49,655 nt of DNA, taken from assembly GCA_947456855.1 (NCBI GenBank), contig CANGTR010000009.1, positions 1 through 49,655 on the forward strand, written 5' to 3'. This DNA is from Sphingobacteriia bacterium (lineage in GTDB: Bacteria > Bacteroidota > Bacteroidia > Chitinophagales > Chitinophagaceae). Below, in pieces: positions 1 through 49,655 of the stretch (its first letter is position 1; the number at the start of each line of letters is the position of its first letter). The notes beneath the pieces were generated by a model. That model was not told where the DNA came from, ran no database searches, and saw nothing but the letters and a program-made list of their open reading frames with translations. The translations under genes and the position numbers were made by a program.

Positions 1-85
1 ATCTATTTACGAGCCAGTTTTATTGGAACTAGAAAAAGAGGGGATTCGATTTGATGAAATAAGAAAGATGAGAGATAAAAGATGA
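1..85 (+). CDS. C-terminal end of an unidentified protein (partial)
   Basis: An open frame enters from the left edge and ends at the TGA at 83-85. It reads YEPVLLELEKEGIRFDEI and then R-K-M-R-D-K-R-stop. The first part looks like genuine protein. The last six or seven codons fall inside a GAGATA-type tandem repeat, so the repeat supplies the basic tail and the stop codon. The ending faintly resembles the C-terminus of Bacteroidota saccharopine dehydrogenase-type enzymes, but 27 residues are too few to assign a function. Confidence 0.55.
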   Translation, partial: SIYEPVLLELEKEGIRFDEIRKMRDKR

Positions 86-119
86 GATATGAGATATCAG
101 ATATCAGATATGAGATATG
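63..119. repeat. Heptamer-type GAGATA tandem repeat array (locus A)
   Basis: Degenerate tandem copies of GAGATAN/AGATATN on the + strand, beginning inside the last codons of the preceding gene and covering its TGA stop. This is the same family as the arrays near 1.3, 19.4, 37.0, 42.1 and 44.8 kb, but here the GA-rich strand is the + strand. It does not form an obvious hairpin terminator. Confidence 0.8.
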
Positions 120-158
120 AATAACTAATAACAAATAACTAATAACAAATAACTAATA
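120..158. repeat. 14-bp AACTAATAACAAAT tandem repeat
   Basis: Nearly three perfect copies of a 14-bp unit (AACTAATAACAAAT) fill the gap between the GAGATA array and the ATG at 159. Related AATAAC/GTTATT sequence lies beside the arrays near 36.85 kb and 42.06 kb, suggesting a two-part repeat element. Confidence 0.8.
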
Positions 159-572
159 ATGAAATACTGGTTAATTAAATCTGAACCCTTTAAATACAGT
201 TGGGATCAGTTTGAAAAAGACAAAAAAACTTTTTGGGATGGTGTTAGAAACTATCAAGCAAGAAATAATTTAAAGGCCATGCAAAAAGGTGATCTTGCCT
301 TGTGGTATCATAGCAACGAGGGCATGGAAGTTGTAGGTATCGCTAAAGTTACAAAAACATTTTATCAAGACCCAACAACAGAAGAAACTGCTTGGGTAGC
401 GGTTGATTTTACCCCTTACAAAAAATTAAGAAAACCAGTTACATTGATAACAGTAAAGGGCGATAAAAGATTAGCCAATATGGCATTAATCAAAAATAGC
501 AGGTTATCAGTTCAACCTGTAACCGAAGAGGAATGGAAAATCATTATAGAGTTGAGTGATACAAAAATCTAA
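159..572 (+). CDS. EVE domain-containing protein
   Basis: A 137-residue protein that consists almost wholly of an EVE domain (PUA-like fold, thymocyte nuclear protein 1 family). It shows the typical N-terminus MKYWLIKSEP, the central WDGVRNYQARNN segment and the LALWYHS strand. The length is normal for the stand-alone bacterial form. EVE domains are known or proposed to bind modified bases in DNA or RNA; the ligand of this protein cannot be read from sequence. The ATG at 159 directly follows a 14-bp repeat, so the 5' region has no clear ribosome binding site. The sirtuin gene begins one base after its stop, which points to co-transcription. Confidence 0.9.
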   Translation: MKYWLIKSEPFKYSWDQFEKDKKTFWDGVRNYQARNNLKAMQKGDLALWYHSNEGMEVVGIAKVTKTFYQDPTTEETAWVAVDFTPYKKLRKPVTLITVKGDKRLANMALIKNSRLSVQPVTEEEWKIIIELSDTKI

Positions 573-573
573 G

Positions 574-1272
574 ATGAAAAAGCAACTTGTAGTGCTCACT
601 GGTGCAGGTATTAGTGCAGAAAGCGGAATAAAAACATTTCGCGATAGTGATGGATTATGGGAAGGCTATGATGTTTATGAAGTTGCATCACCAAGAGGAT
701 GGAATAAAAATCCACAAATGGTGCTCGATTTTTACAATATGCGAAGAAAAGATGTTGCCAATGCAATCCCCAATAAAGCCCATCTTCTTTTAGCCGATTT
801 AGAAAAGTATTATAATGTTCAAATAATTACACAGAATATTGATAATTTACATGAAAGAGCTGGTAGCTCCAATGTGATGCACTTACATGGAGAAATTTTT
901 AAAATGAGAAGTGTATTAGATCATCAACAAACGGCAGTTGTTGAAATCCGTGGAGATATTCAAATAGGTGATCTTGCCCCAGATGGTGGTCAGTACAGAC
1001 CACATATTGTTTGGTTTGAAGAAGATGTGCCAATGATTCAAAAAGCCACTGTTATTGTAGAAGAAGCCGATATCTTTGTAGTAATTGGAACATCTTTGGC
1101 AGTTTATCCTGCAGCAGGTTTGATCAATTATGCACCAAAAACAATTCCAAAGTTTATCATCGATAAAAATATTCCCAATACTCAGGCTCTGCTAAATTTA
1201 ACAGCTATCGAAGCGCCAGCATCTATTGGGTTAGAAAAATTGCAAGAATTATTATTACAGGCTGATTTATAG
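574..1272 (+). CDS. SIR2-family NAD-dependent protein deacylase lacking zinc cysteines
   Basis: A 232-residue sirtuin. The NAD-binding motif GAGISAESGI is at about 10-19, TQNIDN at 86-91, catalytic His105 in HLHGE, and GTSLAVYP near the C-terminal half. Tyr54 and Arg57 (FYNMRR) match the Y-x-x-R pair that class III sirtuins such as CobB and SIRT5 use for acidic acyl groups, so desuccinylase or demalonylase activity is plausible. The protein contains no cysteine at all, so the usual four-Cys zinc site is absent and the zinc module is shortened. An in-frame GTG at 556 is possible, but the ATG at 574, one base after the EVE stop, gives the normal N-terminus MKKQLVVLTGAG. Confidence 0.92.
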   Translation: MKKQLVVLTGAGISAESGIKTFRDSDGLWEGYDVYEVASPRGWNKNPQMVLDFYNMRRKDVANAIPNKAHLLLADLEKYYNVQIITQNIDNLHERAGSSNVMHLHGEIFKMRSVLDHQQTAVVEIRGDIQIGDLAPDGGQYRPHIVWFEEDVPMIQKATVIVEEADIFVVIGTSLAVYPAAGLINYAPKTIPKFIIDKNIPNTQALLNLTAIEAPASIGLEKLQELLLQADL

Positions 1273-1310
1273 CTCATTTAAAAAATAGTTATTTCTTTAT
1301 TCTGTTCCCA

Positions 1311-1408
1311 TATCTCTTATTTCACATCTCTTATCTTATATCTCTTATCTTATATCTCTTATTTCATATCTCATATCTCTTATTGCATATCTCTTATCTT
1401 TTATCGCA
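1311..1408. repeat. TATCTCT/TATCTTA heptamer tandem array (locus B)
   Basis: About 100 bp of imperfect 7-bp units (TATCTCT, TATCTTA, TATTTCA, TATCTCA) between the sirtuin and ychF. Here the pyrimidine-rich strand is the coding strand of both flanking genes, the opposite of the other five loci relative to the upstream gene. The array starts 38 bp after the sirtuin stop. Confidence 0.8.
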
Positions 1409-1427
1409 TAATTGTTAATTCTTTTGA

Positions 1428-1435
1428 TAACTTTG
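1428..1435 (+). promoter_or_regulatory. Putative -7 promoter element (TAACTTTG) of ychF
   Basis: TAACTTTG matches the Bacteroidota consensus TAnnTTTG and lies 19 bases upstream of the ychF ATG. No convincing -33 TTG at the usual spacing is visible; the upstream DNA is the heptamer array. Confidence 0.4.
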
Positions 1436-1454
1436 TTACCTCAAAAATAAAATA

Positions 1455-2558
1455 ATGGCTTTACAAGCAGGAATAGTAGGTTTACCCAATGTAGGAAAAT
1501 CAACCCTTTTTAACGCAGTAAGTAATAGTGCTAAAGCACAGGCAAGTAACTATCGTTTTTGCACAATCGAACCAAATACCGGACTGGTAGATGTGCCAGA
1601 TGAGCGTTTAAATAAATTGGCCGAATTGGTTCAACCCAACAAAATAATCCCTACTCAAATGGAGATAGTGGATATTGCTGGGCTGGTTAAAGGAGCAAGT
1701 AAGGGTGAAGGTTTGGGTAATAAATTTTTAGGGAATATTCGCGAAGTGGATGCCATCATTCATGTGATTCGTTGTTTTGAAGATGAAAATGTATTAAGAG
1801 AAGAAGGTGCTATCAATCCAATAAGCGATAAAGAAATCATTGAAACAGAATTACAACTCAAAGATTTAGAAAGTGTAGAAAAGAAAATGCAACGAGTGGA
1901 GAAAATGGCTCGTGTTGGATCTGATACCAAAGCAAAAGCAGAATTCGAAGTTTTAACTAAATGTAAAGCACACTTAGATGCAGGAAAAGGCATTCACACA
2001 TTGGGCTTGAGCAAAGAAGAAAAACTAGCTATTGCAGATCTGTTCTTATTAACAGACAAACCTGTATTGTATGTTGCCAATGTAGATGAAGCTTCTATGC
2101 ATACAGGAAATGCTTTTTCTGATAAATTAAAAGCCGTAGCTGAGGCTGAAGGTGCACAAGTAATTGTAATGTGCAATAATATCGAAGCCCAAATTGCTGA
2201 AATGGACAATGCTGATGATAAGCAGATGTTTATGGAGGAATACAAAATGACAGAACCTGCTTTAAACAGATTGATTAGAACTACCTACAAGTTACTCACC
2301 CTTGAAACATACTTTACTGCGGGGGTTCAAGAGGTAAGAGCATGGACTATTCATCATGGATGGAAAGCACCACAAGCAGCCAGTGTAATTCATACAGATT
2401 TCGAAAAAGGCTTTATCAAAGCAGAAGTTATTGCCTACGATGATTTTGTGAAATACGGAAGTGAAGCAGCATGTAGAGACAATGGCCGTTTAAGAATAGA
2501 GGGAAAAGAATATATTGTTAAGGATGGAGATGTAATGCATTTTAGATTCAATGTATAA
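1455..2558 (+). CDS. ychF: Redox-regulated ATPase YchF (Obg-like)
   Basis: A 367-residue protein of the Obg/YchF P-loop family. It carries the Walker A motif GLPNVGKS near residue 9, the switch region with the [14 protein letters not shown] motif, and NVDE in place of the GTPase NKxD motif, the change that gives YchF/OLA1 its preference for ATP. A C-terminal TGS domain ends in [12 protein letters not shown], the usual ending of the family. YchF associates with ribosomes and is linked to stress responses. Full length. A TAnnTTTG-type promoter element lies just upstream. The FAD oxidoreductase follows after 9 bp, so the two are probably co-transcribed although no functional link is known. Confidence 0.97.
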
Positions 2559-2567
2559 CTAGTATCA

Positions 2568-3692
2568 ATGTTATCGTTTTGGGAAACAGATAGTTTTTAT
2601 TCGCCAGTAGACATTGCCATTATTGGTGGTGGTTTAATGGGCTTATGGACAGCACTTGAATTAAAGAAACAATCTCCCAACATTTCAATTACAATAGTAG
2701 AAAGAAGTACTACCCCACTTGGAGCATCAACCAGAAATGCTGGATTCGCTTGTTTTGGAAGTTTAACAGAGTTGCTATCTGATGAATCTTCTATGGGAAC
2801 CAATGCAATGTTGGAAATTGTTGAAATGCGCTATAAAGGCATTGAGAAAATCAAATCTCATTTCAGTGTCGAACAAATTGATTTAGATGAATGTGGCGGA
2901 TATGAAGCCCTTTATAATATGGATTGGGCCAACCAGTTAAACGATCGGATTGCATATATTAATCAATTGCTTACTCCAATAATTGGCAATCATGATTGTT
3001 TTTCAAATGCTACCAAACGCATCAAAAGCATTGGTTTAAAAAAATTTGATCACTTAATATTTAATCCTTTAGAAGCTGGAATTCATAGTGGCAAATTAGT
3101 AAGTGCATTAACAGATTTGGTGAAAGAAAAAGGAATTCGAATATTGAATGGAATGGAAATCATAAGTTGGGAAAATTTGAATGATAAAGTAATTCTATCA
3201 ACCAAGAGCAATCAAACAATAACAGCCAATCAAGTATTGTTTTGCACCAATGGATTTACCAATGAATTATTACCTGAGTTAAAAATAGCTCCTGCTAGAG
3301 GTCAAATTATTTTAACAGCACCCATCAATGGGCTTTTAACAAAAGGCACTTTTCATTTTGATGAAGGATTTTATTATTGGAGAAATATTGGCAATCGAAT
3401 TCTATTAGGTGGTGCAAGGAATAGTGATTTCACCAATGAAGCTACCACCAGTTTTGAAGGATCCGATTTAATCAGAAACACATTGCTTGATTTTTTACAG
3501 AATCATTTGGAAACTTCAGCCCCAATTACCATCGAACAAAGTTGGAGTGGAATCATGGGATTTACTAAAAACAAACTCCCACTATTTGAACGAGTAGAAA
3601 ACAATATTTCAGCAGCTATAGCTTGCAATGGTATGGGGGTTGCCCTCACCCCTATTTTTGCAGAAAAAGTAGCTTATCAATTATTACATTAG
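2568..3692 (+). CDS. FAD-dependent oxidoreductase (DAO family)
   Basis: A 374-residue flavoprotein of the D-amino-acid oxidase/glycine oxidase superfamily. The dinucleotide-binding motif is near the N-terminus (DIAIIGGGLMGLWTALEL, residues about 16-33), followed by an acidic end of strand 2 (IVERS) and the STRNAGFACFGS segment typical of DAO-type FAD binding. The C-terminal part has PARGQIILTAP and NGMGVALTP, where the FAD ring is usually contacted. No signal peptide, so cytoplasmic. The substrate is unknown; an amino acid or other amine is likely from the family. It sits 9 bp downstream of ychF. Confidence 0.88.
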   Translation: MLSFWETDSFYSPVDIAIIGGGLMGLWTALELKKQSPNISITIVERSTTPLGASTRNAGFACFGSLTELLSDESSMGTNAMLEIVEMRYKGIEKIKSHFSVEQIDLDECGGYEALYNMDWANQLNDRIAYINQLLTPIIGNHDCFSNATKRIKSIGLKKFDHLIFNPLEAGIHSGKLVSALTDLVKEKGIRILNGMEIISWENLNDKVILSTKSNQTITANQVLFCTNGFTNELLPELKIAPARGQIILTAPINGLLTKGTFHFDEGFYYWRNIGNRILLGGARNSDFTNEATTSFEGSDLIRNTLLDFLQNHLETSAPITIEQSWSGIMGFTKNKLPLFERVENNISAAIACNGMGVALTPIFAEKVAYQLLH

Positions 3693-3743
3693 ATTTAACT
3701 TCCATTTGGCCAATTCTTTCTTAATTTTATTTCAATTCATCGT

Positions 3744-4550
3744 ATGAACAAGATCATTTTAAGTTTAGTTGTTGTATTACTATTTACCGGTTGCAAAAAC
3801 ACCGAACAACAAGATGCAATCGTCAATAATACAATTCCCTCACCTGCTTCCATTCAATACGCTTTATTGAAAGTATATCCGCATGATACATCTTCCTATA
3901 CACAAGGGCTTTTCTTTCATAACAATAATCTTTATGAAGGAACTGGATGGAATGGACAAAGTAAATTAATGATTGTAGACATCAATACTGGCAAGTCAAT
4001 CAAAAAAGTAGAATTGCCATATGAATTTTTTGGAGAAGGCATCACTTTATTAAACAACAAGATTTACCAACTTACTTGGCAAGATCATAAAGTAATTGTT
4101 TACGATGCAAGCACTTTCAACAAAATAACTGAACTAGAATGGCCCTACGAAGGTTGGGGACTAACCAATAACGGCAAGCAATTAATTATTAGTACTGGAG
4201 GAAGTAATTTGTATTTTGTAAACCCTGCAACGATGAAGATTGAACGCACCCTCGGTGTATCTGATAACAATGGATACATTGATAGTATTAACGAATTAGA
4301 ATTTGTTAATGGTTCTATTTATGCCAACAAGTATATGACAGATTTTATTTTGAAAATAAATCCTGAAACAGGCATCATTGAAGGGAAAGCCGATCTTTCT
4401 AATTTAATGAAAGAATCTGGCTCGTCGTATGATCCAAGAACAATTGACGCCGGATTTGTGTTGAATGGAATAGCATTTAATCCTGCCAATCAACACTTTT
4501 TTATTACAGGGAAACGTTGGCCTTTTTTGGCAGAAATAACATTCAAATAA
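3744..4550 (+). CDS. Glutaminyl-peptide cyclotransferase, lipoprotein (beta-propeller type)
   Basis: A 268-residue protein of the plant/bacterial (type I) glutamine cyclotransferase family. A lipobox (LLFTGC, Cys at about residue 17) indicates a lipid-anchored envelope protein. The family signature is seen in YPHDTSSYTQGLFF, YEGTGWNGQSKL, the acidic GEGI segment and NELEFVNGSIYANKY. These enzymes cyclise N-terminal Gln to pyroglutamate. This fits the finding that exported proteins in this window have Gln at +1 after signal cleavage. It is convergent with the methyltransferase gene, with only 10 bp between the two stops and no terminator visible. Confidence 0.9.
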   Translation: MNKIILSLVVVLLFTGCKNTEQQDAIVNNTIPSPASIQYALLKVYPHDTSSYTQGLFFHNNNLYEGTGWNGQSKLMIVDINTGKSIKKVELPYEFFGEGITLLNNKIYQLTWQDHKVIVYDASTFNKITELEWPYEGWGLTNNGKQLIISTGGSNLYFVNPATMKIERTLGVSDNNGYIDSINELEFVNGSIYANKYMTDFILKINPETGIIEGKADLSNLMKESGSSYDPRTIDAGFVLNGIAFNPANQHFFITGKRWPFLAEITFK

Positions 4551-4560
4551 TCAGATCAAA

Positions 4561-5463
4561 CTATTGGGTTGGTTCAAAAACATAAATAATTGAACTGCAT
4601 TTTTTAGCGTTGAATAAAGTTTTTAAATTGGACATTAAACCTATATAAAAAGCTTTTATCAAATTTGATTTTCCGTTTTTATATTGTTCACTTAACATAG
4701 AAACGTAAAAAGAATCAAACCACATTGGATAATGCGCAATCAGCTTAAAGCCATTGATTGAAGCCAATTTCTCCATTGATTCAGGTGAGAAATGATATAG
4801 ATGTCTTGGAACATCATAGGCCGCCCAATATTGTTGATAATGGCTAGCATCATAGGAAGTATAATTTGGAACCGCAATAATTAATTTTCCTTGCGGAGCA
4901 ATCAATCTTTTAAAATGACCCCAATAACCGGTTAAATCGTGCACATGTTCTAACACATGCCACAAAGTAATTGCGTCAAATGATTGGGCTTCTAAATGAT
5001 CTATTTGAGCAGGTTCATTAAGTACTAAGGCATAATTCTGTAACGCTAAATTTCTAGCGGAAGCATCAGGTTCTAAGCCAACAACATCCCATTCTTTTGA
5101 TTTCATTGTTTTGGCAAAGGCACCCGTACCAGCTCCGATATCCAATAATTTCCCAACTGATTTCTTGGTTATTGTATGAATTAATTGCTGCTTTGATTGA
5201 AGTGTATAATTTCTAACTATGTGGTATAAACGATTGATCAGCCCTTTCTTTGTATCACTGTGTGAAACATAATTATTGGATTGATAGTATGGGCCAATAT
5301 GATTGATGTCAGGAATGTTTTGAGTAAAGCGAAGTAAACACCCATTACAATGCCATATTTCAAATGATTGATTACTTACAGTATAATCAATTGCTGTTAT
5401 GATTTGATGAATGGTTGTTGAATTACAAACCGGACATTTCGATAAATGAATATTTCCCTGCAT
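4561..5463 (-). CDS. Class I SAM-dependent methyltransferase with N-terminal zinc ribbon
   Basis: A 300-residue protein. A zinc-ribbon-like motif (C10-x2-C13 and C39-x2-C42) precedes a Rossmann methyltransferase domain with the SAM motif LLDIGAGTGAF at about 106-116, an acidic loop GLEPD, and LWHVLEHVHDL, which is typical of the Methyltransf_23 group. The substrate is unknown; many relatives act in cell-surface sugar or lipid pathways. It is the last gene of a four-gene operon, 3 bp after the HU-CCDC81-like gene. It is convergent with the glutaminyl cyclase. Confidence 0.85.
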   Translation of the reverse strand: MQGNIHLSKCPVCNSTTIHQIITAIDYTVSNQSFEIWHCNGCLLRFTQNIPDINHIGPYYQSNNYVSHSDTKKGLINRLYHIVRNYTLQSKQQLIHTITKKSVGKLLDIGAGTGAFAKTMKSKEWDVVGLEPDASARNLALQNYALVLNEPAQIDHLEAQSFDAITLWHVLEHVHDLTGYWGHFKRLIAPQGKLIIAVPNYTSYDASHYQQYWAAYDVPRHLYHFSPESMEKLASINGFKLIAHYPMWFDSFYVSMLSEQYKNGKSNLIKAFYIGLMSNLKTLFNAKKCSSIIYVFEPTQ

Positions 5464-5466
5464 AGC

Positions 5467-6048
5467 TTATACGTAATGAAACATTATCGCTCCTACTCCA
5501 ATGAGGAATAGTATGATTGCATAAATCCACCAATTATCTGCTGTTGCTGCTTCAGATTCCTGACCTAATAAAGCGCTAATATCTTCTTCTTTTTGAGATG
5601 TTAAGTCCTTGTGTTTATCATTATCTATCTGCCCATCCTTGTGGGGCATCGGATATATTGAATCCAGTTGAACCCGTGGCATTAATTCTAGTTGACTTTT
5701 TTCTGGGGTAAAAATAATATGACCATTGTCTTCTTTTTTTAGTGTACCTATGCCCTTCATTAAAAATCCCTGAGGAGTATTAATGATTGATTTTATTTTG
5801 TACACATAATCATGGAAAATACCAATAGCCACTACATCTTCTACCCCAAGTTCATTGGCTAAAAAATCAAAGAAATACTTATCAGCAGTAGCATGATCTT
5901 GTGTAAATTGAATTACTTGAGTTGGGGCATATAATAATCCATTTATGGAGTCTAATCGCGCACCACTTGATTCAATTACAAAATTGCCAATATCAGGAAT
6001 GCTCAATTTTTTGTTAAGCGAAAGATATTTATGCAAATATTGATTCAT
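5467..6048 (-). CDS. HU-CCDC81-like domain protein with C-terminal membrane anchor
   Basis: A 193-residue protein. The N-terminus (HKYLSLNKKLSIPDIGNFVI) matches the prokaryotic CCDC81-like HU domain 1, and the region after about residue 50 (FDFLANELG, then GFLMKGIGTLKK) matches the second HU-like domain. A charged linker follows, then one hydrophobic segment WWIYAIILFLIGVGAIMF at the extreme C-terminus. Related Bacteroidota proteins often end in a periplasmic SPOR domain; that domain is absent here because the protein stops right after the membrane helix. The topology suggests HU domains in the cytoplasm, tethered to the inner membrane. It could link DNA or another partner to the envelope operon it sits in, but that is inference. 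Confidence 0.8.
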   Translation of the reverse strand: MNQYLHKYLSLNKKLSIPDIGNFVIESSGARLDSINGLLYAPTQVIQFTQDHATADKYFFDFLANELGVEDVVAIGIFHDYVYKIKSIINTPQGFLMKGIGTLKKEDNGHIIFTPEKSQLELMPRVQLDSIYPMPHKDGQIDNDKHKDLTSQKEEDISALLGQESEAATADNWWIYAIILFLIGVGAIMFHYV

Positions 6049-6062
6049 TTTTCCCCCGTTAA

Positions 6063-7907
6063 TTAAAACGAATATACAACTCCTGCCATAACATTAAAAC
6101 CAAATACCGGATATTGGTTCCATCTTTGGTAAGTATTATTGAATAAATTGTTCATCTGAAGCCATATTCGCCAATTTTGACCAATATCAAATTCTCCCCC
6201 AATATTAAAATCTAGGCCTGGCGAAAGCCTAGTTGGAGGAGTGGTAACAGTTTTATACATACTACCCCCTAAATAAAAAAGGTCCGCTTTTAACTGAAGA
6301 CCTTTCAATGGTTTCCAAATAGAAGTACCTGTTATTTCTACTGGAATAAGACCCCAAGCATAATTGTTTACTGAAAAAGCGTTGAATTGAGTAAAACTAG
6401 CTGATGCCAAGACAGACCAATTGTCTTGAACAATATAACCGAATTCTCCTGCAATTTTCAATGCATTCATTGTAGATTCATAAATGATGTTGAAGCTTTT
6501 ACCATCCATTGGATCATTTAAGAACAAAGGTTGATTTTTTAACTGTTGAAAAGCAATCTTAGCATTATAAGTGATATGATTACCCGAACTACCTTTAATT
6601 CCTATAAACTGTTGATTAATTTGTGTATTCACTATAGCCGACAATGGTCCAATCCAAGGGTTATAACCAATAAGAGAACGATAACTATTCTTTTGGAAGT
6701 TTCCATCCCACCCTAATTGAAAAATCAATGGCGTATTATTCAACTTTGCTTCTGCCAATATATTGGGCAACATGATATAATTGGTATTATCCCAAGAAGG
6801 TCTTAATCCAATATTCAATTTAACATTTGGAGTATTAAACGATATTGCTGGGTTTAATGAAAATAAATTATTATTAATCTGGGTGGTATTGAATTGGGTA
6901 TTGGCAATATCAGCTTCAAATTTTAATTTGAAAGAAATGATTTTACTAAAGGCTTTTTCTATTGGCAATTTGAAAATCAGGTTGTTTTCTGCTCCACTAT
7001 TATTATCTGTAAATCTATAAACACTTAATTGAGGATTAAAATCAACCCCAGCTTCATTTGGTTGCTTATTTTTTGCTCCGATTTCTGCTGCTACAGTATT
7101 GAATATTTGTTTTAACTGATCTTTAGAATAAACCAATGTTGAAGGAGAATATCCATATCTATATTGAGTAATTGAATTAAAATAACCATGACTGATTAAT
7201 TCGTATTTATCATTCTGCAATATTGAAATTGCATCCAGATTTAACTTACTCATTTGCTGAGCAAATAAATTGCTCTTTGAACTGATATAATCAGCCTTAA
7301 TGTTTGTGATTGATTTTTTTCCATCACCAAAAGAAAACCTGCCTTCTCCAAAAAAAGTACTCAGATTTCCTGCTCCAATTTTTATTTGATGTTGATTGGT
7401 CCAGACCATGCCAGAATCTATTGGCATTGCCAATGGTTGAATAGCTATTGGGTCGTAAGTGAAAAATAAATTTGAGGATGGAACTTTGTAATTATGTGGA
7501 ACAATGGATGTATCAATTATATTAGACGCAGCAGTAAAATTAATTTTTGCAGCATTTTGTAGGGAAGGCTTAAAATCGGAAGTAATAACCACTGTTTTAC
7601 TACCAATTGTATCCCTTTTATTGTCTTTATTCTCTATTAAAAAGGCATTTGACTGACTATTTTTAACCGTTGATGACCTATTGATATTGACGGATTGCTT
7701 TTTGGTTTTTGTTGATTTCTTACTCGATTGCTTTTTGGTTTTCGTTGATTTCTTACTCGCCTGCTTTTTCTTTTTACTTACAGTGGAAGATTTGGATGTT
7801 TTGTTTTTTTGAGAAGATTTATGTTTTTGAGCATCAATACCATTGCCAATCAATAAAAATATTGGCAAGAGTAAGATTATTAATGTTCGATTAGTAATTG
7901 TATTCAT
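6063..7907 (-). CDS. Outer-membrane beta-barrel protein with Lys-rich N-terminal region
   Basis: A 614-residue exported protein. The signal peptide is followed by cleavage at IDA^Q. A strongly basic Ser/Thr/Lys-rich stretch covers roughly residues 28-72 and includes an 11-residue tandem repeat (KKSTKTKKQSS/V). The rest consists of alternating amphipathic strands ending in FGFNVMAGVVYSF, a typical beta-barrel C-terminal strand with terminal Phe, and resembles TonB-dependent-receptor barrels without a recognisable plug domain. It is located 7 bp after the TPR gene and 14 bp before the HU-CCDC81-like gene, so it is probably co-expressed. The cargo or role is unknown. Confidence 0.8.
   Translation of the reverse strand: MNTITNRTLIILLLPIFLLIGNGIDAQKHKSSQKNKTSKSSTVSKKKKQASKKSTKTKKQSSKKSTKTKKQSVNINRSSTVKNSQSNAFLIENKDNKRDTIGSKTVVITSDFKPSLQNAAKINFTAASNIIDTSIVPHNYKVPSSNLFFTYDPIAIQPLAMPIDSGMVWTNQHQIKIGAGNLSTFFGEGRFSFGDGKKSITNIKADYISSKSNLFAQQMSKLNLDAISILQNDKYELISHGYFNSITQYRYGYSPSTLVYSKDQLKQIFNTVAAEIGAKNKQPNEAGVDFNPQLSVYRFTDNNSGAENNLIFKLPIEKAFSKIISFKLKFEADIANTQFNTTQINNNLFSLNPAISFNTPNVKLNIGLRPSWDNTNYIMLPNILAEAKLNNTPLIFQLGWDGNFQKNSYRSLIGYNPWIGPLSAIVNTQINQQFIGIKGSSGNHITYNAKIAFQQLKNQPLFLNDPMDGKSFNIIYESTMNALKIAGEFGYIVQDNWSVLASASFTQFNAFSVNNYAWGLIPVEITGTSIWKPLKGLQLKADLFYLGGSMYKTVTTPPTRLSPGLDFNIGGEFDIGQNWRIWLQMNNLFNNTYQRWNQYPVFGFNVMAGVVYSF
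7693..7758. repeat. 33-bp tandem duplication inside the beta-barrel gene
   Basis: Two copies of a 33-bp unit at 7693-7725 and 7726-7758 differ at a single base. They encode the Lys-rich 11-residue repeat of the barrel protein and keep the reading frame. A partial third copy follows at higher coordinates. Confidence 0.85.
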
Positions 7908-7914
7908 CCTTTAA

Positions 7915-10900
7915 CTATTGACCTTTAATTGTTTTTTCTTTTTGCGCAATAACTTGCAATAACTTTTCACCAGCAATTTTTTTAAGCTCAATTATACTTG
8001 CATTATCTGCAACACTTCTGAATGTTGCTTCTGCATTAAATAAATCATTTTGCTTAAAATAAATATCGCCAATTAAAATATAACTACTGGTTACCCAAAA
8101 ATCGTAAGACCCATAAGTTTTGATTACTTCAAATCCTGCTTTTTCGGCTTCTGGCAATTGAGCACTTAGAGTGAGCAATTCAGCCACTCTATATTGGGCT
8201 TCTGCGGTAATTTCTGATTTGCCAAAACTTAATAGTTTTTTATATTCAATTATTGCTTGTTCATTATTTCCATTTAATTGATACTTCTTTGCGATGACAT
8301 AACCAGCCATTAATTGATCATCTGCCGCAATACCTTTCTGGGATAATAATTCAGTAGCATTTTGATTTGCAGCTTCGTATTGTTGCAACTTAAATTGACA
8401 ACGCAATAACCCACGCATTGCTTCTAAGCGATTTTCTTGTTGCTGAGCAATTTGTTTTAACAATGCATAATACTTGCTGGCTTCTTCAAAGTTTTTTTCA
8501 TCAAAATAATAAATTCTAGCAGATTGCAAAGCACTTCGCTCAGCATATCGATTCGGCGACATCGAAGCTACTGCATTGTAAAAAGGCAAAGCAGCCAAGT
8601 ATTGTTTTTGCACTATATTAATCTCCGCCAAAAAATAATTGGCTTCAACTTTGTATCTTCCATTTGGAAATTTGAAAATATATTCTGCAAGACCAGCTTG
8701 AGCCCCAAAATTATCTTTGGCTTCATATCTATTATAAGCCGAACGATAAGTTAAAGAATCCGCTTCATTATTTGAAACAGGCTTTCCATTTATTTGCATT
8801 AATTGAATAAATGCTGACGGCTCCTGTTTTTCAATATAAATATTCCTCACATATTCAACAGCAATATCTGCTTCAGAACTATTTGTATATTTATTCAACA
8901 GTACTTTAAACTGATCTAATGCAGGATCAGTTTTATTTAAATTAAACAATGCAATACCTAACTTTAAATAGCCCTGTGGATGAATTGATTCGGCATTGTC
9001 ATTGTTGATAATTTTATACAAAGGATTTAAAGCACTATTATAATCCTCTTCAGACAAATAAGTATTGGCTATTTCTAACTGTGCTTGAGGAAGCATCAAT
9101 GAGTTTGGATACTGTTTCTCAAGCAATTCAAGCAATTGTAATTTTTCCTTTGGCTTAATTAACGCACCAGCAATAATTCCTTTTTGATAAGTTGCATAAT
9201 CTGCAGATTTCCAACCATTCTGTATTACTTGATCATAAATAGAAATTGCCGATTGATAATTTTTACCCATAAAATAACAATCTCCTATTCTTAAAAAAGC
9301 ATCTTTTTCGATATCTGTATTCGCGCCAATAGAAGATCTATTCACCAATTCAAATTGTTCTTTGGCCAATTTATAGTTTTCCGATTTCAGAAAACAATAA
9401 GCTAAATTATACCTTGCATTGGTAGAATTTACTTCCCCATTTCGCACAGGGTTTTTTAAATAATTCTGTAAAAAAACAATAGCCAAGTCTATTCTACCGG
9501 CCCGATACGATAATTCACCTTTCCAGAAATTGACCAATGACAATTTCTCTGTATTGTATTTTGCATTTACTATAGCGTCTAAATACTTTTCTGCCTCTTT
9601 GATATTTTGATCATTGATCAATTCAACAGCTCTTCCATACAATAATGATGGATAAATCTTTTCTGCATTAACAGATTTATTGAGAAGTTCATTATAAATA
9701 GCTAATCCATCTTTATAATTACTGGTGTTAGACAAGGCACTGATCAGTAATTCTTTAGATTCATCGATATAACTAGTATTCGGATAAGTTGAAATAAAAG
9801 TTTGAAGACTTGCTGCAGCCTCTCCAAAATATTTTAAATCATAGGTAAGTTTTGCATAATAAAAAGAGGAAACTTCTTTTTGAGTTGAATTACTATTATT
9901 TGCTGCACAAAATTGAAATGCATTTCTAGCATTTTGCAAATCATTCACTTTTAAATATGCATCTGCTAGCAAATACATGCTATTTTGAGACAACGAATCT
10001 GCCGCACCTCCAATTTTCTTAAAACCATCAATAGCTTTAGAATAAAGTTTTGCTTCATAATAGCAATAAGCAAGTTCATACAAATCAGTTCTTCTAATTT
10101 TATCGGTTGCCGCATGATACTTTTCTAGATAGGGCAATGCTTTTTCGAATTGCCTTTTCTCAAACCATAAATGACCTAACAACTGTTGTAATTGAACATC
10201 ATAATACAGATTGGACGCTCGGCTGGCAGTTTCTCCATAGCTCAATGCCTTATCAATATCTCCATTGAAATAATACAGTTCAGTAAGATAAAAGGGCACC
10301 ACACTCTTGTATGCCGAATCTTTATCTACTATCAATAAACTAGGTATAGCTTGATTGTACTGGTTATCATTAAACAAAATAAAACCATAGTAATAATTGG
10401 CGTCAATATAATTGGGGTCATTGGCATCTTGACGTATACTATTAAAAAAAGGTTTTGCTTTGTCAAATTGTTTTGCAACAAAATAACAATACCCTTGATG
10501 AAATTTCATGACAGAAATTTGCTCTTTGTTTAAATTGGCAAAATTGGATTGGTTGTAAAATTCAAGTGCAATTCCAAAATCCTTTTTTCGATAAAAAAAT
10601 TCTCCTAAATAATATCCTACTATTTGTTTGTAGGCACTATCGGATTCTGTTTCTAAAAAAGACTTCGCCAACTGTAATACTGATTCGTCATCTAATTGCA
10701 AACCGCAGATAATATAGTAAAATGTAGCCTCTTTTATAACTAAGCCAGGCATTCTACTATTATTAATTCCATTTTTATAAAACAATGTAAACAAAGGATA
10801 AGCCAAACTAAATTGTTGTTGTTGATACAATAATTTTGCTTGTTTGAAATTGGCGTCTGGCTCAATCAAGACCTGTGTTGATTGAGCAAACATTACCAAT

Positions 10901-10947
10901 GAAAAATGCATCAATATAAAATATAGTAAAACGACTTTTCTGATCAT
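7915..10947 (-). CDS. Large periplasmic/outer-membrane TPR protein
   Basis: A 1010-residue protein with a signal peptide (VMFA^Q) followed by tetratricopeptide repeats along nearly its whole length. Examples are the YYLGEFFYRKKDFGIALEFY, YYGFILFNDNQYNQAI and YFLAEINIVQKQYLAALPFY units. The repeats resemble those of YbgF/BamD-type proteins. Such solenoids are protein-interaction scaffolds. It is the first gene of a four-gene operon with a beta-barrel, a membrane-anchored HU-like protein and a methyltransferase, so an envelope complex is a reasonable guess. No enzymatic motif is visible. Confidence 0.85.
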   Translation of the reverse strand: MIRKVVLLYFILMHFSLVMFAQSTQVLIEPDANFKQAKLLYQQQQFSLAYPLFTLFYKNGINNSRMPGLVIKEATFYYIICGLQLDDESVLQLAKSFLETESDSAYKQIVGYYLGEFFYRKKDFGIALEFYNQSNFANLNKEQISVMKFHQGYCYFVAKQFDKAKPFFNSIRQDANDPNYIDANYYYGFILFNDNQYNQAIPSLLIVDKDSAYKSVVPFYLTELYYFNGDIDKALSYGETASRASNLYYDVQLQQLLGHLWFEKRQFEKALPYLEKYHAATDKIRRTDLYELAYCYYEAKLYSKAIDGFKKIGGAADSLSQNSMYLLADAYLKVNDLQNARNAFQFCAANNSNSTQKEVSSFYYAKLTYDLKYFGEAAASLQTFISTYPNTSYIDESKELLISALSNTSNYKDGLAIYNELLNKSVNAEKIYPSLLYGRAVELINDQNIKEAEKYLDAIVNAKYNTEKLSLVNFWKGELSYRAGRIDLAIVFLQNYLKNPVRNGEVNSTNARYNLAYCFLKSENYKLAKEQFELVNRSSIGANTDIEKDAFLRIGDCYFMGKNYQSAISIYDQVIQNGWKSADYATYQKGIIAGALIKPKEKLQLLELLEKQYPNSLMLPQAQLEIANTYLSEEDYNSALNPLYKIINNDNAESIHPQGYLKLGIALFNLNKTDPALDQFKVLLNKYTNSSEADIAVEYVRNIYIEKQEPSAFIQLMQINGKPVSNNEADSLTYRSAYNRYEAKDNFGAQAGLAEYIFKFPNGRYKVEANYFLAEINIVQKQYLAALPFYNAVASMSPNRYAERSALQSARIYYFDEKNFEEASKYYALLKQIAQQQENRLEAMRGLLRCQFKLQQYEAANQNATELLSQKGIAADDQLMAGYVIAKKYQLNGNNEQAIIEYKKLLSFGKSEITAEAQYRVAELLTLSAQLPEAEKAGFEVIKTYGSYDFWVTSSYILIGDIYFKQNDLFNAEATFRSVADNASIIELKKIAGEKLLQVIAQKEKTIKGQ

Positions 10948-11015
10948 AGAACAACCCTGTTGTATTTCCTGATAAAGATATAGGTAGACTTTTGTAAGAC
11001 TTTGTTAAGCCTTAA

Positions 11016-11048
11016 TTTGTGGAAAAACAGCCGAAGGTTGTAAGTTTG
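11016..11048 (+). promoter_or_regulatory. Bacteroidota-type promoter of the 4HBT thioesterase gene
   Basis: TTTG at 11016-11019, a 21-bp spacer and TAAGTTTG at 11041-11048 match the -33/-7 consensus (TTTG, about 19-21 bp, TAnnTTTG). The start codon is 17 bases downstream. It is the best matched promoter in the window. Confidence 0.55.
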
Positions 11049-11064
11049 TCAACAAATTGCTAAA

Positions 11065-11475
11065 ATGTATGAACATTTCACCTCTTTAAGGGTTAGATAT
11101 GCCGAAACAGACCAAATGGATATCGTGTATTATGGAAATTATGCCCAGTATTTCGAAGTTGGAAGAGCCGAGTGCATTCGAGATCTAGGATTTACTTACA
11201 AGAAAATGGAGGAAATGGGTGTTAGAATGCCCGTTGTTCAAATGGAAGCAAGGTTTTTAAGACCAGCTCATTATGACGATTTAATCACCATCAAAACCAC
11301 GTTAAAAGAATTGCCATTAAAACACGAAATACATTTTCACCACGAAGTATTTAACGAAAAAAAGAAATTACTTACTACTGGTAAAGTGAGTTTGTTTTTT
11401 ATTGACATACATACAGGAAAATGGATTACCATGCCGGAAGATTTAAAAAAAGCCTTGTCGGCTTTCTTTAAATAG
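11065..11475 (+). CDS. Acyl-CoA thioesterase, 4HBT/YbgC family
   Basis: A 136-residue hotdog-fold protein. The N-terminal signature RYAETDQMDIVYYGNY contains the catalytic Asp of the 4-hydroxybenzoyl-CoA thioesterase group, followed by EVGRAECIRDLG. The length is normal. Members hydrolyse short acyl-CoA or acyl-ACP thioesters; YbgC relatives near Tol-Pal act on envelope-associated lipids, but no tol genes are here. The usual His in the Y-H-x-N-Y segment is Tyr-Gly-Asn-Tyr here, which also occurs in some relatives. cinA follows after 35 bp and may be in the same transcript. Confidence 0.88.
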   Translation: MYEHFTSLRVRYAETDQMDIVYYGNYAQYFEVGRAECIRDLGFTYKKMEEMGVRMPVVQMEARFLRPAHYDDLITIKTTLKELPLKHEIHFHHEVFNEKKKLLTTGKVSLFFIDIHTGKWITMPEDLKKALSAFFK

Positions 11476-11510
11476 TTATTGGGTTAATAGATTAATGAAA
11501 AAGCGAAATA

Positions 11511-12779
11511 ATGGATAAAATATTTGCATCAATTATAACCATAGGCGATGAACTATTGATCGGACAAGTTGTAGATACGAACAGTAGTTGGATAGCCCAA
11601 GAATTAAGCAAAATTGGTGTTACCTTGAAACACAGGGTTGCTGTTGGTGATATTTGGGATGATATTTGGCAAGCCCTTGATGAAGAAAGTAAATTGGCCG
11701 ATATTATTATCATTACAGGAGGATTGGGCCCAACAGCAGATGATATTACCAAGCCATTGCTATGTAGCTATTTTGATGCGCAGATGGTTGTTCATCAACC
11801 AACTTTAGAACATGTTCAACATATTTTTGAAAATATTCTTAAAAGGCCAATGATTGAGCGCAATGCAAAACAAGCTGAAGTACCCAACAATTGCACTGTA
11901 CTAAAAAACGAAAAAGGCACAGCACCAGGAATGCTCTTTAAAAGAGATGGAAAAATATTTGTGTCATTACCAGGAGTACCTTTTGAAATGAAATGGATCA
12001 TGGCCAACCATGTTTTACCCATGATTCCTCAGTTATATGAAACAGGATTTATTGAACACAGAACATTGCTTACTGCAGGGATTGGAGAATCTTTTTTAGC
12101 AGAAATGATTCAATCATTTGAAAAAGCATTACCAGCTCATATTAAATTAGCTTATTTGCCCAATTTTGGAATGGTAAGGTTAAGATTATCTGGATGGGGG
12201 TCTGATCAAAATATACTCATCCACGAAATAAGCAGCTTTTTTGATAGCTTAAAAGAATTGGTAAATGAATATTTAATCATAGATGAAGATCTGCCCATTG
12301 AAGTTGCTGTTGGTAATTTATTAAAAGCAAGAAATGAAACCGTGTCAACGGCCGAAAGCTGCACAGGTGGTTTCATAGCGCATATGCTGAGTATTCATCC
12401 TGGGTCCTCTACTTTTTTTACTGGTTCAATTATATCTTATGCCAATATTATAAAAGAAACCATGTTAGATGTATCACATAAAACACTCACTACTGTAGGG
12501 GCTGTTAGTGAAGAAGCAGTGATACAAATGGCTAAAACCGTAAGAAATTCTATGAATACCCATTATTCCATTGCAGTAAGTGGCATTATGGGACCCGGGG
12601 GCGCTACCAACGAAAAACCAGTTGGACTGGTATGGATTGCAGTTGCGTCGGCCCATAAAGTAGTGTCAAAATCCTTTGGTTTTAGATTTGACAGAAGACG
12701 AAATATAGAATTAACAACAAGCAATGCATTAAACATGTTGAGAGCCTTAATTGTGGATAATAGTAGGGAAAATATATAG
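11511..12779 (+). CDS. cinA: CinA: competence/damage-inducible protein, NMN amidohydrolase type
   Basis: A 422-residue two-domain protein. The N-terminal COG1058/MoCF-like domain (residues about 1-170) has GDELLIGQVVDTN and ITGGLGPTADDITK and is linked to ADP-ribose or CoA pyrophosphatase activity. The C-terminal PncC domain (from about 265) has STAESCTGG and VSGIMGPGGAT and recycles nicotinamide mononucleotide to nicotinate mononucleotide. The full-length arrangement is the same as in other bacteria. It may complement the NAD-consuming sirtuin encoded elsewhere in the window, though that is only a metabolic link. Confidence 0.95.
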   Translation: MDKIFASIITIGDELLIGQVVDTNSSWIAQELSKIGVTLKHRVAVGDIWDDIWQALDEESKLADIIIITGGLGPTADDITKPLLCSYFDAQMVVHQPTLEHVQHIFENILKRPMIERNAKQAEVPNNCTVLKNEKGTAPGMLFKRDGKIFVSLPGVPFEMKWIMANHVLPMIPQLYETGFIEHRTLLTAGIGESFLAEMIQSFEKALPAHIKLAYLPNFGMVRLRLSGWGSDQNILIHEISSFFDSLKELVNEYLIIDEDLPIEVAVGNLLKARNETVSTAESCTGGFIAHMLSIHPGSSTFFTGSIISYANIIKETMLDVSHKTLTTVGAVSEEAVIQMAKTVRNSMNTHYSIAVSGIMGPGGATNEKPVGLVWIAVASAHKVVSKSFGFRFDRRRNIELTTSNALNMLRALIVDNSRENI

Positions 12780-12881
12780 GCTTTACTATTATATTTGCTA
12801 TTCAGTAGTGTTTTGCGCATTTAAAATTACACTATATCGAAAGGGTGATGTATTTTTTACCCATTAAAAACAGAAGTGACG

Positions 12882-14390
12882 ATGCCTATAGCTGATTTAA
12901 TTATGCCTAAATTAGGCGAAAGTATAATGGAAGCAACCATTCTTAAATGGCACAAGAAAGTAGGAGACCATGTGAAGCTAGATGAGACTGTTTTAGATAT
13001 TGCTACCGATAAAGTAGACAGTGAAGTTCCTTCAACTGTTGCAGGAGTTATCACCGAAATTTTATTCAACATCAATGATGTAGTTCCGATCGGCACAGCA
13101 ATTGCAAAAATAGAAACGGCTTCTACAGCAAGTACTGTTCCGACCCAAGCTGTTACTCCAGTTCAAAATACCGAAAAAGTTCAAGAGGCAGCTACCCCGA
13201 TTAAACAAGAACCAGATCTTGCCAATGAAGTACCATATTCTCCTAAATCAACAGCCATTGAAAAATTGCCTAAGCCAGCTGCAAATCGTTTTTACTCGCC
13301 TTTGGTATTAAATATTGCCAATAGCGAAGGAGTTGGTTTAAGCGAATTAGAAAGAATACCAGGGACAGGAAATGATGGCAGAGTTTCTAAAAAAGATATT
13401 CTACAATATGTTGCAGATAAAAAAGCTGGAAGAATTACTGCAATTCCAGATACACTTCAAACTGTACAAACAAATTCTGCATCAACTCTTCAAACAGTAT
13501 TTCAGGCTCCACAAACAATGACTACTGCACCAGTAGAAGAAAAAATTGAACCTGTTCATGCAAGTATAGCGCCTAATTATTCGGCTCCATCCACTGCAAT
13601 ATCTACCTATTCGAATACAATATCTTCATCAGGTAAGTCATCTGATCCATCAAGTATAGTTCTTACAGGCTCAACTGAAATTATTGAAATGGATAGAATG
13701 CGTAAACTAATTGCCAATCACATGGTAAATAGCAAGCATACTAGCCCACATGTAACGAGTTTTGCTGAAGCAGATGTAACCAATATGGTTATATGGAGAG
13801 AAAAAGTAAAAAAAGAATTTGAACAAAGAGAAGGAACCAAAATTACTTTCACACCAATGTTTATTGAATGCATAGTGAAGGTAATGCAGAACTTCCCATT
13901 GATTAATTGTTCATTGGATGGAGATAAGATTGTAATTAAAAAAGATATTAATATCGGAATGGCTACAGCATTGCCATCTGGCAATCTAATTGTTCCTGTA
14001 ATTAAAGGTGCAAATCAATTGAATATTGTTGGATTATGTAAGTCTGTAAATAATTTAGCAGATGCTGCAAGAAATGCAAGGTTAAAACCAGAAGACACAA
14101 CAGGAGGTACATTTACCTTAACAAATGTTGGAACTTTTGGAAGCTTAATGGGCACTCCAATAATCAATCAACCACAGGTTGCGATACTAGCTGTTGGTGC
14201 TATAAAAAAACGAGCTGTTGTAATTGAATCTTCAAAAGGTGATTCGATTGGAATACGCCACATGATGTATTTATCTCTTAGTTACGATCATCGCATTGTA
14301 GATGGAAGTATTGGAGCAAGTTTTTTAACAGCAGTTGCCAAAGAATTTGAAAACTGGGATGTAAACAAACAATGGTTTCATTATATATAG
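12882..14390 (+). CDS. 2-oxoacid dehydrogenase complex E2 (dihydrolipoyl acyltransferase)
   Basis: A 502-residue E2 subunit. It has one lipoyl domain at residues 1-75, with lipoyl-Lys44 in TDKVDS; a Pro/Ala/Thr-rich linker; a peripheral subunit-binding domain (LERIPGTGNDGRVSKKDIL, about 150-180); a second flexible linker; and a catalytic domain ending with the active-site motif SYDHRIVDG. Which complex it serves (pyruvate, branched-chain or 2-oxoglutarate) cannot be told; no E1 or E3 gene is next to it. An in-frame GTG at 12876 exists, but the ATG at 12882 (MPIADLIMPKLGES) gives the standard N-terminus. Confidence 0.92.
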   Translation: MPIADLIMPKLGESIMEATILKWHKKVGDHVKLDETVLDIATDKVDSEVPSTVAGVITEILFNINDVVPIGTAIAKIETASTASTVPTQAVTPVQNTEKVQEAATPIKQEPDLANEVPYSPKSTAIEKLPKPAANRFYSPLVLNIANSEGVGLSELERIPGTGNDGRVSKKDILQYVADKKAGRITAIPDTLQTVQTNSASTLQTVFQAPQTMTTAPVEEKIEPVHASIAPNYSAPSTAISTYSNTISSSGKSSDPSSIVLTGSTEIIEMDRMRKLIANHMVNSKHTSPHVTSFAEADVTNMVIWREKVKKEFEQREGTKITFTPMFIECIVKVMQNFPLINCSLDGDKIVIKKDINIGMATALPSGNLIVPVIKGANQLNIVGLCKSVNNLADAARNARLKPEDTTGGTFTLTNVGTFGSLMGTPIINQPQVAILAVGAIKKRAVVIESSKGDSIGIRHMMYLSLSYDHRIVDGSIGASFLTAVAKEFENWDVNKQWFHYI

Positions 14391-15136
14391 CAATAGGCTT
14401 GATAAATAGATTAACAATTTATTTTAAAAAAGCCATCTTCCTGATGGCTTTTTTATTTATAGCAAAAGCGAAAGGACAAACACCTGGCTTAGGCACATGG
14501 TCGGTTGTTTCTAGTAAATATACCTTTGGCATACATTGGAATGTTTTTTTTGAGACACAATTAAGGTCGCAAAGTTTTTACAATAATTTCCACTATCACG
14601 AATACAAAGGCGGGGTTGGTTATAATTTCCAAAAAAGAATCAGCGCCATTTTAGCAATGGGTCATTATGTTACCTATCAACCGGATGGAAATTTCAAATC
14701 ACCACAATTAGGCAATGAATTTAGAATCTGGGAACAATTTGTACTTAATAACAACATCAATCGATTAAAAATAGAACACCGTTATAGAATTGAACAAAGA
14801 TTTACGAAAGATGGCTATAGAAATAGATTTCGATATCGCTTAAATGCACTCTACCCCATCAATAATGTAGTAATTAAAGAAAAGACATGGTATTTGAGCT
14901 TTAATAATGAAATTTTTCTTAATAACAATGGAATGATTTTTGAACAAAATAGAATGTATGGAGGCATCGGGTATCAAATGAATAAACAATTTACACTCCA
15001 AGCAGGTTTTATGAATCGTTGGGATAATTTTGGCCAGGGAAAACAGCAAAGTAAAAATTTCTTTCAAACTGTTCTATTGTTTTCTTTAAACGAATTTAAA
15101 TCGGGAAGAGAACTTCATCCAAGCTCAATTGATTAA
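14372..15136 (+). CDS. DUF2490 family outer-membrane protein
   Basis: A protein of up to 254 residues. An N-terminal hydrophobic segment (FKKAIFLMAFLFIA) is followed by a signal-peptidase site AKG^Q, then strand-rich sequence (WNVFFETQLRS, HYHEYKGGVGYNF, WEQFVLNNN, EHRYRIEQRF) typical of DUF2490 beta-barrels. The function of the family is unknown. The ATG at 14372 overlaps the E2 gene; a TTG at 14399, 9 bp after the E2 stop, would give a more normal signal peptide. A strong intrinsic-terminator-like hairpin lies inside the signal-peptide codons. Its stop overlaps the convergent rsmD stop by 4 bp. Confidence 0.75.
   Translation: MVSLYIAIGLINRLTIYFKKAIFLMAFLFIAKAKGQTPGLGTWSVVSSKYTFGIHWNVFFETQLRSQSFYNNFHYHEYKGGVGYNFQKRISAILAMGHYVTYQPDGNFKSPQLGNEFRIWEQFVLNNNINRLKIEHRYRIEQRFTKDGYRNRFRYRLNALYPINNVVIKEKTWYLSFNNEIFLNNNGMIFEQNRMYGGIGYQMNKQFTLQAGFMNRWDNFGQGKQQSKNFFQTVLLFSLNEFKSGRELHPSSID
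14426..14454 (+). terminator. Intrinsic terminator-like hairpin after the E2 gene, inside the DUF2490 start region
   Basis: A perfect 12-bp stem (AAAAAAGCCATC at 14426-14437 with GATGGCTTTTTT at 14443-14454) and a 5-base loop end in a T-run. It begins 35 bp after the E2 stop and is in frame inside the signal-peptide coding part of the next gene. It may terminate or attenuate E2 read-through; the same symmetry could also work on the other strand. Confidence 0.7.
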
Positions 15137-15675
15137 TTCTCATTTGTAAAAAAGGAAAATACAGTGGTTCCGTAATTCCTTACAAAAGAGAATCCTTCAA
15201 ATTTTTCATAAGCATTACGAGGTGTGTGTTCCAACACAAAAAAACCTCCAGGAGCTATTAATTGTTGCCCAATAATTTTTTTAGGTAACTCATCAATAGT
15301 GCCAAGCGCATACGGTGGTCCTGCAAAAATAAAATCATAAGAATTAGTACAAGATGCCAGAAAACTAAATACATCCATTTTTAGAAGTGTTAAATCCAGC
15401 ATACCTAACATTGCTGCATTCTTTGCAATAAAAGCATACATAATCGGATCCTTTTCAACAATGGTTAAATTTGCAGCACCCCTAGAACCCAACTCGTAAC
15501 TAATGCATCCAGTACCACCGAATAAATCGAGTGTTCGGATACCTTCAAAGTTCATTCGATTTTGTAGGATATTAAAAAGCCCCTCTTTGGCTATATCCGT
15601 GGTAGGCCGTGTAAAAGGCATATTTGTTGGTGGCTGTATTTTTCTTCCACCCCATTTACCAGAAATAATTCTCAT
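15133..15675 (-). CDS. rsmD: RsmD: 16S rRNA (guanine-966 N2) methyltransferase with altered (N/D)PPY motif
   Basis: A 180-residue protein. The N-terminal MRIISGKWGGR and TRPTTDIAKEGLFNIL blocks and the SAM motif LDLFGGTGCISYELGSRG are standard for RsmD, which methylates guanine 966 of 16S rRNA in the small subunit. The catalytic motif, usually DPPY, reads AGPPY here, with Gly119 (codon GGA) instead of the acidic or amide residue. The start overlaps the end of the DUF3822 gene by 4 bp, the usual pairing in Bacteroidota. The end overlaps the convergent DUF2490 gene by 4 bp. Confidence 0.9.
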   Translation of the reverse strand: MRIISGKWGGRKIQPPTNMPFTRPTTDIAKEGLFNILQNRMNFEGIRTLDLFGGTGCISYELGSRGAANLTIVEKDPIMYAFIAKNAAMLGMLDLTLLKMDVFSFLASCTNSYDFIFAGPPYALGTIDELPKKIIGQQLIAPGGFFVLEHTPRNAYEKFEGFSFVRNYGTTVFSFFTNEN

Positions 15676-16514
15676 AAAGCCAACTTATAAAAAGGACTAA
15701 AATAATGCGCCGGGTAATCTTTTTCAGCATTTTTAAAAACCCCAATGGATGGCAAAGAATCCATTTTTATTCTTGAGAATATTTTTGCCAATTGAATATA
15801 AATGTTAGATTCTAATTCAATCATTCCACTGATTTCTAGTGACAGATCCGATAAATCAAACTGATACTGTTGCACAATTCTTAACAAATAATACAAAACA
15901 TCCTCTGAAGAAACATACCTATATGACTGAATCAATTGAAATTGCTCATCTTTCCAAACAGCTATAATAAAATGATGGGCGTAAAATTGCAACTTAATAA
16001 ACTGCTGCTCCACACTGGGCCTTTGCATCACATCATTCAATAAATTGGAATAAGTATGCGCTGTTTGAAAAATTACAAATTGCCTACCCAATAACTCAAT
16101 AATTGCTTTTTTAACCCTGTATGCATTGATAAATAATTGAGTAGCAATTGGTTTCTCGTATTTTACTTCGTTACGAATATTCTCTCCAAAAACCAAATTC
16201 AGGTAATCTTCTGCAGAAGTTGCAGTTAATAGTTTTTCAGGAACCATAATAGCTTCTACATTATTAAAATAACAGGTTACTTTTTTATAGCCATTATTGA
16301 ATATTGAAGAGCTTGTTTTGATTTCATAAAAAACATCATTCCAATCGTCTTTTTCAGACATATCTAAACTAAACAATTCAAAAGCATTGATCTCTCCAGT
16401 TAAATCGGATTTTGCGATACAAACAATGGTTTCATCTGCAATTTCAAGAATCAATTGATGAGTTGAGCCATTTACGAGCTCTTCGTTATACAATCCTATT
16501 TTTTTTCTGGCCAT
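15672..16514 (-). CDS. DUF3822 family protein
   Basis: A 280-residue cytoplasmic protein without signal peptide or membrane segments. The pattern (THQLILEIADETIVCIAKSD, then FGENIRNEVKYEKP, then CYFNNVEAIMVPEKLL) and its place directly upstream of rsmD match the Bacteroidota DUF3822 family. Structural work on a Bacteroides member suggested an actin-like ATPase fold, but no enzymatic function is established. The last codons overlap the rsmD start, so translation is probably coupled. The MATE transporter gene starts 90 bp away on the other strand. Confidence 0.8.
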   Translation of the reverse strand: MARKKIGLYNEELVNGSTHQLILEIADETIVCIAKSDLTGEINAFELFSLDMSEKDDWNDVFYEIKTSSSIFNNGYKKVTCYFNNVEAIMVPEKLLTATSAEDYLNLVFGENIRNEVKYEKPIATQLFINAYRVKKAIIELLGRQFVIFQTAHTYSNLLNDVMQRPSVEQQFIKLQFYAHHFIIAVWKDEQFQLIQSYRYVSSEDVLYYLLRIVQQYQFDLSDLSLEISGMIELESNIYIQLAKIFSRIKMDSLPSIGVFKNAEKDYPAHYFSPFYKLAL

Positions 16515-16567
16515 TCTTACAAATTACTACAATTATATATAAAAAATCCAAGTCTTCAATATTCAGA

Positions 16568-16596
16568 TTGGTTCAGGCATCAATTTACTACCTTTA
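16568..16596 (+). promoter_or_regulatory. Putative promoter of the MATE transporter gene
   Basis: TTG at 16568-16570, an 18-bp spacer and TACCTTTA at 16589-16596 resemble the Bacteroidota -33/-7 pair, with one mismatch in the -7 element. The ATG follows 8 bases later. Confidence 0.35.
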
Positions 16597-16604
16597 CACA
16601 GCAT

Positions 16605-17963
16605 ATGAGCCTTTCTAAAACCCCATTAAACTTACAATTAGATACAGGAAATAGACAAATCCTTCGTATTGCCATCCCCATTTCGGCTTCTATTTTAGTG
16701 CCACAAATAAATTTCATTACCAATAATATTTTTTTGAGTGGACTGGGGCAAAGAGAATTGGGTTTAGCTGGAATTACAGGGGTTTATTATTTATTATTTG
16801 CTGTTATTGGAAATGGGTTAAATAATGGTTTGCAAGCGTTGATATCCAGAAGAGCAGGGGAAAACAGAATAGATGAAATTGGTACTATATTTTGGCATGG
16901 GATTAGAATATCAATGGTTTTTGCATTATTTGGTATGCTTTGCACTTGGTTCATTGCTCCTATGGTACTTACTTGGTCTATGCATGATTCTACAAGTATA
17001 GAAATGGCCATCAGTTTTCTTTCTGTTCGAATATTGGGCTTACCAATCTTATATATCTATCAAATGAGAAATGCTTTATTGGTTGGAACCAATCAAAGCA
17101 AATACCTCATTTTAGGAACAGCTACAGAAGCGATTGTGAATGTAGTATTGGATTATGGATTTATTTATGGGAAACTGGGGCTTCCAAACTTAGGATTTAA
17201 TGGAGCAGCATATGCTTCCATTATTGCAGAGCTGGCAGGTTTATTGGCTGTATTTGCCGTAATTAAGTGGATTGGGATAAGCAAACAACTGCATCTTTTC
17301 GAAAAAGTAAAATACCAACAAAAATACATTCGCCTAATTCTAGTTCAATCTTATCCATTAATTCTTCAACATGCAATTAGTATTTTAAGTTGGGAGTATT
17401 TTTATATTTTGATAGAACACCATGGATCCAAAGACTTGGCAGTTTCAAATACAATGAGAAATATGTTTGGCTTTTTTGGATGTTTCACCTGGGCATTTGC
17501 AGCTACCACCAATTCGATGGTTAGCAATGTAATTGGCCAAGGAAAAAAAGAAGAAGTTATTCCATTAATCCACAGGATTCTCAAATGGAGTTTTGGTTTT
17601 GCCTTAATCGTATTTTTAATTTTGAATATTTCTCCAAGAACCTTTCTAGGTATTTACGGACAAGGCGAAGATTTTATTATAGCAGCTATTCCAGTAATGC
17701 GCATTGTTTCAATAGCCATGTTAATAATGTCTATTGCTGTAGTTTGGGTAAATGCAGTAACCGGAACAGGCAATTCTAAAATGAATTTGTATACAGAAAT
17801 TGCTACAATCGTATTTTATGTACTGTACGTTTACATTGTATTAGAAAAATACTTCCTTCCCATCACTTATGGTTGGATGAGTGAATGGTTGTATTGGGGC
17901 ATTATGCTTATTCCCTCCTATTGGTATATAAAAAGCAATCGATGGAAATCGATAACAATCTAA
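16605..17963 (+). CDS. MATE family efflux transporter
   Basis: A 452-residue polytopic inner-membrane protein with about 12 hydrophobic segments in two similar halves. The start of each half has the typical MATE pattern (ILRIAIPISASILVPQINF; later SYPLILQHAISILSWEYFYI). MATE proteins export drugs or other cations with Na+ or H+ exchange; the substrate is unknown. The stop codon overlaps the convergent acyl-CoA-binding protein stop within CTAA. Confidence 0.9.
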   Translation: MSLSKTPLNLQLDTGNRQILRIAIPISASILVPQINFITNNIFLSGLGQRELGLAGITGVYYLLFAVIGNGLNNGLQALISRRAGENRIDEIGTIFWHGIRISMVFALFGMLCTWFIAPMVLTWSMHDSTSIEMAISFLSVRILGLPILYIYQMRNALLVGTNQSKYLILGTATEAIVNVVLDYGFIYGKLGLPNLGFNGAAYASIIAELAGLLAVFAVIKWIGISKQLHLFEKVKYQQKYIRLILVQSYPLILQHAISILSWEYFYILIEHHGSKDLAVSNTMRNMFGFFGCFTWAFAATTNSMVSNVIGQGKKEEVIPLIHRILKWSFGFALIVFLILNISPRTFLGIYGQGEDFIIAAIPVMRIVSIAMLIMSIAVVWVNAVTGTGNSKMNLYTEIATIVFYVLYVYIVLEKYFLPITYGWMSEWLYWGIMLIPSYWYIKSNRWKSITI

Positions 17964-18217
17964 GCTTTCAAATGATTTACCAAATCAATGTATTGTTGCA
18001 TGGCTTCTTCTTTTGTAATGCCTTTTAATTTAGCCCAAGCTTCGTGCTTAAATTTTGCAACAAAATCAAATGCATTGGCAGGACCCGCTTCATTGTTGTC
18101 ACCTTCAGTTCCTTGCTTAAACAAAGAATAGAGTTTTAACAATGTTTCATTATCTGGTTTTTCAGATAAAGTTTTGCTATTTGCTACTGCTTGTTGAAAT
18201 AATTCTACTAGTTCCAT
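17960..18217 (-). CDS. Acyl-CoA-binding protein (ACBP)
   Basis: An 85-residue soluble protein that is a complete ACBP domain: LFQQAVANSKTLSEKPDNET, then LLKLYSLFKQGTEGDNN, AFDFVAKFKHEAWAKLKGI and the final helix. The Tyr and Lys residues that contact the CoA moiety are in place (LYSLFKQ and KFKHEAW). ACBPs bind long-chain acyl-CoA esters. They are common in eukaryotes and patchy in bacteria. The gene stands alone between a TPR gene and the MATE transporter. Confidence 0.92.
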   Translation of the reverse strand: MELVELFQQAVANSKTLSEKPDNETLLKLYSLFKQGTEGDNNEAGPANAFDFVAKFKHEAWAKLKGITKEEAMQQYIDLVNHLKA

Positions 18218-18244
18218 TTGGTATGTTTTATGTTTATAATAACC

Positions 18245-19009
18245 TTATTGTAAAGATTCAAGCAACTTCGCCCCTTCTGCTTTAATAACAATATCTTCGC
18301 TAGTTCTTGTTGGTAATTTTATCAGTTTGCTTAATACTTCTATGGCTCTAGCGGGTTGGTGTGCTTCTTGGTAAGCTTTGCCAAGATCTAGATAATTAGT
18401 GGCAAAATAGGGCTCTATTGATTTGCATTTTTCCATCAAAGAAATAGCTTTATCCAAATCGCCATCCGGCAATCCGCCATAAAACAATTTTACGGCCATT
18501 TTTTTTATTCCCGAAAGCGTTACCATTTCTAAATGCCATTTGCCCAATGTATAATTGGCTTTTGCATGATTGGGGTTGATAGCAACTGCTTTATCGGCAT
18601 ATACTTTTACATCTTTTACAAAAGCAACAATTTTTTTATTTTCCGATTCTACATCAGTTAATTTCCCTGATGCCATGGCCATAGCATAATTGGCATCTGC
18701 ACTATTGGCATCGGCTTGTAATGCCCTCTGTGCAAAAGCCAGCGCAGATTCATAAAACAGTCGCTTATTTTTTTTATCTTTCTCTTTGCTTCCTAAAATA
18801 GTGTTTAATTCAGCAGTTTTTACTAACGATTTTATATTGCTTGGGTTGGTTAATAATATTTGTTTATACTTTTCTATTGCCTCTATCTCTTTCAACTGCT
18901 TTTCAAAATTCTCGGCCTCTTTAAGCTGTACATTAATGTCTTGTGCATTTACTTGTAAAAAGCAAAATACCATCATTGCTGTTGTAATACAACGAAAAAT
19001 CAATTTCAT
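18245..19009 (-). CDS. Exported TPR protein
   Basis: A 254-residue protein with a signal peptide MKLIFRCITTAMMVFCFLQ then VNA^QD, followed by four to six TPR-like units (IEAIEKYKQILLTNPSNIKS, ALAFAQRALQADANSADANY, VYADKAVAINPNHAKANYTL, YLDLGKAYQEAHQPARAIEV). A longer frame reaches 19084, but its extra residues are translated from folB DNA in another frame. The ATG at 19009, one base after the folB stop, gives a proper signal peptide. Co-transcribed with folB. The role is unknown; probably a periplasmic scaffold. Confidence 0.85.
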   Translation of the reverse strand: MKLIFRCITTAMMVFCFLQVNAQDINVQLKEAENFEKQLKEIEAIEKYKQILLTNPSNIKSLVKTAELNTILGSKEKDKKNKRLFYESALAFAQRALQADANSADANYAMAMASGKLTDVESENKKIVAFVKDVKVYADKAVAINPNHAKANYTLGKWHLEMVTLSGIKKMAVKLFYGGLPDGDLDKAISLMEKCKSIEPYFATNYLDLGKAYQEAHQPARAIEVLSKLIKLPTRTSEDIVIKAEGAKLLESLQ

Positions 19010-19010
19010 A

Positions 19011-19367
19011 TTATTTTCTTTCAAGCGTAAACGATACACCCACCCTACCCTCAAATTGAACAATAGGTGGACGAACTTTATCAATCGAAACTGTAACCTT
19101 ATTAGCTAGAGAAAATTGTGCCAAAATTGATTGAGCAATTTCGGTTACTACTGTTTCTAATAATGGGGTAGCTATTTCCATCCGTTTTTTAACCAACTCG
19201 TAAACTGATACATAATCGATGGATTCTTTCATGTGCAACACCGGCAATGTTACGGGCTGAACCCAAATATCAATATTGAGCTCAAAAAAATTGCCTAGTT
19301 TTCTTTCTTCGGAATAAATTCCATGGTAAGCAAAAAATTGAACATTTTTAAGATGAATCTGCAGCAA
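19011..19367 (-). CDS. folB: Dihydroneopterin aldolase
   Basis: A 118-residue FolB enzyme of folate synthesis. It splits 7,8-dihydroneopterin to 6-hydroxymethyl-dihydropterin and glycolaldehyde. Visible features are the N-terminal IHLKNVQFFAYHGIYSEER block with the conserved His-Gly, the SIDYVSVYELVKKRM segment, and the conserved catalytic lysine region near SIDKVRPP. Length is standard. folP, the later enzyme of the same pathway, is at 43.9 kb in this window. The gene is followed by the TPR gene after one base. A heptamer repeat array lies between it and trxB upstream. Confidence 0.93.
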   Translation of the reverse strand: MLQIHLKNVQFFAYHGIYSEERKLGNFFELNIDIWVQPVTLPVLHMKESIDYVSVYELVKKRMEIATPLLETVVTEIAQSILAQFSLANKVTVSIDKVRPPIVQFEGRVGVSFTLERK

Positions 19368-19396
19368 ATTATTATATTTTAATCCGAAATAACCAA

Positions 19397-19482
19397 TATC
19401 TAATATCTCTTATCTCCTATCTCTTATCTCTTATCTTATATCTTATATCTCCTATCTCCTATCTCCTATCTCCTATCTCCTA
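19397..19482. repeat. CTCCTAT/CTCTTAT heptamer tandem array (locus C)
   Basis: A 7-bp tandem array; at 19449-19482 nearly five consecutive copies are perfect CTCCTAT. It ends in the trxB stop codon (CTA at 19480-19482 on the + strand). On the trxB strand the unit reads GGAGATA, which looks like a repeated Shine-Dalgarno core, although no gene starts directly beside it. Confidence 0.85.
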
Positions 19483-20424
19483 AAGGCCTTTGGCTGTTAA
19501 ATATCGCTCCGCATCAAGCGCAGCCATACAACCACTACCAGCTGCAGTTACAGCCTGACGATAGTTTTTATCCTGTACATCGCCGGCAGCAAAAACGCCC
19601 TCGATATTGGTTTTGCTAGTACCTGGCTGAGTAAGAATATATCCTGTTTCATCCATATCTAAATATCCTTTAAAAATATCGCTGTTGGGTTGGTGACCAA
19701 TGGCAACAAAAAATCCACTAATAGCAATTTCTTGTGTCACTTGAGTTTGGTTATTTTTAATTCTAACCGCTTCAACTTTTTTCTCCCCTAAAATTTCATC
19801 CGTATCGGTATTCCAATACACTTTAATATTGGGGGTATTCAAAACACGATCCTGCATCACTTTGCTTGCACGCATTTTATCTTTACGAATAAACATATGA
19901 ACAGTAGTACACAATTTAGACAGATACATGGCTTCTTCTGCAGCTGTATCTCCTGCACCTACAATGGCTACTTCTTTGCCTTTAAAGAAAAAACCATCAC
20001 ATACTGCACATGCACTTACACCAAACCCATTCAATCGTTGCTCACTTTCGATACCCAACCATTTTGCAGAAGCGCCAGTACAAATGATTACAGCATCAGC
20101 ATGAATTTCTTTTTCTTCATCAATCCATACTTTAAATGGTTGAGCAGAAAAATCTACTTTAGTTGCTAGTCCATAGCGAATATCTGTGCCCATTCTAGCA
20201 GCTTGTTTTTCAAAGTGCACCATCATTTCAGGGCCTTGTATACCATCAGGATAACCAGGATAATTTTCTACTTCCGTTGTTATGGTTAATTGACCTCCAG
20301 GTTGTATTCCTTGATACAATAAGGGCTTCATGTTGGCTCTGGCTGCATATATTGCCGCTGTATAACCTGCAGGACCAGATCCGATTATTAACACATGTAC
20401 TTTTTCTATTGCTTCTTGTTCCAT
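19480..20424 (-). CDS. trxB: Thioredoxin-disulfide reductase
   Basis: A 314-residue flavoprotein. The FAD-binding motif GSGPAGYTAAIYAARA is at about 16-31, the redox-active pair C139-A-V-C142 in the NADPH domain is followed by DGFFF, the NADPH motif GAGDTAAEEA is present, and the C-terminal FAD motif EGVFAAGDVQD closes the protein. It reduces thioredoxin with NADPH in the cytoplasm. No thioredoxin gene is next to it. The stop codon lies inside a 7-bp repeat array. Confidence 0.97.
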   Translation of the reverse strand: MEQEAIEKVHVLIIGSGPAGYTAAIYAARANMKPLLYQGIQPGGQLTITTEVENYPGYPDGIQGPEMMVHFEKQAARMGTDIRYGLATKVDFSAQPFKVWIDEEKEIHADAVIICTGASAKWLGIESEQRLNGFGVSACAVCDGFFFKGKEVAIVGAGDTAAEEAMYLSKLCTTVHMFIRKDKMRASKVMQDRVLNTPNIKVYWNTDTDEILGEKKVEAVRIKNNQTQVTQEIAISGFFVAIGHQPNSDIFKGYLDMDETGYILTQPGTSKTNIEGVFAAGDVQDKNYRQAVTAAGSGCMAALDAERYLTAKGL

Positions 20425-20496
20425 AATTGATTTTTTACACCAACAAATGTATCATTCACTTGCTTATTCAGCAGGAAGTTTTTACACAACCGTTTG

Positions 20497-21387
20497 TTAT
20501 TTGGGGATAATGATATTTTTAAATGAAACAGCATATCCGCAAAATGCACCCAATGCACCATTATTGATATTGCCAATCACAACTCCAGGAGATGAAAAAG
20601 GATTACCAACAGATTGGTAGGTATACTCCCAAGTACGCCAAAAATCATAGGTTGCTTTATCGATATTGCTGTATTTAATACTTACAGTATCTCCCCTTTT
20701 AAAAAAGCCATAATTTTCTCTTTCCAGTGGAAAATTTTTATCTACCCCCTTGGGGATATCCACAGAATATACTTTTCCATCAATAACATTATCATCAAAA
20801 ACACTATTATATCCAGGCAAAAACTCTGCTCTATTTACTTTTGTATAATATCGAATATAATTTCCCAACCCAAGCGGATCTGTAATTTTTGCCGAAATCA
20901 CCCTGAAACTATCTGAAATAGGTCTGTTAGGGACCGGTTTAGACCACAATGAGTCGATGGTCTTTGTTAATATCGGTATGGTGGTTCTGCTAGAATAAGT
21001 TTGACCATTTAACTCAATGGTTAATTGATAATTTTTACCATAAGCGCCAATAATTGCGGCAGATGGATTGGTTGGATCATTGGTGTAGTATACCAATTTA
21101 AAACCTTGCACGTTTACGTCAACCAATTTCAGTAGACTGGTTTTAGTACCATCGGATAAGGTAACTTTTGCATTGCGAACAAATGACTTATTTAGATCGG
21201 CAGTATCAATAGTAGCAAAATAATTTAACGAGGTTGATAAAATTACGATTGGCTGAGCACCAGATTCAATTTGAGCATCCACCACCAATTTGGGCGCTAA
21301 ATCTGGAGGTGTAATGGTAATGTCTTTCTCACAAGCCACTATGCCAGTAGTAATTATCATTAATAAAAGTAGAACGATCCGGCTCAT
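20497..21387 (-). CDS. DUF4249 family lipoprotein
   Basis: A 296-residue lipoprotein; the signal sequence ends with a lipobox (TGIVAC, Cys19). The body fits DUF4249: LVVDAQIESGAQPIVILSTS, NAKVTLSDGTKT and the C-terminal DFWRTWEYTYQSVGNPFSSP block. In many Bacteroidota DUF4249 genes stand beside a TonB-dependent receptor gene. No such receptor is next to it here, so it is an orphan or works with a distant partner. Function unknown; probably outer-membrane associated. Confidence 0.85.
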   Translation of the reverse strand: MSRIVLLLLMIITTGIVACEKDITITPPDLAPKLVVDAQIESGAQPIVILSTSLNYFATIDTADLNKSFVRNAKVTLSDGTKTSLLKLVDVNVQGFKLVYYTNDPTNPSAAIIGAYGKNYQLTIELNGQTYSSRTTIPILTKTIDSLWSKPVPNRPISDSFRVISAKITDPLGLGNYIRYYTKVNRAEFLPGYNSVFDDNVIDGKVYSVDIPKGVDKNFPLERENYGFFKRGDTVSIKYSNIDKATYDFWRTWEYTYQSVGNPFSSPGVVIGNINNGALGAFCGYAVSFKNIIIPK

Positions 21388-21420
21388 ATTGATGTACTAA
21401 CAAAGATTCACCTAAAAAGA

Positions 21421-21452
21421 TTAAAAAAACGCCCCTGTTTTACAGAGGCGTT
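21421..21452 (-). terminator. Intrinsic terminator of the sigma factor gene
   Basis: On the - strand AACGCCTCTG pairs with CAGGGGCGTT (one G-U pair) around a 5-base TAAAA loop, followed by seven T residues. It lies about 45 bp after the sigma factor stop. Confidence 0.8.
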
Positions 21453-21496
21453 AAAATAATATATTTTTAGCAGGAATTCTACCCCTGCCTATTGAA

Positions 21497-22354
21497 TTAC
21501 CCTAAATATGCTTTTAATGCGTTGCTGTATCTTGCTTTTTGCAAACGCTTAATTGCACGTTCTTTAATTTGGCGAATACGTTCTTTGGTTAAATCGTATT
21601 TCATACCAATTTGTTCGATGGTTACACCATTTTCTCCATCTAAACCAAAATAGGCATTCACAATTTCCGCTTCTCTTGGGCTCAACGATTTTAATACCCT
21701 GCGAATCTCTTCTCTTAATGAATCTTTCATCACATCCTCATCAGTATCATCAGAGCCTTCTAATAAATCGCCCATTGCAACATCTTCTGCTTCGTGAACA
21801 GGAGCATCTAAAGAAGTATGACGGGTATTGCTTTGAAAAATATTGTTGATTTCCGTTTCGCTCATTTCTAAAATCTCAGCCAATTCTTCTGTTGAAGGCT
21901 CGCGCTCATGCTCTTGTTCAAAAGCCATATAGGCTTTATTGGCTTTATTATAAGTTCCGATTTTATTCTGTGGTAAACGAACCAAACGTCCTTGTTCTGC
22001 TAAAGCCTGTAATATAGATTGACGAATCCACCATACAGCATAGGAAATGAATTTAAATCCTTTGGTTTCATCGAAACGCTGAGCTGCTTTGATCAATCCA
22101 AGATTTCCTTCATTAATCAAATCGCTTAAAGACAGCCCTTGGTGCTGGTATTGCTTAGCTACTGACACAACAAAACGTAAATTGGCTTGCACCAATTTAT
22201 CCAAAGCACGTTGGTCGCCCATTTTGATCTTCTGCGCCAAAGTAGTTTCCTCTTCGGGGTTGATCATTGGGATTTTAGAAATTTCCTGTAAGTATTTCTC
22301 TACTGCCTGTGAATCTCTGTTGGTAATCTGTGTAGCGATCTTGAGTTGCCTCAT
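21497..22354 (-). CDS. rpoD: Primary RNA polymerase sigma factor (RpoD/SigA family, short Bacteroidota form)
   Basis: A 285-residue sigma-70 protein that lacks region 1.1, as is usual for Bacteroidota primary sigma factors. Region 1.2 (AVEKYLQEISKIPMINPEEE), region 2 (NLRFVVSVAKQYQHQGLSLSDLI, then KGFKFISYAVWWIRQSI), region 3 and the region 4 helix-turn-helix (LTKERIRQIKERAIKRL) are all present. It should direct transcription from TTTG/TAnnTTTG promoters, several of which can be proposed in this window. A clear intrinsic terminator follows. Confidence 0.95.
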   Translation of the reverse strand: MRQLKIATQITNRDSQAVEKYLQEISKIPMINPEEETTLAQKIKMGDQRALDKLVQANLRFVVSVAKQYQHQGLSLSDLINEGNLGLIKAAQRFDETKGFKFISYAVWWIRQSILQALAEQGRLVRLPQNKIGTYNKANKAYMAFEQEHEREPSTEELAEILEMSETEINNIFQSNTRHTSLDAPVHEAEDVAMGDLLEGSDDTDEDVMKDSLREEIRRVLKSLSPREAEIVNAYFGLDGENGVTIEQIGMKYDLTKERIRQIKERAIKRLQKARYSNALKAYLG

Positions 22355-22521
22355 GTTGTATTATTGCTTTAAGTGTATAACGAGAATAAGACTCCAAATG
22401 TTTCAAAAATGCTGTAAAAGGAGCACAAATTTATTCCAAACTATTGGAAGCGAGCAAAATTACACATTTTCACCCGAATTTTTGCAGTTTATATTGAAAA
22501 AAATAGTCAGATTTGCAAGAT

Positions 22522-23535
22522 ATGATTGATTATCGCTCAGATACCCTTACCAAACCAACAGCAGGTATGTTAGCTGCAATGCATAGCGCAAAAGTTGGAG
22601 ACGATGTTTTTGGAGAAGACCCCACTGTGAATGAATTAGAGAGCTACAGCGCAAGCCTATTTGGGATGGAAGCCTCCCTTTTTTGCCCAAGTGGAACAAT
22701 GACCAATCAAATTGCCATTAAATGTCATACCCAGCCAGGGGATGAAGTAATATGCGACCATCTTTCTCATATATATCAATATGAAGGGGGCGGAATTGCC
22801 TTTAACTCAGGGGCTTCTGTACGTTTATTAGAAGGAAATTTTGGCAGAATCAATGCCCAACAAGTAGAAAATGCCATCAACCCAGATGATGTTCATAAGC
22901 CTATTACATCCCTTGTTTCTTTAGAAAACACAGCTAATCGAGGAGGAGGAACATGTTATCAATTTAATGAATTTCAATTAATTAAAGAAGTTTGTTTAAA
23001 AAATAATTTGAAGCTTCATTTAGATGGAGCGCGGCTATTTAACGCCATTATTGCTCAAAAAGAAAAGCCTGCAGATTATGGTAAAGTATTTGACTCTATT
23101 TCCATTTGTTTAAGTAAGGGATTGGGGGCTCCTGTAGGCAGTGTTTTATTAGGCAATAAAGACTTTATCAAAAAAGCTAGAAGAATTCGAAAAGTGTTTG
23201 GTGGCGGAATGAGGCAAGCTGGTATTATTGCCTCCGGAGCGCTGTATGCAGTTCAACATCAAGTTGATCGTTTACAGGAAGATCATGATCATGCCCAAAT
23301 GATTCTTTCAGCTTTGAAGCAAAAAGACTTTGTTGGAACCATCAATCCTGTGGAAACCAATATTATTTTATTTGAAGTTAAAGGAAGATTCACCGCAAAA
23401 GAATTAGAAAAAAAGCTTCTTGATCAAGGCATCAAAACTATTGCAATGACATCTACACAAATTAGAATTGTAGTGCATTTAGACATAACTCCTGAAATGG
23501 TAGCTGAAACCATTAGGGTAATTGAAACCTTATAG
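22522..23535 (+). CDS. ltaE: Low-specificity L-threonine aldolase
   Basis: A 337-residue PLP enzyme of the beta-eliminating lyase/threonine aldolase family. [20 protein letters not shown] and [15 protein letters not shown] at the N-terminus are typical, as are [23 protein letters not shown] (Asp that binds the PLP ring nitrogen) and [13 protein letters not shown] (PLP lysine). It splits threonine and allo-threonine to glycine and acetaldehyde. A TTG at 22513 is in frame, but the ATG at 22522 matches the family start. The pgi gene follows after 42 bp. Confidence 0.93.
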
Positions 23536-23536
23536 A

Positions 23537-23545
23537 TAACTTTGC
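23537..23545 (+). promoter_or_regulatory. Putative -7 element (TAACTTTGC) of pgi
   Basis: TAACTTTGC immediately after the threonine aldolase stop matches the Bacteroidota -7 consensus and repeats the ACTTTGCAAT string seen before recF and the DUF721 gene. The ATG of pgi is 33 bases downstream. The -33 element is unclear. Confidence 0.4.
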
Positions 23546-23577
23546 AATCTTCTAATAATAACTGTTTTATCCAATAT

Positions 23578-25236
23578 ATGTTACCTAGAATTAACCCAAC
23601 GAATACACAAGCCTGGTTTTTATTAAAGAAGCATTTTGAAGATGAAATGAGTCGTAAGCATATGAAGGATTTGTTTGCTGCAGATCCTGAAAGGTTCAAT
23701 GCTTTCTCACATTGTTTGGACCAAATGGTATTTGACTATTCTAAAAACATCATCAATAAAAAAACTTTACAGCTATTACTCCAATTAGCAGAAGAATGCA
23801 AATTAAGTGATGCCATTCACGATCTTTTTGCAGGAATTAAAATCAATGAAACTGAGTACCGTCCTGTGCTTCATACAGCTTTACGCAATTTTACTGATAC
23901 ACCGATTTTGGTTGAGGGCAAAGACATCATGCCTAAAATTAATAAAGTATTGGAGCAAATGAAATTGTTCTGTGATAAAGTGCATAGTGGAAAATGGAAA
24001 GGTTATACAGGCAAAAAAATCAAGTATATCGTTAATATTGGAATAGGTGGTAGCGACCTTGGACCTGTAATGGTAACTGAAGCATTGAAACCATATTGGA
24101 TTGAAGGAATCAGCACTTATTTTGTTAGCAATATCGATGGAACTCATATTGCGGAAACATTGAAAAAAGTAAACCCAGAAGAAACGCTTTTTTTAATTGC
24201 ATCAAAAACATTTACTACTCAAGAAACCATGACCAATGCGCATACGGCAAGGGATTGGTTTTTAGCATCTGCTATTGAAGAAAAACATATTACCAAACAT
24301 TTTGCTGCACTAAGTACCAATGAACAACTGGTTACTGAATTTGGAATTGACCAAGCCAATATGTTTGAATTTTGGGATTGGGTTGGTGGAAGATATTCTC
24401 TCTGGAGTGCAATTGGTTTATCCATTGCATTAACAATCGGATACAATCATTTCGAACAATTACTCCGCGGCGCTTCTTTGGCCGACGACCATTTTAGATC
24501 CGCCAAATTTGCGGATAATATTCCTGTATTAATGGCTTTAATTGGCATTTGGTATACCAATTTTTTTGGTGCACAAAGTGAAGCGATTTTACCATACGAT
24601 CAATACATGCATCGTTTTGCAGCTTATTTTCAGCAAGGAAACATGGAAAGCAATGGTAAAAGTGTAGATAGAAAAGGCAATCCCGTTAACTATGCAACAG
24701 GCCCAGTAATTTGGGGAGAACCCGGCACCAATGGTCAACATGCATTTTACCAGTTGATACACCAAGGAACATTATTGATTCCTTGTGATTTTATTGCACC
24801 AGCCATCAGTCATAACCCCATTGGCGATCATCATGCAAAATTGATGTCTAACTTCTTTGCACAAACCGAAGCCTTGATGAATGGAAAATCGGAAAACGAA
24901 GTAAAAGTGGAAGGAATGAAAGCCAATAAATCTGACGAAGAGATTCGAAACCTCGCTCCTTTTAAAGTTTTTGCAGGCAATAAACCAACCAACTCATTTT
25001 TATTAAAAGAAATCAACCCCCATTCACTGGGAATGCTCATTGCATTGTATGAACATAAGATATTTGTTCAAGGTGTAATTTGGAATATTTTCAGTTTTGA
25101 CCAATGGGGTGTAGAATTAGGAAAGCAAATGGCCAATAAAATTTTGCCAGAATTATTAAGCAATGATAAAGTAAAAGACCATGATAGTTCTACCAATGGT
25201 TTGATCAATGCATTTAAAGAAATGAGCAAAAAATAA
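23578..25236 (+). CDS. pgi: Glucose-6-phosphate isomerase
   Basis: A 552-residue phosphoglucose isomerase that interconverts glucose-6-phosphate and fructose-6-phosphate. The conserved blocks are complete: [53 protein letters not shown], the [11 protein letters not shown] segment, [19 protein letters not shown] with the catalytic His, and [14 protein letters not shown] at 23542 is in frame, but the ATG at 23578 ([10 protein letters not shown]) is the better start and leaves room for a promoter. The GNAT gene follows after 7 bp. Confidence 0.97.
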
Positions 25237-25243
25237 CTAATCT

Positions 25244-25732
25244 ATGAACGAATTAGTTATTCGACCTATTGAGCAGAAAGACAATGCTATCATTGCCTAT
25301 ATTATAAGAACTGCGTTAACAGAATTTGGGGCCAATAAACCCGGAACAGTATTTTATGATGATAGCACCGATCATCTTTTTGAGCTGTTTAGCAATGAAC
25401 CAAAAAGCGCCTATTTTATTGGCGAAATCAATGGAAAAATAATTGGTGGCGCTGGCATTTATCCTACCGAGGGATTGCCATCAACTACTTGCGAACTCGT
25501 AAAAATGTATCTCTCTAAAGAAGCACGTGGTATAGGCTTGGGCAGAAAAATGATTGATCACTGTTTATTTGTTGCCAAAACAAAAGGATTTAATCAAGTA
25601 TACCTAGAAACGATGCCAGAATTAAAAAAGGCAGTTGCTGTATATGAACAATTTGGCTTTGATTATTTAAGCGGCCCAATGGGAAACAGTGGGCACAATG
25701 GATGTGATATCTGGATGATCAAAAATATTTGA
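25244..25732 (+). CDS. GNAT family N-acetyltransferase
   Basis: A 162-residue protein with a single GNAT fold. The acetyl-CoA-binding motif A is seen in MYLSKEARGIGLGRKMIDH (R-G-x-G-L-G), and motif B in YLETMPELKKAVAVYEQFGF. The substrate is unknown. It sits 7 bp after pgi and its TGA stop is immediately followed by the stop of the convergent porP-like gene. Confidence 0.88.
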   Translation: MNELVIRPIEQKDNAIIAYIIRTALTEFGANKPGTVFYDDSTDHLFELFSNEPKSAYFIGEINGKIIGGAGIYPTEGLPSTTCELVKMYLSKEARGIGLGRKMIDHCLFVAKTKGFNQVYLETMPELKKAVAVYEQFGFDYLSGPMGNSGHNGCDIWMIKNI

Positions 25733-26755
25733 TCACCACAAATTACGAGGACACCAATCTCCCCATTTATTACCCAATAAAAATCCTATTAAAATTTCGT
25801 GAGTACCTCTACTCACTGTATTGAGTCTAGAGGTTTGTAGATCGTAAGAGTATCCAATGTTAATTGAATGATTCAGGTTAACACCCAACATTGCAGCAAA
25901 ACCATCATTGTATCGGTAAGAAGCGCCGAGCCACATAATATCTTGGTATTGAAATTTTGCGTTGATATCATATCCTACTGGTAATGGACTAATGTATCGG
26001 ATTAACATAGAAGGAAGAAAAGATACATCATCAGACATTTGCATTCTATAACCAGCACTTAAAAATAAATGTGGAATTAGTTTTCCTCCAGTTAGCGAAA
26101 CTGTATTATCCGAAAAAGATACATTTTGTGGAACAATTTGTTGTGCTGATAAGCCAACAAAATAATCTTTCGAATACAACCATAACCCCGCACTTACATC
26201 GGGCTTTAGTCGATTGATGATGCCACTACTTCCTACAGCAGGATCAACAGTTATTGATCCAAAATCAAGTTTGGACGCATCTAAACTTACATTGGTCATT
26301 CCAACAGAAACCCCTGCAGATAAATTGGTTCTGGGAGAGAGCCCAACATGATAGGCAAATGTTCCGTATGCAGCAAATCGATTTAATGGGCCTGTTTTAT
26401 CGTTGATAACAGTAAATCCAACTCCAGCATGTGGGTCTGCAGCCGTATAATCTCTCCAATAAGCTTCCCCTCGTGGGTTCTCTCCTCTTGCTCTAAATGT
26501 TGTGGCCGACGATCTGTCGTAATTGCTTTTTTTTAATGGCCCATGTATTGATAAATAAGTTGTTACTGGTGCATCTTGCAAACCTACCCATTGCATCCGA
26601 TGACTGGATTTTACGTCCCAATAATTTTCGATACCAGCAACAGCAGGATTGATGATATAATTATTCATGATGTATTGAGTATAGTATGGCCTTTGCTGCG
26701 CAAATACACCAATGTTTAAACAACAGCACAATATGATGATTATTTTACTTCGCAT
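25733..26755 (-). CDS. PorP/SprF family type IX secretion-associated outer-membrane protein
   Basis: A 340-residue protein with a signal peptide (IGVFA^QQ) and the PorP/SprF signature near the mature N-terminus: QQRPYYTQYIMNNYIINPAV followed by AGIENYWDVKSSHRMQWVGL. The rest is beta-barrel-like. PorP/SprF homologues are encoded next to large type-B (gliding-motility C-terminal) cargo and are needed for secretion or surface attachment of that cargo. Here the gene lies 3 bp downstream of a 1480-residue type-B cargo gene, which is the classical arrangement. Confidence 0.93.
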   Translation of the reverse strand: MRSKIIIILCCCLNIGVFAQQRPYYTQYIMNNYIINPAVAGIENYWDVKSSHRMQWVGLQDAPVTTYLSIHGPLKKSNYDRSSATTFRARGENPRGEAYWRDYTAADPHAGVGFTVINDKTGPLNRFAAYGTFAYHVGLSPRTNLSAGVSVGMTNVSLDASKLDFGSITVDPAVGSSGIINRLKPDVSAGLWLYSKDYFVGLSAQQIVPQNVSFSDNTVSLTGGKLIPHLFLSAGYRMQMSDDVSFLPSMLIRYISPLPVGYDINAKFQYQDIMWLGASYRYNDGFAAMLGVNLNHSINIGYSYDLQTSRLNTVSRGTHEILIGFLLGNKWGDWCPRNLW

Positions 26756-26758
26756 TGC

Positions 26759-29700
26759 TTATCGAATAATGGTTATTGATCCTGTAATAATTTTTCTACC
26801 ATTCTTAGGATTAATTATATAATAATAAGTTCCTATCGGTAGTGCTTTACCATTTACTGTTCCATCCCATTCCACATCATATCCTATACTACTGAAAACT
26901 GCTTGACCATATCGATTGTATACATCCACAGTTGCTCCAGGATAGCTTTCTAAATATTGAATTCTCCAACGATCATTGATTCCATCTCCATTAGGTGAGA
27001 ATGCATTAGGAACAATCGGAGACAATAAAAGTTTAATAAACACTGTATCAGAAACCGTACAACCTCCAATTCCTGTTAAAAACAATCTGTATCGGATATC
27101 TCCCAATGGAGTAGTTACAGGAGTAGAATCGGTATCATTGTTTAAATAAGTTGGTGGGGCCCATAGATAAGAAAGATTGGTTCCATATACATATTTGGGA
27201 ACAATTTTTAGCGTGCCGCCTTCGAGCACATTGATTTTTGAAACCAACGTTAATTTAGGATATGGATGTACGGTTATGTTTTTACTAACCGTATCACTCA
27301 CACAACCATTGATATTGTAAAAGAAATATTTAATGGCAAAAGTTCCAGAATCGGTAAATACTTTAGTAGGATTTTGCAAAGTTGAATTAGTACCTCCACT
27401 TAAATCCCAGTTCCAACTAACGGTTGCTCCACTGTTAATTAAATCGCCCAGGTCGCGAAATTGAATAGCGTCTCCAACACATACTTCTAAAGGAGTTGCG
27501 GAGAAAGATGCTTTAGGCCAAGGATAAATAGTAGTTAATGATTTAGTTAATGAATCTACGCAAGCATCTTTAGAGGTGATTTTTAATTGCACATTTACAG
27601 GTCCCAAAGCAGTGTACTTATGGGTTGGCTCTCTTAATGTAGATGTTGTTGGATCATTGGGGTCACCAAAATTCCAACTATAACTAAACAGGGCCTCTGA
27701 GTTATCTGCAATAGTTGATTGATTGGTAAAACTACCACGTCCATCAGGTAAACAAATACTAGGTAAGGTAAATGCCGGAATAGGCAATGGATTTACTTTA
27801 ATTGTTTGTTGATTAACCGTACTTATACATCCACTATCGGTTACTACTTGTAAACTTGCCGTATAAGTTTGAGCAGTTAAATATTTTTTGTTAAACACCC
27901 CTGCTGTTGTGTTAGAAAGGGTGCTGCCATCACCAAAGATCCAGTTACGTGAAACGATATTGCTATTGCTAACATTGGCAACAGAACTATCTGTAAAATT
28001 CAACTCATTTTTTTCGCATAAAATAGACTGAACACCCCATTTAGCAACTGGTGAAGGCCATACCGTTAAGGGTTGATAAGCAGAGTCTTTACAACCTGCC
28101 GTGTTCTGAACAAAATATTTGATGGTATCATTTCCTACACCGGTTGTGATTGGATTTAATAACCCAGCTACAGTTATACCTTTACCAGAATAAGTAGCTG
28201 TTGCTGCAACTGCAGAAACAAATGTGCCTTGTGTTAATTGCCTTGGCGCAGCATCATAACAGATATCTCTGATGTCAGTGAAAGTTGCCTTGGGGGCATT
28301 GAGCAGAATTACTTCTTGACGAACACTTTTTCTACAAACAGAAGAGTTTCCAGAATAAGCGGTGATTTTGATGCCTACCTTTTTGGTTGCTGGATTTGCA
28401 AATGCAGTATATAAATTGGCGTACAGATTATTAGGTATAGGATTTTCATCTCTCGAAAAAATCGTAGGAGAACCAATTGTATCCCAATACACATCCATAC
28501 GAGTTATACTACCAAAATCAACTGTGGATGTATTAATTATTCTAATAGAGTCGTTACTGCATAAAGGATTGGCCATTTGTACAGAAAACGATGCATTGGG
28601 TATACTTCCATTTACCGTAAACGGACTGCTTAAAGAAGCAACACAATTATTATTGGAAGTTACAGTTAGTGATACAGTATAATTTCCAACCGTATTGTAT
28701 TTGGGTGCAGGGTTTTTTAAAGTGCTAGTTGAAAATGTTGGACCTGGACTTATTGCAGGTGTTCCATCATTTAATTTCCATGCATATACAAACTGAGCCT
28801 CGGTGCCATCCGCAATTTTACTGGTATCCTGAAAAGGTGCATTGGCATCAGCCAAACAAACTTCAGGAATAACAAACCCTACTTCTGGCAAAGGATTAAT
28901 TTTAAAGCCTGGAATTCTAAATGTATCACTGATACAACCTGTGTTAGATGCTGTAACTAAGAAAACATTTTTAATTCCCCAAGTAGTATAATTAGTTGTT
29001 CTTGCAGTAGATGTTGTTAAGGTATCTGTTGGAGAACCATTATCTAGATTCCATGTGTATCGAACGATGGTGTTGTTTGCGGTTCCTGGAGTTATAGTAG
29101 ACCCATCTGTATATACAATATCCCCTTTTTCACATCTTATTGCAGGAAAAGTAAATAGCGACAACGGCTTTGCAGAAACATTGATTGGTTTAGTTACTTG
29201 TGCAATACAACCAAAATCAGTTATACTAGTTAACTTAGCCGTATAATTATTTGGTGTTGTAAATGTTTTAGTGGGATTTTGTACAGAGGAAGTTGTGCCA
29301 TCACTAAAATCCCAAAGCCATCTTACAATATTTCTACCTCCCCCATCTGATAAATCAGTTAAAGCAATTGCATTGTTGATACAACCATTGGATACTATAT
29401 TAAAATCGGCAATTGGAGCTGCATTCACTACTATATTGTCTGTAATTTCTTGTTGATTATTATTACTACATCCATCAGGTTGAACAACTGTACTGGTGGT
29501 AGTGATTTTTACAGGATATGTTCCTGCTGCATTAAATCTAAAAGTTTGCGGAACTCGATACAAATAATATGTTTTACCATTTGAAACATATGTTGAATCG
29601 AATCCATTACCAATAGTTGGAATCGTATAAAGAAATGGAGATGTCCCCGAACTCAAAGATGCTGCTCCTCCAAAATCTACAATAATCTCTGTAGGCTTAT

Positions 29701-31201
29701 AAGTAAGTGCTAGATTTATTTTAAAAGGTGTATTAACACAAGTTGCAGAATATGATACATTACTTGCAGAAAATTCATTGGAGATAGAAATTGGTGGATT
29801 TAAGTCAATCACATTTGTACCAGCTGAATATCCATATGATTCTGCACTTCCAAATCCATAGCAAATAGCATTAAATCCACTATCAGAAGTTAAACGTATA
29901 CTAGAAGAGCTAGAAGATCCAATTACAAATTGTTTTTGTAAATATGAAAATCCAGTAGTTCCGATTGGAATAAATGAAGCGGCTGGTTCAACTACACCAT
30001 TGATTTTAAAAGAGGAAATCGATGTTCCTGCATTTTTAATAAACACATTTATATTCTGGTCAGTGATTGCTTGTTTGGGTGATAAAAAAACAGTGATATC
30101 GCTAATGCTTTGCTCAACCGGATTTAATAAGATCATATCAGGGTCTCCTGATCCTAAATCAAGATTTTGCGTTAAGCTATATTGAGCTACTGAAATTGGT
30201 TTATCAGCATCAATAATAATTGGTGGCTTAAAGGCATTACTTACCCTCGTATCTGAGAATTGAGTATAAATGGCACCTTTATTTAGAGTGATAGGATTTG
30301 CTCCGTTCGTAAGTATAGTAGTGTTATCCTCACTTGCGATAATTCTATAATTTAGTAAATTCTTACCCCTAAAAGGAGTAATCCCATATTTTCTTCCCCA
30401 TGAATTAATAGGGTAACACTGCTGATACAATGGATCAATTGAAGATCCTGTGCCTGATAATGTTGTATTTATTCCCAATGAAGAACTTCCAGAAAAAACA
30501 GCTATTTTTTTACATGAATTGGCACCAACTCCAACTGACTCAATTAAAGTACCTGAAACATCTTGGGCATCTTGAAATTGATATACATCACCTGCTTTAG
30601 GCAAATCAACTAAAATAGGTGAAGCTGCAGCTACTCCATCTCTTTTTAAATTTATTCTAAGACTGGTATTATCTTCTGTTGCAACTATACTAAATTGAGA
30701 CCTTGCGGTTTCTCCTAAAGCGGTTCCAGAAGAAGTTTGTGTCCATGAAATGGCATAATAAGTTTTTCCAAGCACAGGTGTTGGTAATACTAAACTTGCA
30801 GCAGATCTTGCCCCAGCAAACATATGTGCATATACCACAACTGCAGGTTGACCAGCATCCACTGTAACTCTAATTCCTCGGTTGGTTACAATTCTAGAAG
30901 GATTAGTAAAAGTTGCAGCTTCCGCTCCACTTATATAAGAAGTAGCTCTATTTAAAACTACTTCTGTTGTTTGATTAGCTAAAACTGTAAAAGTTTGAAC
31001 AGTTCCATTGTATTCAATTTTTCCTGAAGAATTTTTGTCGGATGTTAAATAAACAGATAGGGTTGCTAAACTTGACCCTGAAGGTTGATGAGGCGGGAAC
31101 ACCAACCAAAAATCCTTTCCTTTATTAGAAAAATCCTGGGCAGCTATTTGCCCCGCAAGCAAGCTCAACCAAATAATCAGAATCAGTCTACAAATCTTCA
31201 T
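26759..31201 (-). CDS. Giant surface protein: IgGFc-binding-like domain, PKD repeats, type-B T9SS sorting domain
   Basis: A 1480-residue exported protein. Signal peptide with cleavage IAA^QD; an N-terminal domain (about 25-480, beginning FSNKGKDFWLVFPP) resembling the IgGFc-binding N-terminal domain of Bacteroidota; a linker ending at the D-LNPP segment; then a series of PKD/Ig-like repeats (typical strings WDFSDGTTSSVQNPTK, WIFGDGSTLSN, WNFGDPNDPTT). The C-terminus (SPNGDGINDRWRIQYLESYP, then WDGTVNGKALPIGTYYYII) is the gliding-motility-associated CHU_C-type sorting domain. It should be secreted by the type IX system and held at the surface, probably by the adjacent PorP/SprF. Adhesion is a reasonable but unproven role. 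Confidence 0.92.
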   Translation of the reverse strand: MKICRLILIIWLSLLAGQIAAQDFSNKGKDFWLVFPPHQPSGSSLATLSVYLTSDKNSSGKIEYNGTVQTFTVLANQTTEVVLNRATSYISGAEAATFTNPSRIVTNRGIRVTVDAGQPAVVVYAHMFAGARSAASLVLPTPVLGKTYYAISWTQTSSGTALGETARSQFSIVATEDNTSLRINLKRDGVAAASPILVDLPKAGDVYQFQDAQDVSGTLIESVGVGANSCKKIAVFSGSSSLGINTTLSGTGSSIDPLYQQCYPINSWGRKYGITPFRGKNLLNYRIIASEDNTTILTNGANPITLNKGAIYTQFSDTRVSNAFKPPIIIDADKPISVAQYSLTQNLDLGSGDPDMILLNPVEQSISDITVFLSPKQAITDQNINVFIKNAGTSISSFKINGVVEPAASFIPIGTTGFSYLQKQFVIGSSSSSSIRLTSDSGFNAICYGFGSAESYGYSAGTNVIDLNPPISISNEFSASNVSYSATCVNTPFKINLALTYKPTEIIVDFGGAASLSSGTSPFLYTIPTIGNGFDSTYVSNGKTYYLYRVPQTFRFNAAGTYPVKITTTSTVVQPDGCSNNNQQEITDNIVVNAAPIADFNIVSNGCINNAIALTDLSDGGGRNIVRWLWDFSDGTTSSVQNPTKTFTTPNNYTAKLTSITDFGCIAQVTKPINVSAKPLSLFTFPAIRCEKGDIVYTDGSTITPGTANNTIVRYTWNLDNGSPTDTLTTSTARTTNYTTWGIKNVFLVTASNTGCISDTFRIPGFKINPLPEVGFVIPEVCLADANAPFQDTSKIADGTEAQFVYAWKLNDGTPAISPGPTFSTSTLKNPAPKYNTVGNYTVSLTVTSNNNCVASLSSPFTVNGSIPNASFSVQMANPLCSNDSIRIINTSTVDFGSITRMDVYWDTIGSPTIFSRDENPIPNNLYANLYTAFANPATKKVGIKITAYSGNSSVCRKSVRQEVILLNAPKATFTDIRDICYDAAPRQLTQGTFVSAVAATATYSGKGITVAGLLNPITTGVGNDTIKYFVQNTAGCKDSAYQPLTVWPSPVAKWGVQSILCEKNELNFTDSSVANVSNSNIVSRNWIFGDGSTLSNTTAGVFNKKYLTAQTYTASLQVVTDSGCISTVNQQTIKVNPLPIPAFTLPSICLPDGRGSFTNQSTIADNSEALFSYSWNFGDPNDPTTSTLREPTHKYTALGPVNVQLKITSKDACVDSLTKSLTTIYPWPKASFSATPLEVCVGDAIQFRDLGDLINSGATVSWNWDLSGGTNSTLQNPTKVFTDSGTFAIKYFFYNINGCVSDTVSKNITVHPYPKLTLVSKINVLEGGTLKIVPKYVYGTNLSYLWAPPTYLNNDTDSTPVTTPLGDIRYRLFLTGIGGCTVSDTVFIKLLLSPIVPNAFSPNGDGINDRWRIQYLESYPGATVDVYNRYGQAVFSSIGYDVEWDGTVNGKALPIGTYYYIINPKNGRKIITGSITIIR

Positions 31202-31323
31202 TGCTACTAGGGGTTACACAATCAATAAGCCATTAAAAATAACGAAAAGCACTCTATTAACCCATAAAAAATGCGTTAAAATCGGTTATTGTTGCTTTTA
31301 ACCTGGTAAATATATATAAGAAA

Positions 31324-34300
31324 TTATTTCAATATTGTTACTGAACCACTAATGGTTGGTTTTCCATTTTTTGGATTGATAATATAATAGTAAGTACCAA
31401 TAGGCAATGGCTTGCCTTTAAAAGACCCATCCCATGGGGTAGTATAATTAATTACTTGATAAACAAGTTGACCATAACGGTCGAAAACATCTACAGTTGC
31501 CTCGGGGTACCTTTCTAAATATTGAATCTTCCAAGTATCATTAATTCCATCTCCATTGGGCGAAAATGCATTGGGGGCTTTGGGTGGCTTTAACACTAAA
31601 ATGAAAATATCTTTTGAAACTATGCATCCCCCTTCCCCTGTTAATTGCAAGGTATAAGTGATATCATCCGCGGCAGAACAAATTGGATTAGCAAGGGTTG
31701 GGTTATCCAAATAAGTTGCTGGTGTCCATAAAAAACGGAGGTTATTTCCAAATAAAGAATCCGGAATCAATGGAATGGGCTCTCCAAAAAACAAGTTCTG
31801 CCTATTGCGTAAAAATAGTTTTGGATTGGGGAAAACAGTTAGCGTTGATTGAGCAGTATCACTTCTACATCCATCAGTGTTGTTAAAATACATACTGATA
31901 TTTACCAAACCTGAATCAGAAAATTGTTGCCTTGGGCTTTTTAATAAAGACCTGCCACCTGTTCCAAAATTCCAAAAATACGATTGAATCGAACTAGAAA
32001 CCCCATTGCTTAAATCTTGAAAATTAACTGATTGATTGGCGCAAATTTGCGAAGCCGATTGGCTATATTTTGCTTTGGGTTGTGGAAAAACTGAAATTGT
32101 TTTCTCTATAAAGTTCACACATGAACCTCCACCGGTATATGCCACCAATCGAATTGTGTAAGATTGCGCATTCGGTAATTGAAGGTCTGGATATTTGTGA
32201 GCATAAATTTTATCTGTCAATGGATCATCATCTGTATCTTTTTGAGAAGGATTATTTAAATAGTCCCAATAAATTTCTACTCTTGCAATAGCACCAATAT
32301 CTACAGATGATTTATTCTTAATTTGAATAGGTGCTGGTTGACAAAATGGATTTGTTCCTACCAATTCAAAATCGGCCTTTGGGTTTGCACCATTTACAAA
32401 GAATGGTTTATCTACTTTTATGGAACAACCAGAAGTGGCTGTTACTTCCAAGCTTGCAATATATGGACCTGGTGCGGGATACCTTACTAAGGGCATCTTT
32501 GAAGTACTAGTTGCAGGTAAGCCTCCTATAAAAGTCCATTTTCTGGTAAGAAATGCACCTGTTCCATCTGATATAGTGCTCTCGTCATTAAAAGGTGCAA
32601 ACGCATCATCCAAACAAACCTTAGGTGTTTTAAAAATAACTACGGGTGTTGGCTTAATAGAAAAAATAGGCTTAAATGCATCACTTGGGCAGCCCGTATT
32701 AGAGCGTACTATCAACCCAATATTTTTTACGCCCTCAGTTGTGTATTGTTTTGTTTGAGCAACACCCGTAATCAATGTATCAATTTTTTGTCCATTGTCG
32801 AAATCCCAAATCCATGATTGAATGGTATTGTTATTGGGGCCAGCAACCAATGTTGAAGTATTGGAAAAAACAATATCGGTATTTAAACAATTGGGAGTAG
32901 AAAAATTAAATCTTGCAATTGGTTTATTGGACAACTCAACTGTTTTGGTTGTAGTAGCAACACATCCAAAATCGGTAATAGAAGTTAGTTTAACAGAACT
33001 GGTGTATGCATTGATATTTCTTGCAACATTTTTTGTATTCACAACTGGACCTGATCCAAAATCCCAAAACCATTTATACACTTGTCTTCCAAATCCATTG
33101 GTAGAATCGCTGAACAATACGCTGGTATTGATACAACCATTGGTTGAGATAGAAAAATCGGCAATTGGAGGATCGTTCACCACAACATTGTCTTCAATAT
33201 CCTGGTCATTATTATTACTACACCCATCGGATTGAGGCACTACAGATGTAGCTACAATTTTCACCGGAAATGAACCCGTTTTATTAAACTTATAGGTATT
33301 GGGAATTTCATACACATAAAAGGTTTTCCCATTCGAGAAATAACTTGAATCCGGCCCACTTGGAGGTGTATAAACAAACGGATTCGTTCCAGTTAAATTG
33401 GGATTGGTTCCAAAATCAACTTTGAGTTTTATTGCTAAATAAGGTATGGTTACTTTAACCCTAAATGGTGCATTGGTGCAAGTAGCTGAATAACTAATAC
33501 CACTGCTAGCAAATTCATTTTTTAAGGATATGGGTGGATTTAAATCTACAATATTGGTTCCTGCATTGTATCCATAACTTTCGGCATCACCAAAACCATA
33601 AGCAATTGCATTGAATCCAATATCGGAATACAATGCATGTGACGCACCAGAACCAACTGGAATCATGGCATAAGAATAATTGGGATCGCCAGGGTGCGTT
33701 TGAAACGAAACTCCACCCATTCCATCTAATGTAAAACTGTTTACGCCTTCATTCTTAATAATTACATTGATAAAACTTTGATTGATCTGAAAACTACTGG
33801 CAGAAAAAACAGTGATTTTATTAATGGTTTGTTCTACAGGGCTTAAGTAGATCATTTCAGGATCACCATCACCTGTATTGCCTTCTGCATTTTGAGTAGT
33901 ACAAAATTGGGCTACTAAAATTGGCTTGTCTGATTCAATGCTATTGGGAGTTGGTGGATTAAAACCGATTTGATTGCCGTTTTTAAACTCATAAAAAAAT
34001 CCATTTTGCAACAAGGAGAATGGCAACTGCACTCCATTTAAATAAACAATGGTAGAAGGATCTTTTACGCAAACCCTAAAAAAATTATTGGGTTGAGATC
34101 CGGTTGGTGCTGTTAGATACTTGGTACCCCAGGCGTTAGAAGGAAATGCTTGGGCAATAAAATTGTCTGAAGATCTATTGGGTTGATTTGTACCGGGCCT
34201 AGGTGGACCAATTCCAATATTCATCTTGCCTGTTCCAGAAAAAACTGCAATTGGTTTACACCCAGTGCTTGTAGTGCTAATCGACCTAATTTTGGAGCCA

Positions 34301-34965
34301 GTTAAATCTGCACCAATTTCACCATTTGTTACTCCCATTACATGATAAATCTGACCCTTATTTAATTTATAGGGCAATCTTGTTGCTACACCAACTGGTA
34401 AGCCATTTAAATTTGCAGCACTTGGCGTTATTTCTACCGTGGTACTGTCTTCTGTTGCAATAATGAAAAAGAATGCATTGGAATTAGGTTCATTTGAATT
34501 TTGTGTGTAACCCACTGCATAATACTCTTTACCCAAAGTATTGGTAGGAAATAAAACAGAAGCCCCAGAAACGTTCATATTGAAGTTATGAACATATGCA
34601 ACGATAGATCGGTCGCTAGTTATATGTATGCCTTTATCTGATAAACCAGGACTTGTTAAACGTACATCTTGTGAACCGATTTTAGGAATAGCTTCACTAA
34701 TAGTTACTTGATTGGCAATTACTTGATAGGTTTTAGAATAGCCAACTCCTGGTATCTCTACCAAAACGTTGGCATTTTGATCAGATGTAAAATACAATAT
34801 CAAATTTTGGGCATTATAATTAGCTGGTAATTGCGCGGGATCCATCCTTACATGATACCCATATCCCAACCAAAAATCTTTGCCTTTATTGGAGAACTCT
34901 TGGGCATACAATGAACAACAGATGATGCTCACTAAAACACTCAAGATCCACTTTTTTCCCCTCAT
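31324..34965 (-). CDS. Giant surface protein, paralogue of its neighbour
   Basis: A 1213-residue protein with the same plan as the 26.8-31.2 kb gene: signal peptide (SLYA^QE), FSNKGKDFWLGYGYH domain, PKD-like repeats (for example WFWDFGSGPV, WIWDFDNGQK, YFWNFGTGGRSL) and a CHU_C-type C-terminus (SPNGDGINDTWKIQYLERYP, then PIGTYYYIINPKNG). The two proteins are about colinear at both ends, but this one lacks roughly 270 residues of repeats in the middle. It likely arose by tandem duplication. The 122-bp gap between the two genes leaves room for separate expression. Confidence 0.92.
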   Translation of the reverse strand: MRGKKWILSVLVSIICCSLYAQEFSNKGKDFWLGYGYHVRMDPAQLPANYNAQNLILYFTSDQNANVLVEIPGVGYSKTYQVIANQVTISEAIPKIGSQDVRLTSPGLSDKGIHITSDRSIVAYVHNFNMNVSGASVLFPTNTLGKEYYAVGYTQNSNEPNSNAFFFIIATEDSTTVEITPSAANLNGLPVGVATRLPYKLNKGQIYHVMGVTNGEIGADLTGSKIRSISTTSTGCKPIAVFSGTGKMNIGIGPPRPGTNQPNRSSDNFIAQAFPSNAWGTKYLTAPTGSQPNNFFRVCVKDPSTIVYLNGVQLPFSLLQNGFFYEFKNGNQIGFNPPTPNSIESDKPILVAQFCTTQNAEGNTGDGDPEMIYLSPVEQTINKITVFSASSFQINQSFINVIIKNEGVNSFTLDGMGGVSFQTHPGDPNYSYAMIPVGSGASHALYSDIGFNAIAYGFGDAESYGYNAGTNIVDLNPPISLKNEFASSGISYSATCTNAPFRVKVTIPYLAIKLKVDFGTNPNLTGTNPFVYTPPSGPDSSYFSNGKTFYVYEIPNTYKFNKTGSFPVKIVATSVVPQSDGCSNNNDQDIEDNVVVNDPPIADFSISTNGCINTSVLFSDSTNGFGRQVYKWFWDFGSGPVVNTKNVARNINAYTSSVKLTSITDFGCVATTTKTVELSNKPIARFNFSTPNCLNTDIVFSNTSTLVAGPNNNTIQSWIWDFDNGQKIDTLITGVAQTKQYTTEGVKNIGLIVRSNTGCPSDAFKPIFSIKPTPVVIFKTPKVCLDDAFAPFNDESTISDGTGAFLTRKWTFIGGLPATSTSKMPLVRYPAPGPYIASLEVTATSGCSIKVDKPFFVNGANPKADFELVGTNPFCQPAPIQIKNKSSVDIGAIARVEIYWDYLNNPSQKDTDDDPLTDKIYAHKYPDLQLPNAQSYTIRLVAYTGGGSCVNFIEKTISVFPQPKAKYSQSASQICANQSVNFQDLSNGVSSSIQSYFWNFGTGGRSLLKSPRQQFSDSGLVNISMYFNNTDGCRSDTAQSTLTVFPNPKLFLRNRQNLFFGEPIPLIPDSLFGNNLRFLWTPATYLDNPTLANPICSAADDITYTLQLTGEGGCIVSKDIFILVLKPPKAPNAFSPNGDGINDTWKIQYLERYPEATVDVFDRYGQLVYQVINYTTPWDGSFKGKPLPIGTYYYIINPKNGKPTISGSVTILK

Positions 34966-35045
34966 GATTTGTAGCTAAATTGAAATGGTACATCCGTTAT
35001 TTAGTAAAACTAGCATTCTACATTTAAGTTCAATAAAAAGACCCA

Positions 35046-35675
35046 TTATTTTAACGAATCGTTGCTTTTTAAATAAGACAAAGCAGCTGGTCCGGTACAA
35101 CACAACAGGTCAATAATACTTAAATTGGGTTTGAATCCAATTCGGTCTTCGAATACCTGGGTATATTTTATTGGCGAATCAATTTGATCATAGTTTTTGG
35201 GCAAATAGGTATTTCTTAAATCATTTACAATCAAACCAGGCTTTTCATCTTGTTTTTGGGAAAGATTCAACTTTAGTTCGGCTTTTAGTTTTTGAATCAC
35301 CCAATGAAGGATCGACCAATTAAGGTCGAACAAGTAGACAGGCTTTTGCTCCAATAAGGCGAAAAGCTCATCTCTATAATATTCAAAAAAAGGTGTTCGG
35401 TTAAAACATGCTTCCATCGACCGGCAATGTTGCAATACCCAATTTTCTTTGTAAGCAATCTTTACCTCCCGGATAGGGGTATGCTGGTTTCTGCCATTTT
35501 CTATCGGAACGGATAATTGAATCAACCCATTGGCTCCCGGAATAATACATCTATTTCGAAAACTCATTTTTTGGAAACTTTCATATTGATCTATTTCTAT
35601 ATATGAAAAGTTAAACAACATTTTATAATAATTAACTGTTCCAAAGTATTGATTTTCAATTATTAGTGATTCCAT
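35046..35675 (-). CDS. WbqC family protein
   Basis: A 209-residue protein of the WbqC-like family: LIIENQYFGTVNYYKMLFNF at the start, then SFRNRCIIPGANGLIQLSVP and a HCRSMEACFNRTPFFEYYRD segment. WbqC proteins occur in surface-sugar loci and elsewhere in Bacteroidota; the reaction is not known. There is no signal peptide. It lies upstream (on the - strand) of the giant surface-protein genes, with an 80-bp gap. The divergent LEA2 gene is 269 bp away. Confidence 0.85.
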   Translation of the reverse strand: MESLIIENQYFGTVNYYKMLFNFSYIEIDQYESFQKMSFRNRCIIPGANGLIQLSVPIENGRNQHTPIREVKIAYKENWVLQHCRSMEACFNRTPFFEYYRDELFALLEQKPVYLFDLNWSILHWVIQKLKAELKLNLSQKQDEKPGLIVNDLRNTYLPKNYDQIDSPIKYTQVFEDRIGFKPNLSIIDLLCCTGPAALSYLKSNDSLK

Positions 35676-35944
35676 TAAAATTTTTTTTTAACAATATTAA
35701 TTTCAGGTTCATTTATGGTTGAAAAAGGAGTATATTATATTAATATAAATTCAAGTAGAATATTATATTATATTAATAATCAATGTTTTAAACATTTTTA
35801 TTGATACTAAATATATGAGCAAGCAATGCAAACCTTGAAAAATCATCAAAAGCTAATATTATTAGTATTAATTTAAAGGCAATTTAACCTTATTTTGCAT
35901 TAATCTCAACAAACTAATTATATCATTGCTATAATCTCATTAAA
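35676..35944. other. AT-rich divergent intergenic region with 15-bp direct repeats
   Basis: A 269-bp very AT-rich gap between divergent genes. Two copies of TATATTATATTAATA lie at 35731-35745 and 35764-35778, starting 33 bp apart (about three helical turns). The first is part of a 12-bp palindrome TATATTAATATA at 35736-35747. They could be operator sites or simply low-complexity DNA. I see no gene or RNA in it. Confidence 0.5.
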
Positions 35945-36391
35945 TTGAAGACAACCCTACTTTTGTTATTAAGCGGATTTCTTTTAGTGGCTTGCACCAA
36001 GCCAAAGGAATTTGAATACCGAGACGTTCGGAAAGTAAAACTAAATTCCCTAGGCTTTAACCAAAGCTCGTTGAGTTTTGAAATTGTGTATTATAACCCC
36101 AATCAGTTTGGCTTAGACCTCAGAAAAGTGGATAGTGATGTATTTTTAGACAGTTTGTTTTTAGGAAAATTTCAGTTAGATACAATCATGCACATTAACC
36201 GAATGAGCGAATTTGCCCTTCCAGCCACCATTCAATTAGACATGAAAAATCTACTGAAAAACTCAGTTAGCATGTTATTTCACAAACAAGTCTTGATTGA
36301 AGCTAAAGGAACCGTAAAAGTGGGTAAAGGGGGTATTTTTAAGACTGTGCCATTCAATTATCAGTCGAAGCAGGCTTTGAATCTGTTCTAA
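35945..36391 (+). CDS. LEA type 2-like lipoprotein with TTG start
   Basis: A 148-residue lipoprotein. The only start that keeps the full signal sequence is TTG at 35945 (then K-T-T-LLLLLSGFLLVAC, lipobox VAC); the next in-frame ATG is far inside. The body (VKLNSLGFNQSSLSFEIVYY, NPNQFGLDLRKVDSDVF) has the LEA2/WHy-like pattern of an immunoglobulin-type beta sandwich with NPN turn. In plants LEA2 proteins are linked to desiccation; the role in bacteria is unknown. Its C-terminal end is followed by the convergent HMA-like gene. Confidence 0.75.
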   Translation: MKTTLLLLLSGFLLVACTKPKEFEYRDVRKVKLNSLGFNQSSLSFEIVYYNPNQFGLDLRKVDSDVFLDSLFLGKFQLDTIMHINRMSEFALPATIQLDMKNLLKNSVSMLFHKQVLIEAKGTVKVGKGGIFKTVPFNYQSKQALNLF

Positions 36392-36425
36392 AACAGGGTC
36401 AGAAATTAAATACTGCCTTGATTCA

Positions 36426-36827
36426 TTAATTATAGGGTTGAATATGGCAGGGCTTTTTGGGTTGAGGCCCGCCCCCATCTTCTGGTCTTTTACAAATAGG
36501 TGGTAATTTTTTGTAGGCTTCTGGCTCTGCTTTTTCGTCGTCTGCATCAAATCCTGCGTTATTCAGCGCTGTTTTAATAGTTGATTCATCTGTTCGGTCT
36601 GGCCAAAACTGCACTTTAATTTCCCCTTGTAATAGATTGATCTTCCATTGAATCATTCCAGATTCCATATTGGCCTTATTTTCTACAACCAAGTATTTTT
36701 CCAATCGCTCTTTACATTCCCAGCATTTTAAATTGGCTGATTTAATGGTTACCCATTGCTGTTTAGGCATCTGAGCTTTGCTAATTAAACCCATGATCAT
36801 TAAAAGAAAGGTTAAGCAGATTTTCAT
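36426..36827 (-). CDS. Secreted heavy-metal-associated (HMA-like) domain protein
   Basis: A 133-residue protein with a signal peptide (LISKA^QM) and a small alpha/beta domain whose first loop has C35-W-E-C38 in the position of the MxCxxC metal site, followed by the usual pattern (KERLEKYLVV, then GEIKVQFWPDRTDESTIKTA, GFDAD). The Met before the first Cys is Leu-Lys here. The tail (PPICKRPEDGGGPQPKKPCH) is rich in Pro, Gly, Cys and His and may also bind metal. Copper handling is possible but unproven. Confidence 0.72.
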   Translation of the reverse strand: MKICLTFLLMIMGLISKAQMPKQQWVTIKSANLKCWECKERLEKYLVVENKANMESGMIQWKINLLQGEIKVQFWPDRTDESTIKTALNNAGFDADDEKAEPEAYKKLPPICKRPEDGGGPQPKKPCHIQPYN

Positions 36828-36838
36828 AGGAACTATAT

Positions 36839-36870
36839 TGGTTATTGGATATTAGTTATTGATTATTGGC
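36839..36870. repeat. GGTTATTGGATATTAGTTATT repeat next to locus D
   Basis: Short AATAAC/GTTATT-type repeats lie between the HMA-like gene start and the heptamer array. They match in type and relative order the AACTAATAAC repeats beside locus A and locus E. Confidence 0.6.
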
Positions 36871-36905
36871 TATCTAGGTCATTTCATCTTTAATCTTTCT
36901 AAATT

Positions 36906-37030
36906 CTTATCTCATATCTCTTATCTCATATCTCTTAACTCATATCTCTTATCTCTTAATTCTTATCTCTTATCTCATATCTCTTATCTCATATCTCTTA
37001 TCTCATATCTCTTAATTCTGCTCTCTTATC
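36906..37030. repeat. TCTCTTATCTCATA tandem array (locus D)
   Basis: About 125 bp of 7-bp units, often alternating as a 14-bp unit (TCTCTTATCTCATA). It runs into the pyrE stop codon (TTA at 37026-37028 on the + strand), so the array forms the end of that gene. It is the longest array of the family in the window. Confidence 0.88.
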
Positions 37031-37655
37031 TGCCCCAAACTGAAGGGGCTAGGCTCCAATCCATTAAAAGCGCTTTGTCTTCTTGGCTTACTATGCCCTT
37101 TTCAACCGCCAAATCAATCATTGTAGCATAATTGGTTAAAGATCGAGTTTGCACGCCTGCATCTTGAAAAGCTTTAACAGCATGATCAAATCCATAGGTG
37201 AAAATAGAAACCATTCCTACAATATGCACATCCGCAGCTTTTAGTACATCTACCACTTGCAAACTGCTTTTACCCGTAGAAATGAGATCTTCGATAACCA
37301 ATACCTTTTGCCCCTTGGTATAAGCGCCTTCAATTTGATTACCTAGCCCATGCTCCTTTGGCTTAGGACGAACATACATAAAAGGTAGTTTCAACTGATC
37401 TGCCGCCATAGCGCCCCATGGAATACCAGCTGTTGCTACCCCAGCCAATGCATCCGCTTCAGGAAAATGTTCAAATATTACGTTACAGAGTTCACTTTTA
37501 ATAAAATCACGTACATAAGGGAATGATAATACTTTTCTGTTATCGCAATAGATTGGGCTTTTCCAACCACTGGCCCAGGTAAATGGGTTATTGGGACTTA
37601 ATTTAACAGCTTCTACTTGTAGCAATTTTTCCGCTACGGCTTTTTCATTTGTCAT
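37026..37655 (-). CDS. pyrE: Orotate phosphoribosyltransferase
   Basis: A 209-residue enzyme that joins orotate and PRPP to give OMP in pyrimidine synthesis. The PRPP-binding motif is VLVIEDLISTGKSS (about 110-123); FTWASGWKSPIYCDNR near the N-terminus and YVRPKPKEHGLGNQIEG in the flexible catalytic loop are also standard. Length is normal. The stop codon lies inside a 7-bp repeat array. pyrB and pyrR are 1.5-3 kb away, but the intervening genes are not part of the pathway. Confidence 0.96.
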   Translation of the reverse strand: MTNEKAVAEKLLQVEAVKLSPNNPFTWASGWKSPIYCDNRKVLSFPYVRDFIKSELCNVIFEHFPEADALAGVATAGIPWGAMAADQLKLPFMYVRPKPKEHGLGNQIEGAYTKGQKVLVIEDLISTGKSSLQVVDVLKAADVHIVGMVSIFTYGFDHAVKAFQDAGVQTRSLTNYATMIDLAVEKGIVSQEDKALLMDWSLAPSVWGR

Positions 37656-37717
37656 GCAACGAATGTAAAACCATTTTTGAATTGGAAAATGACAAAAATT
37701 AATTGAGTTTTGATAAT

Positions 37718-38143
37718 ATGGATAAAAAGCGAATAATTGCTGCAGGTGGTTTGGTTTTTAATGACCGAAATGAATTACTCATGATCTATAGGCGTGGGTT
37801 TTGGGATTTACCAAAAGGAAAATTAGATCCTGGAGAAAGCATTGAAGCTTGTGCCATTAGAGAAGTAGAAGAAGAAACGGGACTCAAGGAAATTGAATTG
37901 GGAAAGTTTATAAGCATCACGCTTCATGAATATTTTGACACCTATTTAAAAGAAGAAGTGATCAAAGAAAGTCATTGGTATCATATGAAAGTGAAAGGTG
38001 AACCTAGTTTAATTCCACAAACCGAAGAAGATATCAGCCAGATTAAATGGGTTGATTCAATGGCTTTACCAGATTATCTTAAAAATACTTATTCAACCAT
38101 TATAGAAATAATCAAGCTTTTTTCTTCATCACAGCTACCGTAA
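37718..38143 (+). CDS. NUDIX hydrolase
   Basis: A 141-residue protein with a complete Nudix box (G-K-L-D-P-G-E-S-I-E then REVEEETGL, about 35-57) and the WDLPKGKL strand just before it. It hydrolyses a nucleoside-diphosphate-linked substrate; which one is unknown. A TTG at 37703 is in frame, but the ATG at 37718 (MDKKRIIAAGG) is the better start. The last 32 bp overlap the end of the convergent thioesterase gene. Confidence 0.9.
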   Translation: MDKKRIIAAGGLVFNDRNELLMIYRRGFWDLPKGKLDPGESIEACAIREVEEETGLKEIELGKFISITLHEYFDTYLKEEVIKESHWYHMKVKGEPSLIPQTEEDISQIKWVDSMALPDYLKNTYSTIIEIIKLFSSSQLP

Positions 38144-38543
38144 TTCTACTAACACAAATGATTCTTTCTGAATCATCATAAATTTTGATATCCCAAACTT
38201 GAGAACTCGATCCAATATGTATTGGCTTGGAAATACCAGTAACAAATCCACTCCGTACACTGCGCAAATGATTGGCATTAATTTCTTGGCCAACACATAG
38301 GTATTCATTTAAATCGATCACCATGGCTGCCCCAAAGCTGCCCAATGTTTCTGCTAAAACAAGTGATGCGCCACCATGCAATAAACCGTAAGGTTGTTTG
38401 GTACGATCGTCTACAGGCATTCTAGCCTTCAAAAAATCGGGGCCTATTTCTATTAACTCAATCCCAAGATGTGCATCTAATGTATTTCTTGGTATACCCT
38501 CAAAATCTTTGAGAGAAAGGCTTTTATTAAACCAGATATTCAT
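38112..38543 (-). CDS. Hotdog-fold thioesterase (PaaI/MenI-like)
   Basis: A 143-residue protein with the PaaI-type hotdog domain: PYGLLHGGASLVLAETLGSF holds the conserved HGG and catalytic Glu, followed by GQEINANHLRSVRSGFVTG. It probably hydrolyses an aromatic or other acyl-CoA, for example 1,4-dihydroxy-2-naphthoyl-CoA, but no men genes are nearby. The start codon overlaps the coaD stop by one base (TAATG), suggesting translational coupling. The 3' end overlaps the NUDIX gene by 32 bp. Confidence 0.88.
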   Translation of the reverse strand: MNIWFNKSLSLKDFEGIPRNTLDAHLGIELIEIGPDFLKARMPVDDRTKQPYGLLHGGASLVLAETLGSFGAAMVIDLNEYLCVGQEINANHLRSVRSGFVTGISKPIHIGSSSQVWDIKIYDDSERIICVSRITVAVMKKKA

Positions 38544-39010
38544 TACTTTTTTATTGAATCAATTACTGCCTGTGGCAAAAAAGGTGAAGCATTTCCACCA
38601 TTGCGTAAAATATCTCTTACAATAGTTGATGCTACTGATGTATATTTTGGCTCTCCTGTTAGAAATATCGTTTCAATATTGTTATCCATGGTTCTGTTAG
38701 CGTCTGCAATTGTTTTTTCATATTCAAAATCGCTCACGTATCTTATCCCCCTTAAAATAAATCGAGCCCCAATTTTTTCGCAGTAATGAACAGTTAATCC
38801 ATCATAAACAACACTCTCAACCCTTGGTTCATCCTTATAAATTTCTTTGAACCATTCCATTCTTTGTGCTGCACTAAACATGGGATTTTTAGAAGAATTA
38901 ATTCCAATACCAACATAAATTTTATCAAACAAAGGCAATGCTCTGTTGATGATATCGATATGACCAAGTGTTACTGGATCAAAGGTTCCGGGAAATAAAC
39001 AGATTCGCAT
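38543..39010 (-). CDS. coaD: Pantetheine-phosphate adenylyltransferase
   Basis: A 155-residue enzyme of CoA synthesis that adds AMP to 4'-phosphopantetheine. The nucleotidyltransferase motif T-L-G-H (in FPGTFDPVTLGHIDII) and the second motif YTSVASTIVRDIL are present, as is the RGIRYVSDFEYE segment. Length is standard. It is followed by the thioesterase gene through a TAATG stop/start overlap. Confidence 0.96.
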   Translation of the reverse strand: MRICLFPGTFDPVTLGHIDIINRALPLFDKIYVGIGINSSKNPMFSAAQRMEWFKEIYKDEPRVESVVYDGLTVHYCEKIGARFILRGIRYVSDFEYEKTIADANRTMDNNIETIFLTGEPKYTSVASTIVRDILRNGGNASPFLPQAVIDSIKK

Positions 39011-39011
39011 T

Positions 39012-39100
39012 GGGAATTAAGAATTATGAGTTATGAATTAAGATATACAGTTGTTGAGTTGAGAAAGATGAATTAAAAATGATGAGATACAATTTATGAA
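39012..39100. repeat. Degenerate AATTAAGAATTATGAGTTATG repeat region
   Basis: The gap between pyrB and coaD holds short AT-rich, partly repeated words (GAATTA, ATGAGTTATGA, GATGAGATAC). It looks like a decayed member of the GAGATA/AATAAC repeat family rather than a regulatory leader. Confidence 0.4.
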
Positions 39101-39103
39101 TTA

Positions 39104-40033
39104 TTAGCTGTCATCTCTTCCTGCTAATAAATACAAAACAGCCATTCTCACTGCAACGCCATTTTCTACCTGATTTAAAATAATAGAATGTTTACCATCT
39201 GCCACGTCACTGTCTAATTCTACCCCTCTATTAATAGGACCAGGATGCATAATTACAATCTCTTTTCCCAGACTTTCTAGATTACCTTTCTTAATACCAT
39301 AAGCCAAATTATACTCTCTTAATGAAGAAAACAAGGGTTGATTTTGTCTTTCTAGTTGAATTCTCAACACATTGGCTACATCACACCATTTAAGCGCTTC
39401 TTGTAAGTTATAAGTAACTTTTACACCCAAAGCTTCGCCTATATAAGTAGGAATTAATGTTGGAGGCCCAACCACCATCACTTCTGCTCCCATTTTCTTC
39501 AAAAGATATAAATTGCTCAAAGCAACCCTACTATGCATGATATCTCCAATAATGGCAACTTTAAGGCCTTCAATCCTGCCGAATTTTTCTTTCATCGAAA
39601 ATGCATCGAGTAAAGCTTGGGTTGGATGTTCATTAATACCATCACCAGCATTTACTATTGCCGCAGGTATATGCTTGGCTAGAAAATGAGGAGCTCCTGA
39701 GGCGCTATGCCTCATCACTACCATATCCACTTTCATGCTTAGAATATTGTTTACCGTATCGAGCAATGTTTCGCCTTTTGCTGCAGATGAACTGCTTGCT
39801 GCAAAATTAAGCACATCTGCTGAAAGTCTTTTTTCAGCCAATTCAAAAGACATACGGGTTCTTGTAGAATTTTCATAAAACAAGTTCACAATCGTAATAT
39901 CCCTCAAAGAAGGCACTTTTTTCACTGGCCGCTGTAATACTTCCTTGAATTGTTCTGCGGTAGATAAAATAAGACTGATATCCTCCTTAGAGAGGTCTTT
40001 AATACCAAGTAGGTGTTTGGTAGATAGTTTCAT
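39104..40033 (-). CDS. pyrB: Aspartate carbamoyltransferase catalytic subunit
   Basis: A 309-residue enzyme that makes N-carbamoyl-aspartate. The carbamoyl-phosphate site S56-T-R-T-R60 in FYENSTRTRMSFE, the HPTQALLDAFSM block and the HPGPINRGVEL block are all present. It lies 26 bp downstream of pyrR and is probably in one operon with it. No regulatory pyrI gene is adjacent. Class and partners are not visible, but the window also holds a pseudo-dihydroorotase of a type known elsewhere to associate with this enzyme. Confidence 0.96.
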   Translation of the reverse strand: MKLSTKHLLGIKDLSKEDISLILSTAEQFKEVLQRPVKKVPSLRDITIVNLFYENSTRTRMSFELAEKRLSADVLNFAASSSSAAKGETLLDTVNNILSMKVDMVVMRHSASGAPHFLAKHIPAAIVNAGDGINEHPTQALLDAFSMKEKFGRIEGLKVAIIGDIMHSRVALSNLYLLKKMGAEVMVVGPPTLIPTYIGEALGVKVTYNLQEALKWCDVANVLRIQLERQNQPLFSSLREYNLAYGIKKGNLESLGKEIVIMHPGPINRGVELDSDVADGKHSIILNQVENGVAVRMAVLYLLAGRDDS

Positions 40034-40059
40034 TAAAGAGCAAAGCTAATTAATAATTT

Positions 40060-40581
40060 TTAAACAATAACCACTTCATCTTTTAGGCCAGTTTCGGACC
40101 AATTTACTTTAACCTTATCAGATACAATTGTATCAATTGCCTTGCCAGAAAAGTCAGGCTGTATGGGCAATTCTCTACTAAATCTTCTGTCGATTAACAC
40201 ACACAATGAAACTTTGGAAGGTCTACCAAAGTCCAACAATGCATCCAAGGCTGCCCTAATCGTTCTTCCTGTGTACAACACATCATCAATTAAAACAACT
40301 GTTTTTCCTTCAATACTAAACGGAATTTCAGTGGCATTGGCAATATGAAGGGCTTTTCTTACATCATCCCTGTAAAACGTAATATCTAATTTTCCGTATT
40401 TAATATGCTGATGAGGTACAATTTGCTTCAATTCCACCACAATTCGATCGCTTAAAAAAATACCTCTAGGTTGCAATCCAATAATTACTGTATTGTTCAA
40501 GCCTTGGTTATTCTCTACAATCTGGTGAGCAAGCCGCTTAACGGTAAGTGCTATTTGCTGTTCAGATAAAATCGTCTTCAC
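40060..40581 (-). CDS. pyrR: PyrR: pyrimidine operon regulator / uracil phosphoribosyltransferase
   Basis: A 173-residue phosphoribosyltransferase-fold protein. The PRPP motif VVLIDDVLYTGRTIRAALDA and the block LIDRRFSRELPIQPDFSGK match PyrR. In Firmicutes it binds a leader RNA to control pyr operons; here the 80-bp gap before the gene is too short for a visible attenuator, so only the enzyme role or a different RNA target can be supposed. It heads the pyrR-pyrB unit and is divergent from recF. Confidence 0.92.
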   Translation of the reverse strand: MKTILSEQQIALTVKRLAHQIVENNQGLNNTVIIGLQPRGIFLSDRIVVELKQIVPHQHIKYGKLDITFYRDDVRKALHIANATEIPFSIEGKTVVLIDDVLYTGRTIRAALDALLDFGRPSKVSLCVLIDRRFSRELPIQPDFSGKAIDTIVSDKVKVNWSETGLKDEVVIV

Positions 40582-40647
40582 AAAATAAATTTTATTAAAA
40601 ATAATGGCTTTCTTCCAAATCAGCCAATTTATTAACGTGGTTCTTTA

Positions 40648-40656
40648 TTACTTTGC
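40648..40656 (+). promoter_or_regulatory. Putative -7 element (TTACTTTGC) of recF
   Basis: TTACTTTGC is one base away from TAnnTTTG and lies only 5 bases before the recF ATG. If it is the -7 element, the transcript would begin at or very near the start codon. Confidence 0.3.
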
Positions 40657-40661
40657 AATCC

Positions 40662-41741
40662 ATGCTTCAAATCAAGAAACTCGAACTGATACAATTCAGG
40701 AACTACCATCAACAGAAATGGGAATTCAAGGAAAGAATTGTTTGCATTAGCGGGTTGAATGGCGTTGGAAAAACAAATTTATTAGACGCCATCTATTATT
40801 TAGGGTTTTCGAAAAGCTATTTTTCCCGAACTGACGCGCAAAATGTTCAACACGGGCAGATTGGCATGCGCTTATCTGGTAACTACATACTTAATCAAGC
40901 GCCTTTTAACATTACTTGTATTTTAAGAGAAACCAATCGAAAAGAGTTATCGGTAAACGATGAAATACAAAAAAAAATGTCTGACCATGTGGGTAAATTT
41001 CCCAGCGTCATGATAGCACCGGATGATGTAGAATTAATCAGCGGAAGTGGTGAAGGCAGACGCAAAATGATGGACTCAATTTTATCTCAAACAGATCGAG
41101 CATACTTGTATCATTTAATGGATTATACAAAAGTATTACAACAAAGAAATGGATTATTAAAAAACGCAGCCACTACCCATATAGACCATACTTTATTAGA
41201 AGTATTCAACACAGAACTGATTAAATCTGGAGAATATATTTATCAAAAACGAAAATTGTTCTTGCAAATTTTTATACCATCTGTAATTGATTTATACACT
41301 TCAATAGCTGGGAAATCAGATGAATTAAATTTGGAATACCAAACCGAATTAAATGAAAATTCTTTAGAATGGTTACTCAACAATAGTTACCAAAAAGATT
41401 TGATACTCCAAAGAACAACCAAAGGAATTCATCGAGATGATATAAATGTTCAATTAAATAAATATCCATTTAAAACAGAAGCTTCGCAGGGACAACGAAA
41501 GAGTTTATTATTTGCGTTGAAACTAGCTGAATGGGAATTTCTTTACAAGTATATTGGCTTTGCTCCTATTTTGCTGTTGGATGATGTTTTTGAAAAACTC
41601 GACGAAAAAAGAATGTTTCAATTATTAGAAAGAGTATGCAGCGAATATTATGGCCAAGTATTTATTACCGACACGCACGCAGATAGGCTTAAAAAGCAGT
41701 TAAGGGAAACTGGAAAATCATTTCAACTCATTGAATTATAA
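40662..41741 (+). CDS. recF: DNA replication/repair protein RecF
   Basis: A 359-residue SMC-like ATPase that loads recombination proteins at gaps. Walker A is GLNGVGKTNLLDAIYYLGF (about 32-50), the signature motif is SQGQRKSLLFALKLAEW and Walker B is PILLLDDVFEKLD. A TTG at 40653 is in frame; the ATG at 40662 gives the standard MLQIKKLELIQFRNY start. It is divergent from pyrR. The DUF721 gene follows after 19 bp, an arrangement common in Bacteroidota. Confidence 0.96.
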   Translation: MLQIKKLELIQFRNYHQQKWEFKERIVCISGLNGVGKTNLLDAIYYLGFSKSYFSRTDAQNVQHGQIGMRLSGNYILNQAPFNITCILRETNRKELSVNDEIQKKMSDHVGKFPSVMIAPDDVELISGSGEGRRKMMDSILSQTDRAYLYHLMDYTKVLQQRNGLLKNAATTHIDHTLLEVFNTELIKSGEYIYQKRKLFLQIFIPSVIDLYTSIAGKSDELNLEYQTELNENSLEWLLNNSYQKDLILQRTTKGIHRDDINVQLNKYPFKTEASQGQRKSLLFALKLAEWEFLYKYIGFAPILLLDDVFEKLDEKRMFQLLERVCSEYYGQVFITDTHADRLKKQLRETGKSFQLIEL

Positions 41742-41748
41742 ATAGCGC

Positions 41749-41756
41749 TAACTTTG
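41749..41756 (+). promoter_or_regulatory. Putative -7 element (TAACTTTG) of the DUF721 gene
   Basis: TAACTTTG matches the -7 consensus exactly and ends 4 bases before the ATG. A transcript from here would have almost no 5' leader. No -33 TTG is seen at the standard distance. Confidence 0.35.
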
Positions 41757-41760
41757 CAAT

Positions 41761-42042
41761 ATGGCCGAAATGCATATTGGAGACGCATTAAAAGGATTTA
41801 TTCGAAAGAGTAATTTAAAGAATGGCATTCGTGCAGTTCAAATAGAAGAAGTATGGGAAAAATTAATGGGAAAGACCATTGCTAAATACACGGAGAAAGT
41901 GCAAATCATCAATAAAAAATTATTCATTCATACCAATATTGGGCCTCTAAAGAATGAACTACAATTTCAGAAGCCACAGATCATTGCCCGAGTGAATGAA
42001 CTTTTTGGAGAAGAAGTGATAACCGAAGTTATTGTTCAATAA
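41761..42042 (+). CDS. DUF721 (DciA-like) domain protein
   Basis: A 93-residue protein: MHIGDALKGFIRKSNLKNGI, then VWEKLMGKTIAKYTEKVQI and LFIHTNIGPLKNELQFQKPQ match DUF721, whose best-studied member DciA loads the replicative helicase. It follows recF, so a DNA replication or repair role is likely. The full domain is present. Confidence 0.85.
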   Translation: MAEMHIGDALKGFIRKSNLKNGIRAVQIEEVWEKLMGKTIAKYTEKVQIINKKLFIHTNIGPLKNELQFQKPQIIARVNELFGEEVITEVIVQ

Positions 42043-42046
42043 CGTC

Positions 42047-42146
42047 GGTTAGTTATTGGTTATTGGGATATAAGTTATTCTTATCTTTTATCTCTTATCT
42101 TTTATCTCTTATCTTTTATCTCTTATCTCTTATCTCTTATCTCATC
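42047..42146. repeat. TATCTTT/TATCTCT heptamer array with GTTATT repeat (locus E)
   Basis: Between the convergent DUF721 and BT_3928-type genes. From 42047 to 42078 there is a GGTTAGTTATTGGTTATTGG-type sequence; from 42079 to 42146 the 7-bp array (TATCTTT and TATCTCT units, 14-bp alternation). The BT_3928-type stop is 10 bp away. The order relative to that gene (stop, GAGATA array, AATAAC part) is the same as at loci A and D. Confidence 0.85.
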
Positions 42147-42155
42147 TTTCTGCTT

Positions 42156-43250
42156 TCATAAATGACTTAATAACGCTAACGCATCGAGGTAGCTGCGTTT
42201 ATCTATAATAGTTGCACCCTGCATTAAGTAAAAAGTAGGCTTAACCCTTGCTGCAGTTTTTAATACCGTTGCATCACAACTTAAAACAGTATAGTCCGGA
42301 AACGCATTTTTAATCTTTGCAGCTTCTGCTGAAACCAAGAAAACAGGGATCATTTTTTGCTGAAGTTTTGCTTGTAAATCAATCAATGATTTTTTCCATT
42401 GATTGATCCCTTCTGCGTCTTGAATCATTAACAAAACATATTCACCAGATTGTTGAAAAATGGCCGCTGTTGTATCAGTTTGATTACTTGTTTGCAGAGA
42501 AAAATCAATGATTGCTGGCTTCAATCCGTTACCCGGTTTTACCAATTGATCTTTTCGATCTATATACAAATAAGAAGAATCAAAATCTTCTGGAAAATGT
42601 GCTTGATCGAATTGGATTTGTTTACCGTCTTTTTGATAAATAAATTGAATGGAAAAACTATCCAAAGTAGCACCTACAGGCATTTTCATTTCTGTTAAGA
42701 TATTGTTTCCCTTTTTGTAGGGCAAACAATCTACCAATGGTAGATGCTGCAGCACATGCCATTGTAAAAAACAAGCTATCCCAACAGTAATAACTAAAAT
42801 TGAGCCAGAAAAAAAAGGCTTTATAACAGGAGTGATTTTTTGGTGCGTAATTACCAGAATAAAAATGAGCAATAACAATATCAAATCTTTTCCAAATGAT
42901 TGTGCAGCAGTTAAAGGAATACAATCTCCAAAACATCCGCATGTTTTAATTTTTCCAGAAAATAAAGCAAACCCAGTTAGAAATGTAAAAAAGACAATCA
43001 GTATAAGCAATAGCCAACTGAATAATTTCATTCTCCATCCAATAATCACTGCCATACCTGCAAGTACTTCAAACACATTCATACCAAGGGAGAATGCCAA
43101 TGCATAATTATTTAAAAAGTGCAAGTTCAACACTTCAAAAAACTCTTGCATTTTATAGCTTAGCCCCATTGGGTCATTCACTTTTATCAAACCAGAAAAA
43201 ATAAATAACAACCCAACTATCCAACGGATAAACCAAAGTATTGTTTTCAT
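42156..43250 (-). CDS. BT_3928-like membrane protein: DoxX/MauE domain plus thioredoxin-like domain
   Basis: A 364-residue protein. The N-terminal part has four or more membrane segments (IRWIVGLLFIFSGLIKVNDP is the DoxX/MauE start) with C104-G-C-F-G-D-C110 at the membrane edge, a likely redox site. After about residue 240 there is a thioredoxin-like domain (EYVLLMIQDAEGINQWKKSL, then VKPTFYLMQGATIIDKR, the cis-Pro region) that lacks the usual CxxC. The family is named after Bacteroides BT_3928. A role in thiol-disulfide exchange is likely, but partners are unknown. The gene follows the DUF1599 gene after 15 bp on the - strand. Confidence 0.85.
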   Translation of the reverse strand: MKTILWFIRWIVGLLFIFSGLIKVNDPMGLSYKMQEFFEVLNLHFLNNYALAFSLGMNVFEVLAGMAVIIGWRMKLFSWLLLILIVFFTFLTGFALFSGKIKTCGCFGDCIPLTAAQSFGKDLILLLLIFILVITHQKITPVIKPFFSGSILVITVGIACFLQWHVLQHLPLVDCLPYKKGNNILTEMKMPVGATLDSFSIQFIYQKDGKQIQFDQAHFPEDFDSSYLYIDRKDQLVKPGNGLKPAIIDFSLQTSNQTDTTAAIFQQSGEYVLLMIQDAEGINQWKKSLIDLQAKLQQKMIPVFLVSAEAAKIKNAFPDYTVLSCDATVLKTAARVKPTFYLMQGATIIDKRSYLDALALLSHL

Positions 43251-43265
43251 GTGTTTATGAATGAG

Positions 43266-43817
43266 CTATGAAATATGTTTTCCTTCATCAATAAGAATCA
43301 AAGCAAATGCTGCATAATTGATAATATCAACATAATTGGCATCTATCCCTTCACTGATTAAGGTTTTTCCATCATTTTGTAAAATTTGTTTGATACGCAA
43401 CAATTTTACCAAGATTAAATCAGCAAAACTTTCCTGACTCATTGCTCTCCAAGCTTCACCATAATCATGATTTTTAGAGAGCATGGTGTCTTTAGCCAAT
43501 TGAGCACTGTGCTTGTATTTGGTAGCTGTATCTTCTAATCCTAATTCTTCTACTGTTGCATTATTTATTTCTAATTGAATCAACCCAATGATTGCATAAT
43601 TTAATATGCCTTTAAACTCCGAAGCTATATCATCCCCTACTTTTTGGGTCTTTAAATCTTGTATGGTTCTAATACGTAAAGCTTTTATGAAAATTTGATC
43701 TACTACCGAAATAGTTCTTAATACCCTCCAGGCTGTTCCATAATCCTTGGTCTTTTTAATAAAAATATCATAGGAATTGGCAACAACTTGATCGTATTGT
43801 TTATTGGTATCCGACAT
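43266..43817 (-). CDS. DUF1599 protein with two tandem domains
   Basis: A 183-residue protein with two similar halves. KDYGTAWR (24-31) followed by VLRTISVVDQIFIKALRIR, and HDYGEAWR (117-124) followed by AMSQESFADLILVKLLRIK, show an internal duplication. DUF1599 has been described as a nucleotide-modification-associated domain, but no reaction is proven. A longer frame up to 43886 exists; the ATG at 43817 (MSDTNKQYD) is the better start and leaves a 69-bp gap to the divergent folP. The BT_3928-like gene follows. Confidence 0.85.
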   Translation of the reverse strand: MSDTNKQYDQVVANSYDIFIKKTKDYGTAWRVLRTISVVDQIFIKALRIRTIQDLKTQKVGDDIASEFKGILNYAIIGLIQLEINNATVEELGLEDTATKYKHSAQLAKDTMLSKNHDYGEAWRAMSQESFADLILVKLLRIKQILQNDGKTLISEGIDANYVDIINYAAFALILIDEGKHIS

Positions 43818-43848
43818 TATAATTAATGGTTTTATTGGCTTTAGACAA

Positions 43849-43856
43849 TATCTTTG
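43849..43856 (+). promoter_or_regulatory. Putative -7 element (TATCTTTG) of folP
   Basis: TATCTTTG fits TAnnTTTG and lies 30 bases before the folP ATG in the gap between divergent genes. The -33 element is not clear. Confidence 0.35.
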
Positions 43857-43886
43857 AATAAGGTGCAATTTAACTGAATCGAGCAA

Positions 43887-44723
43887 ATGTTTACACTTAA
43901 CTGCAAAGGAAGTTTACGGATTATTGAAGAGCCGCAAGTAATGGGTATTATTAACAGTACCCCTGATTCCTTTTACAACAAAAGCAGAACCGCCAATATC
44001 CTTGCTGCTATTGAATTAGCAGAAAAAATGGTTCAAGAAGGTGTGTCGATAATAGATATCGGAGGCCAGAGTACCAGACCAAGTGCAGCGATCATAGAAC
44101 CTTCAGAAGAAATAGATAGGGTAATTCCAATTATAGAAGCCATTCATGCTCAATTTCCAAATTTGCTGATTTCTATAGATAGTTTTCGCCCTGAAGTGGC
44201 AAAAACAGCGGTTCTTGCCGGCGCTTCCATTGTAAATGATATTAGCGGAGGTCAGTTTTTTCCTGAAATGATACCAACAATTGCATCATTAAAAGTGCCT
44301 TATATCTGTATGCATTGTGCCAATGACATCAATAAAATGCACGAAAAAATTAACTACCCCAATATCACCGAATCGATTATTAACTATTTTAAAGAAAGAT
44401 TAAACGCCTGTAAAGAAGCCGGAATGCTGGATGTGATCATCGACCCAGGATTTGGATTTGGGAAAACAATGCAAGACAATTTCAAACTCATGAATGAATT
44501 GGAATCTCTTTCCATATTGAATGTACCAATTTTAGTTGGGGTATCTAGGAAATCGATGATTTATAAGACTTTGCAAATTGAAGCAAGCGAATCGCTGAAT
44601 GGAACAACTGTTTTAAATACGGTAGGGCTACTAAAAGGTGCATCTATTTTGAGGGTACACGACGTAAAAGAAGCCAAAGAAACCATTCACCTGGTTCAAC
44701 AACTTCGCTTAAAAAGAAATTGA
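43887..44723 (+). CDS. folP: Dihydropteroate synthase
   Basis: A 278-residue TIM-barrel enzyme that joins 4-aminobenzoate to the pterin in folate synthesis, the target of sulfonamides. The signature strands MGIINSTPDSFYNKSR and SIIDIGGQSTRPSA, then SIDSFRPEVAKTA, NDISGGQFFPEM, DVIIDPGFGFGKTMQDNFKL and LVGVSRKSMI are present. The loop after TPDSF is YNKSRT instead of the more usual SDGG. The divergent DUF1599 neighbour is a common Bacteroidota arrangement. Confidence 0.96.
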   Translation: MFTLNCKGSLRIIEEPQVMGIINSTPDSFYNKSRTANILAAIELAEKMVQEGVSIIDIGGQSTRPSAAIIEPSEEIDRVIPIIEAIHAQFPNLLISIDSFRPEVAKTAVLAGASIVNDISGGQFFPEMIPTIASLKVPYICMHCANDINKMHEKINYPNITESIINYFKERLNACKEAGMLDVIIDPGFGFGKTMQDNFKLMNELESLSILNVPILVGVSRKSMIYKTLQIEASESLNGTTVLNTVGLLKGASILRVHDVKEAKETIHLVQQLRLKRN

Positions 44724-44761
44724 GTTACCAGGTATTTAAAACCCGATAACTCAATAACCTG

Positions 44762-44803
44762 TATCTCTTATCTTTTATCTCTTATCTTTTATCTCTTATC
44801 TCT
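44762..44803. repeat. TATCTCT/TATCTTT heptamer array (locus F)
   Basis: Six 7-bp units between folP and the FKBP gene. The array includes the FKBP stop codon (TTA at 44796-44798 on the + strand) and the preceding Arg codon. An 8-bp inverted repeat (TTGAGTTA at 44720-44727 with TAACTCAA at 44747-44754) overlaps the folP stop just before it. Confidence 0.85.
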
Positions 44804-45710
44804 GCTGCTGCGGCGCTCCTTGCGGCATTGCAGGTTGAGGAGCTGGAACTGTTACATCCAAAACTTCTATATCAAAAATCAAAGTTGCGTAAGGAGGAAT
44901 AACTGGCGCACTGCCATTAGGTCCGTAGCCTAACAATGCAGGTATAAATAATTTTCCTGTTCCGCCTTTACCAAAAAAGCGCAGCGCTTCATCCATTCCT
45001 TTGATCACCCCACCAGTACCAACAACAAATGTTAATGGTTGCTTATTTTGTGAATCGGCATCCATATTGCCATCAAATTTCTTTCCGTTGGTAAATGTGC
45101 CTCTATACATTACAGATACTTGTTTACCAGAATCAGCCATTGCATTTACATCTCCTTGTTTGGTAACTTCCGCAAATGCACCAGAAGGGGTTTCCGAAAC
45201 TTTAGCGCCTTTCTTTGCAATAAAATCTTTTAGCTCTTTGGTTTCTCTGGTTTTTTCGATATCCATTTCTTTTTGATAATCAGCCATCATTAATTCTTGG
45301 GTTGTAAAAGTTTTGATTACTTCTACTTTACCATTAATTAAGTCTTTCTGACGAAAAATGTTGTTGTATTCCAACATACCCAATTTTTTTAAGCTATCTA
45401 CATTCATTACAAAATCTACTTTATCGCCTGGAGCAATTTTGGTAATGATTTCGATGAAACTGTGTTTAGACATACGTGAAGTGTCTACCATGAAATACAC
45501 TGGAATTCTTCCGAAAGAGCTGCTTAATACAGAATCTTTAGCAGGAAGCTTATACTCCACATGCATCTTAACAAATTGACCTTGTTTCAGTAAATCTTTG
45601 CTGTTGCCTTTGCTGATTTTATAAGCAAGACCTGTAGGTGTTTTTTCATATTGATTACAACTTGCAAGCAATACAAGCGCTGCCAAGAGCGTGAAAGTGA
45701 TTCTCCTCAT
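44796..45710 (-). CDS. FKBP-type peptidyl-prolyl isomerase lipoprotein
   Basis: A 304-residue lipoprotein (LLASC lipobox, Cys18). The N-terminal half (about 35-150) looks like a diverged FKBP-like domain (GQFVKMHVEYKLPAKDSVLS, APGDKVDFVMNVDSLKKLGM); a charged helical linker follows; the C-terminal half (about 195-285) is a complete FKBP domain (SVMYRGTFTNGKKFDGN, GVIKGMDEALRFFGKGGTGK, YGPNGSAPVIPPYATLIFDI). It should fold proline-containing proteins in the periplasm. The C-terminal tail is rich in Pro and Gln. Stop codon inside a heptamer array. It follows the DHH phosphoesterase gene after 7 bp. Confidence 0.92.
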   Translation of the reverse strand: MRRITFTLLAALVLLASCNQYEKTPTGLAYKISKGNSKDLLKQGQFVKMHVEYKLPAKDSVLSSSFGRIPVYFMVDTSRMSKHSFIEIITKIAPGDKVDFVMNVDSLKKLGMLEYNNIFRQKDLINGKVEVIKTFTTQELMMADYQKEMDIEKTRETKELKDFIAKKGAKVSETPSGAFAEVTKQGDVNAMADSGKQVSVMYRGTFTNGKKFDGNMDADSQNKQPLTFVVGTGGVIKGMDEALRFFGKGGTGKLFIPALLGYGPNGSAPVIPPYATLIFDIEVLDVTVPAPQPAMPQGAPQQQR

Positions 45711-45717
45711 TTTTTAT

Positions 45718-46725
45718 TTATTGTAGTTGATTTATATACGATTTTATTACTTCTTTAAAATGAGAAACAGTATCCTCAATAGAACTACTACTTCTTCCAC
45801 CAGATGCATTGGCATGTCCTCCCCCCTCAAAATGATTTCTGGCAAATTGATTCACATCAAATCCACCCTTGCTTCTAAAACTCCATTTTCTTTCCTCGTC
45901 TCTATCAATCACTATTGCCCCAAATTTAATACCCTTAATAGTTAATAAATAATTCACTAAACCTTCTGAGTCGCCTGTTTTAATATCATACTTATGCAAA
46001 TCTTGCCTTGTAATATACATTAAAGCAGTATTATACTCATATAAAACTTGCATTCTGTTTAACAAAGCAAAGCCGATGAATCTAAGTCGGTTCTCTAAAA
46101 AGTTGTCATAAATGTGATTGTGCACCTCAGCATGGTCAAATCCAGTATCTTTTAATCTTGCCACCATTCTATGAACCGAAGCCTTCGTTGAAGCAAATCT
46201 GAATGATCCAGTATCGGTCATCACACCTGTATACAAACAAGTAGCAATTTCTTGTGTGAGGCTATTTTCATGGCCTGCCCCAACAATAAAATCATAGACC
46301 ATTTCACAGGTAGAACTTTTTGCTGTATCACTTATTCCATAATCAAAAGAAGGGCTATCAGGTTGTTGATGATGATCTATCAATACTTTAATTGCGTTTG
46401 AATTGGCCAAATATGTTGCCAAGTGTTTGGTTCTATGGAAAATATTGAAGTCTAAGCAAAAAAGTACGGTGGCTTCATCCAATATTGCCAAAGCCTTTTC
46501 TTTATGCTTTTCAAAATTGATAACCCTATCTGTGCCTGGCATCCAATCTAAAAAATCGGCCCAATTGGTAGGAGAAATAACTGTTACTGTATGATTCAAG
46601 CATTTCAAAAAATGAAATAGTCCTAAAGAAGAACCCATAGCATCCCCATCAGGTTTTTGATGTGTAGTTATAACTACTCGCTGTGGAGAAGACAATAATG
46701 GATAAAATACTTCAATATTTTGCAT
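45718..46725 (-). CDS. nrnA: DHH family phosphoesterase, NrnA-like oligoribonuclease/pAp phosphatase
   Basis: A 335-residue protein. DHH motifs: THQKPDGDAMGSSLGL (DxD), FCLDFN, IDHHQQPDSPSF (DHH), and the DHHA1 motif GGGHANASGGRSS at the C-terminus. NrnA-type enzymes degrade short RNA oligomers and 3'-phosphoadenosine 5'-phosphate with Mn2+. Length is normal. The FKBP gene follows after 7 bp. The divergent ndk gene starts 129 bp away. Confidence 0.92.
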   Translation of the reverse strand: MQNIEVFYPLLSSPQRVVITTHQKPDGDAMGSSLGLFHFLKCLNHTVTVISPTNWADFLDWMPGTDRVINFEKHKEKALAILDEATVLFCLDFNIFHRTKHLATYLANSNAIKVLIDHHQQPDSPSFDYGISDTAKSSTCEMVYDFIVGAGHENSLTQEIATCLYTGVMTDTGSFRFASTKASVHRMVARLKDTGFDHAEVHNHIYDNFLENRLRFIGFALLNRMQVLYEYNTALMYITRQDLHKYDIKTGDSEGLVNYLLTIKGIKFGAIVIDRDEERKWSFRSKGGFDVNQFARNHFEGGGHANASGGRSSSSIEDTVSHFKEVIKSYINQLQ

Positions 46726-46829
46726 ACAATGGCGGCAAAATTGCAGTATCTAAACAAGTAAATCAAAAGATTTTAGCATTAAATGTTAAAAATAATGAAG
46801 TGTAGGTAGATCAAACCCTTGCTATTCCT

Positions 46830-46837
46830 TACTTTTG
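46830..46837 (+). promoter_or_regulatory. Putative -7 element (TACTTTTG) of ndk
   Basis: TACTTTTG matches TAnnTTTG and lies 17 bases before the ndk ATG. No good -33 element is visible at the usual distance. Confidence 0.4.
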
Positions 46838-46854
46838 CCGCGAAATTTAATAAT

Positions 46855-47271
46855 ATGAGCAATCAAACATTTACCATGATTAAGCCCGATGCTACTGGAA
46901 AAGGGCATACAGGAGCAATTTTAGACCAGATTGTAAAAGCTGGATTTTCCATCAAAGCAATGAAATGGATAAAATTAACAGAAGAACAAGCTGGATTATT
47001 TTACGACATTCATAGAGCCAGACCATTTTTCCAGGAATTAGTAGATTTTATGATCAGTGGGCCAATTGTAGCTGCAGTTTTAGAAAAAGACAATGCTGTT
47101 GCAGATTTTAGAACATTAATTGGTGCTACCAATCCTGCACAAGCTGCAGAAGGTACCATCCGTAAAATATTTGCTGCATCAATTGGTGAAAACGCAGTTC
47201 ATGGAAGTGATAGCGACGAGAACGCCATTATTGAGGCCAACTTTTTCTTTTCAAAATTAGAAAGGTTCTAA
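46855..47271 (+). CDS. ndk: Nucleoside-diphosphate kinase
   Basis: A 138-residue enzyme that equalises nucleoside di- and triphosphates. [16 protein letters not shown] and [15 protein letters not shown] are conserved, and the phosphorylated His116 is in [12 protein letters not shown] at 46819 is in frame; the ATG at 46855 gives the standard [12 protein letters not shown] start. An intrinsic terminator follows the gene. Confidence 0.97.
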
Positions 47272-47307
47272 GTAAACACTAGATTACTTTATCAAAGGCT
47301 GTACAAC

Positions 47308-47345
47308 AAAAATCCTGATACTTTTATATGGTAGTCAGGATTTTT
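47308..47345 (+). terminator. Intrinsic terminator of ndk
   Basis: AAAAATCCTGA (47308-47318) pairs with TCAGGATTTTT (47335-47345): an 11-bp stem with a 16-base loop and T-run, 37 bp after the ndk stop. Confidence 0.8.
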
Positions 47346-47450
47346 GATTTTTTATATAGCCTTCCTATTCCTTGCAATTGAGTGCTGATATCGGGTTATT
47401 TCAAAACTTACATACAGGCTTTTTGCTTGTTGAAAACCTGGACCAAACAA

Positions 47451-47477
47451 AAGCCCTTCGCTTATTGCAAAGGGCTT
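47451..47477 (-). terminator. Probable intrinsic terminator of tRNA-Pro
   Basis: AAGCCCTT (47451-47458) pairs with AAGGGCTT (47470-47477). On the - strand it lies about 40 bases after the tRNA 3' end and is followed by a T-rich stretch (TTTTGTTT). Confidence 0.65.
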
Positions 47478-47516
47478 CAATGAAGTAGCCCATCAAAAAT
47501 GAACTACCCTTTCTCG

Positions 47517-47590
47517 TCGGGACGACAAGATTTGAACTTGCGACCCCACGCCCCCCAGACGTGTGCGCTACCGGGCTGCGCTACGTCCCG
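47517..47590 (-). tRNA. tRNA-Pro (anticodon GGG)
   Basis: On the - strand a full cloverleaf can be drawn: acceptor CGGGACG with CGTCCCG (C1-G72, the mark of bacterial tRNA-Pro), discriminator A73, D arm GCGC/GCGC, anticodon stem CACGT/GCGTG with loop CTGGGGG (U33, anticodon GGG at 34-36), T arm GCAAG/CTTGT with loop TTCAAAT. No CCA is encoded. It reads CCC and CCU codons. Confidence 0.93.
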
Positions 47591-47684
47591 AACTAAAAAA
47601 CCAACTCCATTTGTTTAAATGGGGTGCAAATATAAGGCTAAAAGAAATTTTCAGGCTATATTGCATCAAATTTTCAACCACTGC

Positions 47685-48947
47685 ATGAACATTCTATTGA
47701 AGCAGGTAAAAATTACCGACAACAACTCTCCTTTCAACGGTAAAATATTTGATCTACTTATAGAAAATAATAGCATTTCAAAAATTGGCATTGATTTATC
47801 CGACAAAGCAACTATGGTAATTGAGGGAAAGGATTTATGCGTTTCACCAGGATGGGTTGATACCTTTTCTCATTTTTGTGATCCTGGCTATGAGTTTAAA
47901 GAAACCATAGAAACAGGTGCTAATGCAGCTGCTTCCGGAGGATTTACAAGGGTTTTTACTCTGCCAAATACCAAGCCTATTACAGACAATAAATCAATGA
48001 TTGAATATGCTGCTAATCAGGCCAACCATCTACCAATTTTCGTACATCCAATTGGAGCTATTACTCAAAAAACCGAAGGAAAGGAATTGGCGGAAATGTA
48101 CGATATGAGAAATAGTGGTGCCGTTGCATTCTCTGATGGTTTAAACCCTGTTCAATCTCCGGGCTTATTTATAAAAGCACTTCAATATGTAAAAGCATTT
48201 GATGGGGTATTAATTCAGGTCCCAATCGACAAAAGCATTGGCGCATCGGGTTTAATGAACGAGGGAGTTATATCCACAAGGTTGGGCTTACCTGGCATCC
48301 CGGTAATTTCAGAAGAAAGTATACTTAAAAGAGATATTGATTTAGTGCGATATACTGGGTCTAAAATTCACTTTACCGGAATTTCATCTGCCAATTCTTT
48401 AAATTTAATCCGAGCTGCAAAAAAAGAAGGGCTTTCTGTGAGCTGCAGTGTAACCCCCTATCATTTGTTTTTCTGTGATGAAGATCTTCAAGGCTATGAT
48501 ACTTTCCTTAAAGTAAATCCACCTTTAAGAACCAAATCAGATATGCTTGCATTAAGAGATGGTGTTCTTGATGGTAGTATTGACTGTATTGCATCCCATC
48601 ATTTTCCACAAGACTGGGATAACAAAACCTGTGAATTTGATGCTGCTGCATTTGGAATGATTGGTTTAGAAACTTCATATTTAGTAATAAACCATTTATT
48701 AGAAGAATTATCAGACAATAGAATTGTAGAACTTTTCTCACTGAATGCACGTAATATTTTTCAACTTCCAACTACTCATATAGAAGAAGGTGCTATTGCC
48801 GAATTAACTATTTTTCAAAGACAAGAAAAGCATAGTCTTAGCAAAGCCAATTTTAAAAGTAAATCTTTAAACAGTGCATTCATAGATCGGTCTTTAAAAG
48901 GAAAAGTAATTGGCACGATCAATAAAGGAAAGTATTACTCAAATTAA
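47685..48947 (+). CDS. Dihydroorotase homologue lacking metal ligands (pseudo-dihydroorotase)
   Basis: A 420-residue amidohydrolase-fold protein, close to Bacteroidota proteins annotated as dihydroorotase. The metal motif D-x-H-x-H is D59-T-F61-S-H63, so one His is Phe. The usual S-D-H-A-P block is S304-H305-H306-F-P, so the catalytic Asp is His. The third metal His block is replaced by QVPIDKS. It is therefore unlikely to catalyse dihydroorotase by the known mechanism. In other bacteria inactive dihydroorotases serve as structural partners of aspartate carbamoyltransferase; that role is a good guess here (pyrB is 8 kb away). The ATG at 47685 is chosen; a frame start at 47619 would run close to the tRNA. 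Confidence 0.85.
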   Translation: MNILLKQVKITDNNSPFNGKIFDLLIENNSISKIGIDLSDKATMVIEGKDLCVSPGWVDTFSHFCDPGYEFKETIETGANAAASGGFTRVFTLPNTKPITDNKSMIEYAANQANHLPIFVHPIGAITQKTEGKELAEMYDMRNSGAVAFSDGLNPVQSPGLFIKALQYVKAFDGVLIQVPIDKSIGASGLMNEGVISTRLGLPGIPVISEESILKRDIDLVRYTGSKIHFTGISSANSLNLIRAAKKEGLSVSCSVTPYHLFFCDEDLQGYDTFLKVNPPLRTKSDMLALRDGVLDGSIDCIASHHFPQDWDNKTCEFDAAAFGMIGLETSYLVINHLLEELSDNRIVELFSLNARNIFQLPTTHIEEGAIAELTIFQRQEKHSLSKANFKSKSLNSAFIDRSLKGKVIGTINKGKYYSN

Positions 48948-48951
48948 AAAA

Positions 48952-49470
48952 ATGAAAATGGAAAATAAAATTACACAACCTTGGATGAAAGGGCTCATTA
49001 TCAGCTTAGTACTAATTGCACTTAGTATTATTTTTCAATTAACTGGACTATCGAAGATAAAGTCACTACAATGGTTACAATCTGTGTTAATCATTGGTGC
49101 ACTTATCTGGGTGTGTATTGGTTATGGAAAAGAAATGAGCGGAAATGTAACTTTTGGAAATGTTTTCGCACATGGTTTTAAAGCCACAGCAGCAATGACA
49201 GTTATTTTTGTTATTTATACTGTTATTGCTTTTAAATTTCTTTTCCCAGAAATGGCAGACCAAGCATTAGCAGAAGCCAGAATTGAAATGGAAAAGAACA
49301 ATACTTTGTCTGAAAATGAAATTGATAAAGGCATTGAAATGACAAGAAAGTTTTTTCTTCCTTTTGCGATTGGTGGCATTTTGATTGGTTTTGCATTTAT
49401 TGGAGCAATCGGATCATTATTGGGTGCAGCGTTTACCAAAAAAAATCCTAAAACTCCATTTGAACAATAG
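48952..49470 (+). CDS. DUF4199 family membrane protein
   Basis: A 172-residue membrane protein with about four hydrophobic segments (GLIISLVLIALSIIFQL, LQSVLIIGALIWVCIGYG, AAMTVIFVIYTVIAF, FAIGGILIGFAFIGAIGSLL). GNVTFGNVFAHGFKATA is typical of DUF4199. The function is not known. It starts 4 bp after the pseudo-dihydroorotase and is followed after 6 bp by a glycosyltransferase, an order that recurs in Bacteroidota. The start at 48952 is preferred over a frame reaching 48910, which overlaps the upstream gene. Confidence 0.85.
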   Translation: MKMENKITQPWMKGLIISLVLIALSIIFQLTGLSKIKSLQWLQSVLIIGALIWVCIGYGKEMSGNVTFGNVFAHGFKATAAMTVIFVIYTVIAFKFLFPEMADQALAEARIEMEKNNTLSENEIDKGIEMTRKFFLPFAIGGILIGFAFIGAIGSLLGAAFTKKNPKTPFEQ

Positions 49471-49476
49471 TTATTC

Positions 49477-49655
49477 ATGAACCTATCTATCATTATACCA
49501 TTATTAAATGAGGAAGAATCTTTGCCTGAACTTTGTGCATGGATTAAAAAAGTGGTTGATGCCAACAATCTATCCTATGAAGTGCTTTTGATTGATGATG
49601 GTAGTACAGATAATAGTTGGGATGTTATTCAATCAATCGCAATTGGTAATGCATC
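49477..49655 (+). CDS. Glycosyltransferase family 2, N-terminal part
   Basis: The first 59 residues of a GT-A glycosyltransferase cut by the right edge of the window. MNLSIIIPLLNEEESLPELC is the usual start, and VLLIDDGSTDNSWDVI holds the first Asp pair that binds the nucleotide sugar. The type resembles dolichyl-phosphate mannose synthase-like family 2 enzymes. It is the third gene of a tightly packed set. Confidence 0.9.
   Translation, partial: MNLSIIIPLLNEEESLPELCAWIKKVVDANNLSYEVLLIDDGSTDNSWDVIQSIAIGNA

Follow-up and report, generated by a model that had tools for sequence, protein, structure and literature searches.

Why do tandem arrays of a 7-nt unit stand at the ends of genes in this genome, with nearly always the same strand leading out of the gene? 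The functional role of heptamer arrays "still remains to be elucidated", in the words of the excerpted text of a ten-year-old study (PMC4692102), and the same placement rule in the genome described here makes that question directly testable.

Heptamer arrays in the window

The window is the whole stretch of 49,655 nt that was analysed. Its tandem arrays were located with TRF, flanking gene products were assigned by Pfam, and stop codons were taken from the ORF list. The unit of arrays A to F is GAGATAN; we call its G/A-rich strand the GA strand and the complement the CT strand. The arrays and the genes that they adjoin are as follows.

63..120, + strand: array A, GAGATAN units (two overlapping TRF rows, 68-120); the GA strand is the sense strand of the gene ending within it, an open-left '+' frame 2-85 with its stop at 83-85
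120..159, + strand: AATAACT/AATAACA period-7 array (TRF and sequence), ending at the start codon of an EVE-domain gene, 159-572 (Pfam); the sense strand is C-rich
1309..1410, - strand: array B (TRF), flanked by a Sir2-family gene with its stop at 1272 and a YchF-type GTPase gene starting at 1455 (both by Pfam); the sense strand is the pyrimidine strand
19404..19482, - strand: array C (TRF), with the trxB stop codon 19480-19482 inside (distance -3); the GA strand is the trxB sense strand
19480..20424, - strand: trxB-like pyridine nucleotide-disulphide oxidoreductase gene (Pfam and ortholog comparison)
36836..36873, + strand: TATTGGT period-7 array (TRF), G-rich strand outward, adjoining the start side of ORF 36426-36827(-), which has no Pfam match
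36905..37031, - strand: array D (TRF), with the pyrE stop codon 37026-37028 inside
37026..37655, - strand: pyrE-like phosphoribosyltransferase gene (Pfam and ortholog comparison)
42052..42066, + strand: two GTTATTG units (TRF) just 3' of a '+' gene ending at 42042, G-rich strand outward
42075..42157, - strand: array E (TRF core 42075-42143 plus a lag-7 segment), reaching the stop of a MauE/DoxX-type gene, 42156-43250(-) (Pfam)
44762..44803, - strand: array F (TRF), with the FKBP gene stop codon 44796-44798 inside (distance -8)
44796..45710, - strand: FKBP-type peptidyl-prolyl isomerase gene (Pfam)

All six GAGATAN arrays that the first-pass annotation had read from the letters are present as TRF rows, and its statement that four of them contain a stop codon holds: those of trxB, pyrE and the FKBP gene lie inside TRF arrays, and array A covers position 85, the last of the first gene's frame. 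A fifth stop, placed by that annotation 10 bp from its array, is at 42156-42158, 12 nt from the TRF core, but degenerate units reach it. Array B is the strand exception, as had been stated. With up to 2 mismatches allowed, the window has 56 occurrences of TATCTCTTATCTC, where 1.4 would be expected. The period-7 arrays of other units (AATAACT at 120-159, TATTGGT at 36836-36873, GTTATTG at 42052-42066) were absent from the earlier list.

Period, place and strand across the genome

The genome sample comprised 1,220,973 bases, 49% of the window's own genome (G000). It holds 60 arrays of period 7, against 0-3 lag segments at any other lag up to 32, multiples of 7 excepted, so that head-to-tail 7-nt units are in clear excess over other periods. 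With 1 mismatch, TATCTCTTATCTC occurs 568 times in this genome and the reversed control pattern 4 times. GAGATA-type arrays number 56; the 42 for which both flanking genes are known entered the placement counts, and 14 were left out because one flank ran off the stretch or contig. Genes were called with a custom codon-usage script, which makes starts less certain than stops.

Thirty-three of the 42 arrays are GA-sense and have their beginning no more than 15 nt from a stop codon (4/5 in the window, 15/17 in the rest of sample 1 and 14/20 in samples 2 and 3), whereas random placement gives 9.6 (sd 2.4) and none of 5000 shuffles reaches 33. The gene set includes one short gene, C1 72829-73047, entered manually before counting on the ground that its stop adjoins an array; without it the figure is 32/42. 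Between -30 and +20 nt from a GA-sense stop lie 35 of the 42. Median array length is 11.7 units, and all 28 arrays in sample 1 are intergenic. No array of the 42 stands in a divergent gap, though 171 of the 704 gaps are divergent. The 5' side of the GA strand is the side nearer to a gene in 39/42, a count in which the array at C2 20561 is scored as a miss because the tmRNA gene was not added to the gene set. The wider rule, missed by the first-pass annotation, is that the G-rich strand leads outward from the gene, not at stops alone but at starts as well. Inverted pairs of arrays occur at C6 19191-19468, C13 22226-22473 and C27 6423-6488. At the 3' ends of RNA genes no array was seen; the sole array beside a non-coding RNA gene is at the 5' end of tmRNA and is a strand exception.

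The first 40 nt past 360 array-free stops have a GC skew of -0.045 and an AT skew of -0.012, with no excess of G or of purines, which rules out a composition bias 3' of stops as the source of the strand rule. The proposal that random microsatellites would hardly produce this bias is borne out by the shuffled-position count on 49% of the genome, the background composition and the polarity. The idea that the arrays supply stop codons stands in part: the stop codon is overlapped by a GA-sense array in 22/42 cases (CT-sense, 1), but arrays starting past a stop show the bias too (13 GA-sense against 2 CT-sense, p = 0.007).

Related genomes and known heptamer repeats

In the sister species G023, arrays are found at 6 of 8 distinct orthologous places shared with G000, including the pyrE stop of array D, with different unit mixes and lengths: the units turn over and the place is kept. 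In the G023 stretches, chosen because they hold arrays, 15/19 arrays have a GA-sense stop within 20 nt and the other 4 have none so close. Many relatives without arrays have short gaps after trxB and pyrE, three other relatives carry different heptamers in the same trxB gap, and G031 has a long CTTCAAT array 3' of trxB, a unit without a sense stop codon. In G321, from another family, all three pattern-matched arrays are on stops; a fourth, weaker lag-7 segment (L331 1381-1416), beside one of the three, is not.

In genomes of genus g48 with TATCTTT arrays, the 7 distinct arrays seen include none that adjoins a stop of the ORF list (at one of the 7 loci no ORF exceeds 330 nt); in two cases a start is 5-15 nt away. 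G035, its genes called with G000 codon statistics, has 116 pattern matches but 2 of the strict GAGATA form. Beyond this lineage the pattern is less clear. Among arrays of nonzero skew that touch a single border only, outward G exceeds C in 23/26; a broader polarity test, with poorer gene calls, gave 23/34 (p = 0.058). Of 54 arrays beyond the lineage, 20 abut no border and 7 are in divergent gaps.

The placement rule itself is not new. According to the excerpted text of Rehm et al. 2015 (PMC4692102), quadruplex-forming GGGAATC and GGGGA(C/T)T arrays of Xanthomonas and Nostoc follow a border placement rule: those downstream of an ORF are on its coding strand, in most cases with 0-50 bp between array and stop; those upstream are on the non-coding strand, in most cases with 0-50 bp to the start; and the arrays are nearer to the 5' neighbour ORF (28 against 160 nt). 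They occur mostly at the same genes in sister species, with variation in length and sequence, and the Xcc distribution is the same when shorter and mutated repeats are included. So far as that excerpt describes them, those arrays share with ours the 7-nt unit, a dispersed and mostly intergenic position, the outward G-rich strand, inverted pairs and the under-representation of divergent gaps (PMC4692102). They differ in that the Xanthomonas and Nostoc units are G-rich, fold into quadruplexes and prefer four units, while ours are mostly at stops and often have the stop codon inside. Here the rule is extended to AT-rich arrays in another phylum, none of 56 having four GGG runs.

Among the matches listed, PMC4679880 alone touches on such arrays in Bacteroidota. 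There MacGregor 2015 describes TAACTGA direct repeats in Beggiatoaceae, Cyanobacteria and five Bacteroidetes. These resemble the present arrays as intergenic heptamers of sporadic distribution with stops in all frames of one strand, and some sets overlap the stop of the upstream gene, as here; the unit is another one, and most sets precede a start codon by a few nt, unlike the present arrays with their concentration near GA-sense stops. One Bacteroidetes genome has a TAACTGA set directly after a stop, in reverse orientation (PMC4679880). Long simple sequence repeats of period 7, with polymerase slippage as the proposed origin, were reported by Mrazek et al. 2007; the descriptions of that work in PMC4679880 and in the excerpted PMC4692102 mention no strand rule at gene borders.

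Slippage, filters and rival readings

We consider it about an even bet (probability roughly 0.5) that the arrays are lineage-specific heptamer satellites that grew by slippage and were filtered by selection for place and strand. This reading is drawn from the period of 7, the place and strand count against its null, the polarity, the empty divergent gaps, the lack of a purine excess past array-free stops and the turnover at kept places, and also from the stop-rich GA strand, the loosely rut-like antisense RNA and the Rho gene of G000, for which figures follow below. The arrays would belong with the 7-nt tandem repeats already known from bacteria and, judging by differences in unit and length between species, would grow, shrink and homogenise in 7-nt steps. 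They would survive in untranslated DNA touching a gene border, overwhelmingly with the G/A-rich strand outward, as seen in this genome, and the polarity could reflect a selective filter on transcripts. RNA leaving the gene would be purine-rich, unstructured and provided with stop codons in nearly every frame, hence harmless; the opposite strand would place C/U-rich RNA behind the gene, resembling Rho-utilisation sites and with few stops. Within this reading, growth by slippage is the more likely component and the Rho-type filter, though plausible, the weaker.

By itself the filter leaves unexplained why arrays keep to the border instead of being scattered through the gap, and why one unit sequence recurs at all loci. 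Counted against it is the CT strand in the outgoing transcript of 6 of 28 tandem-gap arrays, three of these six within 21 nt of the next start. The strict rut spacing result given below and the less clear pattern beyond this lineage also count against the reading.

A possible but improbable alternative makes the arrays functional insulators of gene borders: RNA entering a gene from outside, either as an antisense transcript crossing the stop or as sense read-through towards the start, would turn C/U-rich and unstructured just before the border and be cut off by Rho. In its favour, a single polarity covers stop-side and start-side arrays alike. By loose criteria the antisense RNA behind array stops is rut-like, with 0.78 pyrimidine against 0.48 at array-free stops, a C/G ratio above 3 in 30/34 against 3/384, a mean fold energy of -1.1 against -12.3, and 18.4 against 5.7 YC per 78 nt. 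In B. subtilis, rut sites are pyrimidine-rich, G-poor and preferentially antisense to genes, according to an excerpt of PMC12350095. A strict match is rejected: under our own version of the RhoTermPredict rule (cytosines every 11-13 nt over 78 nt), a chain of six was found in 0/34 array stretches and 9/384 array-free ones, and a chain of five in 4/34 array stretches. Paired arrays, moreover, can form hairpins in which such RNA would be masked, and array-bearing stops are the minority, 34 to 384 array-free ones. A Rho gene is present in G000 and G321, but G023, a genome 70% complete, gave no match. Action at mRNA 3' ends, suggested earlier, is possible. More doubtful is a generalisation in which the gene borders of many bacteria would be given a polar repeat mark, with purine-rich RNA leaving and C/U-rich, unstructured RNA entering whatever the heptamer, so that Rho would remove antisense and read-through transcripts before they invade the gene; between species the sequence could change freely, and period and polarity alone would be kept.

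Orientation-dependent growth, in which purine-rich nascent RNA behind a stop would form RNA-DNA hybrids and promote expansion in that orientation only, we likewise hold to be unlikely. It would suit the GA-sense arrays behind genes and the empty divergent gaps of this genome, but start-side arrays show the opposite transcript strand, and arrays of other species do occur in divergent gaps.

Less likely again is that the arrays are kept as stop cassettes, a 7-nt unit with TAA, TGA or TAG stopping all three frames behind a gene. The GA strand has a stop in 163/168 frames (CT strand, 46/168), and among 395 counted units the seventh position is A in 237, T in 104, G in 35 and C in 19, C being the sole base there that removes the stop. 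Three units would do, however, against the median of 11.7; C-type units are present in 6 arrays, the G031 trxB array lacks sense stops, and start-side arrays are left unexplained. On the seventh-position counts and the G031 array, stop-codon selection is weak as the whole story.

It is very improbable that the arrays were added from a template, at DNA ends within gaps, by a bacterial reverse transcriptase of the telomerase-like kind; DRT10, described as such an enzyme, makes tandem-repeat DNA (PMC12632851, excerpt). Such addition would yield outward G-rich arrays meeting as inverted repeats, in keeping with the polarity and inverted pairs, and the array carrier G321 has 2 RVT_1 matches, but none was found in G000 (rated 100% complete) or G023 (70%), where the model could miss a divergent enzyme.

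A G-quadruplex function, through which the published heptamer rule was discussed in the excerpted PMC4692102 for GGGAATC arrays with the same placement, is scarcely credible for the GAGATA-type arrays and largely refuted by their letters: one of 56 has any GGG run, none has four and three have four GG runs, so that three-tetrad quadruplexes are out and two-tetrad forms are possible in few. The same rule in arrays without GGG runs, in another phylum and in a second family (3/3 pattern-matched arrays), suggests that the cause lies elsewhere, in period, strand composition or transcription.

Extent and period of the heptamer arrays

Repeat and pattern searches recovered all six arrays that the first-pass annotation had placed in the window. 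The genome to which the window belongs (G000; 2,478,466 bases in 132 contigs) falls near Sediminibacterium/Chitinophagaceae, the names carried by its closest pyrE relatives (78-80% identity). With 1 mismatch allowed, TATCTCTTATCTC matched 568 times in G000, compared with 4 matches for the reversed control pattern. A G000 sample of 1,220,973 bases (49% of the genome, in three lots, window included) contained 60 segments that self-matched at lag 7, and lags 14, 21, 28 and 35 gave 60, 54, 51 and 44 segments; up to lag 32, every lag not divisible by 7 gave 0-3, and lag 33 gave 7. All 28 lag-7 segments of the first lot were intergenic. GAGATAN-type arrays made up 56 of the 60, the median array length in G000 was 11.7 units, and the density of ∼49 per Mb implies roughly 120 arrays in the whole genome if the unsampled part is alike.

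A second heptamer set (CAATAAC/GTTATTG/AATAACT) shares several gaps with the arrays (window 120-159, 36836-36873 and 42052-42066). The window also carries a 33-bp tandem repeat of 2.3 copies (7693-7769), within the ORF 6063-7907.

Since many contigs start or stop in or beside arrays, the arrays probably cause much of the fragmentation of the G000 assembly.

G000 contig ends lying in or beside arrays (C, contig)
C1: 2-93 and 79648-79732
C2: 4-212
C10: 44-231
C12: 3-105
C23: contig end
C27: 43-292
C32: 122-207
C35: contig end
C36: 1-26
C45: 60-160

Position and strand at gene borders

Genes in G000 were called with a codon-usage gene caller made for this analysis. Both flanking genes were known for 42 of the 56 GAGATAN arrays, and these were counted; the other 14, with a flank running off the stretch or contig, were excluded. 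For 33 of the 42 (32 if one short gene added by hand is left out), the array starts no more than 15 nt from a stop codon, and the gene ending there has the GAGATAN-reading (GA) strand as its sense strand. Randomising position and strand within the same set of gaps gave 9.6 (sd 2.4), with 33 reached in 0 of 5000 shuffles, and flipping the strand alone gave 17.5 (sd 2.9, maximum 28). The first-pass annotation had considered the bias unlike that of random microsatellites, and this count, run on 49% of G000, bears that out: placement and orientation are real and strongly non-random. The GA strand is sense for 22 of 28 arrays in tandem gaps, and in convergent gaps the GA-sense stop is the nearer one for 13 of 14. 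Divergent gaps hold none of the 42, compared with 171 divergent gaps among the 704 of at least 20 bp. The 5' side of the GA strand is the side closer to the gene in 39 of 42 cases (median -1.5 versus 51.5 nt).

The proposal that the arrays supply stop codons holds in part. A stop codon is overlapped by 22 of the 42 arrays in GA sense and by 1 in the sense of the pyrimidine-rich complement (CT), but the bias also extends to arrays starting after the stop (13 GA-sense versus 2 CT-sense, p = 0.007), so it is not merely the trivial result of the GA strand holding stop codons. Nor does local composition account for the rule at stops, since skew is near zero (GC -0.045, AT -0.012) over the 40 nt that follow each of 360 array-free stops. 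Outward of 586 starts the background itself is slightly skewed in the direction of the strand rule (GC +0.10).

Nine of the 42 arrays miss the 15-nt criterion. Three still have a GA-sense stop, at distances of 19, 45 and -23 nt, and six are tandem arrays without any GA-sense stop, among them locus B, correctly singled out beforehand as an exception in orientation.

Tandem arrays of G000 without a GA-sense stop
C2 20561 (locus L116 187-596, G000:C2 20187-20596): ∼4 bp upstream of the tmRNA gene 5' end; pyrimidine strand sense
C9 1326 (locus B): start codon 49 nt away
C23 13942: start codon 42 nt away
C27 6455: start codon at 1 nt; pyrimidine strand sense
C36 13637: start codon at 21 nt; pyrimidine strand sense
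C38 13326: start codon at -9 nt; pyrimidine strand sense

Related genomes and published arrays

Among 100 genomes, G000 included, pattern counts were high in G000, the sister species G023 and the relative G035 (568, 269 and 116; next genome 28); the strict form matched 82 times in G023 and twice in G035. A GA-sense stop lies within 20 nt of 15 of 19 G023 arrays, in stretches picked for having arrays. The G000 sample contains an ortholog for 9 of these 19 rows, or 8 distinct places because pyrE appears twice; 8 rows have no ortholog there, and 2 have no GA-sense gene. Six of the 8 places carry an array in both genomes; at the other two G000 lacks an array, with little beyond one unit at the stop in one case, and the second is on the start side. 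Behind pyrE, a GA array is followed by a CCAATAA-type stretch in G000 and G023 alike. The trxB 3' gap is short in many array-less relatives, and elsewhere holds CTTCAAT units (G031) or inverted heptamer arrays (G043, G050).

The long pattern form occurred in 7 of 395 genomes of the phylum: G000, G321 (from another family) and five genomes from one other genus, g48, whose units are TATCTTT. All three pattern-matching G321 arrays adjoin a stop in GA sense; next to one of the three is a fourth, weaker segment that is not at a stop. None of the 7 g48 arrays seen adjoins a stop in the ORF list. At the g48 loci L321, L323 and L333, TATCTTT arrays lie 5-15 nt from a start codon at two loci and are fused to an ACATTAA array at two.

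At other loci, 20 of 54 distinct arrays adjoin no border, 6 adjoin one on both sides and 28 exactly one; divergent gaps contain 7 of the 54. Two of the 28 have zero skew, and in 23 of the remaining 26 the outward strand has G>C (14/16 at stops, 9/10 at starts). A broader outward-skew test, with poorer gene calls, gave 23 of 34 arrays (p = 0.058; Chitinophagales alone 14/15, G023 18/21, control segments 161/306), and 350 kb from 20 other genomes of the genus contained only 1 lag-7 segment. Because of these results, a strand rule across the phylum is suggestive, not settled. Prevotella-type loci (L100-L110 without L103) are denser in period-7 segments, of many different units (17 in 92 kb), than Chitinophagales loci (12 in 630 kb).

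The G000 arrays belong to the kind described by Rehm et al. 2015 (PMC4692102) and MacGregor 2015 (PMC4679880). In Rehm et al., arrays of GGGAATC and GGGGA(C/T)T units follow the same placement rule, form inverted pairs, are under-represented between divergent genes and are kept at the same genes with varying length; the Xcc distribution was unchanged when shorter and mutated repeats were counted, and no role is identified there. MacGregor describes TAACTGA arrays mainly upstream of starts, and cites Mrazek 2007 for heptamers as the most abundant category, with slippage discussed. The G000 arrays, however, are AT-rich and tied to stops; in contrast to the arrays of Rehm et al., four GGG runs occur in 0 of 56 and four GG runs in 3 of 56.

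Possible origin of the arrays

Period, place and strand are direct observations, as are the absence from divergent gaps in G000 and the keeping of place despite turnover of units. The arrays are best read as a slippage satellite whose place and strand are filtered by selection: they would grow by slippage, and those in other positions or in the opposite orientation would be selected against.

A bolder reading than a filtered slippage satellite is that the arrays may be a Rho-related border mark. RNA antisense into the array-bearing genes is predicted to be pyrimidine-rich, with C>G, and unstructured, and as judged from sequence would fit loose rut criteria: C/G exceeds 3 in 30 of 34 array antisense stretches versus 3 of 384 array-free ones. 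The strict rut spacing rule (criteria from PMC6407284) holds for 0 of the 34 versus 9 of the 384. Rho is encoded in G000 and G321, with no match in the 70% complete G023 genome.

A search for reverse transcriptase domains gave two matches in G321 and none in G000 or G023. When folded, three paired arrays had minimum energies of -102, -40 and -9 kcal/mol, and two single arrays 0.0.
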